Shown here: positions 1-53,435 of the stretch, piece by piece
How positions within the stretch are numbered: the stretch's first letter is position 1
How the letters are laid out: every line of letters begins with the position of its first letter
NCBI GenBank assembly: GCA_018697295.1
Contig: JABHTJ010000008.1
Location: 1-53,435 of the forward strand
DNA from: an archaeon
Lineage (GTDB): Archaea; Nanobdellota; Nanobdellia; Pacearchaeales; GW2011-AR1
DNA: 53,435 nucleotides
Direction: 5' to 3'
The notes under the pieces: generated by a model
Databases searched by the model: none
What the model saw: the letters and a program-made list of their open reading frames with translations, nothing else
What the model was told of the DNA's origin: nothing
Position numbers and translations under genes: made by a program

Positions 1-46
1 GAAGGACTGCGATGGCCGTTGCGAGAAGGATACTGGTGACTTTCAT
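1..46 (-). CDS. partial small protein, N-terminus MKVTSILLATAIAVL (signal/TM-like), runs off window edge
   Basis: Reverse complement of 1-46 reads ATG AAA GTC ACC AGT ATC CTT CTC GCA ACG GCC ATC GCA GTC CTT; hydrophobic; same strand as neighbours. Confidence 0.45.
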   Translation of the reverse strand, partial: MKVTSILLATAIAVL

Positions 47-60
47 GGTTAGTATCTTGG

Positions 61-94
61 TTGAAGAACGGTGAGAGAGTTGAAGAACGGTGAG
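61..94. repeat. two copies of ttgaagaacggtgag at 19-bp spacing
   Basis: Exact 15-mers at 61-75 and 80-94. Confidence 0.8.
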
Positions 95-188
95 CAAACA
101 TGCAAACCACCCCTACGAAATCACTTACCTAATGACTCGTTTTGAGTGGTTGTTCAGTGGTTGGTTTCTAGAGGTTACTCCAGACCAA

Positions 189-317
189 CTAGCGGACGTG
201 TTCGAAGGCTGCTACCATAGCCCAAATTAGGACTCCGATTGCCGCCGGTCCCAAATCTATTCTGAATGGGTTGGCGGATTTTCGAGGATTTGGTGGAGAA
301 ATTCGTCTGGAGTTCAT
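189..317 (-). CDS. 42-aa single-TM microprotein
   Basis: MNSRRISPPNPRKSANPFRIDLGPAAIGVLIWAMVAAFEHVR*; below ORF-track cutoff; basic N-term then TM. Confidence 0.5.
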   Translation of the reverse strand: MNSRRISPPNPRKSANPFRIDLGPAAIGVLIWAMVAAFEHVR

Positions 318-326
318 CGCGATTTG

Positions 327-851
327 TTATCCTGGGTTTGAAGTGTTTTGGAGACAGGAGAGATACACTGCGCCGGCCGAAAGCAAAGCAATAGTTACGA
401 TGAAGCGGAAGAAATTCTTTCTCCTTCGTTTTTTCTTGCCCTCTTTTAGCCTTTTCCGAGATTGGGAGATTTCGTCTAACGGATTTGCTCCTTTTCTTTT
501 TGTCGTGGCAATATGCCAGGTTTTTGAGACTTCATCTTCTTCGGGAAGATCTTCGTAGATCCAATCTTCTTCGGAAGCTGACCCAGAGGGACAATAGACT
601 TCTCCTTCAAGGAGCTCGTCAGGGAATATAGTTTCCCTATAATCGAGGTCCTCTCCGAAAGTGCCTGAAGACCATTCATCTCCCAAGGCGAAATCGCTTG
701 CGAGATCTTCTTCTAAATCCTCTTTCGAGGGATTTGAAGAAATTTCTTCAGAGAGTCCCCCTTCTTGCCTGGGGAAATCCTGAATTGGAGTGGGGCATGT
801 ACCCTTGTCGACTAAAATCGATCCAGGGTTTTTTGATTCTTGATCGGTCAC
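327..851 (-). CDS. 174-aa acidic protein with KRRRK patch and C-terminal TM anchor, no recognised family
   Basis: GTG start; ...LKEGKKKRRRKNFFRFIVTIALLSAGAVYLSCLQ... Confidence 0.6.
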   Translation of the reverse strand: MTDQESKNPGSILVDKGTCPTPIQDFPRQEGGLSEEISSNPSKEDLEEDLASDFALGDEWSSGTFGEDLDYRETIFPDELLEGEVYCPSGSASEEDWIYEDLPEEDEVSKTWHIATTKRKGANPLDEISQSRKRLKEGKKKRRRKNFFRFIVTIALLSAGAVYLSCLQNTSNPG

Positions 852-912
852 TGAGAATCTTTAGGGTGGATGGGACTGCCTCACAGGTTTGTGAGCAGCG
901 AAGTTAGGTGGA

Positions 913-1002
913 TTAAAGAACAACAGCTCCTGTTATCGCCAGTGAAATGACGAAGAGGATTGCTACTAGTTTGAGGATGCGGCTGTGGCGCGAGACATCC
1001 AT
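913..1002 (-). CDS. 29-aa single-TM microprotein
   Basis: MDVSRHSRILKLVAILFVISLAITGAVVL*; starts just after the stop of the 1007..1303 ORF. Confidence 0.45.
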   Translation of the reverse strand: MDVSRHSRILKLVAILFVISLAITGAVVL

Positions 1003-1006
1003 TGCC

Positions 1007-1303
1007 TCATGGCTCCTGATCAGAAAGAGATACACCATTAGGTTCTACTCCAGGCTCTTGATTGAGCTGGCTGAGGAGAGGGATGTAATGCCAGGCCAAG
1101 GCTGTGGCGACGACGAAGGCGAGAATGGAGACGAGGCAGAAACTGACCTTCCTTCTCTTTCTTCCATTCCTTCTCCTGTCGCGTTTCTCTCGACGTTCTG
1201 CCCTCTCGGTTTTACTGAGTGGTTCTGGGTCGTCGAAGAAATCGAGTTCGTCGATTGGGTCGATTGGATCTAAGTCATCTAGTCTAGTAGAGTTTGTTTC
1301 CAT
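1007..1303 (-). CDS. 98-aa protein: acidic N-term, Arg-rich linker, one TM
   Basis: ...ERREKRDRRRNGRKRRKVSFCLVSILAFVVATALAWHY... Confidence 0.6.
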   Translation of the reverse strand: METNSTRLDDLDPIDPIDELDFFDDPEPLSKTERAERREKRDRRRNGRKRRKVSFCLVSILAFVVATALAWHYIPLLSQLNQEPGVEPNGVSLSDQEP

Positions 1304-1341
1304 GATGGTTGGTTGGTGAAAGTTCCTTTCTTGAGGAACGC

Positions 1342-1572
1342 CTAGTAGGACCTTGTACGAATGAGCTCCTGGGCAGTAGAGTAGAATTGTTCTCCTTCCT
1401 GGGGAAATCCCTTCTCTGTGAAGAGTTGGCTTATTTCATTGCTGAGAGCCTCTGCTCCAGGAAAGTCACACTCCCCTATCTCTGCAAGGATTAGATCTCT
1501 GGAAAGATCCATTGCCTTGGAGATTTCTCCTTCAGCGAGGAGTGTTGCGACGAGATTAGTCTTCGGCGGCAT
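1342..1572 (-). CDS. 76-aa helical hypothetical protein
   Basis: ORF track; co-oriented, tightly packed. Confidence 0.5.
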   Translation of the reverse strand: MPPKTNLVATLLAEGEISKAMDLSRDLILAEIGECDFPGAEALSNEISQLFTEKGFPQEGEQFYSTAQELIRTRSY

Positions 1573-1589
1573 ATTTGCTGGGGTTTGGG

Positions 1590-2045
1590 CTAGAGGAGAG
1601 GGGTGAAGGACCTTTTCCCAGAACCGAGACGTGTCAGGACGATCGCTGCGAAGTTGCGTGCCAAGAGGTTTTTCTCTTCAGGGTGTTGTTCTTCGAAGAG
1701 TTTACCGATTCTGCCGGCGACACTTCTTGCAGCAGTCGTCTCCCGAAATTCGCTCTTCGGATGACGGTCTATCACCCAGGTTGCGAAAGTCAAGGCGACG
1801 GCCTTACCATCCCGAACAAGAACATTGGCAACCTCTTCGAGGATGGTGTCCTCAAGTGGAGCCAGCATGAGCAGTTCGACTCGCTCCTCAAGAGTTAGTG
1901 GAGCGTCTTCTTCGGATGAAACCGAATCGGACATGGCAATGCGATTCTCTCCGACCTCAAAGAGTTTTGTGGACGAAGGAGGCGTTGTTGCGAGAGGGAT
2001 GATGGACGGCGTGGCGGATGCGGAGAGGGGATTGAGGTGAGTCAT
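1590..2045 (-). CDS. 151-aa hypothetical protein (start may be internal, MSDSVSSEED...)
   Basis: ORF track; co-oriented, tightly packed. Confidence 0.5.
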   Translation of the reverse strand: MTHLNPLSASATPSIIPLATTPPSSTKLFEVGENRIAMSDSVSSEEDAPLTLEERVELLMLAPLEDTILEEVANVLVRDGKAVALTFATWVIDRHPKSEFRETTAARSVAGRIGKLFEEQHPEEKNLLARNFAAIVLTRLGSGKRSFTPLL

Positions 2046-2054
2046 TGGGATCTC

Positions 2055-2225
2055 TTAGCGGTCGGTGGAGATTGGAGTCTCCTGAGTTTGGGATTGGTGA
2101 GACGGGAAACACTGCGCCATAAATGCAGTTGCTACGAAGATGGCGAAGAAGTAGTAGAAGATCATGCGGAACGCACGCCTCCAGTTGATGTCGTTGCTTG
2201 ACGACCTTGGGCTAGGAGCGGGCAT
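2055..2225 (-). CDS. 56-aa single-TM microprotein
   Basis: MPAPSPRSSSNDINWRRAFRMIFYYFFAIFVATAFMAQCFPSHQSQTQETPISTDR*; overlaps 3' end of the 2212..2679 ORF. Confidence 0.5.
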   Translation of the reverse strand: MPAPSPRSSSNDINWRRAFRMIFYYFFAIFVATAFMAQCFPSHQSQTQETPISTDR

Positions 2226-2679
2226 ATTCTCCTTCTTGGTCGGCAGTTGAAATTGCCTGCCTTATTGTATCTCTAGAAGAAGAGAAGACCGTTCTTCCCT
2301 CGCCAACTAGGACTTGTCGCGTCATCTTGATGACGATGGCCTTTCGAGCGAACGTGTATCTTGGCCTTGGAGCAGAAGAGGCCATGGGGATGCGAGCGAA
2401 CAAACTCTCGCTGTCTATATTCCGGAGGAATTCATAGACTGCCACCACCGTTAGACGGTGGGCTGTTTCTTGGGATAGGCAGATCGAAGATCTTCTTTCC
2501 ACCCTATCTACAATCGCACAGGCCAGTTTCCAGTGGTCTGCAAAACTGAAGATGAGGAAGCGAGAGTCCACGAGGACTTCGCGTGGTTCGTTTGTGAGCA
2601 ACTCCTCCCAAAGCGTATTGAGGAAGTTGCGGGCTCCAGACGGTGGCCTGAAGGTAGGGGGGGATTCTAGAGGTTGCAT
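2212..2679 (-). CDS. 155-aa hypothetical protein
   Basis: AAGGAG Shine-Dalgarno-like sequence upstream of ATG (caaggagtaccgcgccATG). Confidence 0.55.
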   Translation of the reverse strand: MQPLESPPTFRPPSGARNFLNTLWEELLTNEPREVLVDSRFLIFSFADHWKLACAIVDRVERRSSICLSQETAHRLTVVAVYEFLRNIDSESLFARIPMASSAPRPRYTFARKAIVIKMTRQVLVGEGRTVFSSSRDTIRQAISTADQEGEYARS

Positions 2680-2718
2680 GGCGCGGTACTCCTTGTTGGA
2701 GGTTGTGGCGAAGGACTA

Positions 2719-3000
2719 TCAGTCAATGTCCTGTAGAGAGATTGATTCGACTTCCGCTATCTCTAGTGGAAGCGCGGCTGCGGCTGCTCCTTTCTGGAGA
2801 GCGAGCTCATCGAAGTAGGAATCTCCTTCGGCCTCATGGTCGAGAGTTTCCCATTCCTTGGAGAAAGCGCGATCGTCGTAGCACTCTCTTATTTCTTCTT
2901 CTGGAGTGGCCGAGAAGTCGAGTTCTGGCGAGGTCACGAAGCCTTCATGTTCTTCCGAAGACTGTCGATTGAGCTCTTCTGCTGAAAGATGGATGGTCAT
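2719..3000 (-). CDS. 93-aa acidic hypothetical protein
   Basis: AAGGAG upstream of ATG (caaggagcaccgcgacATG). Confidence 0.55.
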   Translation of the reverse strand: MTIHLSAEELNRQSSEEHEGFVTSPELDFSATPEEEIRECYDDRAFSKEWETLDHEAEGDSYFDELALQKGAAAAALPLEIAEVESISLQDID

Positions 3001-3049
3001 GTCGCGGTGCTCCTTGGCTGGAGTAGTGGTTGGGGCGAAGGACGGAGTC

Positions 3050-3235
3050 TTAGCTCTGGCTGAGCTGCTTGCCCACGAAAAAGAGAAGGATGACGATTCC
3101 TATGCAGACCGGGACTCCGACGTACCAGTTGGTCCAGTCTCTTCGTCTTGCTTGCTGACGCCTTTCTTGCGAAGCATCTTCTTCGAGTAGTTCGTTGAGT
3201 TCTTCTGTGTCTTCGGGAAGTTCGGTGAGTTCCAT
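3050..3235 (-). CDS. 61-aa protein: acidic N-term, Arg-rich, C-terminal TM
   Basis: MELTELPEDTEELNELLEEDASQERRQQARRRDWTNWYVGVPVCIGIVILLFFVGKQLSQS. Confidence 0.55.
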   Translation of the reverse strand: MELTELPEDTEELNELLEEDASQERRQQARRRDWTNWYVGVPVCIGIVILLFFVGKQLSQS

Positions 3236-3570
3236 AATCCTAAGATGGTAGGGGTTTTTGCAGGTATTCCGACGAGAAACAGTGGTATTTCGGGGGAAAA
3301 ATCTGAGAGAATGGACCTCAAATTAGCGCAGTGGCTAGAGAAAACAGTTCTCTTTCAAGCCTCAGAATAGGTTGTTGCCAACTTTTATTCGAGGTATTCC
3401 GTTATGTTTCTGGTGTTACTTGTAGCTTTTTTAGGGGTACGTTGTTACTGGGAGGACAAAGTGTCCGAAACGGAATGGTTTATTTGAGGTTTTTATGAGT
3501 GATTGAGAAGTGTTTTTGCTTTATAAGTTTTACTGATTTGTCATTTTATAGTTATGACAAAATCAAAGAA

Positions 3571-4275
3571 TTATTGAGAAGTTTTTCTGAGTGCTTGTGC
3601 GGCTAGATCAAGAGTTTTTTGATTTCTTAGTTGTTTTGCTGCTGCCTCTTTTACCTTATCTTTTACAAAAGTTTTTATGAGAGTCATTGCAATTTTTGGA
3701 GAAGCAATTAGAAAGTATACTCCGAAGATTACAACTAGTAGTGCAATAATTAATGCGATTGCGATTCCCCATGGAAGGATTACATTCCAGACGATTATCA
3801 GGATGTGAGTGAATGCAGATGCTGCCATGAAAATTACTTTGAAGACAAGCAAGGGTACAAAAATTGCCAAACCGATTGTTCGTGCAACATAATCATTTGG
3901 AAAAAATGAGAAATATTTTGGGAGGTTTAGAACTAGGTGAGCAATGAGAAATAACATAATATAAAAGTTGATAAAAAATAGCCAAGAGATTTCAGGAATC
4001 ATTCCAAAAATTAATCCTAGCCATTGGGCATTTTCTGCTATCCAGGCATTGATTATATCAATTTTTACTTCCGCATTTGTTTTGAGAGTTTCTAATTTTC
4101 CCCAGTGAATTTTTCCTGTTTCTGGATCTATTGGAATGCCTTCAGTTATATTTTCTATTGCCTCTACATCATCTCCTTCAAATCCGGTGCTTGGTTGTTC
4201 GAGTGCGAGAACTTGAGAAAACAAAAGAAGTGCAAGAATTACTAAGGATATTCGAGATACAAACTCTTTTTTCAT
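3571..4275 (-). CDS. multi-TM protein with signal peptide
   Basis: N-terminal signal sequence, several TM segments. Confidence 0.75.
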   Translation of the reverse strand: MKKEFVSRISLVILALLLFSQVLALEQPSTGFEGDDVEAIENITEGIPIDPETGKIHWGKLETLKTNAEVKIDIINAWIAENAQWLGLIFGMIPEISWLFFINFYIMLFLIAHLVLNLPKYFSFFPNDYVARTIGLAIFVPLLVFKVIFMAASAFTHILIIVWNVILPWGIAIALIIALLVVIFGVYFLIASPKIAMTLIKTFVKDKVKEAAAKQLRNQKTLDLAAQALRKTSQ

Positions 4276-4372
4276 TCTTGTGTTAAGTATATGAAACTTT
4301 TAAACTTTGCGCGCGGTTGCTCGGAAACTGTATGAAGCAAACTATTTTAAAGATTATTTTGTTGGAATTGCT

Positions 4373-4990
4373 ATGAAGAGGCTCAATCTATTTTTGATTT
4401 TGATTGTCTTAGTTAGTTCTTTTGCACTCGTTGCTGGAGCAGAGGAAGATAACCCGACGATTAATGAAACTCTAGAGGAATTATCAGAGACATTAGAAGA
4501 AGAAGGATATGGGTTTAATTCGTCTTTTGATGGCGAGGTTATGATAATAGAACCATTGAAAATTCCTGCGAGAATTCTTTTAGGAATTCCACTAGAAGAA
4601 GATGTTCAAATAGAAATATTTATTGTGTTAATATCATTATGGGTCGCAATATTTATGTTGATCCTCGGAGTTTTGCAGTTAACCTCTTTTATGAATGAAG
4701 GCTATGTGCGATTTCTTGGTGCACTCGTTATTACATCTCTGATTTCACTTACGGGAATTACTTTATGGATGGTAGAGTATTTGTTTTACCTTTTAGATTT
4801 CTTTGACTGGATAGAGAAGTTAGGATCGTGGCAAATCGTTTTAGGAATTCTCGTCGGTGGATTAGTCATCTTGGCAGTTAAGAAATTGATGGACCGTTTG
4901 GGATTGAAAATCGAAGAAGAGCAAGATAATTCAATAGTTAGAAATATGAACTTGCTTGGCACTAATGCTCAGGAAATGGCAAAACAATAG
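4373..4990 (+). CDS. multi-TM protein with signal peptide (start trimmed from TTG at 4307 to ATG at 4373)
   Basis: MKRLNLFLILIVLVSSFALVAGAEEDNPT... classic signal peptide. Confidence 0.7.
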   Translation: MKRLNLFLILIVLVSSFALVAGAEEDNPTINETLEELSETLEEEGYGFNSSFDGEVMIIEPLKIPARILLGIPLEEDVQIEIFIVLISLWVAIFMLILGVLQLTSFMNEGYVRFLGALVITSLISLTGITLWMVEYLFYLLDFFDWIEKLGSWQIVLGILVGGLVILAVKKLMDRLGLKIEEEQDNSIVRNMNLLGTNAQEMAKQ

Positions 4991-5048
4991 AGTTCACTCA
5001 TATTCTAAAAAAATAAAAAACCATAAAAAAATAAATGGTTATAAAAAA

Positions 5049-5765
5049 TTAATTTTCTGCTGCATCTGCTGCTGCGTTTGCTTCATCAACATTTGCCTGT
5101 CTTCCTGCAATCGCACGTCGAACGTTATCCTTTACTTGACCCATATCCTCATCCATAGACAGTTTTCCAACTTTCCCAAACATCCAGCCGATAGCAAAGA
5201 ACATTAGTACTGATAGGCCTGCTAATATCCTGTGCAGCCATAGTGCCGTAGAATCATCAGGTGCTGTGAGATTTTTATAGATTAGGAATAGAGAAAATGC
5301 TCCCCACATTGCCCATGCAAATGCCTTATTCATCAATCTTTGAGCAGGTTTTTTCTTGGTTCCTGTTGAAGCCAGTTGGAAAGTAAATGCTGTTAAGATT
5401 ATAAATGGTAAAACTCCTCCTAGAACAAATCCGAGTGCCGAATAAGTTGTCATTAAAACAAAAATTTCGTGAGGGGTAATATATGCCATCGATAGGAACC
5501 CTACAATTATTGCAACGGCCCATTTTAGTGGATCTTTTCCCTTTCCACTCAAACCTGGAATTGCGCCTGAAACACCGAAGATTAGAATACTAAGTAATGC
5601 CCAGAATAAATATTTTGCAAAATTTGCGCTAAAATCTTTACCTTCCTCCCAAACAGTTAACCAATCACCGATAGGATTTGCAGCTGCTACGAAATTCATA
5701 GCGAAGGCAAATAGGAACAATCCTAGAATACTATAACTTAAAATTTTTTTTGTATTTTTTTTCAT
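5049..5765 (-). CDS. multi-TM protein, probable paralogue of the two following genes
   Basis: LFWALLSILIFG...MTTYSALGFVLGGVLPFIIL resembles PYSxLG core of neighbours. Confidence 0.75.
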   Translation of the reverse strand: MKKNTKKILSYSILGLFLFAFAMNFVAAANPIGDWLTVWEEGKDFSANFAKYLFWALLSILIFGVSGAIPGLSGKGKDPLKWAVAIIVGFLSMAYITPHEIFVLMTTYSALGFVLGGVLPFIILTAFTFQLASTGTKKKPAQRLMNKAFAWAMWGAFSLFLIYKNLTAPDDSTALWLHRILAGLSVLMFFAIGWMFGKVGKLSMDEDMGQVKDNVRRAIAGRQANVDEANAAADAAEN

Positions 5766-5894
5766 ATTATACCTCCTTTCAGTAATTTATAATTGAAGAT
5801 AACTTATCCTCTTAATTATATATTTGTTAGAATTTAATAGAAAAAGAATATTATAAACTTTACCTTCGAGATTCATTTGAGATGAGTAATTAAA

Positions 5895-6674
5895 TTAACC
5901 TTTTCTTAGGCGTTTGATTTGATCAACTAGATTTTTTCTCATTTTAATGTAGACGTGTTTTGGATAACGGTTTTTACTATAATGTTCTTCGAGTTTATCT
6001 AATTCCTCATCCAATTTTGCGGCAATTTGCAATTTTTTTGCTTGATCGATCACACCATATTCTTGCTTGATTATTGCCCTTCTTATCGTTCCGTCGAAGA
6101 ATAAAAATAAGAATGCTAGAACTCCGGTCCAAAAGTATATCCACGAGAGTGCTCCGAGTTGATCATACCTAGAGCCCCAAATTCCCAAATAAACGACGAT
6201 GAAAAATATCCAAAGAACTCTTCTCACAATCGTAGGACCTGTAAAACTCTGCACGAAATAAAAGTAGATTAAGAGTGGCAAGAATGCAGTCAAACTTACT
6301 CCGAGCACAGAATAAGGTAAAATCATTGTCTGAACTAAACTACTTTCGACTAAGAATCTCGTCGATAAAAGTGAAACACTTACGGCGATAATCCAGCGAA
6401 TTACTTTATTTTTATCTCCTTCGAAAATTGGAATTCTTGAAATGCTAATATAGACTATTGTTAGAATTACTACTAAGAATAAAATCCTTTCAAATAATAA
6501 ATCTCCAGAGCCTCCAAGAAGTGCTGCGAAAAATGGTCCGAGTAAACTCTCTACGAGGAGGATTAATTGATTCATGCCGTTGCCAAGACCTGTAATTGGA
6601 TCTTGGAGATAAGACGCGCTTGCAAAAGTAATTGCCTGAATAAACAATAGTAATGAAGGTAGCGTCTTTTTCAT
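5895..6674 (-). CDS. multi-TM protein with signal peptide, PYSVLG motif
   Basis: ILFLVVILTIVYISISRIPIF...VQTMILPYSVLGVSLTAFLPLLIYF. Confidence 0.75.
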   Translation of the reverse strand: MKKTLPSLLLFIQAITFASASYLQDPITGLGNGMNQLILLVESLLGPFFAALLGGSGDLLFERILFLVVILTIVYISISRIPIFEGDKNKVIRWIIAVSVSLLSTRFLVESSLVQTMILPYSVLGVSLTAFLPLLIYFYFVQSFTGPTIVRRVLWIFFIVVYLGIWGSRYDQLGALSWIYFWTGVLAFLFLFFDGTIRRAIIKQEYGVIDQAKKLQIAAKLDEELDKLEEHYSKNRYPKHVYIKMRKNLVDQIKRLRKG

Positions 6675-6695
6675 AGTTGAATTAGATGAATAGAG

Positions 6696-6703
6696 TTTAT
6701 AAA
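6696..6703 (-). promoter_or_regulatory. TATA box (TTTATAAA) of the 5895..6674 gene
   Basis: Nearest edge 22 nt upstream of ATG; leaderless archaeal spacing. Confidence 0.5.
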
Positions 6704-6712
6704 ATTTAGGGA

Positions 6713-7516
6713 TTATACACTTAAATCAGTAATTCTTTTCATTATAGATTCTCTGTCTTTTTCCCATCCATGCCTTCCCGTATTATTTGAATAAATTCCT
6801 TGATATCCATCCCCTCTCTTTGCGAAATCTTCATCAGCCTTATCTAACTCTTCCATTAATAGTTTCGCTCGTTTTTTTGTCTGAACAGTATGAATTCTTT
6901 CAATTTGAGAATTTACCTTCATTTTTTGAAAATGTACATCAAATGGGATCATTAATAGTGCTGCAACCGCAGTTACTAAATAGATATATCCGAAGTTTGC
7001 TAGCTCATCCCATCTTGAAAAATATAATCCAATGAAAACGACTGCAAAAAATGCCCAAGAAGTTTTTCTTGCTAAAGTCAATTTAAATTCTTTAACGATT
7101 ATGAAATATAATGCAAATGGAAGTCCAGCACTAACAGCGATACCTAACGCTGAATAGGGAAGAATTGCAGTTTGTACAACTGCCGAATTTCCAAACCACC
7201 TTATGGATAAAACCGCTGCGGCAATGCTTACAGTCCAAAGCGACCATGCCCTCTCATTGAAAAACTCAACTTTTGAGAGTGCGACAAAAAGAATAGTAAA
7301 TATGATTACGAGGAATAAAATTTTTGCTAGGAACGTTTCTCCATTCGCAGCTTCTCCAACAATTCCTTCAAGCAATGGTTTGAATAATTCGAAGACTCCT
7401 TTTCCACCCTCCTGAATTCCGGCGATTATTCCATCTGCAGGTCCTGCACTCACCAATCCAGCCAGAAGACTCACAAATAGTAGTCCAAAAATTGCAATGC
7501 TTATTCCCTTTTTCAT
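6713..7516 (-). CDS. multi-TM protein with signal peptide, PYSALG motif, paralogue of the 5895..6674 gene
   Basis: ILFLVIIFTILFVALSKVEFF...VQTAILPYSALGIAVSAGLPFALYF. Confidence 0.75.
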   Translation of the reverse strand: MKKGISIAIFGLLFVSLLAGLVSAGPADGIIAGIQEGGKGVFELFKPLLEGIVGEAANGETFLAKILFLVIIFTILFVALSKVEFFNERAWSLWTVSIAAAVLSIRWFGNSAVVQTAILPYSALGIAVSAGLPFALYFIIVKEFKLTLARKTSWAFFAVVFIGLYFSRWDELANFGYIYLVTAVAALLMIPFDVHFQKMKVNSQIERIHTVQTKKRAKLLMEELDKADEDFAKRGDGYQGIYSNNTGRHGWEKDRESIMKRITDLSV

Positions 7517-7536
7517 AGTATTAGATATTATTTGAC

Positions 7537-7544
7537 TTTATAAA
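7537..7544 (-). promoter_or_regulatory. TATA box (TTTATAAA) of the 6713..7516 gene
   Basis: About 21 nt upstream of ATG. Confidence 0.5.
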
Positions 7545-7547
7545 TTT

Positions 7548-7808
7548 TTATTTGCTCTTTTCTCTTTGATATCCGACAATTTTTCTTTCCTTTCCCTTGC
7601 CTTCATAAATTGGAACTTCTGCTGTTTCGTGAGAGATTTTTTTTGAACTTTTATCGAGCATTGCGATTACGACACCGACGATGACAATACCAATTCCTAG
7701 ATATGAGCCAAAAGAAGCTAAGAAAGGTATTTTATCTGGTGCTGCGATATTTAAGAACATAATAATTAAACCAATTACTGAAATTACATATCCTGCCGCT
7801 TTTTTCAT
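7548..7808 (-). CDS. small membrane protein
   Basis: two TM segments; TTTATAAA at 7830-7837. Confidence 0.65.
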   Translation of the reverse strand: MKKAAGYVISVIGLIIMFLNIAAPDKIPFLASFGSYLGIGIVIVGVVIAMLDKSSKKISHETAEVPIYEGKGKERKIVGYQREKSK

Positions 7809-7829
7809 AGAAGTTCATAGTATTCTGAT

Positions 7830-7837
7830 TTTATAAA
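7830..7837 (-). promoter_or_regulatory. TATA box (TTTATAAA) of the 7548..7808 gene
   Basis: 22 nt upstream of ATG. Confidence 0.5.
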
Positions 7838-7901
7838 ACTTTTTACCACAGTAATTCTTGATTACAATAATCTATATAAAGTATTGAGACAAAAATTAAG
7901 T

Positions 7902-8087
7902 ATGGGAAAATTTATTTCGATGATTGCTGGACTCGTGTTCTTGCTTATTCCAATTTATTTGTGGATTGTTGACTTGTGGAGCTTTGGCCTTGCAGCGACG
8001 ATGTTTTTGAAAGGTTCACTTATGTGGGGATTTATGGGACTTGGATTAATCTTGTTAGTTACAGGATTACTTAGTTTGAAAGATTAA
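7902..8087 (+). CDS. small two-TM membrane protein
   Basis: MGKFISMIAGLVFLLIPIYLWIVDLWSFG...; TATATAAA upstream; track start 7884 is TTG. Confidence 0.6.
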   Translation: MGKFISMIAGLVFLLIPIYLWIVDLWSFGLAATMFLKGSLMWGFMGLGLILLVTGLLSLKD

Positions 8088-8686
8088 ATTCCGCTTGCAA
8101 TCAAAATTCCTTCGATGATTGCTGCGACTAGAAGAAGCGGGAAGATTATGAAAATGAAGAATCTTATTGATTCTTTGAAGTTATATTTCAATTTCTTTAG
8201 TGTTTTAATGTTAAAAAAACTGGTGCCTAATTTCATTCCAAGTGCAATTGAAAATAAAACTGCTGGAAGTTCAAATATTCCGTGAGGAAAAAGTCGCATC
8301 ATTGTCCAAAGACCTTCTGCTGCAACAGCTTCATGAGATACGAAACCTAGGAGATATCCATTAGAAACTGCTACAAAAAATGGAACGATTCCGAATGCGA
8401 TTCCGAGCACCATTGCAATTGCGCTTGCCTTAAGATTATTAAAAAAAATGAAATTAGTTAGTTCAAGTGCACTTTTTCCTTCGATTAGAACTTCTAATTC
8501 CTTGATGAAAGAAATTATTTCTGATCTAAAAAACTCTGGATAAGCAAAACCGACGATAAAAAAGAAACAGAAAATTGCGAGAGAGAAAAGAAAATGATTT
8601 TTGAATTCATTAAAATAACTAAAACATTTTGAATAATTTTCCTTGAAGAAATTTCTCTTTTTTGTGCTCTTTTTTTGTTTTTTCAT
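8084..8686 (-). CDS. stage II sporulation protein M (SpoIIM/DUF95)-like membrane protein
   Basis: FFNNLKASAIAMVLGIAFGIVPFFVAVSNGYLLGFV...LFPHGIFELPAV. Confidence 0.8.
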   Translation of the reverse strand: MKKQKKSTKKRNFFKENYSKCFSYFNEFKNHFLFSLAIFCFFFIVGFAYPEFFRSEIISFIKELEVLIEGKSALELTNFIFFNNLKASAIAMVLGIAFGIVPFFVAVSNGYLLGFVSHEAVAAEGLWTMMRLFPHGIFELPAVLFSIALGMKLGTSFFNIKTLKKLKYNFKESIRFFIFIIFPLLLVAAIIEGILIASGI

Positions 8687-9384
8687 CGTGAAAAGTAATT
8701 TTTAATAATTTTTGTTCTTTTTGGATATTTTTTTTGGAGATAGAACCCATATCCGACTCCGACGATAAGCCCCCCAAGATGTGCCCAATTTCCAATCGGA
8801 ATTCCAAGACTACTCGAAAGAATCCACAACACCCCTAGTAGAAATATCATCGCCGCCCACATTGGCATTGGAATAATGAAGAATACTAAAACTGGAAGTC
8901 GAGGAGTTAATACTGCTAAAAGTCCCCCAAGTCCAAAAATTGCTCCGCTTGCTCCGACAGCATATATATCTAAATTAGAATTTGTAAAATATGCAATTGC
9001 TACAAATAGAATTCCTGCGAAAATTCCTGAAATGAAATAGATCCATAAGAATCTTTTTTTGCCTATTAATTTTTCGACGAAGTTTCCGATGAAAAGAAGT
9101 GAGACCATATTCACGAAAAGATGCGTAATGCCTCCATGCATAAACATGCTTGTAATTAGTGTCCAAATAGCCGTCGCTGAAAGAATTGTTGCTGGCTGAA
9201 GTGCGATTAGTGAAATTGCTTTTGTTTCTCCAATCAGATATGTTAAAATAAAAAATCCGAGAAAAGTAATAATATTAACTCCAATAATTATTGAAGTGTA
9301 ACTGAGATTAGAATTTGGAAATAGTCCTCCTCCTCTTCGTCGAGAATTTTTGACTTCAAATTTATTTTCAAACCACCTTGCCAT
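8683..9384 (-). CDS. rhomboid family intramembrane serine protease
   Basis: MHGGITHLFVNM, catalytic GASGAIFG, C-terminal WAHLGG. Confidence 0.92.
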   Translation of the reverse strand: MARWFENKFEVKNSRRRGGGLFPNSNLSYTSIIIGVNIITFLGFFILTYLIGETKAISLIALQPATILSATAIWTLITSMFMHGGITHLFVNMVSLLFIGNFVEKLIGKKRFLWIYFISGIFAGILFVAIAYFTNSNLDIYAVGASGAIFGLGGLLAVLTPRLPVLVFFIIPMPMWAAMIFLLGVLWILSSSLGIPIGNWAHLGGLIVGVGYGFYLQKKYPKRTKIIKNYFSR

Positions 9385-9401
9385 TTTTATTGAGTAGAAT
9401 T

Positions 9402-10184
9402 TTATTTTTTAGTTTTTTTAGCTACTTTTTTCTTTGCAGTTTTCTTTTTTGCTATCTTTTTCTTTGCAGTTTTCTTTGCAGTTTTCTTTTTAGCTACTTT
9501 TTTCTTTGCAGTTTTCTTTGCAGTTTTCTTAGTAGTTTTCTTTTTTTCTTCTGCTACTTTTTTCCTTGCTGCTGCGCGTACTGCCTTTAGAAGTGCTTTT
9601 TTTGCTAAGGCTTCTTTTTCCGATTTCTTATCTGCACGTGCTCGTTTCTTTTTGTCTTTTTCCCGGATAATTTCTAATTCTCCCCTGATTAATTCAAGAT
9701 CTTTTTGGATTTTTGTAATTCTTGATTTCGCATCCCTTATTGGTTTTGAGTTATCAGACAATTCATAGACTTCTGCACACTCTTCACAACTGAACCCATT
9801 TTCTAAAGCTTTTTCTTCAGTTACTTCGATTAAACAGGGCTTGCAGATATAAAATCTATCTGATGTCCTGTTTCCGAGAATTACATTTAGAGAATCTATT
9901 TTACTGATTAAAGATTGTTCTAATTTTACCAAACATTTTTCAGTTTTTAGAGTCCAATAATAAATATACCATCCCTTTCGTTTGTCTTTTTTTCGGATAA
10001 ATGAGACTAGTCCATCAGCAGATAATTTGTATAGGATATTTCTTACCTGATTTATTGTCAACTCCATTTTTTTTGCTAATGAAAACTCGTTAACATCTTT
10101 TTTTCCAAATAGAATATCCACAATCCTGCCGGTGCCCTCTCCCGCCAGTTCCTCGACGAGATTATGAAGAAGTTTGACTTGCAT
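9402..10184 (-). CDS. tfe: transcription initiation factor TFE alpha with lysine/alanine-rich C-terminal tail
   Basis: winged helix then CKPC...CEEC zinc ribbon; tail ...KKTAKKKVAKKKTAKKTAKKKIAKKKTAKKKVAKKTKK. Confidence 0.88.
   Translation of the reverse strand: MQVKLLHNLVEELAGEGTGRIVDILFGKKDVNEFSLAKKMELTINQVRNILYKLSADGLVSFIRKKDKRKGWYIYYWTLKTEKCLVKLEQSLISKIDSLNVILGNRTSDRFYICKPCLIEVTEEKALENGFSCEECAEVYELSDNSKPIRDAKSRITKIQKDLELIRGELEIIREKDKKKRARADKKSEKEALAKKALLKAVRAAARKKVAEEKKKTTKKTAKKTAKKKVAKKKTAKKTAKKKIAKKKTAKKKVAKKTKK
9411..9560. repeat. tandem imperfect repeats encoding the KKTAKKKVA-type tail of TFE
   Basis: recurring tttctttgcagttttcttt units. Confidence 0.8.
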
Positions 10185-10307
10185 TTTTAAAAATAATCAT
10201 GAGCTTTTATATACTTTTGCTTACGCTAAAAATTTTCTTCTAAAATATTCTGTAGTCATTTTGTAGTTAATATAAACCTATAAAAAAGAAATTGAGTTTC
10301 TTCCTCG

Positions 10308-10982
10308 ATGGGATGGTTTAGTAAAGAGGAGAAAGTACCAACGCTTTCACGGTCTCCAGAAGGCCTTGCTATGCCGAAAAAAGATCCTTCTATGGCTAAC
10401 GACCTTCCCGAACTTCCTTCATTTCCGAATAGCCCGCATAATGATTCTTTTAATCAAGAGATGGTAAAATCTGCCGTAACCGATACTAATCTTCCTGGAG
10501 AAAATGAGGTGCATTTTGATATTCCGGAAGGAGTTAACATAACGGAGGAACATGGTGGGTCGTTGTTGCCCCCGTTGCCTCAAAGAAAACCTGAAGAGAC
10601 TCAGGAAGAGGCTCCTGTCCACGAATCATTAAAACCCAAAAATTTACTTCCTACGAAGCCCATTACTCCGGTTAAAACCATGCCCAAAGATTTACCAATG
10701 AGTTCAATTTCTCCATCTCCAGAAAAGAAAGTTGCTGAGAAAATTTTTCCTGCACAAAAACAACCAGGTGAACCAATCTTTGTAAGATTTGACAAATTTT
10801 CCTCTTCTCAGAAAAACTTTAAAAAAATAAAAGATAAAGTTTCGGATATTGAAAAGACACTTCAAAAAATTGCTGACGTTAAACAAAAAGAAGATGATGA
10901 ACTTAACAAATGGGCTGGAGAGGTTGATGGATTAAAAATGAAACTTTCACAAATTGATAGCGAGATTTTTGATCAAATTTAA
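10308..10982 (+). CDS. Pro-rich/coiled-coil hypothetical protein
   Basis: disordered N-term, C-terminal coiled coil. Confidence 0.65.
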   Translation: MGWFSKEEKVPTLSRSPEGLAMPKKDPSMANDLPELPSFPNSPHNDSFNQEMVKSAVTDTNLPGENEVHFDIPEGVNITEEHGGSLLPPLPQRKPEETQEEAPVHESLKPKNLLPTKPITPVKTMPKDLPMSSISPSPEKKVAEKIFPAQKQPGEPIFVRFDKFSSSQKNFKKIKDKVSDIEKTLQKIADVKQKEDDELNKWAGEVDGLKMKLSQIDSEIFDQI

Positions 10983-10984
10983 CC

Positions 10985-11344
10985 ATGGTAAAAGACGAAG
11001 TATATGTTTCTATGGAACAGCCACAATATCGAAAGAGTAAGGCAGATATTTTAGGTTGCCAAGCTGGTTTTTTGAAAACATTAAAGCACATTCATAATCT
11101 GCGTGTATATGCTCGGCGGAAAAATGATTTGAAGATTGAATTGAAAAATGATTTGAATGTTTTACTTACTCATCTTGAATTGATTCAGGCAAAAATGCCG
11201 ATTCCAAAAGTTCCTAAGTTGAAGAAAAAACGAGAAATTGTGGTCAAGGAAGTTATTAGTCATTCTCCTGAAATCGAGCGACGAAATGAAGTTGAAACTG
11301 AATTGAAAATGATTCAGGAAAAGTTGAAATCATTGAATGGTTGA
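10985..11344 (+). CDS. hypothetical protein, coiled coil
   Basis: tandem with preceding ORF. Confidence 0.6.
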   Translation: MVKDEVYVSMEQPQYRKSKADILGCQAGFLKTLKHIHNLRVYARRKNDLKIELKNDLNVLLTHLELIQAKMPIPKVPKLKKKREIVVKEVISHSPEIERRNEVETELKMIQEKLKSLNG

Positions 11345-11408
11345 AGATTTTTCACAACACCTTCTTAACAACAATAATTCTTATAAACAACTCGCGTTTC
11401 TTTTCTGT

Positions 11409-12029
11409 ATGGCTGAAAATGAGGAAATTAGAAAACGAAATATTGCGTATAAACTTCGTATTGGAGATATTTTGAAGGGGAAACCGATTACTGAAGCTGA
11501 AAAGTTTATTTATTTGCAACTTGGAGAAAAGCGGGTTGTTCGAGTTAATATTTTGGCGAATTGTGTCGATAAGTTTGTGCAAGAAGGCGAGAAAAAATAT
11601 GTGAGTTTGACTGTTGATGATGCATCGGGACAAATTCGACTTAAGGCTTTTGGTGACGATATTGGAATTTTAACGAAAGTTTCTCAAGGAGATACATTGC
11701 AAATTATTGGAAATGTTCGAGAGTGGAATGGAGATTTATATGTTATTCCGGAAGTTGTAAAATCTGTGGACCCTCGATGGCTTTTAGTTCGAAAATTAGA
11801 AATTCAAAATGCACGAAAAGATATGCCTACAGATTCTACAGAGTCTCCAGTTAAAGATTTGATTATGGAGAAGATAAAGCAAGCTGAGCCGGACGGAGGA
11901 ATTGACATTGAAACGATTAAACTCGACGTTGAAGCGAGTCCAGATAGTATTGATGTAGAAATTAAGAAGCTCTTAGAAGAAGGTTTGATTTATGAGCCGC
12001 GTCCTGGTAGGTTGAGATATTTGGGTTAG
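11409..12029 (+). CDS. OB-fold nucleic acid-binding protein (RPA-like) with C-terminal winged helix
   Basis: RVNILANCVDKF...YVSLTVDDASGQIRLKAFGDD...GDTLQIIGNVREWNGDLYVIPEVV; start trimmed to MAENEEIRKR. Confidence 0.75.
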   Translation: MAENEEIRKRNIAYKLRIGDILKGKPITEAEKFIYLQLGEKRVVRVNILANCVDKFVQEGEKKYVSLTVDDASGQIRLKAFGDDIGILTKVSQGDTLQIIGNVREWNGDLYVIPEVVKSVDPRWLLVRKLEIQNARKDMPTDSTESPVKDLIMEKIKQAEPDGGIDIETIKLDVEASPDSIDVEIKKLLEEGLIYEPRPGRLRYLG

Positions 12030-12031
12030 GA

Positions 12032-12289
12032 ATGATGAATAATGATTATGGAGAGTTCACCACAGGACTTGCAAAAATAATTCTTGATGCAATCATGTCA
12101 GCTCCAGATTCTCAGATACATGCTCCTATTAAAGAATCAACAAAAAACTATTTCTCAACAAAAAGAACATTGCCAGAACAATACGATTATTTCACTACAC
12201 TATCAAAAAAACCGCTAACGCAAATAAGTCCATTTGTAAGGAATCTTTGCGAAGTTCATAGCTATTATCCTCGACCGGTTGAAGATTAG
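12032..12289 (+). CDS. hypothetical protein, 85 aa
   Basis: ORF track; stop lies inside the mbf1-tail repeat. Confidence 0.55.
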   Translation: MMNNDYGEFTTGLAKIILDAIMSAPDSQIHAPIKESTKNYFSTKRTLPEQYDYFTTLSKKPLTQISPFVRNLCEVHSYYPRPVED

Positions 12290-12334
12290 TTTTATTTTCC
12301 TACAATTCATCCAACTCGATATCGTCGTCGATTA
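12279..12334. repeat. displaced copy of the mbf1 3' end (left)
   Basis: about 47/54 identical to 12880-12934; encodes IDDDIELDEL* on minus strand. Confidence 0.85.
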
Positions 12335-12389
12335 AAATTGAATCCAATATTATAATAGTTGGGATATTTGGAGTAGGGGAAAATATCTC

Positions 12390-12818
12390 TTAATCGGGCG
12401 TTGAAAAACTAGGGCTATTAAATGTTTTTAATTTCTCATATAATTGAGGAAATGACTTGTATTCAATTATTTCATTAGAAATATTCCCAAATTTTGGAAA
12501 TTCTAAATCTTCATGAATTAAAAGAATAATTTTTTGCCCTAATTTTATTGCATTATCTAATTCTAATTCCATCCCCTTGCTTTTATCATTAGACTTAATG
12601 AGAGCTATAAAGCAATCGCAATTTTCTTGTTCTTTCAAGCAATAATCATAAATTTGATCGCTATCCATTTTCTCTTCATTAAAATATTTCTCTAAAAAAA
12701 ATGAACAAAATACTTTATCTTCTCCAGTCATCAATATTTTCTTAATATTATTCAAGACTTCCCTTAGAGCGTTAGGCTCCTCTCCAGTAAAACGATAGGA
12801 TAAAAATAATTTGATCAT
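12390..12818 (-). CDS. TIR-like / nucleoside 2-deoxyribosyltransferase-like small protein
   Basis: MIKLFLSYRFTGEE...YCLKEQENCDCFIALIKSNDKSKGMELELDNAIKLGQKIILLIHE. Confidence 0.55.
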   Translation of the reverse strand: MIKLFLSYRFTGEEPNALREVLNNIKKILMTGEDKVFCSFFLEKYFNEEKMDSDQIYDYCLKEQENCDCFIALIKSNDKSKGMELELDNAIKLGQKIILLIHEDLEFPKFGNISNEIIEYKSFPQLYEKLKTFNSPSFSTPD

Positions 12819-12879
12819 ATAATTTATTCTAAAATTGATATTTAAGTATTTTTAGATAAATTAAATACCTAAAATGGCA

Positions 12880-12934
12880 TTGAAGATTAGTTTTATTTTT
12901 CTACAATTCATCAATTTCGATATCGTCGCCAATC
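12880..12934. repeat. mbf1 3' end (intact gene copy, right)
   Basis: partner of 12279-12334, offset 601 bp. Confidence 0.85.
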
Positions 12935-13713
12935 ATTGCGTCAGTTTGAATTCGTTGTTTGTGGTCATTTTCTTTTTGTTCTTTTTTCTTTTTTAGTTCG
13001 ACTAAATCACTTAGAGTAATATTTTCTAAATCCTTTTGATTTTGTTCTTTTGAGAATTTACCCTTTTCTTCAGCGAGTTTTGCTAATCTTTCTTCTTTTA
13101 ATTTTTTTAAATGTCCTAATTCTTCCAAATCATCTCCGCTACCTACATTTTCCATTCTTTCTTGTACCCTCTTTAAAATTTCTTGTTCATCATCCTTTTT
13201 TTGAGCAAAGGTAATCACAGGCTTATGGTTTTTAAGAAGTTTAATTTTTAGAAAATGCTCTAGTTTTAGAAAAATTTCTTCAAAATCATTTGGAAGTTGT
13301 CCTTTTTCTATTTCTTGGAGGATATATTCCGAAACTTCTACTTCTTCAGATAATTGTTTTATGCTCATCTTCATTCTTCTTCTAGCGAGGTTTAATGACC
13401 AGGAGTAGTTATCTAATAGATCTTCGTGATATTGCTTTTTTGGAGGCATTTTTAGCTTTGCTAAATCTCCTTGCATGTGGAGGTCATTTTTCCTTTTTTT
13501 CTCCGGATCATTCATCCCAGACATTTTTTCCATTCTTTCTCTAACAGTATAAGTTGTCTGTGCTCGATCCAATTGCTCGATTGAAGGTTTTCTCATTATC
13601 GGAACGTTTTCTATTTCTGCGCACGGACTACACACGCGAATCATCTCGTGCTCAAAAATTCCTTCGAATAGCTGAGTTTCTTCACTTTCTTTTTTACAAA
13701 ATTTACAACGCAT
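12901..13713 (-). CDS. mbf1: multiprotein bridging factor 1-like: zinc ribbon + HTH + charged C-terminal tail
   Basis: MRCKFCKKES...CSPCAE; RRRMKMSIKQLSEEVEVSEYILQEIEKGQLP HTH; start trimmed from 13860. Confidence 0.78.
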   Translation of the reverse strand: MRCKFCKKESEETQLFEGIFEHEMIRVCSPCAEIENVPIMRKPSIEQLDRAQTTYTVRERMEKMSGMNDPEKKRKNDLHMQGDLAKLKMPPKKQYHEDLLDNYSWSLNLARRRMKMSIKQLSEEVEVSEYILQEIEKGQLPNDFEEIFLKLEHFLKIKLLKNHKPVITFAQKKDDEQEILKRVQERMENVGSGDDLEELGHLKKLKEERLAKLAEEKGKFSKEQNQKDLENITLSDLVELKKKKEQKENDHKQRIQTDAMIGDDIEIDEL

Positions 13714-13917
13714 TAGACTCTTTCTTTTTTGGAAAAAGAAATTCCCTCGAAGTAGAAAAACTGGTTCCAAAACTTCGTTTTGATATTTAATTCCATTCTT
13801 TTTTGAGAATAAAGTTATTTTTAAGTTATATTGTGTTTTGATGTATATGTTTTTGAACATGGAAGATAGAGAAATTAAGAAATTATTCTTGGAAGTTCTA
13901 TTTTTGAAGATAAGAAG

Positions 13918-14571
13918 CTAATTTATTAGAAATTCGTCGAGGCTTTTTGAATTCTCAATATTATAAACAATATCTTGATTATTTATTACGAGTGCTGGGA
14001 GAGTTTCGATCTCATATTTGTCTAGGAGGATATTTAGAGAACTTAGATCTTCGTCTGCTGCGATTGGGAGAAGCAAGATGTTTTCTTTTTCTTGCGTTAC
14101 ATCTGAGAGAATTCTTGACCATACTTTTTGAGTTGCTTTTACTTCAAGATCTTCAGACTCATATTCATAGAGGTACACGATAAGATTATAGTTCTCGCAC
14201 CTCTCCAGAGATTTTTCGCTGCTTATCCAAAGAATTGTTCTGAGAAGGTCATATTTCTTATGAAGAAGTTTTAAACCGCTTGTTAATTTTCCTGACGTTT
14301 CATAGATTTCTAATTGTTTTGCTTCCTCATAGACTTTATTTGCAAAATTTATCTTTGTTTCCTTTATAGATTCACAGCCAATACTCTCTTCTTCAGCTAA
14401 CTGTGAAATTGTTGTGGCGTCAACCAAACTTATTTCTGAAGCAATATAGAGATTATTTATTTTGTTTGAATTTGTTGTCTCAATCGTCATTCCGAGAAAG
14501 AGTCCTACAACGAAAATTGCAACTGTCATAATTAAAGCTTCCCAGAATACATTTTTTTTGTTTTGTAGCAT
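13918..14571 (-). CDS. membrane-anchored protein with C-terminal thioredoxin-like domain
   Basis: N-terminal TM; ...LDKYEIETLPALVINNQDIVY. Confidence 0.6.
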   Translation of the reverse strand: MLQNKKNVFWEALIMTVAIFVVGLFLGMTIETTNSNKINNLYIASEISLVDATTISQLAEEESIGCESIKETKINFANKVYEEAKQLEIYETSGKLTSGLKLLHKKYDLLRTILWISSEKSLERCENYNLIVYLYEYESEDLEVKATQKVWSRILSDVTQEKENILLLPIAADEDLSSLNILLDKYEIETLPALVINNQDIVYNIENSKSLDEFLIN

Positions 14572-14572
14572 A

Positions 14573-15799
14573 TTACCAGTGATCCATCCCCTTCAAGTAT
14601 TTGTAAAATGAAACGATTAGCAAGGGTGGGTATGCGAGCAAATAGAAGACTGAGTATATAAATATGTCGCGGAGAGGGTGTTTGAAATCCTTTTCTCGAG
14701 AGTGAGAGAGTGCAACGAGCGTATAAACTAATCCCAGTGTGAAGAGAACTATTCCGAAGAAAAAGAGGATACTCGGATTTAGAATTACTTCGTCCATTTG
14801 AATAAGTGCGACTTGGGCTTCGAGGGAATATTTGGTGATAAGATATCTAGTGATGAAATATTTTCCCACCCGATATGTTAAGAAGAAAAGTCCTGTTAGG
14901 CCGAGGAACCAAGAGAATGTAAAAAAAGGCATGATGAAAATTCCGAGCATTCCACATTGGAAGAATTTTTTTCGATATTTTGAGACTGTTTGAAGTCCGC
15001 CAACATTCCATCTTATTCTTTGTTTAAACCATTCACCTAATTTTTCGGGAACAAAAGTATATGCCTTTGCGGGAATAGCCATGTGAACCGTCCAGCCTTT
15101 TGAAACAAAATGCCATGTAATTTCAATATCTTCAGTCCAATTTTTTAAATCAAATCCCCCAACTTCGTCAAATGCTTTTTTTCGGTAAATGCTCAAAGGA
15201 CCATTTGTTACGTAAATTGATTCTAAGAATCCGAGGAGTTTTCTGGTGAATGCGATAATTTTATATTCGATTGCTTGAACTTTTGTAAGTTTGTTTGTCT
15301 TATTTGTAACGAGAACTCTCGAGGTTACTGCTCCAGCTTTTTCACTATTGAAAAAACCAACCATCTTATCGATTGCATCTGGATCAGGTAATGAATCTGC
15401 ATCGCTAAATCCGATAAGTTCAGTTTTTACAAATTGTGCACCATAATTTTTTGCCCCTCCTGCCTTTCCAGTATTTTCTGGGGTTTGGACTGCAATTACT
15501 TTCTCATATTTTTGAGCATATTCTTGAATAATTTTATAAGAATCATCTGTTGAACAATCATCGACGACAATTATTTTTTCAAGACCTTTGTAGTTGGAAT
15601 TCATTGCGGCTTCGATTGTTTTTCCAATGCTTTTTTCTTCATTCCAACAAGGAATTACGATGCTTAGGGAATAATTTCTATCCGGCTTAATTACTTCATA
15701 AATTTCTTTTCTATTTTGTGTGTAGACAAGAATGTAAATCAGGAGAAAATAGAATGCTATAAAAGAATATACTAAATATAGGATTGTTAAAAATTCCAT
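14573..15799 (-). CDS. glycosyltransferase family 2, multi-TM (processive type)
   Basis: SIVIPCWNEEKSIGKTIEAAMNS, VDDCSTDDS, FSDADSLPDPD, QRIRWNVGG. Confidence 0.92.
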   Translation of the reverse strand: MEFLTILYLVYSFIAFYFLLIYILVYTQNRKEIYEVIKPDRNYSLSIVIPCWNEEKSIGKTIEAAMNSNYKGLEKIIVVDDCSTDDSYKIIQEYAQKYEKVIAVQTPENTGKAGGAKNYGAQFVKTELIGFSDADSLPDPDAIDKMVGFFNSEKAGAVTSRVLVTNKTNKLTKVQAIEYKIIAFTRKLLGFLESIYVTNGPLSIYRKKAFDEVGGFDLKNWTEDIEITWHFVSKGWTVHMAIPAKAYTFVPEKLGEWFKQRIRWNVGGLQTVSKYRKKFFQCGMLGIFIMPFFTFSWFLGLTGLFFLTYRVGKYFITRYLITKYSLEAQVALIQMDEVILNPSILFFFGIVLFTLGLVYTLVALSHSREKDFKHPLRDIFIYSVFYLLAYPPLLIVSFYKYLKGMDHW

Positions 15800-16431
15800 T
15801 ATTTTTCCTCCACGGGATTTTCTTCTATTTCTTTTTTATCTTCAGTTTTTTCTTCAAGATTATCTGTTTTTTCTTTTTTATGGACATTAAAATATTCATA
15901 AAATTCTTCGGATAAGTTGAGGATATTTGTATGTCCGTCTTTTTTTGCGATTACGAGTCCTAGTTCTCTGAATTTTTTTATGTGATCGTAAGATTTATTT
16001 CCGCGAATTTTTATGACGACGGATTGTTTTATTGGTTGTTTGTATGCGATTACTGCTAACGTTTCTTGTTCTGCCTTTGTGAATTCTGTGTTTCCAGTTG
16101 CAAGTCTGTTAATTAGATAATGATATTTTTCAGTGATGTCCATTTTGTAAGAATTATTTCTATTTACGATTCTTAAGACATTTGAAATTGCACCATATTT
16201 TTTTTCTAACCGGTGGAGAATTTCCTTTAGCATAATCGGATTTATATCTGTTAATCTCATTAACTCTTCTAGTGTCAAAAATTTTCCAGAAATGAATAAT
16301 GCTGCCTCAACTTTTTCTTGGCTTTGAGTTTCGTTTTCTTCAAATTCGTTTTCGATATCTTCTGCAGTTGAACGTGTGATTACTGGTGTTGCCGAGGCAA
16401 TTTCTGGAGATTGATTTATTTCCTCTTCCAT
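15799..16431 (-). CDS. scpB: segregation and condensation protein B
   Basis: VEAALFISGKFLTLEEL...LAVIAYKQPIKQSVVIKIRG. Confidence 0.9.
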   Translation of the reverse strand: MEEEINQSPEIASATPVITRSTAEDIENEFEENETQSQEKVEAALFISGKFLTLEELMRLTDINPIMLKEILHRLEKKYGAISNVLRIVNRNNSYKMDITEKYHYLINRLATGNTEFTKAEQETLAVIAYKQPIKQSVVIKIRGNKSYDHIKKFRELGLVIAKKDGHTNILNLSEEFYEYFNVHKKEKTDNLEEKTEDKKEIEENPVEEK

Positions 16432-16481
16432 TTCAAACCTAGGGACAAAGAGTTTAAGAAGTTTACTCGGGTTTATATTTT

Positions 16482-16979
16482 ATGAAATTGGTGCAGAAGA
16501 TGATTATTTTTATTCTTGGGCTAATTGTTCTTTTATTTTTTATTCGGTTAGTCTTGCCATCTCAAGTTGATGATGTAACACCAGGAATTTATTGTGAAGA
16601 AGAAATTTTGGATAAAGCAGATGTTTATTATGTTGTTCCGAATTTTGAAGGTGAATCAATCTCGGAGAATCTTGAGTGGTGTTCGATGATTTTGGATTCT
16701 GAAAAAGAGTTGGCACTTCATGGATATGAACATACTTATCAAGAATTTGAAAGTGGAGATGCTTCCTTGAAATTGGATAATGGGATTGAGATATTTGAAG
16801 AATGTTTTGGTTATTCCCCTGAGCGATTTAAGGCTCCGAATTTAGCAATTAATAGTGAGAATAAAAAGCTCGTTAAATCACAGATGGAATTGGACGGAAT
16901 ATTTAATCAAGTTTTTCATAAGGTGTATCATTGTAGTGATTCTGGCGTTTTTTCTAATCGATTCGTTAGTTTATTTTAA
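16482..16979 (+). CDS. polysaccharide deacetylase-like (DUF2334-type) membrane-anchored protein
   Basis: N-terminal TM; ALHGYEHTYQEF...CFGYSPERFKAPN. Confidence 0.65.
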   Translation: MKLVQKMIIFILGLIVLLFFIRLVLPSQVDDVTPGIYCEEEILDKADVYYVVPNFEGESISENLEWCSMILDSEKELALHGYEHTYQEFESGDASLKLDNGIEIFEECFGYSPERFKAPNLAINSENKKLVKSQMELDGIFNQVFHKVYHCSDSGVFSNRFVSLF

Positions 16980-17002
16980 ATATAAAAAGTTATAAAGATG
17001 TC

Positions 17003-17419
17003 TTGATTAAATTATTCATGGAAGGCCAAGATAGTTATAGAAATAAAGTACTTGTTGGACTTCATGAAAATGCTACTTTTGGGAGGTCGTTGCATCAAAC
17101 TTATGAAAGAATTGCTGTAGCAAAAGGTTTTGAGTGTGACTTTGCACAAGATGTTAGTCAAATGCTTCGCCTCAGTATTGGAAGATCGCACAGATTTTAT
17201 GCGATGGATTTGAACCTTGGAAATCCAGGAGGAGAAGACCTACTTTCGGCTCAGAGCATTTATCAAATTATTCATCCTCGAATGAGAGAAAAAGAAGCTT
17301 ATTTTATAGGTCTCTCTGGAAGCCAAGCGATTGTTGATAGAGCAAGAGAATTGAGGATTCCTGCAGAACTTAAGAGTGATTTTTCTTTTGCGAAATTTTT
17401 GGATCAAGGTTTTAATTAA
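17003..17419 (+). CDS. receiver-like hypothetical protein
   Basis: FYAMDLNLGNPGGEDLLSA resembles a receiver D-loop; weak. Confidence 0.45.
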   Translation: MIKLFMEGQDSYRNKVLVGLHENATFGRSLHQTYERIAVAKGFECDFAQDVSQMLRLSIGRSHRFYAMDLNLGNPGGEDLLSAQSIYQIIHPRMREKEAYFIGLSGSQAIVDRARELRIPAELKSDFSFAKFLDQGFN

Positions 17420-18510
17420 TCTACGACCATAAATCTTAGAAGTCCGCCCGCTCCTCCGAGATTATCAAACTGGACTCCTTGTGAAGTCTCATCAGTTACT
17501 AAAAATATTTGAGTCGAAGTTTGACCAGCTAATTTTTCTAGTTTTTTTATTTGTTCCCGAGAAAGTGTTCTTGAAATAATTAATTTTTCTACCGCACCTT
17601 TATTGAGCCTGTCTTCTACTTCTAAGAGCCCGTAAGAAACCTTGTCTGGTTCTTTTGCTAATTTTTCAAAGAATTCATCTAGGATAACTTTTTGTTTAGT
17701 GATTTCTTGTTCTGCGAGCAAATCTTGAGAACGCTCTACTAATTCTTGGAGCCCGTGCATTTCTGTTCCTCCTAAATCTCGAACTCCGATAACTTTATCT
17801 TTTAATGCAGTGACGAGACCTGCTTGGACTAAGAAATCTTCTTTTGTAGGGATTGGCCCTCCGATTAAAATTCCTTTTAGTTTTTTATTATCCCAGAAAT
17901 GTTTTTTCATATGTTCTGCAACTCGCTTGAAAAATTCTTTCGCCATCGTTTCCCTAATTCGTGCAAATCTTTGTGCTGATTGGCCCCCAGCTTTTGTTTT
18001 TCCAGGAACTCCCGAAGTTAAATGTTGTAAAACTTTAATATGTTTTCCGTCAAGAACTCCGATTGTTGCTTCGCTTCTTTCAATAATCATTAGACCGTAT
18101 ACTTCATCAGTTTCTAGCATTTCTTGTAATGGATCTAACACAAATGCTTGATCACAACGATAAATTTTTACTCGTAATTTTTTTGGAGGTTCAATTACCC
18201 ACACTTCTGACTTTTCAGTTCCATCTTCTAGTGTTACTGTTCCCGAAAATAAAGCAAGACCGTTTTCAGGTGTTTTTCCAATTTCTTTTAATTTTCTTGC
18301 TGCTCTATCGAGTGCTGTGATTACACTTTTTCTTGTTCCCGTTGACTTAATGTTTGTTGCCGTTCCTTTTTCATTTTCTAATTGTTTGGTCGTTTGTGTT
18401 AGAGTTGCACCTGAAGGAACATAAACAGTAATTAGTTCAGTGTGGCGACCACGATAACCTGCTAGTTCTTCTAAAATCGCTTCTAGTTCAAATTTTTGTG
18501 TTTCTTCCAT
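17416..18510 (-). CDS. prf1: peptide chain release factor aRF1
   Basis: NIKS motif, YRCDQAF (YxCxxxF) motif, GGQSAQRFARIRE. Confidence 0.96.
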   Translation of the reverse strand: MEETQKFELEAILEELAGYRGRHTELITVYVPSGATLTQTTKQLENEKGTATNIKSTGTRKSVITALDRAARKLKEIGKTPENGLALFSGTVTLEDGTEKSEVWVIEPPKKLRVKIYRCDQAFVLDPLQEMLETDEVYGLMIIERSEATIGVLDGKHIKVLQHLTSGVPGKTKAGGQSAQRFARIRETMAKEFFKRVAEHMKKHFWDNKKLKGILIGGPIPTKEDFLVQAGLVTALKDKVIGVRDLGGTEMHGLQELVERSQDLLAEQEITKQKVILDEFFEKLAKEPDKVSYGLLEVEDRLNKGAVEKLIISRTLSREQIKKLEKLAGQTSTQIFLVTDETSQGVQFDNLGGAGGLLRFMVVD

Positions 18511-18548
18511 TGGTTAAATATTGTGAAAAATGTTTATAGAGTTTTGTA

Positions 18549-20927
18549 TCAGATATTATGGCATACGCGTAAATCTTTTTCAAATGAAGATAATTCTTTT
18601 GGAATTTTGATTCCTTTTAGAGGATTTCTTAGAGAAATTCCTTGTTCTTTTTTTGTTTTCCAGATTTGAGAATTGAAATTGAGAAGTTTTTCCACAAGGT
18701 TTAAATCTAGTTCTCCGACATTTGCTTTTGGCCATTCTCCATTTAGCAAGTCGATCCCTTTTTCATTTGCGATTAGAGTTGTAATCTGGGGGATTATTGG
18801 ATATAGTAAAATGAGTAATCTTTCGAGTAAAAAATGGAGAGCATACCTTGCAGAATCTGATTCCTCATTTGAGAATTTATTTTCTTCATTATATGCACGA
18901 TTTTTTACTAACTCCACATAATTCGAAGCGAATATGTCCCATAAAAATTTTCTTAAATCTTGTGCAGGATGATTGAAGTCATATTTTTCGTAAGTCGAAT
19001 CTGTTTTTGAAGTTAAATCTTCGAGGTAATTAATAAATAATTTGTCTAGGGAAGTTAATTTTGGTTTCTTTTTTGGTTTTTCAAACATCATTACAAATTT
19101 TGAAACATTGAGCAATTTATTGAGAGACTTTCTTTCTGCTTTTATTTTTTCTTTTGAACAAGTAAAATCTCCTTTTGATAAATCTCCTTCGGTTGCGGCC
19201 CAAAACCTTAGACTTTCTGCACCATCTTCTTTTAGGATTAGTTGTGGATCAATTACATTTCCTAAAGATTTTGACATTTTTCTTCCGTTTCCGTCGAGAA
19301 TATGTTGGTGAATCCACGTATCGTTAAAACATTCCTTGCCAGTTTCTAAATATCCTCGAAGAATAGTATAGTATAACCAAGTTCTTACAATTTCTTTTCC
19401 TTGAGGTCTTAGGCTTGCAGGATATGCTTTTTTGAAAAATCCATCGTCTTTATGATATTGCAACATATTTAATTCGGAAATTGATGAATCAAACCAAGTA
19501 TCTAGAACTCTTGTTTCTCCAACCCATTTTGCATCTTTGAAATCTTTTACCAATCCGATTACTTTTTTTGTTTTTGCGTCTAAAACTTCTGAATCGTTTT
19601 CTGGAGCTGTTTTCCATGGCTCAACATAAATCCCATTTTTTCCAAGAGCAATTTTATCTTCCGAATACCAAAGAGGAACTGGAGTTGCATAATATCTTCT
19701 TCTGGAGATTGGCCAATCAATTGAAACTGATTCGATCCAGTTATCTAGAATTTTTTTGGAATTTTTTGGATAGAAATTTATTTTCTTAGCTATTTTTTTA
19801 ATATCTTTTTTTACTTCTAATTGTTTTAAATAAAATTCTGGCATTTCGATGAATTCGATTTCTGCTTTTGATCTTTCTGAAATTGGAGTTCTGTGACTTA
19901 TCTTTTCTTGGTTTACTAGCAGATTTTTTTTCTTTAGGAGTTCAATCATTTTTTCTCTTGCCTCTTTTACCTTTAGACCTTCTAATGCTCCGGCTTTTTC
20001 ATTCATTTTTCCATCTTGGTTGATTGCAATTCTCGGCTTTAGATTCATTTCCCTGAAAAATTGGATGTCGGAAACATCTCCGGCCGAACACATCATTACT
20101 AAACCAGTTCCCTTATCGATTTGTGCCGTTGGATGAGCAGTTATCGGAATTTCTTCGTTAAAGATTGGTGAGATGGCCGTTTTTCCTTCAAGTTTCTTAT
20201 ATCTTTTATCCTCAGGATTATAAATTACCATTCCGCACGTCGCAATTAATTCCGGCCTTGTTGTTCCAATGACAACTTTTTCTCCAGTTTCCTTTATTGT
20301 CCATTCAACATCGTTAAAAGTTGAGTCGAGTTCGATATAATCAATTTCAGAATCTGCGATTGTTGTCCTTAGTTTTGGATCCCAATTATTAATTCTTGAA
20401 TCTTCGTAGATTAATCCTTTTTTGAAAAGGTCTATGAAAGTCCATTGTGTGATTTTTCTATATTCTGGAGAATCTGTGTGGTAGATATCTCCGATATTTT
20501 GTCCTTGATTATATGAACTAAATGAAATTCCTAATTTTGCAAATGAATCTATTGACTCAACTGAAGCTTCTCCCAATAGTTTTTCACAGTATTCGATGAA
20601 TTTTTCTCTTCCCACCTTGAATGGCGAGACTTTGAATTTTTTTTCTGCTGCCATTTCTATTGGGAGCCCATTTCTATCAAGACCTAGTGGAAACAAAACT
20701 TCTTCTCCCTTCATTCTCCGGTATCTTGCGAAAAAATCCATGAAACAATACGTTACGGCGTGGCCCATGTGAATTGGAGAGTTGACGTAAGGTGGTGGTG
20801 TGTCAATTGAATAGATTTTTTTCTTTGTTTTTGGATTAAATTTGAATTGATCTGAAGATTTCCAATTAGAAGTTATTTCTTCTTCTAATTCAACGTTCCA
20901 GTTTTTTATTTCGCTTAATTTCTTCAT
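18549..20927 (-). CDS. valS: valine--tRNA ligase (Val/Ile class I family)
   Basis: DTPPPYVNSPIHMGHA, LDRNGLPIE, KMSKSLGNVIDP. Confidence 0.8.
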   Translation of the reverse strand: MKKLSEIKNWNVELEEEITSNWKSSDQFKFNPKTKKKIYSIDTPPPYVNSPIHMGHAVTYCFMDFFARYRRMKGEEVLFPLGLDRNGLPIEMAAEKKFKVSPFKVGREKFIEYCEKLLGEASVESIDSFAKLGISFSSYNQGQNIGDIYHTDSPEYRKITQWTFIDLFKKGLIYEDSRINNWDPKLRTTIADSEIDYIELDSTFNDVEWTIKETGEKVVIGTTRPELIATCGMVIYNPEDKRYKKLEGKTAISPIFNEEIPITAHPTAQIDKGTGLVMMCSAGDVSDIQFFREMNLKPRIAINQDGKMNEKAGALEGLKVKEAREKMIELLKKKNLLVNQEKISHRTPISERSKAEIEFIEMPEFYLKQLEVKKDIKKIAKKINFYPKNSKKILDNWIESVSIDWPISRRRYYATPVPLWYSEDKIALGKNGIYVEPWKTAPENDSEVLDAKTKKVIGLVKDFKDAKWVGETRVLDTWFDSSISELNMLQYHKDDGFFKKAYPASLRPQGKEIVRTWLYYTILRGYLETGKECFNDTWIHQHILDGNGRKMSKSLGNVIDPQLILKEDGAESLRFWAATEGDLSKGDFTCSKEKIKAERKSLNKLLNVSKFVMMFEKPKKKPKLTSLDKLFINYLEDLTSKTDSTYEKYDFNHPAQDLRKFLWDIFASNYVELVKNRAYNEENKFSNEESDSARYALHFLLERLLILLYPIIPQITTLIANEKGIDLLNGEWPKANVGELDLNLVEKLLNFNSQIWKTKKEQGISLRNPLKGIKIPKELSSFEKDLRVCHNI

Positions 20928-21001
20928 GATGTCTTGAGTCTTGAGAGATTTAAAAAAGTGTTGATTGAAGAATTGATAAGGAATATAAATGCAGTTTTTT
21001 A

Positions 21002-21604
21002 TTGAAGATTATGGAAAAGAAACTAAAGATCTTGGCAGCTGCTGATTTGCATGGTAATTTGGAGCTCTCAAAGAGATTAGCAAATAGGGCGCTTGAAGAA
21101 CAAGTTGATTTGGTGATTATTGCAGGAGATATTAATGATTATCATGATACTACTGAGAATATTTTTGATCCATTTAGGGAAGCTGGAAAGAAAGTTGTTT
21201 TTATTCCAGGCAATGCAGATTCATTAGAGGAGCATTTGTTACTTGGACAAAAAGCAAAAAGCATTCATGATTATTATGTTTCTTATGGGGGGATTGGAAT
21301 TACTGGGATTGGAAATAGTGATTGGAAATTGTCTTTTGATGAATATGATTTTGGAATTATTGAGAGAAATTTTAAGAAAATGAAACATGAAAAGAAAATC
21401 TTAGTTTCTCACTTGCATGCGAAGGATTTGATTTTTGAGCGACTTGGATTTTACGGTGACGAAATTTTGAGAAATGCGGTTGAACAGTTTCAGCCAGATA
21501 TTTTAATTTCTGCACATATTCATGAGATTGAAGGTCTTGAAGACACTATTGGCAAGACAAGAGTTGTTCAGGTCGGAAGAAGTGGGACGATTTTAGAGAT
21601 TTGA
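21002..21604 (+). CDS. calcineurin-like metallophosphoesterase
   Basis: AAADLHGNLE, IIAGDIND, PGNAD, VSHLHAKD, SAHIHE. Confidence 0.88.
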   Translation: MKIMEKKLKILAAADLHGNLELSKRLANRALEEQVDLVIIAGDINDYHDTTENIFDPFREAGKKVVFIPGNADSLEEHLLLGQKAKSIHDYYVSYGGIGITGIGNSDWKLSFDEYDFGIIERNFKKMKHEKKILVSHLHAKDLIFERLGFYGDEILRNAVEQFQPDILISAHIHEIEGLEDTIGKTRVVQVGRSGTILEI

Positions 21605-21681
21605 TTTTAGGGAATAGTCCTGAAAAAGAGAATAATTTAAATAAATTCGATTGTTATAATTATTAGTTAAATTGGTGAAAT

Positions 21682-24061
21682 ATGGGAGAGAAATTACGTA
21701 AAAAAATTGCTGGTCCTAACTTAGGAAAGTTAGCTGAAGAAAAAAGAAAACTTAAGGATGTTGAATTTAATCTTAATGCTGCCCAAAAAATAGCTCATGT
21801 CGGAAGTTGGTCTTTAGATATTGAGAAGAATATTCTTGAATGGTCTGACGAGTGTTATAGAATATTTGGTTTGAAAAAAGGCACACCACTTAGTTATGAA
21901 AAATTCTTGAAAAAAGTCTATCCCGAAGATAGGGGGATTGTTGGAGAAGCTTGGAAAGCTGCACTCAAGGGCAAACGATACGATATCGAACATCGAATCA
22001 ACACTAAACCAATTAAATTGGTTAGAGAAAGAGCAAAACTAACTTTTAATAAAAAGGGAGAACCAATTCGAGGAATTGGAACCGTCCAAGATATTACTGG
22101 GGGAAAAGCGGCAGAAGAATTAACAGAGAGATATAAATTTGTTATCGAACAATCCGCACACCAAATTGCTTTTGCGGATTTTAATGGAAAAATAATTTAT
22201 GTAAATAATTCTTGGGCCGTAGGACATGGATATAAAAAAGAAGAACTTATCGGAAAGCCAATTTCAATATTTCATCCCAAAGAAGAACTAAAAAAAGTTA
22301 AAAATTTTAATAAAACTTTGATTAAAACCGGGTCTTGCAGTGGAGAAATTATACATAAAAGAAAAAATGGCACAACCTATCCTTCGCTCATGAATAATTT
22401 TGTTCTAAAGGTGCGAGGTAAACCGGCATATATGATTGGCATTGCAATAGACATTACCGAAAAAAAGAAAGATGAGGAGAGATTGGCAAATGAGAAAAAT
22501 CTTCTAGATTCAAGTATGGAAAGTTTGCCAGGTATTTTTTATATGTTTGATGACAAAGGTAAATTTTTCAAATGGAATAAGAACTGGGAAAAAGCTAGCG
22601 AATATTCAAGTAAGGAGATGGGAAAGGCCCATCCATTAGACTTTTTTAGGGGCGAGGATAAAACACACATAGCTTCGAGAATTAAAGAAGTTTTTGTTAA
22701 AGGAGAGTCCAATGCAGAGGCAGAATTTGTTTCTAAGAGCGGCAAGAGAAGAAACTATTATTTTACTGGAAAATTAATGAAATTAAATAATAAAACTTAT
22801 CTTGTTGGGATGGGGATTGACATAACTGAAAAAAAGAAAGCTGAAAGTGAAATTAAAAGGTTGAATGACGAACTTAAGAAAGATGCAGAAGTTAGTGAGG
22901 CAAAATATAAGGATATTTATGAATCTTCTGCAGATGCTATAATGGTTTTGGAACCTCCTACGTGGAAATTTACTTCTGGAAATCCTTCTGCAATTAAAAT
23001 GTTTGGGGCTAAAGATGAAAAGGAATTTACTTCTAATCCTCCATGGAAATATTCTCCAAAATTTCAGCCAGATGAAAAAACGTCAGAAGAAAAAGCAAAG
23101 GAAATGATAATGGTAGCTATGAAAGATGGGAAAAACTTTTTTGAATGGACTCATAAGCGACTTCATGATGGAGACTTTTCTGCCACCGTTCTTTTGACTC
23201 GGATGCGAATCGAAGGCAAAGATGTTTTGCAAGCTACAGTGAGAGATATCACTAAAAAAAAAAGAGGATGAAATGAAATTGCAAAAATCTTATTTGGAAC
23301 TTCAGGAATTAGAAAAACTAAAAAGTAAATTTTTGACCATCACCTCTCATGAATTGAAAACTCCCCTAACTCCCTCCAAAATACAAACACAGATGCTTTT
23401 GAATGGGGATTTAGGAGAATTGAATGAAAAACAAAAGAAGAGTTTTGAAATAATTTTGAGAAATATAAATCGTCTTGATGAATTAATTGGAGATATCTTG
23501 GAAATTTCTCAATTAGAGGCCGAGGGATTCAAATTAAAAATTGAAAAAGTTCAATTGAAAAATGTTATTGGATTGGTTGTAAAAAATATGCTTCCCGTTG
23601 CAGAAGATAAAAAACTTGTTCTTTCATATGAATTTTCTCAAACCCCATTAATAGAAATTGATAAAAAAAGAATTATGGAAGTAGTCACTAATCTCATTGA
23701 TAATGCGATTAAATTTACTACTAGGGGGAAAATCGTTGTTCGCACTCAAATAAAAGGAAAGGAAATTTTAGCAAGTGTGAGCGATACTGGTCCTGGAATT
23801 GCTCCAGAGCATCTTGGAAAATTATTTATTCCATTTTCTCAATTGGAGGAAACATTTACTAGAGAACATGGAGGTAGTGGTCTTGGTTTGGCTATCTGCA
23901 AGGGAATTGTAGAGCAGCACGGAGGCAAAATTTGGATAGAATCTGCATTAGGGAAAGGGGCAACATTTTATTTTACTTTGCCGATGTCTCAAAAAAGTAA
24001 GAAACTAAAAGATGTGAAAAAGAAAGTTGTAATTTCTAAGGAAATAAAAAAACTTAAATAG
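21682..24061 (+). pseudogene. multi-PAS sensor histidine kinase split into 21682..23271 and 23273..24061 by a frameshift
   Basis: PAS blocks ending in DITEKKK; removing one A from the A10 run at 23254-23263 gives ...VRDITKKKEDEMKLQKSYLELQELEKLKSKFLTITSHELKTPL; HATPase motifs NLIDNAIKFT, DTGPGI, GSGLGLAI. Confidence 0.88.
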
Positions 24062-24089
24062 ATGATTGACATGCTAATATCCTAAAGAG

Positions 24090-24470
24090 ATGGTTGTAAA
24101 AAAAATTCTACTTGTAGATGATGAACTTGACATTCGTGAATCTGTAAAAATGTTACTTGAAACTATGAATTATGAAGTCGAGATTACTGATGACGGGAAT
24201 AATGCAATTACTATGTTGAAAAATGGAACGTTTGATTTGGTTTTACTTGACATACTTATGCCAAAGATATCTGGAATAAAGACTTTGGAAAAAATTCGAG
24301 CTGATTCAAAAATAAAAAATCAAAAGGTTGTTTTTTTGACCGTTGTTAGCCCAACTAAAAATGGGGAAGGGATTATTGAAAAACTAGGTCCCTTAGATTA
24401 CATTGAAAAACCAATAGATAACAATTCCTTTAAAGAGAAAATTGAAAAAATACTTGGTTCTGGAGAATAA
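24090..24470 (+). CDS. response regulator receiver protein
   Basis: LLVDDELDIRESV, VLLDILMPKISG, YIEKP. Confidence 0.9.
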   Translation: MVVKKILLVDDELDIRESVKMLLETMNYEVEITDDGNNAITMLKNGTFDLVLLDILMPKISGIKTLEKIRADSKIKNQKVVFLTVVSPTKNGEGIIEKLGPLDYIEKPIDNNSFKEKIEKILGSGE

Positions 24471-24471
24471 A

Positions 24472-24816
24472 ATGGCGACTATAATGCTCATGCATAAAAA
24501 TCCTGATACGAGATGCTCGATTAAAACTCTTCTTGAAAAAAATGGGTATGATGTTACGGAGGTTGAATCTTTTGAAGATTTCTTAGAAAAAATTGAACAA
24601 CAACAATTTGATTTGGCTTTAGTTGATGGACTTATGCCACGGATGAAAATTTTAGAAACCCTTAAAGAGAAAAATATCAAATCAGTATTTTTTATTTCAG
24701 AGGATGTTGATGAAGATGAATTGAAGTTATATGAAAATGTTATTGGATTTATTGAAGAACCTCAGGAGATAAACGAGTTTTTGGAAAAGATTAAGGGTAT
24801 GTTGGATAAGAAATGA
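24472..24816 (+). CDS. degenerate receiver domain protein
   Basis: MATIMLMHKNPDTRCSIKTLLEKNGYDV...LVDGLMPR...FIEEP; start trimmed from 24442. Confidence 0.78.
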   Translation: MATIMLMHKNPDTRCSIKTLLEKNGYDVTEVESFEDFLEKIEQQQFDLALVDGLMPRMKILETLKEKNIKSVFFISEDVDEDELKLYENVIGFIEEPQEINEFLEKIKGMLDKK

Positions 24817-24896
24817 GACAAAGATTTCTTCAAATAAATTTTAATTTAGTTACCTTAGAGGGTAAATATTATAAGTATCGAGTATTCTAATTTGTC

Positions 24897-27173
24897 ATGA
24901 ACGAAAAGAACACAACCTTAATTATTACAGAAAAACCTGCTGCTGCTGCTAAAATAGCTGCTGCGCTCAGTGATGCAACTGATGAAAAGATTACAAACAA
25001 AGATAAGGTTTCTTATTACGAATTTTACAAGGGAAGTCGGCGTTATATTGTTGGTTGTGCTGTCGGACATTTGTTCGGAATTCAACAAAAAGCTAAACGT
25101 GGACCATTTCCAAATTTTGAGGTTTCATGGCAACCTGCGCATCAGAAAAAGAATGGTTCATTTACTAAAAAATATTTGGCTGTTTTGAAAAAGTTGGCAA
25201 AAGAAGCTGATGAATTTATTGTCGCGACAGACTATGATGTTGAAGGAGAAGTTATTGGACTTAATGTTGTTCGATTTGTTTGTAAGAAAAAAGATGCTAA
25301 ACGAATGAAGTTTTCTTTGCTAACAAAAGAAGCTCTGGATGAATCGTTTGAGAATTTGCAGCCGAATATTAATTGGGGGGCTGCAACTGCGGGAGAGACT
25401 CGACATTTTATTGATTGGTTTTATGGAATTAATTTATCTCGAGGACTTATGAAAGCACTTTCTTCTACAGGAGCATTTAGAATTTTATCTATTGGACGAG
25501 TTCAAGGACCTGCACTTAAAATTTTGGTGGATAGAGAAAAGGAAATTAACGCGTTTAAGCCAGAACCTTATTGGAATATTTTTTTGCTTGTCAAAGATAT
25601 CAAGGGTCAAAAATTGGAAGTTAAGCATCCTAAAGATATTTTTAAGGAAGGGGAACTTTTGAAGTTTAAACATCTACAAGGAAAAACTGGAACTGCAAAA
25701 ACGACATTATCTGAGAAACGAGTTGCCGCTCCAGTTCCATTTGATTTGACTACACTACAAACTGAAGCGTATAAAAATTTTGGTTCGACTCCGATGCAAA
25801 CTTTGAAAGCTGCCCAGAGTCTTTATTTGAAAGGTGCTATTTCTTATCCACGAACATCTAGCCAGGAATATCCAGAAAGTATTGGTTGTCCAGCTATTTT
25901 GAAGAAATTAAAAAAATATACGACGCTTGTCAAATATGCAGTTAATAAAACTCCGACTAAAGGAAAGAAAACTGATCCCGCACATCCAGCGATTTATCCT
26001 ACTGGTGATGCGAAGAAAGTTCCAGAGAGTGAAAAGCGAGTTTATGATTTGATTGTAAAGCGATTTATTAGTTGTTTTTGTGAGGAAGCTATTTTGGAGT
26101 CAAAAAATGTTAAAGTTGTTGTTAATGGTTTAAACTTTACTGCTAATGGAACGAAAATTCAAAAGAAAGGTTGGATGAATGTTTATCCGCACGGAACAAA
26201 AGAAGGTGATGTTGTAACAATGAATGGAAATGTAGATGTACTTGAAATTAGAACTGAGGAAAAAGAAACTAAACCTCCAAGACGTTATTCTGCAGCATCA
26301 CTTGTTAAGGAACTTGAGAAACGCGGGCTTGGAACCAAAGCTACACGGGCAGGAATTGTTGAAACACTTTATTCTCGAGGGTATGCACGTGAGAAAAGTA
26401 TTGAAGTTACTGAACTTGGAATGCGAATGGAAGAAACCTTAGAAAAATATTCCCCGGTGATTTTGGACGAAGCGATGACGAAAGATATGACTGAAGAACT
26501 TGAAAAAATTGAAGTTGCTAAAAGTAAGTATGCTGAGATGGAAAAGAAAATTTTGGATAAGGCGAAGAAAGAAGTTACTAAGATTGCAGAGAGTATGACG
26601 AAGAATTTAGAAGGAATGGGAAAAAGTTTGGCAGATGCGAATGCAGTTGTTTGGGAACAAGAAAAAGAAATGAACACAATGACGGAATGTCCTGTTTGTC
26701 ACGAAGGTAAACTTCGTGTGATGTATGGAAAACGATTCTCTAGGTATTTTGTAAGTTGTGATGACTATCCTGCGTGTAAAACGATTTATAGCTTGCCACC
26801 AAAAGGGGTTGCTAGACCTGCACGATTTACGAAGAATTCTGCAGAAAAGTTTAATGAGGGCCTTACTGAGAATTCTGAAATTTCGGATAAAGAAGAAGGA
26901 GATGTTGAGCCATGTCCAGAATGTTCATGGCCGCAAGTTGCACTTTATCAGCGAGGAAAAGCTCCGTGGAAACTATGCTTTAATCCAGACTGTGTGACGA
27001 ATGAAGAAGCGCAAAAAAAGAAAGCAGAATTTAAAGCCAAACTAGCAAGTGGAGAAATAGAAATCGATAAAGAAGGAAAAATAATCGATCACGGAAAAGA
27101 AGAGAAGGCGAAAAAGAAAGTGAAGAAGCGGAAGAAGGCAGTGAAAAAGCGGAAGAAAGTTGTTAAGAAGTGA
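24897..27173 (+). CDS. topA: DNA topoisomerase I (type IA), zinc-finger and lysine-rich C-terminal tail
   Basis: ITEKPAAAAKIAAAL, TDYDVEGEVIG, ISYPRTSSQEYP, CPVCHEGKL, tail KKVKKRKKAVKKRKKVVKK. Confidence 0.94.
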   Translation: MNEKNTTLIITEKPAAAAKIAAALSDATDEKITNKDKVSYYEFYKGSRRYIVGCAVGHLFGIQQKAKRGPFPNFEVSWQPAHQKKNGSFTKKYLAVLKKLAKEADEFIVATDYDVEGEVIGLNVVRFVCKKKDAKRMKFSLLTKEALDESFENLQPNINWGAATAGETRHFIDWFYGINLSRGLMKALSSTGAFRILSIGRVQGPALKILVDREKEINAFKPEPYWNIFLLVKDIKGQKLEVKHPKDIFKEGELLKFKHLQGKTGTAKTTLSEKRVAAPVPFDLTTLQTEAYKNFGSTPMQTLKAAQSLYLKGAISYPRTSSQEYPESIGCPAILKKLKKYTTLVKYAVNKTPTKGKKTDPAHPAIYPTGDAKKVPESEKRVYDLIVKRFISCFCEEAILESKNVKVVVNGLNFTANGTKIQKKGWMNVYPHGTKEGDVVTMNGNVDVLEIRTEEKETKPPRRYSAASLVKELEKRGLGTKATRAGIVETLYSRGYAREKSIEVTELGMRMEETLEKYSPVILDEAMTKDMTEELEKIEVAKSKYAEMEKKILDKAKKEVTKIAESMTKNLEGMGKSLADANAVVWEQEKEMNTMTECPVCHEGKLRVMYGKRFSRYFVSCDDYPACKTIYSLPPKGVARPARFTKNSAEKFNEGLTENSEISDKEEGDVEPCPECSWPQVALYQRGKAPWKLCFNPDCVTNEEAQKKKAEFKAKLASGEIEIDKEGKIIDHGKEEKAKKKVKKRKKAVKKRKKVVKK

Positions 27174-27177
27174 TAAA

Positions 27178-28131
27178 ATGAAAATACAAGAAAAATCATT
27201 GGATGAGATAAAAAGAATTTTGCAAAAAGAAAAAGAATTTGCGGAAATTAATAGCTGGAAATTTAAGCACATACCACTTGGGGAGATGGAGCATACTTAT
27301 GAGATTTCTAAAGGCAAAAAAATATATTTTTTGAAAGAATTAAAACTTCATGAAGCACAAATGGAATATTTTTTGTGTCGACTTAAATTAAGCCACTTAC
27401 CTTTTTCTATATACCCCGGTCTCTTAAGGCAAAAAATTTTAGTTAGGAAATTTATCAAAGGAAGAATGCTAAGAAGTAAAAATATTGATTTGAACCTCAT
27501 TAAAGAATTTGCGATAATGAGAAATAGATTAAATGAAAAAAGATTTTTTAATGAGTATAATATTCTGAAGGTGAAAAATTTTAGTCAAAAAGACGATGGA
27601 TTTTGCGAAGAGGGGATAAGAAAAAGTTTTTCACAAGCTCAAAAAATTCTAAAAAAATTAAATAAATATAAATTACAAGAAATTGATGATTTTTTAGAAA
27701 TACTAAAAGAACTGGGCAAGAATAAAGGGGGAATTATAAATGATTATATTAGCATGCCGTTTGCAAAACAACATCAAGACTTTAGAGAAGACAATATTAT
27801 TACCGACGCAAAAGGTACCCAAAAATTGATTGATTAGGGATCTTCATACGGATATAATCCATTTCTTTACGATGTTGCACCATTCGTTGTCAATAATCCT
27901 AAGGCACTGAATCATTATATTAAGTACTCAAATAACTGCAATGGAATTTCCAAAGAGCAAATTCAAAAATGGCTTTACGCAGCGCTTGTTTCGAGATTTT
28001 TCGATGTGATAAAATATAGATTACATGCAGATGAAGGAAGAGTAAATACTCGAGAAGATTGTAAAAAATATTTGAAATATGAACTTAAAACATATAAGTG
28101 GTTAATTGAAAGGAAGGCTGGGAAGAAATGA
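27178..28131 (+). pseudogene. aminoglycoside phosphotransferase/kinase-like gene interrupted by in-frame TAG at 27835-27837
   Basis: HQDFREDNIITD...LID[TAG]GSSYGYNPFLYDVAPF... reads in frame to TGA at 28129-28131. Confidence 0.78.
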
Positions 28132-28147
28132 ATAGGGAAATGAAAAA

Positions 28148-28801
28148 ATGGTGAAAAAAACAAATATAGATTATTGGGAACGAATTGTTAAAAATCCTGG
28201 AAAGAATTACAAGGAATTATTTGAAAAAGAAAAACTATTTCTAAGAAAAATAATAAAATCAAATTCAAAAGTCTTAGATATTGGATGTGGAGATGGAAGA
28301 ATAATTTCTGAAATTAAGGATATTCCCAAAGAAATATTTGGAATTGATTTTGACAAAAAGGCTGTTGAAGATGCTCGAGAAAGATTTTCTGGAAATTCTA
28401 AAATAAAAATTATGCAAGGGAGTGCTTTCAAAATCGATTTTAAGAGTGAAACTTTTGATTATGTTCTTCTCATGATGACATTAGTTAATTTTTCAGAGAA
28501 TAAGTTAAAAACACTATCTGAAATGAGTCGCGTACTGAAAGAAAATGGGAGTATAATTTTAAGTGTTTATTCTGATTCCGCATTTAATGAACGAAAAAAA
28601 ATGTATGAAAAAATTGAAGTTCCGATTGAAAAAATTGAGGGGACAAAATTTATTTTTAGAAAAAATATTGGAGCTAATGAGTCAGAACAGTTTTCAATAG
28701 AAGAATTAACAAAGTTATGTAATCTGGCGAATTTGAATATAGAAGATTATGTTGAAACAAAAATTGGATTAATCTGTGAAGTTAAAAAAATTATTCAATG
28801 A
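28148..28801 (+). CDS. class I SAM-dependent methyltransferase
   Basis: KVLDIGCGDGRIISEI...FDYVLLMMTLVNF. Confidence 0.9.
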   Translation: MVKKTNIDYWERIVKNPGKNYKELFEKEKLFLRKIIKSNSKVLDIGCGDGRIISEIKDIPKEIFGIDFDKKAVEDARERFSGNSKIKIMQGSAFKIDFKSETFDYVLLMMTLVNFSENKLKTLSEMSRVLKENGSIILSVYSDSAFNERKKMYEKIEVPIEKIEGTKFIFRKNIGANESEQFSIEELTKLCNLANLNIEDYVETKIGLICEVKKIIQ

Positions 28802-28810
28802 AAATAATTT

Positions 28811-29806
28811 CTAAATAACACCTTCGCTCAAAAAATCTTCATAAGATTTTTCTCCAACTGCTACTAAACATTCTTTGAAAGTTAGAATTGGTTTGGGATA
28901 TTTTGCGAAGTCGTCGATTGCAATTCTTGGACATGCGAGTTCGACAAATGCATCGATATCATAAAAATTCATTAATTTATCTGGAGAGAATTCAGACATA
29001 GTTACCGTAATTACATCTTTGCCAGCATTTTTCATTTTGTCGATTAAGAATTTTGATGAGCCGAACTTTTGTCCAGGTTTTACTTCAGAAATAATAGCTA
29101 CTTTTTTTGCTTGTTTGAATTTGTCGATTGACATGATTCGTTGTTTTAATATTTTATCTCGCACATTTCCCATAGGAGTTATGGTGTTGTTGTAGACATC
29201 GAGTAAGTATACTGGTTTTTCTACTGCGATTGCAGCACCCATTGAATGAAAATTATTTCCGATAACTAAGAATGCGTCGACATCATCTGAAATTGTTTTG
29301 AGACCTCCAAATTCACAACCGATGACGTGTCCAGGATATGCTGCGAATCCTTTTTTGTCTGAGAGGATTACTTCTACCCCATTTTCTTTATAAAATTCGA
29401 TTATATTTTCTACTTCGTGTTTATGTTGGATGGAATATGACAATCCAATTTTTTTGTAATCTTTGAAATATTGTAGAGATTCTTCTAAGAGCTGTTTAAT
29501 ATCGAAGTCATCAATTATTTCAATGTAGAGAATTGGGAATTTTGAATCGATAAATTTTGCGTGACCGAAGTGGATGATTAAATCTGCGCCGACAGATTCT
29601 GCTTCGACAGTTGCTATTGCGCATCCGCCCCACGCAGTTTCGCCAGAGAAAATTACTTCGATGTTGAGATCAGGTATTGATTCGATTGTTTGTTGCACTA
29701 AGAATGCTTTTTGCTTTATTCCTTCGGGTAGTTGAACTAAAACTTTTTTTGGTTTTATTTTTTCTAGTTCGCTGATTAGTTTTGGTAATTCGAAATCGAG
29801 TGCCAT
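28811..29806 (-). CDS. dph2: diphthamide biosynthesis enzyme Dph2
   Basis: KVLVQLPEGIKQKA, TAWGGCAIA, HFGHAKF, ELACPRIAIDDF. Confidence 0.92.
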   Translation of the reverse strand: MALDFELPKLISELEKIKPKKVLVQLPEGIKQKAFLVQQTIESIPDLNIEVIFSGETAWGGCAIATVEAESVGADLIIHFGHAKFIDSKFPILYIEIIDDFDIKQLLEESLQYFKDYKKIGLSYSIQHKHEVENIIEFYKENGVEVILSDKKGFAAYPGHVIGCEFGGLKTISDDVDAFLVIGNNFHSMGAAIAVEKPVYLLDVYNNTITPMGNVRDKILKQRIMSIDKFKQAKKVAIISEVKPGQKFGSSKFLIDKMKNAGKDVITVTMSEFSPDKLMNFYDIDAFVELACPRIAIDDFAKYPKPILTFKECLVAVGEKSYEDFLSEGVI

Positions 29807-29850
29807 GTTGGAAAAGGGAAAGGTGGGTTTTTAGGTGTTTTGGAAGGAGA

Positions 29851-30582
29851 CTAAAACATTCCCTTCTTGCGGATTCCAGAATTAATAATTTCAAAATTAA
29901 AATTTTTGACTGGAAGACTTCGGTGTTTTTGAAGAGTTATTTTTCTTTTAAAATTATTCCCAGATAGTTCGATTAAACATTTGCTCCAGTATTTTAACAA
30001 ATCTCCACCGACCATTGAAACTTTTTTTTCAGAAGCACTATTTTCTTCTTGAAAGCTTGCATATACTTGGTTAGTGATTACTACCGGAATATTTTTTTTA
30101 CGTGCTATTTCATTTAATGTCCTCAACTGGTTTGCAAGATTTCTATTAACGTCTGAGATTTTTTCACTATCTTTTGAACTTATTGCCGAACCCAATTCTA
30201 ATCGATACAACATTGCAATGCTGTCAATGATAATTAGAGAAACTGTTTCTTTTTTTAGATGTGCGAGTAATTTTTGGAATGCTTGTTCTTGTTCTTCAAA
30301 ACTTGTCGGTTTTAATAAAAAAATATTTTGTAAATCATTTTCTATTTCTTCTTTTTCTCCTCGGTGAATTTGTTTGAATCGCTCAGTTGAGAATCCTCCC
30401 TCAGTATCTATAAAGAAAACTTTCTTCCCTTTTTTTGCTAAAGAAGTTGCAACAATCATACATAGATTTGATTTTCCCGAACCACCAGGCCCATAAATAG
30501 TTGTGATAATATCTGACTCGTATCCTCCGTACAAAAATTTGTTTAAATCGTAAGAGCCTGAAGAGATTTTTTCTTGTAACAT
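29851..30582 (-). CDS. radB: DNA repair and recombination protein RadB
   Basis: YGPGGSGKSNLCM Walker A, FIDTEGGFS, LIIIDSIAMLYRLE, NQVYASF. Confidence 0.9.
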   Translation of the reverse strand: MLQEKISSGSYDLNKFLYGGYESDIITTIYGPGGSGKSNLCMIVATSLAKKGKKVFFIDTEGGFSTERFKQIHRGEKEEIENDLQNIFLLKPTSFEEQEQAFQKLLAHLKKETVSLIIIDSIAMLYRLELGSAISSKDSEKISDVNRNLANQLRTLNEIARKKNIPVVITNQVYASFQEENSASEKKVSMVGGDLLKYWSKCLIELSGNNFKRKITLQKHRSLPVKNFNFEIINSGIRKKGMF

Positions 30583-30642
30583 GATAGTTTTAACTTTAGA
30601 ATTATTAAAAACATTTATATAGTTTAGAGAATGAGAGTTATT

Positions 30643-31044
30643 ATGGCAAAGAAGGTGATGAAGAAAAAAGTTTCTAAAAAAGTTGTTAGAAGACCTGCAG
30701 TAAAGAAAAAAGTTGTTAGAAAACCTGTTACAGTTAGAAAAATTTCTAAAAAAGTTGTTAAGCGTTCTGCGAAGAGATCACGTCCAAAAACTACTCAAGT
30801 TAAAACTGTTACACGGAATGCTTCTGGAGGAAAACGAGTAAATTGGATTTTAGTATTACTTATTTCTATTTTTCTTGGAATTTTTGGAGTGGATCGATTT
30901 TTAATGGGGAAAATTTGGACCGGAATTTTAAAATTATTAATTACACTTAGTACTGTCTTTGTATTTGGATGGATTTGGTGGTTAATTGATGTTATTTTAA
31001 TTGCTTCAAAGTATAATTTTAGCGGTGTTGTTTGGGTAGATTAA
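30643..31044 (+). CDS. TM2-domain membrane protein with lysine-rich N-terminal extension
   Basis: KKKVSKKVVRRPAVKKKVVRKP... then LGIFGVDRFLMGKIWTGILKL...WWLIDVILI. Confidence 0.82.
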   Translation: MAKKVMKKKVSKKVVRRPAVKKKVVRKPVTVRKISKKVVKRSAKRSRPKTTQVKTVTRNASGGKRVNWILVLLISIFLGIFGVDRFLMGKIWTGILKLLITLSTVFVFGWIWWLIDVILIASKYNFSGVVWVD

Positions 31045-31045
31045 G

Positions 31046-31333
31046 ATGGATTTAAAAAAGGAACCAACAGGAGAGCGTAAAGAGCTTTTATGGAGAATTT
31101 TGGTCGCAATAGTTTCTGGGATTATTTTAGGAGTTTGGAGATATTTAATTTTAGTTCTTGGAGTAGTCCATTTTCTCATAGTCTTGTTTTCTGGAAAAAG
31201 AGAGCAGGGTCTCGCTGACTTTAGTGAATATTGGAATACTGAAACATACCGCTATATCAAATATTTGACTTTCGTGACTAATGAGCGACCATTTCCATTT
31301 ACATCGATGCAACAGATGAGCAAGTTTGAATAA
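31046..31333 (+). CDS. DUF4389-like membrane protein
   Basis: GVVHFLIVLFSGKREQGLADFSEYWNTETYRYIKYLTFVTNERPFPF. Confidence 0.72.
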   Translation: MDLKKEPTGERKELLWRILVAIVSGIILGVWRYLILVLGVVHFLIVLFSGKREQGLADFSEYWNTETYRYIKYLTFVTNERPFPFTSMQQMSKFE

Positions 31334-31341
31334 TTTTTAAG

Positions 31342-32778
31342 ATGAAACCTACTAAAAAAGATCCAAAAGAGAAAATTGTAATTATTCTAATAGGGTTTTT
31401 TCTTATACTTTCTTTGACGAGTATTTTTTTACTTAAAGCTCGACTTACAGGGGAGCAAGAAAATTCATTACAAAATTCTCCAATAATTTCTAATCGACTT
31501 CGTTATATCGCAGAATGTAAAGAACCATTATTTATGGCACTCGAGAAACAAACAGAAGGATCGTGTGGTACTTCCTGTATTCCAGATCATCCACCAATTA
31601 CATTGCACCATTACGGGAAGTGTAAAACGAATAAAAAAGGAATTCTTAAAAGTTTTAACTTGGGAGATTCATTTATGGAAGACTTTGTAGGAGATGGGGA
31701 TGGGGATGGGTTTAGAGAAGTTGTTTTAATCCCTTTGGAAGATTCCCAAGTATTTTATGTGTATTCGGGAAAAACAGGAAATTTAGTCATTCAAAAAAAT
31801 ATTGGAGTTCCAATCAAGAAGATATTTGGATTAGAAGATGTTAATGGAGATGGAAAGGGAGATGTTGCAATACGAATAGCAAATGGATTGGTGAGTGGTT
31901 CTGGACAGATAGAATTTAGTAAAGTTAGAATCTATGATGGAGCTACAGGAAACCTAATTTCTGAAATTAATCCATCATCCGAACAAGCATGGGAGCAATT
32001 CGGAGATTATGTTGAAAACCTTGGAGATTTAAATGGAAATGGAATGAATGAACTGGGAATCTCAAGTCCGAAGTACGATTCTACAATTGATGTAGCCCAT
32101 AATGGCGGAAAAACTAGGATTTATTCATTTAGTCAAGGCTCGTTTAATGAATTAGACGCTGTTTTCGGAGCTCAAGGAAATTTTGATGGGATAACTGGTA
32201 TTGGCCCCTTGGGAAATTTAAATGGAGGAAGTGATAAAGAATTTTATATTAGTGGAGATGATATAATGTCTGTATACTCATTCACCTCAGGAAATGGTGT
32301 ATTCCTTAAAGAAATTGTCGTTGAAGCAAGTTTACCGATAATAAACTTTGCAGAAGCAATAGACTTTACAAATGATGGAAATAAAGAATTGATCATTGCA
32401 CAACCAAAGGCATACTCTCTCCTACAAGGAATTTTTGGTCTCGTAGAGATCTATGATCCAAACCTTGTAACTCTTTACTGGAGCAAGACAAATGAAAAGA
32501 TACTTAGTTTAGATAGTCAGCTAAACACTCATTTCGGAAGAGATATTGCAATAATAGATGATATAACTGGAGATGGAATTGAAGAATTGGTTATATCGGC
32601 TTCCGGAGGATGGGCAAAACATAATTATAATAATTGGATGGGAGACTTAAATCATCCTTATCAAAAGGTTGCGGGAGTAATCTATATCCTTGATGTTGTT
32701 CAAGATGAAGTAATTCAAAGATATTTAGGGGATGTTGAATACCAAGGACTTGGACACCGATTAACTTCTATTGAATAA
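31342..32778 (+). CDS. membrane-anchored FG-GAP/VCBS beta-propeller protein
   Basis: N-terminal TM; Ca-binding DGDGDGF, DVNGDGKGD, DLNGNGMNE, DITGDGIEE loops. Confidence 0.87.
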   Translation: MKPTKKDPKEKIVIILIGFFLILSLTSIFLLKARLTGEQENSLQNSPIISNRLRYIAECKEPLFMALEKQTEGSCGTSCIPDHPPITLHHYGKCKTNKKGILKSFNLGDSFMEDFVGDGDGDGFREVVLIPLEDSQVFYVYSGKTGNLVIQKNIGVPIKKIFGLEDVNGDGKGDVAIRIANGLVSGSGQIEFSKVRIYDGATGNLISEINPSSEQAWEQFGDYVENLGDLNGNGMNELGISSPKYDSTIDVAHNGGKTRIYSFSQGSFNELDAVFGAQGNFDGITGIGPLGNLNGGSDKEFYISGDDIMSVYSFTSGNGVFLKEIVVEASLPIINFAEAIDFTNDGNKELIIAQPKAYSLLQGIFGLVEIYDPNLVTLYWSKTNEKILSLDSQLNTHFGRDIAIIDDITGDGIEELVISASGGWAKHNYNNWMGDLNHPYQKVAGVIYILDVVQDEVIQRYLGDVEYQGLGHRLTSIE

Positions 32779-32790
32779 TTAAGGTTAGAA

Positions 32791-32838
32791 TTATTCAAAC
32801 TTCTTAAAATCGGGAACTATAGAATCAATATCTTCTTT
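32791..32838. repeat. displaced copy of rpoL 3' end (left)
   Basis: about 80% identical to 33211-33258, offset exactly 420 bp; encodes EDIDSIVPDFKKFE* on minus strand. Confidence 0.8.
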
Positions 32839-33151
32839 CGTCAAGGTCATCATCAGCATGATGAAAATCCTCTAAGATACGACTTGCTAATTCTCCATAC
32901 CCCTTCTTTACAGAAACTAACTGGACTGTATTGTTTCCTTCAGTTTCATTAACTCTAAAAATATATCCTTGAGGGTTGTATTCTAAATCTACTGGGAGCA
33001 AGTAATTTGCCTCATCTACTTGGCCAGCGATTCCGCGATAAGGGCGCTTCATAGAACTTTCTAATCCCTCGGCAGAACTTACAGTTATTTTTAAAGTTGT
33101 TGAGGTCGAATGCAATATGCAGTCATTGTCAAAAAAATCTCAAATATCCAT
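32825..33151 (-). pseudogene. hypothetical accessory gene with in-frame TGA at codon 4 (ORF track calls 32825..33115 from TTG)
   Basis: MDI[TGA]DFFDNDCILHSTSTTLKITVSSAEG...; TATA box CTTATAAA at 33173-33180, 22 nt upstream of ATG 33151. Confidence 0.55.
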
Positions 33152-33172
33152 AGAATGAATAAATGAGAGTTA

Positions 33173-33180
33173 TTTATAAG
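33173..33180 (-). promoter_or_regulatory. TATA box of the 32825..33151 gene
   Basis: CTTATAAA on minus strand, same 22-nt spacing as other leaderless genes here. Confidence 0.5.
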
Positions 33181-33210
33181 ATTTTGTATAAGGAGAAAAG
33201 GAGGCAGGGT

Positions 33211-33465
33211 TTATTTCAATTTCTTAAAATCAGTAACTGCAGAATCAATTTCTTTTTCAAGATTTTTGATTGCATCTTTCAAAACTTTTTTTGCGTTGTC
33301 CGCTTCAATATGAAGAATGGGGTTTTTCGTTGGATGTTCTCTTTTCCAAACAGAAACTTTAGCCCCTGCATTGTTTGCATATACTCTAAGCACTTCTGCA
33401 AGAGTTACACTTGCGATTTCAATATCTAAGCTAGACTTTTCATCATTAATAATTTTTACTTCCAT
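33211..33465 (-). CDS. rpoL: DNA-directed RNA polymerase subunit L
   Basis: TLAEVLRVYANNAGAKVSVWKREHPTKNPILHIEAD... Confidence 0.82.
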   Translation of the reverse strand: MEVKIINDEKSSLDIEIASVTLAEVLRVYANNAGAKVSVWKREHPTKNPILHIEADNAKKVLKDAIKNLEKEIDSAVTDFKKLK

Positions 33466-33539
33466 ATTAGTAATTAATAATTTTGGTTTTTAAAGTTTTG
33501 GATGCGAGTACTAAGGTGAAGATTTCGCTATTCCGAGAA

Positions 33540-33561
33540 TCCTAGTTAACCAAAACTAGGA
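33540..33561 (-). terminator. 8-bp perfect hairpin directly 3' of rad50
   Basis: TCCTAGTT-AACCAA-AACTAGGA, 9 nt beyond rad50 stop. Confidence 0.4.
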
Positions 33562-33570
33562 ATAATAAAA

Positions 33571-35625
33571 TTAAGAAGCTCCACCACTAATCTGGCTCTT
33601 ATCGGTTTTTTCAACTCTTCTAATGTGGTCTACGAATCCTTCAATTTTTTCTTCGTGACTAACAATTATCATTTGTTCTGCCTTTAGTTGATCAAAGATA
33701 TCTCGCATTTTTTCAATTTGTTCTATTGCAAATCCGTCAGTTGGTTCGTCTAGAATTACAATATCTTTTGTTTTAATTTTTGAGAGCATGGAATTTAGCA
33801 CCTGATTTAATGAAAGTCTGTATGCGAGAGCAACTGCTGTTCTTTCTCCTCCGGATAAAAAATCATATTCGATTTCATAATCTTGGTTTGATATGATCGG
33901 GGTAAAATCTTCGTTTAGACGTACTGATAATGCATCTGGGACTAATACTGCAAACCACTCGCAAAAAATTGATGAGAATTCAATTCTTAATTTGGCCATA
34001 ACATTTTTTTCAGTTACATTAATTAGCGTAATGAATTTTTCCTGAACCCAATCTTGTAATTCTCTTAAGAAATTTATTTCCTTTCGAAGTCTTTCTTTTC
34101 CCTGAATTTCTTGACGTAATTCTTCGAGCCGATTCATTACTAATTCTAACTCTTTATTTTTTGTCGCACTTTCGATCTGATTTACCCTAATTTCATTATT
34201 TAAAATTTCTGAATCATTGAGAATTTTTTTATATATTTCTTCTGATTCTTCAAAATTAATTATTTGATTTTTTAATTCATCTAGTTCTTTTTCAAGCGCA
34301 ATTATTTCATTTCTTACCCTATCTAAAATAAAGGCATCACTTTTGATTTTTGTTTGTAATGTATTTTGATGATTATGCTTTATTTTATTTTGTTCCAAGG
34401 TACTTTTATCAAATTCATATCCTCTCACTAAATCTTTTTCTTTGTCGAGAATTTTTATGATGCCTGCTTTTTCAATAATTTTTTGATCCAATTCCCTATT
34501 GATATCATCTATTTCAAAATTACTTCTCTTAGAAATTTTCTCTTTATGTTCGTGTCCTACGGACTGAAAACATGTTGGACAATTTTCTAAAGAGATAACT
34601 TTTTCTTTTAATCTCGTCGGAGTTTCTTTTCTTGATTCTAAAACCGAAATTTCTGAGTGAATACTTAGAACTTTTTGTGAAGATTCTTCGACTAATTTTT
34701 GATGTTTTTCATACAGCTCTTTTACTGCTGCGAGTCTTTCATGAGAGAAGTCAATTTCCTGACTTGTTTGTTTTTGGAGAATGAGGATTTCTTTTTTCAT
34801 ACGACTTTCTATATCTTTTTTTCCATGCAGCCGGATATTTGTGTTATCAATTGTGGCAATTATTTTTTTATTCTCTTCTATTACTTCATTGATTTTTTCC
34901 TTTTTTTTATCAAGCTCTTCTTTTTCCATAATTAGTTTTGTGCGAGAAATGTTTAAAGTATTTGAATCTCTTGAAAGAATTATTTTCTTTTCATTTTCGA
35001 TTACAAATTTTTCTTTTAATAAATTTAATTCAGACCCAAGAACTTCTTTTATTTTTATTTGCTCTTTTATTTTTTGGAGAAGAATTCCTGCATTGTCTTT
35101 TATTCTTTTGTACCTATCAATTCCAAAAATGTGACGTAAAGTGTCGAGACGAACTTCTGGCCTTTCCTCGATTATAGATTTCATTTCTTCTTGAGGAGTA
35201 TAGACGGTGAATTTGTATAGGAGGTTTGATTTTTTTGCGAATTCTTTTGGATAGTTTAGAAGTCTCATTACTCTGTCTTTCATTTCGGAAGTTGAGATTT
35301 CTTCTAAACCTAATGAAGTAGTTATGCTATTTGAATCTTGGGTGATGCTTCCATTTTTGCTTTTTTTAATTGTTCTCTCGAGCGTAATTGTTTCTCCTTC
35401 TATTTCTACTTCAAGCTTGGCATATGCAGTGTCTTGCCCAGTTCTTAGAATCGATGCTCCTTTTTGTCCTGGCTGTAAACCGAATAATGCAAATTGTATT
35501 CCCAAAAGAATTGAAGTTTTTCCTGCCCCAATTTCTCCCGATAAAAGAATTGAACCTTTTGGGAAAGTGATTTCTAAATCCTCATAGCTTCGAATATTTT
35601 TTATATGTAGTTTTTTGAAAATCAT
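33571..35625 (-). CDS. rad50: Rad50 double-strand break repair ATPase
   Basis: GEIGAGKTSILLGIQFALFG, zinc hook CPTC, FLSGGERTAVALAYRLSL, ILDEPTDGF. Confidence 0.95.
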   Translation of the reverse strand: MIFKKLHIKNIRSYEDLEITFPKGSILLSGEIGAGKTSILLGIQFALFGLQPGQKGASILRTGQDTAYAKLEVEIEGETITLERTIKKSKNGSITQDSNSITTSLGLEEISTSEMKDRVMRLLNYPKEFAKKSNLLYKFTVYTPQEEMKSIIEERPEVRLDTLRHIFGIDRYKRIKDNAGILLQKIKEQIKIKEVLGSELNLLKEKFVIENEKKIILSRDSNTLNISRTKLIMEKEELDKKKEKINEVIEENKKIIATIDNTNIRLHGKKDIESRMKKEILILQKQTSQEIDFSHERLAAVKELYEKHQKLVEESSQKVLSIHSEISVLESRKETPTRLKEKVISLENCPTCFQSVGHEHKEKISKRSNFEIDDINRELDQKIIEKAGIIKILDKEKDLVRGYEFDKSTLEQNKIKHNHQNTLQTKIKSDAFILDRVRNEIIALEKELDELKNQIINFEESEEIYKKILNDSEILNNEIRVNQIESATKNKELELVMNRLEELRQEIQGKERLRKEINFLRELQDWVQEKFITLINVTEKNVMAKLRIEFSSIFCEWFAVLVPDALSVRLNEDFTPIISNQDYEIEYDFLSGGERTAVALAYRLSLNQVLNSMLSKIKTKDIVILDEPTDGFAIEQIEKMRDIFDQLKAEQMIIVSHEEKIEGFVDHIRRVEKTDKSQISGGAS

Positions 35626-36821
35626 TCGAGCTGCCTCATTTCTAGAAGATCTTTTAATTCTGAGAGAAGACGATCTTCAAACACTGCAGATTTTTCATCT
35701 TCTGCTTTCTCCATCGATAAAACGTTCATCAAAGTAGGAAGGTATTTTGTGAAATTATTTTTTGAATTTACGGTTGAAAATTCTTTGAAAATTCTCTCTT
35801 CAACTTTCTCAATATTGTCCGAATCATTTTCTCCAGCATCAAAATCCTGAGATTCCAATTTTAAGGAAGACATGTTTCTCAAAAAAACATAAGCCCCTTT
35901 TTTCTTGACGAAATCTTCTATTTCCTTGAAGTTTATATCTCCTGCTTTTCCAATTTGAATAATTCCTCTTAATTTGAGAAGAGTTATTTTATCATTTAAA
36001 TTGTGTTTGTCTAATTCAGAGATTATTTTTTGCGTCGCAGTTAGTCCGTTATCAATATCAACAATCACTAAAGAAACTTCTTTTAGAGGAATTTGAATTC
36101 TCTTCGTATTGGTCTTGTTATTTTCAATTTCAACCAGGACAAAACTTCCGCATTTTAGATCAATTAATTCCTGAAAATTTGCAGGAAATGTAGGTGTCGG
36201 ATATACAAACCTTGAATCATTTAATGTTTCATTGTAATATTTGTGGATGTGACCGAAAGCATAATAATCTGCCAAAGGTAATTTTTCTTTTTCTATCGAA
36301 TCCATGGGGATGGTTCCGACTACATCTTTGATGGTCGTGTGAAGCATAAAAATTGTAAATGCATTTAACTTTTCGAAGTGAACTTTTTTTAAATCTTCAA
36401 TTTCCATTCCGGATTTTTTCCCTGGATATCCAAAGATTGCAATATCTTCATGATATGTCGGTTCCAAATTTATTCTTCCAGATTCATCTGTTGTGAACTT
36501 CTCTACATTTTTACAAAATCCTGCTTTTTCTAATACGTCCAAAAATGTTTTTCCTGAAGTTGAAAAATCATGACTTCCTGCGATTAAATAAACAGGAATA
36601 TTGTTGTCATGGATTTTTTTGAATTCTTGGAAAGTTTCTTTTAAGATTTCTATTGAAGGATATGCTGAATCGAATAAATCTCCCGCTATTAAAATAAAAT
36701 CTACTTTAGTTTCAATACAAATATCAACTATTTTTCTAAATGACTCAAAGTTTATTTTTTGCAATTCGGGCTGTCTCCAGCAACCCAAATGACAATCTGC
36801 CATATGCGCGAATGTTACCAT
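35622..36821 (-). CDS. mre11: Mre11 nuclease
   Basis: FAHMADCHLGCW, LIAGDLFDS, AGSHDF, FGHIHKY; ATGA overlap with rad50. Confidence 0.93.
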   Translation of the reverse strand: MVTFAHMADCHLGCWRQPELQKINFESFRKIVDICIETKVDFILIAGDLFDSAYPSIEILKETFQEFKKIHDNNIPVYLIAGSHDFSTSGKTFLDVLEKAGFCKNVEKFTTDESGRINLEPTYHEDIAIFGYPGKKSGMEIEDLKKVHFEKLNAFTIFMLHTTIKDVVGTIPMDSIEKEKLPLADYYAFGHIHKYYNETLNDSRFVYPTPTFPANFQELIDLKCGSFVLVEIENNKTNTKRIQIPLKEVSLVIVDIDNGLTATQKIISELDKHNLNDKITLLKLRGIIQIGKAGDINFKEIEDFVKKKGAYVFLRNMSSLKLESQDFDAGENDSDNIEKVEERIFKEFSTVNSKNNFTKYLPTLMNVLSMEKAEDEKSAVFEDRLLSELKDLLEMRQLE

Positions 36822-36945
36822 CTTTTGACCATAGTAGAAAGCAGAGAAGCGATATTTAAAGATAGTTGTGGTTTAGTTAATTGTTGGTAGAAACTATACT
36901 TTTTAGGAGAATAAAACTTATATAACTTTGAGTTTTTAGAGGAGA

Positions 36946-37284
36946 ATGGTGGACATTTTAGAAAGAGAGGTTGATGAAGTTGAAAATTTGGCCTCTCCAG
37001 AAAAAGTAACTATTAATTTATTGGATTTGGTGGGAGAACTTAGTCGAGTTGGAAGATTTTATACGCGATTTGTTGAAGGAACCGATCCTTCAACATTGAC
37101 TTTTGAGAAATACCCTGTTTCTAGAAAATCTTTTTTAGATGTTGCAAGTTATGCTATTGAGAAAGTTGAAGAGGCACGATCTCGAGAGGATTCGGAACAA
37201 TTAACGGCCTATTGGGATTGGGCTGTAAGAGGTTATGAGTTAATTGAATCGGCAACAATTGTTTATTGGCCCAAATTTAATTAA
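36946..37284 (+). CDS. hypothetical helical protein
   Basis: ORF track, coding-like composition. Confidence 0.55.
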   Translation: MVDILEREVDEVENLASPEKVTINLLDLVGELSRVGRFYTRFVEGTDPSTLTFEKYPVSRKSFLDVASYAIEKVEEARSREDSEQLTAYWDWAVRGYELIESATIVYWPKFN

Positions 37285-37813
37285 ATTCTAAAATTAATAG
37301 TTCTTCCATAAAGATTTTTTTTCGTGCAACTATTTTTGTACTGAATTTTTTTATTTTATTCATTGGTGTAAGACTTGAGATTAAAAGAAATATTTTTCCA
37401 TTTTTATTTAAATGGTCTTTTGCTTGTTGGATAAATTTTAGAGAAATTTCATCTCCCTTGAGCCCTCCAGTTGTTGCAAGTTGAGAATCTTTTGGTTCTC
37501 GTTTATCTTGTGGAAGATAGGGTGCATTGAAGACAATTATGTCGAAAGAGTTTTTTAGATTTTTGAAAAGATTTGTGTGAATCTTGTTGATTTTTTGTTT
37601 GTTTAATTTTTTTATCGCTTTTTCATTTATGTCTGCTGCAGTGATGTTTTCTTTTTTTAGAAACTTCGTGGCGGTTAAAGCTAGAATTCCAGAACCAGTC
37701 CCCATATCAAGAAAAGTTAGAGAATCTTTTTCTTTAGTGCTTTTTTTAGAAAAGAAATTCTCTAAAAATTCTTTGAAGAAAAAAGAATCGTCAGAGGGTT
37801 CATAGATCTCCAT
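37277..37813 (-). CDS. HemK/Mtq2-like N5-glutamine methyltransferase
   Basis: YEPSDDSFF, DMGTGSGILALTA, VFNAPYLP (NPPY variant). Confidence 0.85.
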   Translation of the reverse strand: MEIYEPSDDSFFFKEFLENFFSKKSTKEKDSLTFLDMGTGSGILALTATKFLKKENITAADINEKAIKKLNKQKINKIHTNLFKNLKNSFDIIVFNAPYLPQDKREPKDSQLATTGGLKGDEISLKFIQQAKDHLNKNGKIFLLISSLTPMNKIKKFSTKIVARKKIFMEELLILEFN

Positions 37814-37816
37814 TTT

Positions 37817-38128
37817 TTAAAAGAATTTATCCCAGAATAACCCTGCTAAAAGTGCTAAAATCATTACGAGCGTGATTACTATAATTAATGAAAGTATTAC
37901 TATTTTTTTAGCATTTCCTTTAGGATTTTTTGATTTTGTTGAAAGTAATTTTCTTGTAGGGAGGAGTGGTTCTTGTGAATCTTGAACTTGAACCGTCTGA
38001 GAAGGTTGCAGAGGTTTTGAATTAAAGACATTTTTTATTTTTGAAAAGAATGACTTTTTATCTTGGACAGGAAGAGGTTTTGATTGAAGGGTTTTTTCTC
38101 TTTGAATTTGAACTCCAGAAGCATCCAT
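37817..38128 (-). CDS. membrane protein with C-terminal TM; coding likely extends upstream toward ~38385 without ATG/GTG/TTG
   Basis: upstream in-frame KNAIERGDSLEKATRSFYNAGYTPEDITAASNSQVLREFIGAQG. Confidence 0.6.
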   Translation of the reverse strand: MDASGVQIQREKTLQSKPLPVQDKKSFFSKIKNVFNSKPLQPSQTVQVQDSQEPLLPTRKLLSTKSKNPKGNAKKIVILSLIIVITLVMILALLAGLFWDKFF

Positions 38129-38370
38129 ATATTTTTCTTGCTCTTCTTCTGCTATCGGTACAACTTCTGAAGAGGTGGAAGAAGTTTGCCCAGTCCCTTG
38201 AGCCCCTATAAATTCTCTTAGAACTTGCGAATTACTTGCAGCAGTTATATCTTCTGGAGTATACCCTGCATTGTAAAAACTTCTAGTTGCTTTTTCGAGG
38301 CTATCTCCCCTCTCAATAGCATTTTTTAGTCCGCCAATTAACTCTTGTACAACTTTTTCATTAGATTTTT

Positions 38371-39714
38371 CTACAATTTTAATATGTCTCCATCATTCAT
38401 GAGGTGGGCATCTTTTCCTAATTTGTAACCCATCTTTTTTAGGATTTCAATCATAGGCTTTGTTTTATCAAAACCTCCATGATAAGGGATTATATGTTTT
38501 GGCGTCGTTAGCTTAAGAGTTTGAATTAAATCTTCTTCCCTTCCATGTCCTGAAACATGAACATCTCTAAAAATTCGGGGATTGAATTTTTTTAATCGAG
38601 ATTCCATTTTTGAAAATTGCTCTATATTTACTGGACTTGGAATTACACTCGAAGAAAATACAATATTATCCCTATTAGTTAATTTGAAGTGTAAATCTTT
38701 TCTAGACATTCTTTCTAAAATTGAGTTAGGTTCTCCTTGATGACCGGTACAGACGATTAAGTAATCTTTTCTATTTTTTTCAGTCATTTTAAGTGCTTTT
38801 TCTACTTGTCTTCGGTATTTTGCAATTCTTACTCCTTCCAAAAATGGTGCCGCTCCAGAGTTTTTAGCTGCACTTGAATATTTATCCATACTTCTGCCGA
38901 GTAAAATTACTTCTCGATCTATTTTTTTTCCAATGTCTAAAATACTCTTTATTCTAGCAATTTGAGAAGCAAATGTTGTCACAATTATTCCCTCATGTTT
39001 GTCTTCAATTTGATGAAGTGTTTTATTTAGCATTTCTCTTGCCGCACTTTCTGAAGGTGTTTTGTCCTTTGTTCCAGAATAAAGAGAATTTACAATAAAA
39101 ACTAATATCCCTTCTTTTCCTAATTCTTTTAATCTTTTGTAATTTGGTTTTGGTCCGACGACAGGAGTGTCATCTAATTTGAAATCTCCTGAGAACAAAA
39201 CTACTCCTTTTGGAGTATGAAGTGCAATCATTGAGCATTGGATCGTTGAATGAGTCATATGTAAAAAGTCGACCTTGTATTTTTTATTTTTTCCTTGGAC
39301 ATGAAAAGTCGTGTTTGATTTTACATTATACATTTTATTTTTTAAGATAATATCATTATCATTTAGTAAAGATTCTAGAACTTTTATTGTGAATGGCGTT
39401 CCGTAAATTGGAGCATCATATTTGTCAGATAAAAAGGGAATTGCACCTACATGGTCTAGATGTGCGTGAGAAATAAATTGTGCCCGAACCTTGTGCCGGA
39501 TATTATCTATAACGGAGTCTTGAGGGATTGCCTCTATTTTTTTTAATCTATTCTCAGTCATGATTCTATCTTGTTCTTGCATCGAGACAATTGCCGGTAA
39601 GAAAAAACCTTCATCGAAGATAAATGCATCGTCTTCTAGTTCTACGACGAGCATATTTTTCCCAACTTCAGAAAAACCCCCTACTGTATGAATTTTCACC
39701 ATATCTTTTTCCAT
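38371..39714 (-). CDS. ribonuclease J (beta-CASP metallo-beta-lactamase)
   Basis: HAHLDHVGAIPFL, FSGDFKLDDTPV, GHQGEPNS, HVSGHGREEDL. Confidence 0.92.
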   Translation of the reverse strand: MEKDMVKIHTVGGFSEVGKNMLVVELEDDAFIFDEGFFLPAIVSMQEQDRIMTENRLKKIEAIPQDSVIDNIRHKVRAQFISHAHLDHVGAIPFLSDKYDAPIYGTPFTIKVLESLLNDNDIILKNKMYNVKSNTTFHVQGKNKKYKVDFLHMTHSTIQCSMIALHTPKGVVLFSGDFKLDDTPVVGPKPNYKRLKELGKEGILVFIVNSLYSGTKDKTPSESAAREMLNKTLHQIEDKHEGIIVTTFASQIARIKSILDIGKKIDREVILLGRSMDKYSSAAKNSGAAPFLEGVRIAKYRRQVEKALKMTEKNRKDYLIVCTGHQGEPNSILERMSRKDLHFKLTNRDNIVFSSSVIPSPVNIEQFSKMESRLKKFNPRIFRDVHVSGHGREEDLIQTLKLTTPKHIIPYHGGFDKTKPMIEILKKMGYKLGKDAHLMNDGDILKL

Positions 39715-39808
39715 TTTATTCTATAGAAGATATTCTTGGAAGTTTTTAAATATTTAGTAGAATGTTTTTCTTGGAAATGTTTTTAATTGGTGTAATCTAT
39801 TGTTATTT

Positions 39809-40120
39809 ATGGTTACTAAACAGAAGCGGCTCAAGTTAAAACCGTCTGCTCGAGATAAGCGGCGGTATTTTTTAGTTGCGAAATCAAAGGCGAATCAAGT
39901 TGAAGATGCGATTTTAGAATATGTTGGCGTTCTTGGTCTTGCAAAATCTGCTTACCTTCAGGTGAAAGTTAAGGGACATGCAGGATTTATTGTCGGAAGT
40001 TGTTCTAGAGAGAGTTTGGAGAATGTTCGGGCTGCCCTGGGATTACATGGAATTGTGATTGTTAGAGTTAGTAGTACTTTGAAAGGTTTGGGTAAGGGAT
40101 TGGAGTGTAGAAAATCTTAA
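39809..40120 (+). CDS. rnp2: RNase P protein component 2 (Pop5)
   Basis: KLKPSARDKRRYFLVAKSKANQVEDAILEYVGVLGLAKSAY. Confidence 0.8.
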   Translation: MVTKQKRLKLKPSARDKRRYFLVAKSKANQVEDAILEYVGVLGLAKSAYLQVKVKGHAGFIVGSCSRESLENVRAALGLHGIVIVRVSSTLKGLGKGLECRKS

Positions 40121-40170
40121 AAAGTCTCGTTTTTGCTATACTATACTAAACATCTTAGGATTTTTTTAAT

Positions 40171-40875
40171 ATGGACGATATACAACACCAACAAATGGGA
40201 TATGACCGGGCTGCGACTATGTTTGCGCCAGATGGACATATTTTGCAAGTAGAATACGCTGAGAAAACGATTCGCCTGGGTTCTTCATCTATTGGGATTG
40301 TTTTTGATAAAGGGGTTTTGATTTTATCTGATAGGCGACAACGAGATATTTTAGTTGTTGAATCATCTGCCAATAAAATTCATGAAATTGACGATCATAT
40401 TATTTGTGTTTCTGCCGGAATTAGTAGTGATGCGCGTGTTTTGATTGAGAAGGCGCGAGTTATTGCTCAGCAACATAGAGTTACTTATGATTCTGCTCCA
40501 ACTACTGAAGCAGTTGTAAGGGAAATTTCAGATATCAAACAACAATTTACACAATATGGTGGAGCTCGACCTTTTGGAGTTTCAATGATGTTTGCAGGAA
40601 TTAATGGCGATGAAGTCCTTTATACGACAGACATTACTGGAAACTATTTGAAATATAATGCGAATGCTATTGGAGAAAATGATGAAGCGATCAAAACTTT
40701 ACTTCGAGAAAAATATACAAAAGGATTGAGTAAAAAGAAGGCTGTTGAATTAGCTTTGGAAATTTTTAAAGAAGTTCAGCGAGATAATTTTTCTGTTGAA
40801 AACTTTGATGCAGGAATTTTAGAAGAAGGGAAGATTACGAAGGTTAGTGGGCGAAAGTTGGAAGATTTTGATTAG
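40171..40875 (+). CDS. psmA: proteasome alpha subunit
   Basis: MGYDRAATMFAPDGHILQVEYAEKTIRLGSSSIGI. Confidence 0.95.
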   Translation: MDDIQHQQMGYDRAATMFAPDGHILQVEYAEKTIRLGSSSIGIVFDKGVLILSDRRQRDILVVESSANKIHEIDDHIICVSAGISSDARVLIEKARVIAQQHRVTYDSAPTTEAVVREISDIKQQFTQYGGARPFGVSMMFAGINGDEVLYTTDITGNYLKYNANAIGENDEAIKTLLREKYTKGLSKKKAVELALEIFKEVQRDNFSVENFDAGILEEGKITKVSGRKLEDFD

Positions 40876-40910
40876 AGAAAATTTATATAAGACATTATTC
40901 TTAAGAGATA

Positions 40911-42413
40911 ATGAAAAAAGGTGCTAAAAAGAAAAATTCTAAAAATAATTCTATTAGAACCTTGAATAGAAAAGAATTATTTTTTATTTTAGGGCTTGTT
41001 TTGTTGATTAGTATTTTTGCGAATGTTATTTTATCTAAGGAATATTTGCAGAAAGCCCCTCCAATAAGTAATGTGAGGAGTGCCGGAACAAGTACTTCTG
41101 TTGGAAGTGTTAAAAAACCAATTCCGCAGTTGGCTGGGTGGCCAAAACAATTAGGCGGAGAACCCGGATCTCCACACATAATAGAAGACCTAGATAATGA
41201 TGGGATCAAAGAACTAATAGTTCGGTCAGATCCGCCAGGTTTAGTCACAGTTTTAGATTCCCAAGGAAATAATAAGCCTGGATGGCCCATTCAAATTATC
41301 TCGGGGACTATTTCCGTAGGAGATGTAACCGGAAATGGAAATAAGGAATTAGTATTTGTTTCTGTAGGCAAACTTTATGTTTATGATTCTCTAGGGAATC
41401 TTCTTCCGGGATGGCCTTCCAAAACCATAGCTACTTTCCCTTCAGTATCTGCCGCTGCATTAATAGATCTGAATAATGATGGAATCAAAGATATTGTTTA
41501 TGCTGGAGGGAGCTCAGTAGCTAACCCTAATCAAGAATTAGTCGCATATAATTATCAGGGAAACTTCCTTCCAGGATTTCCCACAAGATTAAAAGGTAGT
41601 TCTAAATCTACCGTTGCAGTAGGAGACATTAACCTTGATGGAAAAAATGAAATAATTGTGGCGAGTAATTTTAAATTAAACCAACAGTTATCAACAATAG
41701 ATGATATTTATTTAGAAGCTTTTGATAATCTGGGAATTAAACTCTGGGACAAACAAATTCCTTACGGTTTTACTCTCCCTCCGGTTGTTCCTGCTTCAAT
41801 AGGAAATCTAGATGGTGACTCTGAACTTGAAATAGTTTTCCCCGGCTATGATGGAGAGATTTATGCATTAAACCATGATGGAAGTCCACTTCAAGGCTGG
41901 TCTTCAGTTAGTTGGGGTGCTAACTGGATTCTCTCGCCTGCAGCGATAGGAGATATTGATGAGGATGGTCTTAATGAGATTATTTCCTATAGGGGCCCAT
42001 ATCTTTATGCGCTTGAAAATAATGGAGCTATTAAGTGGTCAAAATACAAATTTCAGGACTTTAATGGAGGGTATGTCCGAGCATCCCCTATAATCTCAGA
42101 CATCACAGGAGATGGAAAAATGGAAGTCTTAGTTTCAACAGAAGGATTTTCTAACTCAGGAATCTTTGCTTTTGATGGAGGAAATGGAAATTTATTGAAT
42201 CAATTTCCTCTCAAAGGAGGGCCACAGTTAACTTCCTTTCAAAGATCTGCGCCCCTCATTACAGATTTTGATCTAGATGGAGATATAGAGATTATTGTAG
42301 GAGGAGATGATGGAAATATTTATGTCTGGGATTTGACAAGCCCATATAATCCTAATTTAATATATTGGGAAACACTCCAACAAAATTCTGAAAGAACTGG
42401 TGTTGCGATTTAA
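40911..42413 (+). CDS. membrane-anchored FG-GAP/VCBS beta-propeller protein
   Basis: N-terminal TM; DLDNDGIKE, DLNNDGIKD, DINLDGKNE, DIDEDGLNE, DITGDGKME, DFDLDGDIE. Confidence 0.9.
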   Translation: MKKGAKKKNSKNNSIRTLNRKELFFILGLVLLISIFANVILSKEYLQKAPPISNVRSAGTSTSVGSVKKPIPQLAGWPKQLGGEPGSPHIIEDLDNDGIKELIVRSDPPGLVTVLDSQGNNKPGWPIQIISGTISVGDVTGNGNKELVFVSVGKLYVYDSLGNLLPGWPSKTIATFPSVSAAALIDLNNDGIKDIVYAGGSSVANPNQELVAYNYQGNFLPGFPTRLKGSSKSTVAVGDINLDGKNEIIVASNFKLNQQLSTIDDIYLEAFDNLGIKLWDKQIPYGFTLPPVVPASIGNLDGDSELEIVFPGYDGEIYALNHDGSPLQGWSSVSWGANWILSPAAIGDIDEDGLNEIISYRGPYLYALENNGAIKWSKYKFQDFNGGYVRASPIISDITGDGKMEVLVSTEGFSNSGIFAFDGGNGNLLNQFPLKGGPQLTSFQRSAPLITDFDLDGDIEIIVGGDDGNIYVWDLTSPYNPNLIYWETLQQNSERTGVAI

Positions 42414-42459
42414 TCTTTTTCACCACAATATTAATAAACTTTAATGAATTATTTATTTT

Positions 42460-43137
42460 ATGGGACAAACAACTGCACGAATAAAAAAGGGAAATAAGAA
42501 TTTTGAGATTTTAGTTGACTTTGACGAGGCTATGAAAGTTCGTCGAGGTGACGCTGGAGCGAATCTTAATGCGGCAGTTGTAACCGACACTATTTTTCAT
42601 AATTGTAAGTCTGGCGATTTGGCAGGAGCAAATGACTTAGATATTGCGTTTGGAACGAGCGATGCTTCAGAAGTAGCCGAGAAAATTATCAAAGAAGGTG
42701 AAGTTGTTAGAACAACCGAATCTATGAAAGCCGATCAAGATCAAAAATATAAACAGGTAGTGGAATTTTTAGTTCGTAATGCTGTTAGTCCTGAAGGTCG
42801 ACCTTATACGCCAGACAGAATTATGAAAGCTCTGAGTGAAGCACATGTTAATGTTAAAAATAAGCCAATTGAATCTCAAGTAACAGATATCACTGACCAA
42901 CTCTCTAAAGTTTTGCCGATTAAAATTGATGTTAAGAAAGTTAAGTTGCTTGTTCCTGCACTTTATACAGGGAAAGCTTATGGTGCGATAAAGGAATTTA
43001 TGACGGGCGAAGAATGGAAAAGTAATGGTGATCTCGAGGCTGTTGTAGAAGTTCCTGCAGGTTTAATATTTGATTTTTATGATAAGATTGGGAATTTGAG
43101 TCATGGTTCTATTTTGAGTGAAGATATTAAGGGTTAA
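42460..43137 (+). CDS. ribosome maturation protein SBDS
   Basis: ARIKKGNKNFEILVDFDEAMKVRRG...EGRPYTPDRIMKALSEAHV. Confidence 0.94.
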   Translation: MGQTTARIKKGNKNFEILVDFDEAMKVRRGDAGANLNAAVVTDTIFHNCKSGDLAGANDLDIAFGTSDASEVAEKIIKEGEVVRTTESMKADQDQKYKQVVEFLVRNAVSPEGRPYTPDRIMKALSEAHVNVKNKPIESQVTDITDQLSKVLPIKIDVKKVKLLVPALYTGKAYGAIKEFMTGEEWKSNGDLEAVVEVPAGLIFDFYDKIGNLSHGSILSEDIKG

Positions 43138-43260
43138 GGAATCTCAAAATATTCTTCCGAAAGTTTTATAAACCATTTTTTACAAAAATAATTACACGAG
43201 AAGAAAACTTTGAGTATCATTTGGATACATAACTATTATACGAATTCTCGAAAAGAAAAC

Positions 43261-43998
43261 ATGAAAAATACAAGACAAATAGTAATCCCTGGAGAAGAAA
43301 TTGTTTCAGGAAATGAATTTTTACCTGGAGAAGGTGCTTACCGAGATGGCGAGGCAGTTGTTGCTGAGCGATTTGGAATTGCGAATATTAGTGAGAAGCA
43401 TGTTCGAGTTGTTCCTGTGAGTGGTGCTTATTACCCACGACGAGGAAATACAATTATTGGAACTATTGTTGATATTACATTTAATGGATGGTTAATTGAT
43501 TTTGGCGGAGCTCAAAATGCATTCTTACCCGTTTCAGAAGTTCCACGATATATTAATCGAAATGAACTTCGAGATTTCTTAGATTTTGGAGAAACAGTTA
43601 TTGTAAAAGTTTGGGATGTTAAATCTCGAGGAACTGACGCTTCTATGAAAATGAGAGGATTTGGAAAAATTGAAGGCGGACTTATCCTTAATGTTGGTCC
43701 GAATAAAGTTCCACGAATTATTGGAAAAGAAGGAAGCATGGTTAAGATGATTAAAGGTGCTACAGGATGTTCAATTACAGTTGGTCAAAATGGAAAGGTT
43801 TGGATCAAAGGAACAATAGAAGGTGAACTTGCAACAAAGAAAATTATTGAGTTTATCGTCGAGAATGCAACTATTGCAGGACTTACTGAAAAGGTTGAGA
43901 AATTTATTACTGGTCTTGGAATGAAAATTGAAGAAGTTGAAGCTATTGCAGAAGATACTGATGTTGAAGAAGAAAATACTGAAGGAGACAAAGAATAA
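43261..43998 (+). CDS. rrp4: exosome RNA-binding subunit Rrp4 (S1/KH)
   Basis: VIPGEEI...GTIVDITFNGWLIDFGG; KVPRIIGKEGSMVKMIKGATGC. Confidence 0.93.
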   Translation: MKNTRQIVIPGEEIVSGNEFLPGEGAYRDGEAVVAERFGIANISEKHVRVVPVSGAYYPRRGNTIIGTIVDITFNGWLIDFGGAQNAFLPVSEVPRYINRNELRDFLDFGETVIVKVWDVKSRGTDASMKMRGFGKIEGGLILNVGPNKVPRIIGKEGSMVKMIKGATGCSITVGQNGKVWIKGTIEGELATKKIIEFIVENATIAGLTEKVEKFITGLGMKIEEVEAIAEDTDVEEENTEGDKE

Positions 43999-43999
43999 T

Positions 44000-44725
44000 A
44001 TGGCAGGAGATAAAGGAATTTATACTAAGCGAGATGACGGACGAAAGTTTGACGAAATTAGAGAAATGTCTGCAGAAGTAGGTATTGTCGATTCAGCTGA
44101 CGGTTCTGCTTCATTTAATACTGGACACACAAAGGCTATTGCAGTTGTTAGAGGTCCACGAACACTTCACCCACAACATATGCAAAACCCACGAAAAGGA
44201 ATTTTGCGAGTAAGTTATGGTATGATGCCGTTTTCAGTAACTGATCGAATCCGACCTGGACCAAACAGACGAAGTGAAGAAATTTCTAAAGTAACTGAAT
44301 GGGCCTTAAACAGCGTTGTTGATTTATCTGAATATCCAAATACGGTAGTTGATGTTTTTATTCAAATTCCTCAAGCAGATGCTGGAACTCGAGTTGCTGG
44401 AATTAATGCTGCAGCTATTGCACTTGCACACGCTGGAATTCCAATGAAAGAAATGGTTTCGGCAATTGGTGTTGGAAAAATTGATAAGACTTTAGTTGTT
44501 GATTTAGACAAATATGAAGATTCTGATTTTCACGACGCTGAAGGATCAACAGATATTCCTGTAGCAATTACTTCTCGAACAAAAAACATCTCACTTTTAC
44601 AACTTGATGGAAAAATCTCAGTTCCAGAATTCAAGGAATGTGTAAAAAATGCAAAAGTAGCATGTGAAGAAATTTTGAAAGTGCAAATGCAAGCTCTTAA
44701 AAATATCGATGGAGGAAATAACTAA
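44000..44725 (+). CDS. rrp41: exosome complex exonuclease Rrp41
   Basis: DDGRKFDEIREMSAEVGIVDSADGSA, VSYGMMPFSVTDR; start trimmed. Confidence 0.94.
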   Translation: MAGDKGIYTKRDDGRKFDEIREMSAEVGIVDSADGSASFNTGHTKAIAVVRGPRTLHPQHMQNPRKGILRVSYGMMPFSVTDRIRPGPNRRSEEISKVTEWALNSVVDLSEYPNTVVDVFIQIPQADAGTRVAGINAAAIALAHAGIPMKEMVSAIGVGKIDKTLVVDLDKYEDSDFHDAEGSTDIPVAITSRTKNISLLQLDGKISVPEFKECVKNAKVACEEILKVQMQALKNIDGGNN

Positions 44726-45549
44726 TGGCAAGCGAAAAAGTAATTCCTACACTTCAAAAAAATAGAATTTTAGAATATTTGAGTGAAGGTAAACGATTTG
44801 ATTCCCGAACTCCAGAACAATATAGAGATTTGAAAGTTGAAATGGGCGTTAGTAAAAATGCCGAATCTTCAGTTAAAATTTCTCTTGGAAAAACTCAAGT
44901 TCTTGTTGGAGTAAAGCTCGGACTTGCAACACCTTATCCAGATTCTCCGGCTGAAGGAACTTTTATGGTTTCTGCTGAAATGCACCCTATGGCTTCACCA
45001 AATTATGAAATGGGACGACCAGGAATTAATGCAATTGAACTTTCTAGAGTAACTGATAGAGGAATTCGAGAAAGCGGATTAATTGATGTAAAGAAATTAT
45101 GTATTCGAGAAGGAGAAAAAGTATGGCAAGTATTTGTTGATATTGTTGCTTTAAACGATGATGGAAACATGTTTGATGCTGCAAGTATTGGTGCACTTAT
45201 TGCTCTTGGAAATGCAAAGTTACCAAAATATAACGAAGCAGAAGATAAGATTGAATTTGAATTAACTGATACCCCACTACCATTAGATAAAGATGTTCTT
45301 TCATTTAGTATGACATTCCATAAGATCGGTGACAAGATTGTTGCAGATGTTGGTCTTGAGGAAGAAGCAATTTCTGATTTTAGATTAACGATTGCAATGG
45401 GAGATAATGGTGGAGAGCCAAGAATTACTGCAATGCAGAAAGGAAAAGCAGGAGTTATCACTGATTCAGATATGGAAACAATTTTAAATCTTGCAAGTGA
45501 TACATGGAAAGAGAAGTTTCCTCAAATTAAGAAGTACGCTTTTGGATAA
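44725..45549 (+). CDS. rrp42: exosome complex subunit Rrp42
   Basis: RFDSRTPEQYRDLKVEMGVSKNAESSVKISLGKTQVLVGVK. Confidence 0.93.
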   Translation: MASEKVIPTLQKNRILEYLSEGKRFDSRTPEQYRDLKVEMGVSKNAESSVKISLGKTQVLVGVKLGLATPYPDSPAEGTFMVSAEMHPMASPNYEMGRPGINAIELSRVTDRGIRESGLIDVKKLCIREGEKVWQVFVDIVALNDDGNMFDAASIGALIALGNAKLPKYNEAEDKIEFELTDTPLPLDKDVLSFSMTFHKIGDKIVADVGLEEEAISDFRLTIAMGDNGGEPRITAMQKGKAGVITDSDMETILNLASDTWKEKFPQIKKYAFG

Positions 45550-45558
45550 ATAATCAAG

Positions 45559-45960
45559 ATGGCCGAAAAACAAGAATTTTCAAAATACGAACGAGCACGA
45601 ATTATCGGAGCTCGAGGTTTACAGATTTCTATGGACGCACCTCTTTTGATGGAAATGGAAACTGATGATTTAGATGAAATTAATTTTGACCCTCTTCGAA
45701 TTGCTGAAAAAGAACTTGAATCAGGAGTTTTACCAATTTCAGTAAATAAGCCAATGCCTGTTCGAAGTGAAGAATCAATTGAAAAAATTAAGGTTGAAGA
45801 AAGCAAAGTTACTGACGCTGAAAAGATTAAGGCAGAATTAGAAGAAGAAAAAGATATCATGGAAGGTGGAGAAATGAAGGAACTTGCAGAGAATAGTGAA
45901 GAACCTGAAGTTGAAGAAGCCCTTAGTAGTGATGGCGAAGCTCGAGTAGATTTAGAGTAA
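45559..45960 (+). CDS. rpoK: DNA-directed RNA polymerase subunit K with acidic C-terminal extension
   Basis: SKYERARIIGARGLQISMDAPLLM...PLRIAEKELESGVLPISVNKPMP. Confidence 0.9.
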   Translation: MAEKQEFSKYERARIIGARGLQISMDAPLLMEMETDDLDEINFDPLRIAEKELESGVLPISVNKPMPVRSEESIEKIKVEESKVTDAEKIKAELEEEKDIMEGGEMKELAENSEEPEVEEALSSDGEARVDLE

Positions 45961-45972
45961 TTTTAGAATATA

Positions 45973-46470
45973 TTAATTTTTTGGAAGATAAGAAATAATT
46001 TCTTCAATACATTTTTCTAAAGGTTTATTAACGTCAATTAAAATTCAGTGATTAAATGATGTAGATTTTTTATGAACGACCATTGCCGCTATTTCTCCAT
46101 GAGTTTTACTTCGTTCACTATCTCTTTTTATGCAAACTTCTAAGGGAGCTTTTAATGTAAAAACATAATGTGGAAAATCTAACCTACTAATCAAATCTTC
46201 TACCTGAGATTTCCAATAGAAATTTCCATCAAAAATTACGGGCCTATCTTTTTTTAACAATTGTGTAACTTCCTTGCATGCAATTTCATTTGCCTGAATA
46301 AAATTTTTTTGAGAGATATATCCTTCTTCTTTTTCTCGAATAACTAGTTTTGGATTATCTACAATTCTATCCATTGCGATATGTTTTCCATTTATTCGTT
46401 TTGAGAGTTCTTCTGAAATTGTGCTTTTTCCACAACCTAAGGGCCCTCGGATAATGATATAGTAACTCAT
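45973..46470 (-). pseudogene. P-loop kinase/AAA-like gene with in-frame TGA at 46045-46047
   Basis: IIIRGPLGCGKSTISEEL...FNH[TGA]ILIDVNKPLEKCIEEIISYLPKN*. Confidence 0.68.
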
Positions 46471-46561
46471 GATTACTTAGCATTTGGAAGATATATAAAT
46501 TTTGCTCAACAACAAAACTTCTTCGCAAAAGATTTATAACAATCCCTTCGCTTAGTTTCTT

Positions 46562-47884
46562 ATGAAGAGGTTGGTTATTTTGTCACTAGTTTGTTTAGTG
46601 TTTATACAATTAGTTGTTGCTGGAGCTCCCGAACTCGTTTTTCAACACAATGAAACGCAGCCAGATGAGACCATGCTTGGAATTATTTCGCTAGATGGAG
46701 AGTGGATTAGTGGGCCTACAAAATCTTCGTTTTCGTTTTTCGAAGATAGCCGAGATGTCTTTATTGAATTTGATATTGTCTTTTTTGAAGATGATTATTA
46801 TTTGTACATTTATCCAGTTCACGAAGGGGAATATGAGCTAGTTATCTCTGATATGCTTTACAAAGAAAATGAGGTTTTGCAATCTAGCGAGATAAATTAT
46901 TTTTTTAATGTGTCTTTAGGAACTTTTGAAGAGGATAATGAAACTGCTATTGACCAGCGACTTGGAATTAAGCCAGGATTTTTGTTAGCTTCAGAAGGTA
47001 ATGAAATTGTTTTGAGCAACAAAGGAATTGATGTTTTGAATGTGACGTATGGTGACGAAGTTATTTCTTTGGAAAGTTTTGAATCGCGAACTGTTGAAAT
47101 TTTATTTAGTGAATTATTTTCTTATGCGATTTTTTCAACCTATAAAGAATTTCAAATTCCTCTGATTAATCTCTTTGGAAATGAAACAAACACAACTAGA
47201 GAGTTTATTTCATTAAATCTTAAGTCAGATACCGAACTTCTTACTGCGAATAGCACATTAGGAGAAGATTTGATATTTAATTTTACTCTCTTTAATTTTG
47301 ACGATAATAATTTGACAGAGATTAGTTTTTCTTCATCGCTAGATATTTTTGATTTTCCCGAGTTTAATTCTCTTGATGGCCGAGAAGAGAAAACAATTGA
47401 AATTGAAATTAGTCCGGAAAATCCAGGAAGAATAATCGAAGAGCTTATTATTTCGTATGTTGAACTTGGGGAAACCCATAATTTGAAAATTCTTGTTGAT
47501 TTGTTTGTTTATCCTGCAGGAACTAGCGAAGAGGAATTTGGAATTGTTGAATTGAATTGTGAAGAACTTGGTGGAAGTGTTTGTTCTGCAAGCGAAGTTT
47601 GTACAGGAGATGCGACATTTGCCAAAGGTGGCGTTTATTGTTGTTTAGATAGTTGTAGCGAGATAGTTGAAACAAAAAGTGATTCGTCTACGAAGATGAT
47701 TATTGGAATTGTTATTTTTCTTGCACTTGGGATTGGAGGATATTTTTTATGGAAAAAAAGTAAAAAAGTAAAACCGGTAAGTGGAAATGAAGTTTTGGAT
47801 ATTGCATCTAAAAATTATAATTCTAAAATGAGTGGGGCAGTTGTTGAGCCAAAAAAAGTTAGTGGGAAAATTGAGAAAGGCTAA
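46562..47884 (+). CDS. secreted/membrane-anchored surface protein
   Basis: signal peptide, N-glycosylation-like sequons, Cys-rich GGSVCSASEVC, C-terminal TM. Confidence 0.75.
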   Translation: MKRLVILSLVCLVFIQLVVAGAPELVFQHNETQPDETMLGIISLDGEWISGPTKSSFSFFEDSRDVFIEFDIVFFEDDYYLYIYPVHEGEYELVISDMLYKENEVLQSSEINYFFNVSLGTFEEDNETAIDQRLGIKPGFLLASEGNEIVLSNKGIDVLNVTYGDEVISLESFESRTVEILFSELFSYAIFSTYKEFQIPLINLFGNETNTTREFISLNLKSDTELLTANSTLGEDLIFNFTLFNFDDNNLTEISFSSSLDIFDFPEFNSLDGREEKTIEIEISPENPGRIIEELIISYVELGETHNLKILVDLFVYPAGTSEEEFGIVELNCEELGGSVCSASEVCTGDATFAKGGVYCCLDSCSEIVETKSDSSTKMIIGIVIFLALGIGGYFLWKKSKKVKPVSGNEVLDIASKNYNSKMSGAVVEPKKVSGKIEKG

Positions 47885-48414
47885 TTCTCTTCTGATTTAG
47901 ATTCTTCTTTATCCTTGTCTTCAGAAGATTTTGGTTCTTCTTTTTTGTTATCCCCATATGAAATATTGATTGGTGAGTGGCCTGCGTTTTGGGCAGGAGC
48001 TTTTGTTTTTGCAAGTTCTGCCTCTAACTCTTTAATTTTATTTCCGGCGACTTTTGCAAATTCGTCATATCGATGAAGTCTTCCAGAAATGTTGTTCATT
48101 AATGAAGTCGCATCTGCTTGACCCATTTTAATATTTCCCGGCTCAATTACTTCAATCGAACTCGGCATAAAATCAAAAATTAATTCCGTTAATCTTCCGA
48201 GTGTTTCTACTTCAAAATCAGCCTCTGCAAAACAAGTGTAAGAAACTTCTGTTTCTCCTTCTTTTTTCTCTAATTCTTTTGGATCGCTTACTTTAATTGA
48301 ATGTACTTCTATATCTTTTAATTTCTCTAAAACCATTATGTGGTTAGATAAATAATCTTTGATATGTTCGGAGGGCCTTCCTGCGATTTCTACAATCATA
48401 ATTGCTCTTATCAT
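47881..48414 (-). CDS. conserved-looking cytosolic hypothetical protein
   Basis: MIRAIMIVEIAGRPSEHIKDYLSNHI..., acidic tail. Confidence 0.65.
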   Translation of the reverse strand: MIRAIMIVEIAGRPSEHIKDYLSNHIMVLEKLKDIEVHSIKVSDPKELEKKEGETEVSYTCFAEADFEVETLGRLTELIFDFMPSSIEVIEPGNIKMGQADATSLMNNISGRLHRYDEFAKVAGNKIKELEAELAKTKAPAQNAGHSPINISYGDNKKEEPKSSEDKDKEESKSEEN

Positions 48415-48438
48415 GTTTTATGAGAATTATTAGTAGTT

Positions 48439-49152
48439 TTAAAATCTTTCCCATAGCAAAAATGCGATGATTATTACTAAAAATATTGATAGTGCATAGG
48501 GTGCTGAACCCAAGATTTTAGAATTTTTTGATTCATAGATTATTTCTTGAGCTGGAATTTCTTCTTCAAAAATTTGAACTTTATTATTTAGGGAAATGGT
48601 TTTTGGAATTATTTCTTGAACTTCTTGTTCTTCTGTTTGCTCATTTATTTTAACTTCTTCTGTTGTTTCTTCTTCAGGGGTTTCTTCTTCTGTTTGCTCA
48701 TTACTTTCATTTGTTTCTTGTTCATTTTCACTACTATTTTCTTCTTCCCCCTCATTTCCAGAAATTTCTTCTTCTCCAAAACTGAGGGTAAATGGAAAGC
48801 TTTCTTGAAAACTTCCCTTTCGAATTTTGACAACACTTTCATATGTTCCTTCAACTTCTCCTTTTACCCTAATTTCTTTTGGTTCATTTATTCCAATAAA
48901 TTCTTTCAAGTAATAAAATCCGGACTTCCAGGTTTCTCCATGTAAGATTCTGATGACTGAACTGCTACTTGGATCCACTACATTTAATTTTACATCATAA
49001 ATTCCTTCTCCTTGAGTAATTTCAATTGTGCAGGTAAATTCTTCATTTACTGGAATATTTGTTGGGCAGGAGAAATCTATTGCCTCTGCAGAAGTTAGTG
49101 ATATTGATGTAAAAGTTAGAAGGATTATAATTTGAAGTAGAAGAAATTTCAT
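48439..49152 (-). CDS. signal-peptide and TM-anchored surface protein with Glu-rich stalk
   Basis: N-terminal signal, EEE/TEE low-complexity stalk, C-terminal TM. Confidence 0.7.
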   Translation of the reverse strand: MKFLLLQIIILLTFTSISLTSAEAIDFSCPTNIPVNEEFTCTIEITQGEGIYDVKLNVVDPSSSSVIRILHGETWKSGFYYLKEFIGINEPKEIRVKGEVEGTYESVVKIRKGSFQESFPFTLSFGEEEISGNEGEEENSSENEQETNESNEQTEEETPEEETTEEVKINEQTEEQEVQEIIPKTISLNNKVQIFEEEIPAQEIIYESKNSKILGSAPYALSIFLVIIIAFLLWERF

Positions 49153-49649
49153 CGCATTCTCTCCAGAACTTTTTTAGCATCGGTGTATTCAACTCTCACG
49201 CGATTTTTTTCTTTTATTTTTTTTGCTATTAAGAGTTCAGTAAAAGTATTATTTTCTAAATATAATTTGCATTTTTCTTTTTCGATTTTTGAGAGTGTCC
49301 CGTTCATTTTTACTTCGACACCAATAACTTTGTAATAAGAATCGTTCATTTTTTGAAACGCGATGAAATCCGGGAAACCAGTTCCAATAGTCATTATTTT
49401 GGCATATGAGTTAAATTTTTTTTTCGCAGGAATAATTTTTTTTGTTTCTAAATCTATATTATTCGACCATTTGTCAACAATCCAACCCTTTTCTTCTAAG
49501 TCTTTTCTTACGCGAAGTTCGAATTGACCTCCGGCAGCCTTACTTTTCTTCCCTGTTTTGACTTTTGATTTTTTCTTTAGGACAACATTTCCTTCTTCAT
49601 CAAAAGCTATATCGTGCTCAACCTCTTTTTCAGGAGTCTTTACTTCCAT
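49149..49649 (-). CDS. PD-(D/E)XK (VRR-NUC-like) nuclease candidate
   Basis: GTGFPDFIAFQ...VIGVEVKMNGTLSKIEKEKCKLYLENNT. Confidence 0.55.
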   Translation of the reverse strand: MEVKTPEKEVEHDIAFDEEGNVVLKKKSKVKTGKKSKAAGGQFELRVRKDLEEKGWIVDKWSNNIDLETKKIIPAKKKFNSYAKIMTIGTGFPDFIAFQKMNDSYYKVIGVEVKMNGTLSKIEKEKCKLYLENNTFTELLIAKKIKEKNRVRVEYTDAKKVLERMR

Positions 49650-49749
49650 TGTAATGAATGTAGAATTAAGATTATATAGTTTATTGTGATTTTGTTTGTT
49701 TGAATAAAAGGGTCACCACAATAATAATTAAATAGTCTATGGCTCTTTT

Positions 49750-50178
49750 TTGGATATGATTGAACCAAAAGTTTTTGAGATTGATTCTGTTCAGGGTGGC
49801 TATCATAACTCTGAAAAATTGCAAGCAATTTATAGAGATTTAAGAAGAGAAGTTTTACCTCAAGAGCCTTTTCAGCGAACTTTTCCAAATACTATTACTA
49901 TTCAAAAATCTTGGGGCTGGAGAGGAGGTCAATATGGCTTTGAAATGTATAAATTTGAAGAAAACTCAGCCATAGTAGCATTAGAATATTTTGGTTCGTG
50001 GAATGGTTATGCTCCGGGAAGTAGTAAAGCCCCACAAATAACTGAAGCAATGTTGCATCGGATTAATTTAACCGTTCATGATTCCAATGCGGATTTGGAA
50101 GAAAAGATTGGAGAAATCATAGCAAGATATCCTCGGGAAAAAGAAGTTGTCGTTGCTACAAATCTCGTGCAAGGATAG
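49750..50178 (+). CDS. hypothetical protein
   Basis: ORF track. Confidence 0.55.
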   Translation: MDMIEPKVFEIDSVQGGYHNSEKLQAIYRDLRREVLPQEPFQRTFPNTITIQKSWGWRGGQYGFEMYKFEENSAIVALEYFGSWNGYAPGSSKAPQITEAMLHRINLTVHDSNADLEEKIGEIIARYPREKEVVVATNLVQG

Positions 50179-50317
50179 TTCTTCTGTTATTTGCCTTGGC
50201 TCGCTCTTCGGCTTTCTTTAGAATTTCCTCTGTTCTTTTTTCGAGTTCTCGCTCAACTTCATCTGCGACGCTTAAATCAACATATTTTCGGATATTATTT
50301 TTTATTACAAGTGCCAT
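50156..50317 (-). CDS. 53-aa histone-fold (DUF1931-like) protein
   Basis: MALVIKNNIRKYVDLSVADEVERELEKRTEEILKKAEERAKANNRRTILARDL*; below ORF-track cutoff. Confidence 0.78.
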   Translation of the reverse strand: MALVIKNNIRKYVDLSVADEVERELEKRTEEILKKAEERAKANNRRTILARDL

Positions 50318-50323
50318 GAGAGA

Positions 50324-51844
50324 TTATTTTTTCTTTTTTGTTTGTTTTGGTTCAACTTCAGACTCAGGTTTCATCAATGGAAATGCAACACATTCTCGAA
50401 GTGGTTTTCCAATAAGGAATGAGAATAGTCGCTCACTAAATCCGAAACCACATGCTGGAGGCATTCCATATTTTAGTGCTTCTACAAATCCTTCATCATG
50501 ATCATGCGCCTCTGTATCTCCTGCATCTTTTAGAGATCTTTGTTCTTCAAATCTTTTTTCTTGGTCTAGTGGATCGTTTAACTCACTGTACCCATTCCCA
50601 TTTTCGCTTCCAGCAATGATTACTTGGAACTGTTCTACTTTATTTGGATTTTTTTTGCTTCGTTTTGCTAGAGGTGTTAGTTCGACTGGTTGTCCAATTA
50701 AAAATCCGGGACCTGAGATTTTTTTACGACAATATTTCCATAATACGTCAACTAGACGCCACTTATCTGAAGAATCTTCATATTCTAATGAGAGCTCATT
50801 TAATTTTTTTATAATTTCTTTTTTATCAGTATTATAAATATTTATTCCTGTTTCTTTTTCAATTGTTTTTTCAAAATCATAACGTGCCCATTTTTTCCCA
50901 AGGTCTACTTTGTGACCAGCATATTCAAATTTTAAAGTGCCCAAAGTTTCTTCAGCTATTTTTTTATAGAGTTCTTCAACTAATCCCATTCCCATTTCGA
51001 AATTTGCATATCCCCAGTAAAATTCCATTTGAGTATAATCTTGTAAGTGTTCTGCATCCATTCCTTCGTTTCGAAATTGCCTTCCGATTTCAAAGGTTTT
51101 TTCATATCCTGCAACTAAGAGTTTTTTTTGCCATAATTCTCCCATTGAAATTCTGAGGAAAATCTCAAGGTCAAGTGCATTATGATGTGTTTGAAATGGC
51201 GTTGCCGAAGCCCCTCCGGCACTGTTTTCTAGAATTGGTGTTTCGACCTCTAAGAAATTTTTATCTTCTAAAAATCCTCTTGTTGCCGACCAAAACTTTT
51301 GTTTTTTGATAAAGATTTCTTTTACGTCAGGATTCATAATGATGTCAAGATATCTTTTTCTTAGACGTTCATCCATATCTTTTAGGCCCTTGTGCTTATC
51401 TGGAAGTGGAAGAATAGATTTTGTTAAAAGTGTTAGTTCTTTTGTGGCAATTGAGACTTCACCAGTTTTTGTTTTTAGAACTTCTCCCCTTACTCCAACG
51501 ATGTCTCCGGTATCGAGAAGTTTAAACAAATCAAGAACTTTTTTTGGACTTTCGTCTCCCCGAATTATAATTTGAATTTCTCCCTTTAAATCTTGAATAT
51601 TACAAAACGCTAACTTTCCGAATTTTCTCTTAGACATTATTCTTCCAGCGATAACTTTTTCTTTTCCAGATTTTTCTTCTTCTTTTAATTTTGAAAACTC
51701 TAATTTTATATCTTCTGAGAATTCTTTTTTATCTAAAAGATCAAATTTGTTTGGATAAGGATTAATTTTATTTTCTTGTAAACTTGTAAGTTTTTTTAAT
51801 CTCTCGTCTACAATTTGTTTAACTCTTCCCTTTAATTCTGCCAT
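50324..51844 (-). CDS. lysS: lysine--tRNA ligase, class II
   Basis: OB-fold N-term; FLEVETPIL, RQFRNEGMDAEHLQDYTQMEFYWGY, CGFGFSERL. Confidence 0.88.
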   Translation of the reverse strand: MAELKGRVKQIVDERLKKLTSLQENKINPYPNKFDLLDKKEFSEDIKLEFSKLKEEEKSGKEKVIAGRIMSKRKFGKLAFCNIQDLKGEIQIIIRGDESPKKVLDLFKLLDTGDIVGVRGEVLKTKTGEVSIATKELTLLTKSILPLPDKHKGLKDMDERLRKRYLDIIMNPDVKEIFIKKQKFWSATRGFLEDKNFLEVETPILENSAGGASATPFQTHHNALDLEIFLRISMGELWQKKLLVAGYEKTFEIGRQFRNEGMDAEHLQDYTQMEFYWGYANFEMGMGLVEELYKKIAEETLGTLKFEYAGHKVDLGKKWARYDFEKTIEKETGINIYNTDKKEIIKKLNELSLEYEDSSDKWRLVDVLWKYCRKKISGPGFLIGQPVELTPLAKRSKKNPNKVEQFQVIIAGSENGNGYSELNDPLDQEKRFEEQRSLKDAGDTEAHDHDEGFVEALKYGMPPACGFGFSERLFSFLIGKPLRECVAFPLMKPESEVEPKQTKKKK

Positions 51845-51885
51845 GAGAAGTGAAGTTAATGATTATTTATAAAATTATGTGGGAG

Positions 51886-52164
51886 TTAAAATCTTAGGAT
51901 TTTGAATTCCTTGAATTCTCCTTCCCATTTTTTTTCTTCAATTTGAATATCCCTAATTTGGCAATGTTCTGGCCCTTTTTTTACCTGACTTGTAAATCGC
52001 TCGATAGATTCGATAATTCCTTCTACTCGGATTTCTATATCTCCGTTTGTTAAATTTCTTACAAATCCTTTGAGATTTAATTTATCTGCATGCTCTTTGA
52101 TAAATTGTCTGAAGAATATTCCTTGAACTGTTCCTTTGATGATATATCTTGCTGCTTTTTTCAT
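51886..52164 (-). CDS. acylphosphatase
   Basis: IKGTVQGIFFRQFIKEHADKLNLKGFVRNLTNGDIEIRVEG. Confidence 0.93.
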   Translation of the reverse strand: MKKAARYIIKGTVQGIFFRQFIKEHADKLNLKGFVRNLTNGDIEIRVEGIIESIERFTSQVKKGPEHCQIRDIQIEEKKWEGEFKEFKILRF

Positions 52165-52188
52165 ATAGAAAAATGTACTGAATAGTTT

Positions 52189-52767
52189 TTATAGATTTCT
52201 ATCTAGTTCGTTATGCAGTATTGTGAAGACTTGGCTTGCGAAAATTATCTTTGGGCCAACTGAACATTTTTCTATTTGTTTTAAGAATTTTTCTTTATAT
52301 TTTGGAAAACCGTCTTGATCTCCAATTATGAAAACTTTATCCCCAAGATTTTTTAATTCTCGAATGTCAGTTCCTCTTTTTCCAAGAAGATAAATATCTT
52401 TTCCATCTTTGTCTAAATCTTGTACGAGTTTTTCAAAACTTTTTTTCTCAACTGAAGCTCCTGGAACAATTTCTAGTAAACCCTCCTTGTCTGGCGATTT
52501 ATATAATAATTTTTTAATTAGTCCTGCGACATTTTTCTTAGAGATTGGCATATCCTCATTCGATTCAAGAACTAAGTGTCGAGGATTATTTGGAGGTCCG
52601 TCGAAGATTAAATGTAGTTTTACGTCAGGACGCATTGCATTTGAAATAAAAAAAGCTGCAATAATTACATTACATACAATATCCATTCTTCCCGCTTTCT
52701 TCAAATCGTCCTTAATCATGTTTCCTGCAGTTACGGCAGATTTTGAATAATAAATGAATTCTCTCAT
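52189..52767 (-). CDS. trmY: tRNA pseudouridine(54) N1-methyltransferase
   Basis: MREFIYYSKSAVTAGNM...IFDGPPNNPRHLVLES...LLGKRGTDI. Confidence 0.88.
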   Translation of the reverse strand: MREFIYYSKSAVTAGNMIKDDLKKAGRMDIVCNVIIAAFFISNAMRPDVKLHLIFDGPPNNPRHLVLESNEDMPISKKNVAGLIKKLLYKSPDKEGLLEIVPGASVEKKSFEKLVQDLDKDGKDIYLLGKRGTDIRELKNLGDKVFIIGDQDGFPKYKEKFLKQIEKCSVGPKIIFASQVFTILHNELDRNL

Positions 52768-52804
52768 AAAACTAATTAGTCTTTGAGTTTAAAGGATTAA
52801 CTAA

Positions 52805-53185
52805 TCAGGCTCGTTTTACAATATTTTCGAGAACAATGCTTAATGCAGGAACACTCAAATAGATGAAAAATACAGGGAATAAAGAAGCTATAGAGTTATC
52901 AAAAATGCCAACAAGGAAAATTAAATCGAGTAAGACTAATTCAACATACCAAATTATACCCGTTATCCAACCTTCCAAGATTGCATTTCCTTTTTTTACT
53001 GATTTAAAATAGAAATAAGCTGCAATGCCAAATCCTATCATCAAAGTAAGTGTCATAATTGCGCTGAACCATTCTTGGGAAACTGAAGGTGCATTTGCTT
53101 GAACGTCCCAAAAGAAAAAACTTGTTATGAATGGAACTGCCCAGATTACTAATCCTAATAAAATTCGTTTTGTAAATTTATTCAT
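52805..53185 (-). CDS. small multi-TM membrane protein
   Basis: four TM segments. Confidence 0.65.
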   Translation of the reverse strand: MNKFTKRILLGLVIWAVPFITSFFFWDVQANAPSVSQEWFSAIMTLTLMIGFGIAAYFYFKSVKKGNAILEGWITGIIWYVELVLLDLIFLVGIFDNSIASLFPVFFIYLSVPALSIVLENIVKRA

Positions 53186-53240
53186 TGTTCTCCTCTTGCT
53201 ATTTGTAGGTTTGGAATAGTTATAAAAGTTTTGGAAAGTT

Positions 53241-53435
53241 TTATTGTTTTTCTAATTCGTAATTATCTTTTGTATCTTTTACTTTCCAACCAGAATCTTC
53301 TAATTCTTTTCTTAATTCATCTGACTTTTTCCAGTCTGAATTTTTTCGTGCGATTTGTCTCTCGTCTGCAATTGCCTTTATTTTTTTTGGAATTAAAATA
53401 ACTGCTTTTTCAAATAATCTTAGACCAAAAACTTC
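53241..53435 (-). CDS. cysS: cysteine--tRNA ligase, C-terminal 64 aa (partial)
   Basis: AIADERQIARKNSDWKKSDELRKELEDSGWKVKDTKDNYELEKQ*. Confidence 0.82.
   Translation of the reverse strand, partial: EVFGLRLFEKAVILIPKKIKAIADERQIARKNSDWKKSDELRKELEDSGWKVKDTKDNYELEKQ

Follow-up and report, generated by a model that had tools for sequence, protein, structure and literature searches.

Two loci in the window (the whole 53,435-nt stretch of DNA analysed here, from an uncultured archaeon of the Nanoarchaeota group labelled G000) share one architecture: an intact conserved gene is followed by a small open reading frame (ORF) on the same strand and then by a copy of the gene's own tail. A preliminary description had proposed this common arrangement for mbf1 and rpoL, with coordinates (12279–33258) that merely span both loci, and the arrangement is confirmed here, a single same-strand ORF lying between the two tail copies in each case. 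The features are as follows:

12032..12289, plus strand: convergent ORF, 85 aa, its stop codon inside the distal mbf1 tail copy
12279..12332, minus strand: distal mbf1 tail copy, 48/54 identical, reading IDDDIELDEL*, 601 nt downstream of the proximal tail
12358..12377, plus strand: what may be a degenerate tail copy from the convergent RPA gene, matching 12011–12030 at 17/20 positions and adjoining the distal mbf1 copy; weak alone
12390..12818, minus strand: cargo ORF 1, 142 aa, weakly similar to nucleoside 2-deoxyribosyltransferase (TIR-like fold family)
12880..12933, minus strand: proximal (functional) mbf1 tail, the last 33 nt plus 21 nt of 3′ UTR
12901..13713, minus strand: intact target, aMBF1-like (multiprotein bridging factor), 270 aa; TIGR00270 at E = 2.4e-12, below the family cut-off
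32791..32837, minus strand: distal decayed rpoL tail copy, 38/47 identical, 420 nt downstream; 6/7 changed codons non-synonymous
32825..33115, minus strand: cargo ORF 2, 96 aa if started at a TTG, 75 aa if at the ATG at 33052
33211..33257, minus strand: proximal (functional) rpoL tail, last 47 nt
33211..33465, minus strand: intact target rpoL (RNA polymerase subunit L), 84 aa

A codon model built for their own genome gives both cargo ORFs a positive coding score. Relatives of cargo ORF 1 are patchy (18/138 family genomes), while cargo ORF 2, which ends at a stop codon inside the distal rpoL tail copy, is an orphan with no relatives in the 137 other family genomes. At its far end the mbf1 insert resembles the tail of RPA, the gene next to it, as would be expected had an intergenic piece come in from a donor; this 17/20 match could be chance. 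An Rfam search of the window returned no match.

The repeats themselves are not chance, as had been claimed: tail-match scores were 28.0 for mbf1 and 24.5 for rpoL, against 14.5 for the best inverted-orientation control among 809 gene ends of the same genome. Across about 2,900 genes from this and related genomes (labelled G0xx or Lxxx), 11 isolated direct-repeat pairs fell on gene tails where 2.5 were expected by random placement; four of these proved on inspection to be tandem or paralogous, and two real cases lay below the scan filters. An E. coli baseline contained no tail repeats in 100 kb with 92 called genes, a sample too small for a rate.

Scanning this genome and its relatives (about 3.4 Mb in total) showed that the arrangement recurs, as anticipated. 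A whole-genome scan added iscU, with an in-frame stop in its distal copy, to give three cases in G000, and the relatives yielded eight further convincing cases and three probable ones. Targets in relatives were the genes for PCNA and a membrane protein (both in G009), cbf5 (G036), a wHTH gene (G008), the gene for the Hef-associated (HAN) nuclease (G010, with 6/9 changes in the distal copy non-synonymous), aRF1 (L199, with an in-frame stop in the distal copy), a small gene (G071), an NDP-sugar epimerase gene (G052), lonB (G053, where the distal tail exceeds 100 nt and has substitutions in its left part), rpoL in another genus (G028, with a frameshift in the distal copy) and hsdS (G017), the last set aside at first, restored after a gapped tail match and graded probable. 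A mixed-strand match at position 54039 of G036 (28/34) was graded as possible only. The supposed preference for information-processing genes is not supported by this survey, as iscU, lonB, hsdS, the NDP-sugar epimerase gene and an unknown membrane protein gene are also targeted.

Inserts measure 0.2–1.4 kb and carry one or two ORFs, the first on the same strand as the target in 12/14, and the duplicated tail is 27–60 nt long, or >100 nt in a single instance. Among the cargo are orphans, one viperin-like and one TIR/NDT-like protein; the earlier view of the inserts as integrase-less and usually single-gene stands, as the cargo lacks any recombinase. The predicted presence/absence difference was also seen, the same sites in relatives being free of the inserts. 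Insertion into a previously uninterrupted locus, recurrence across several genera and the targeting of one gene with different cargo complete the picture, and we conclude that single-gene insertion at the 3′ ends of conserved genes is a real, recurring route of gene gain.

In sorting out paralogues, tandem copies, low complexity and gaps, we discarded the tails that ribosomal P0 and P1 have in common (C7) and the G055 repeats, together with C6:117293, L221 and L235 (tandem paralogues), G036:61827 (assembly gap) and L201 and L253 (hits lying within other genes). tRNA tails gave only a few tiny copies.

The rpoL case in G028 indicates which tail is the older. Its distal copy is followed by 21 nt, TATAATAATCCTTATTAATTC, identical to the sequence between rpoL and radB in a relative without the insert; because the spacer of the uninserted locus is thus kept beyond the distal copy, it is the distal tail that is original. 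Among 67 syntenic loci, rpoL and radB are directly adjacent in 18 and about 48 are filled by diverse ORFs. Young tail pairs (at least 84% identical) show 14 synonymous and 10 non-synonymous codon differences, with synonymous to non-synonymous ratios of 4:0 at cbf5 and 4:1 at PCNA, which suggests an imported tail; the synonymous excess is only borderline, as a naive p of 6e-4 becomes about 0.05 under a fairer null that allows for the functional copy's own synonymous drift.

Our best reading, tentatively held and rated a little short of an even chance, is that short foreign DNA brings in the cargo along with the target's tail and that recombination takes place within this tail. An incoming piece of about 0.2–1.4 kb, usually with one accessory gene, would insert at a conserved gene's 3′ end and bring its own version of that gene's tail from a related organism; a crossover inside the tail common to both would leave the resident gene intact with the cargo next to it, and the resident tail would be displaced downstream to decay there. 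On this reading the second tail would have come in with the foreign DNA instead of arising by copying at the locus, and general homology-guided recombination (one-sided homologous or annealing-type) appears the more likely agent, with a trans-acting site-specific recombinase as its main rival. No donor sequence was found. Of the three mechanisms offered in the preliminary description, the best fit is recombination with an incoming tail and the worst is integron-like capture, because the junctions lack attC-like inverted-repeat sites.

The main rival supposes integrase-less site-specific elements with attL/attR in the target's 3′ end, moved in trans by a tyrosine recombinase that another element, or a virus, encodes, in the manner of a cis-mobilizable element (CIME) with one gene. 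Direct repeats of attL/attR type that restore the target gene are present, and the inserts keep such ends without integration or transfer genes. The length of the repeat, its placement over the stop codon and the replacement of that stop at the crossover (TAG/TAA, TGA/TAA) are as in known archaeal integration at protein-gene 3′ ends, two repeats are perfect (35/35 and 53/53), and host genomes hold tyrosine recombinases besides XerA-like ones, with three PF00589 genes in G000. The copied tail, mostly 27–60 nt, also varies less than one-sided illegitimate joining would predict and agrees with the att sites of crenarchaeal integrases, which span 29–69 bp (PMC6563490); both points tell against the homology-guided reading. 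We nevertheless consider such elements somewhat unlikely. Thirteen repeats held neither dyad symmetry nor a conserved core, performing no better than random gene tails, and the position of the junction varies at one and the same gene, the tail copy starting at about −43, −53 or −66 in different species at aRF1 and at about −21 to −30 at radB. In about 3.4 Mb we found no integrase-bearing version at a gene tail and no element (ICE or IME) using the same site that could give rise to or mobilise the inserts; no large element with tail att sites was seen up to 19 kb around non-Xer integrases or over whole contigs, and tail copies 1.6–40 kb away included none comparable, those seen being paralogues or low complexity. 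The cargo proteins matched no recombinase family, IMG/VR viral contigs gave no match to tail motifs or to two cargo proteins, and G036 carries an insert, yet our scan of it found a single PF00589 protein, which is XerA-like. For a dedicated system widespread in Nanoarchaeota-class DPANN archaea, in which conserved-gene tails would act as attachment sites for trans-mobilised single-gene cassettes (integron-like gene addition with no integrase in the cassette), we see a clearly lower likelihood; the undescribed dedicated system of the preliminary description is a candidate only, as our searches turned up neither a recombinase nor a conserved core, and likewise no dyad symmetry and no mobile form.

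The remaining explanations are weaker still. That the inserts are remnants of larger integrated viruses or plasmids with gene-tail att sites, reduced by deletion to one gene, would suit the very small genomes of these archaea and the known three-step decay from ICE/IME to CIME (PMC5704250), but is improbable when even the youngest cases (35/35, 53/53 and 62/63) are tiny and their one or two ORFs intact, neither intermediate sizes nor integrase fragments occur, and the cargo has no viral match in PHROG except a weak NDT match. All genomes here appear to be metagenome-assembled, and strain differences that start at gene ends could lead an assembler to repeat the common tail at a branch point; the near-exact or mostly synonymous repeats at G053 lonB and G036 cbf5 and in G052 and G009 would look just so. 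However, in-frame stops (aRF1, iscU), a frameshift (G028 rpoL) and mostly non-synonymous changes (G000 rpoL, HAN) cannot be explained as strain variants of a functional gene; such decay shows the insertions to be old and not only assembly errors. The lengths of the perfect repeats (35, 53 and about 74) match, to our knowledge, no familiar assembler k-mer size, and we judge an artefact very improbable. Barely plausible is duplication in place, whether a tandem duplication of the tail and downstream DNA or a long target-site duplication by a transposase: short tail duplications without cargo do occur at aRF1, radB and elsewhere, but relatives lack the cargo downstream of the targets, the original flank in G028 directly follows the distal copy, and copies that start identical and then decay would not predict the synonymous excess at cbf5 and PCNA.

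Uncultured DPANN archaea have tiny genomes, yet their accessory genes are patchy and fast-changing. A decayed tail is a datable scar that can be scanned for in any genome, so that single genes acquired recently can be listed directly together with the genes they targeted. Essential genes could serve as insertion sites unharmed because a functional tail is either supplied or left in place by each insert, and, given the orphans and the viperin-like and TIR/NDT-like proteins among the cargo, this may be a route for defence genes.

Several known systems resemble these inserts in part. Archaeal integrated elements described in 2019 (PMC6563490) likewise target the 3′ ends of conserved protein genes, with repeats near the crenarchaeal att length and an incoming stop codon that replaces the old one, but they are proviruses, casposons and conjugative or cryptic integrated elements, whereas our inserts have one or two genes in 0.2–1.4 kb and no recombinase. 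Casposons (PMC6563490), which occur at ef-2 and other gene 3′ ends, share the kind of target and its duplication, but have Cas1 and terminal inverted repeats, in contrast to one or two small genes with no cas1-family match. CIMEs (PMC5704250) also have direct-repeat ends in a gene's 3′ end with no integration genes between them, but here we found no relative with an integrase at the site in question, the repeats show no visible recombinase core and the size is about one gene. Archaeal integrons (PMC9668308) carry single-gene cassettes and are reported in Nanoarchaeota among other phyla; unlike them, the inserts have no attC-like inverted repeats, cassette arrays or adjoining IntI, and the repeat is the target's own tail. 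Minimal mobile elements of Neisseria, by the definition that PMC3082526 quotes, are whole genes that differ by lineage between the same two conserved genes with no recombinase, and the rpoL-radB interval behaves in this way; their exchange through recombination in both flanking genes leaves no duplicated tail, unlike the scar seen here.

The genome that contains the window (0.73 Mb in nine contigs, the window being the whole of contig C2) has as its closest named relatives uncultured Candidatus Pacearchaeota/Nanoarchaeota from a public genome collection. In two genes of the window the 3′ end, or tail, recurs beyond an intervening ORF, the cargo:

mbf1, minus strand, stop at 12901: then a 142-aa ORF, then a tail copy (last 33 nt plus 21 nt of 3′ UTR; 48/54, 601 nt away)
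rpoL, minus strand, stop at 33211: then a 96-aa ORF, then a tail copy (last 47 nt; 38/47, 420 nt away)

The rpoL cargo ORF ends inside the distal rpoL tail; the distal mbf1 copy likewise contains the end of a convergent 85-aa ORF. The preliminary description suggested that these copies do not reflect chance, and they do not: true-orientation scores in the tail search (28.0 for mbf1, 24.5 for rpoL) exceeded every score from an inverted-orientation control on 809 gene ends of the same genome (maximum 14.5). Among 56 isolated direct-repeat pairs in this and related genomes, 11 lay at gene tails versus 2.5 expected under random placement; upon inspection, four of the 11 were paralogue or tandem cases, and the filters missed the iscU and G008 cases, both genuine.

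The genome-wide tail scan proposed in that description, run on all 731,777 bases, yielded a third case, at iscU. Fourteen cases were found in all: 11 convincing (three in this genome, eight in relatives) and three probable. Those outside the window were as follows (G, genome; L, locus of a relative):

iscU/nifU-like gene, C9:59470-60132, same genome: 56-aa ORF, then a tail copy (33/42) 233 nt away
rpoL, G028 (different genus): different cargo, 126 aa
PCNA gene, G009: tail-copy insert
membrane protein gene, G009: perfect 35-nt repeat
cbf5, G036: tail-copy insert
wHTH gene, G008: tail-copy insert
Hef-associated nuclease gene, G010: tail-copy insert
aRF1, L199: radical-SAM cargo at L199:18067-18897, matching prokaryotic viperin models (E = 2e-31)
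epimerase gene, G052 (another order of the class): perfect 53-nt repeat
lonB, G053 (another order of the class): 62/63 repeat, probable
small gene, G071: tail-copy insert, probable
hsdS, G017: probable

One family, with repeated SPGHG..D.V.. units and no Pfam match, was cargo twice, after the PCNA (G009) and nuclease (G010) genes:

G009:C2:72313-73068 and L180:1812-2561: SPGHG-family cargo proteins

Its distribution is patchy (21/138 family genomes), as is that of the mbf1 cargo (18/138, own genome counted); the rpoL cargo has no relatives among the 137 other family genomes. Neither window cargo occurs behind rpoL or mbf1 in the relatives' loci compared.

Inserts add 233–1372 nt and carry one or two ORFs, with no recombinase found among the cargo genes. 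Tail copies more than 1.6 kb away, considered as larger elements, were rejected as paralogues or low complexity, so the inserts are genuinely small and their size is no product of the search. The first cargo gene lies on the target's strand in 12/14 cases (one-sided binomial p about 0.006), and several cargo genes show, by eye, a TATA-like stretch 25–30 nt upstream of the start. Repeats begin 27–60 nt ahead of the stop codon, earlier still in lonB, and run to about the stop or as far as 21 nt past it. Cargo-less versions, often around a small hairpin, also exist, with aRF1 tails in two or three copies and radB tails repeated after 35–70 nt:

L216:5560-5880 (three tandem tail copies), L262:4590-4700, L210:11054-11110, L218:8073-8160, L247:12115-12180 and L217:15379-15470: cargo-less 35–70-nt inserts, often with a hairpin, then a copy of the tail of aRF1, radB or another gene

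In most relatives radB lies downstream of rpoL in the same orientation; of 67 such syntenic loci, 18 have a gap <80 nt and about 48 have diverse ORFs between the two genes. This interval is a gene-gain hotspot (L188–L267; spacing 31–2237 nt, many different ORFs). In G028, the 21 nt beyond the distal rpoL tail copy are identical to the stretch ahead of radB in a relative that lacks the insert. The distal copy is therefore where rpoL originally ended, and the cargo is the newcomer: the event was one of insertion rather than deletion or duplication.

Every genome used is apparently a metagenome assembly, where branching between strains could duplicate a tail and explain some of the youngest pairs. 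It cannot account for distal copies with an in-frame stop (aRF1 and iscU), a frameshift (G028 rpoL) or mainly non-synonymous change (the window's rpoL and the nuclease gene).

Young pairs differ at 14:10 synonymous:non-synonymous sites overall (cbf5 4:0, PCNA 4:1, wHTH 2:0), which suggests two working gene ends; old pairs (5:15) look like neutral decay. The synonymous excess gives p = 6e-4 in a naive test, but allowing for drift of the working copy (synonymous expectation about 0.4) raises p to about 0.05, making it suggestive only of an imported tail. The insert's tail would then have come from a donor and have recombined with the resident tail by homology. A second pointer to import lies at the distant end of the mbf1 insert, which looks like the tail of RPA, the convergent gene next to it (RLRYLG* to LGYLE*):

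12011-12030, plus strand: RPA tail
12358-12377, plus strand: possible decayed copy of it (17/20)

Its orientation is as expected if a donor's mbf1–cargo–RPA intergenic piece had been taken up. A dedicated integrase acting at gene tails is less favoured: tail repeats lack dyad symmetry, repeat starts at one gene vary among species, a PF00589 search of G036 found only one tyrosine recombinase, XerA-like, and neither an integrase-bearing counterpart (tail-copy scans of own and related genomes) nor a viral match to insert material turned up. We favour tail-homology-guided recombination only moderately, because the repeats are of uniform length, in keeping with known archaeal att sites (PMC6563490).

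Fragments of tRNA-Cys, tRNA-His, tRNA-Tyr and tRNA-Glu genes lie ≤300 nt from the intact genes, and a tyrosine-recombinase-like gene adjoins tRNA-Glu, a classical target, with the iscU insert about 6 kb away:

L246:2401-2420, L172:6889-7050, G009:C2:135138-135380 and 275619-275950: tRNA gene fragments
G000:C9:52228-53374 (own genome): tyrosine-recombinase-like gene, 338 aa

Searches of an open-access library turned up no account of inserts in DPANN archaea that hold one gene, lack a recombinase and duplicate the target's tail. Integrons are present in archaea, including Nanoarchaeota (PMC9668308); in minimal mobile elements, homologous recombination moves alternative gene cassettes that lie between conserved genes (PMC3082526). 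Cis-mobilizable elements are att-flanked and lack integration genes (PMC5704250). Thaumarchaeal mobile elements integrate at 3′ ends of protein genes, replacing the stop codon (PMC6563490), and attB sites within archaeal protein genes have been reviewed (PMC8371274).
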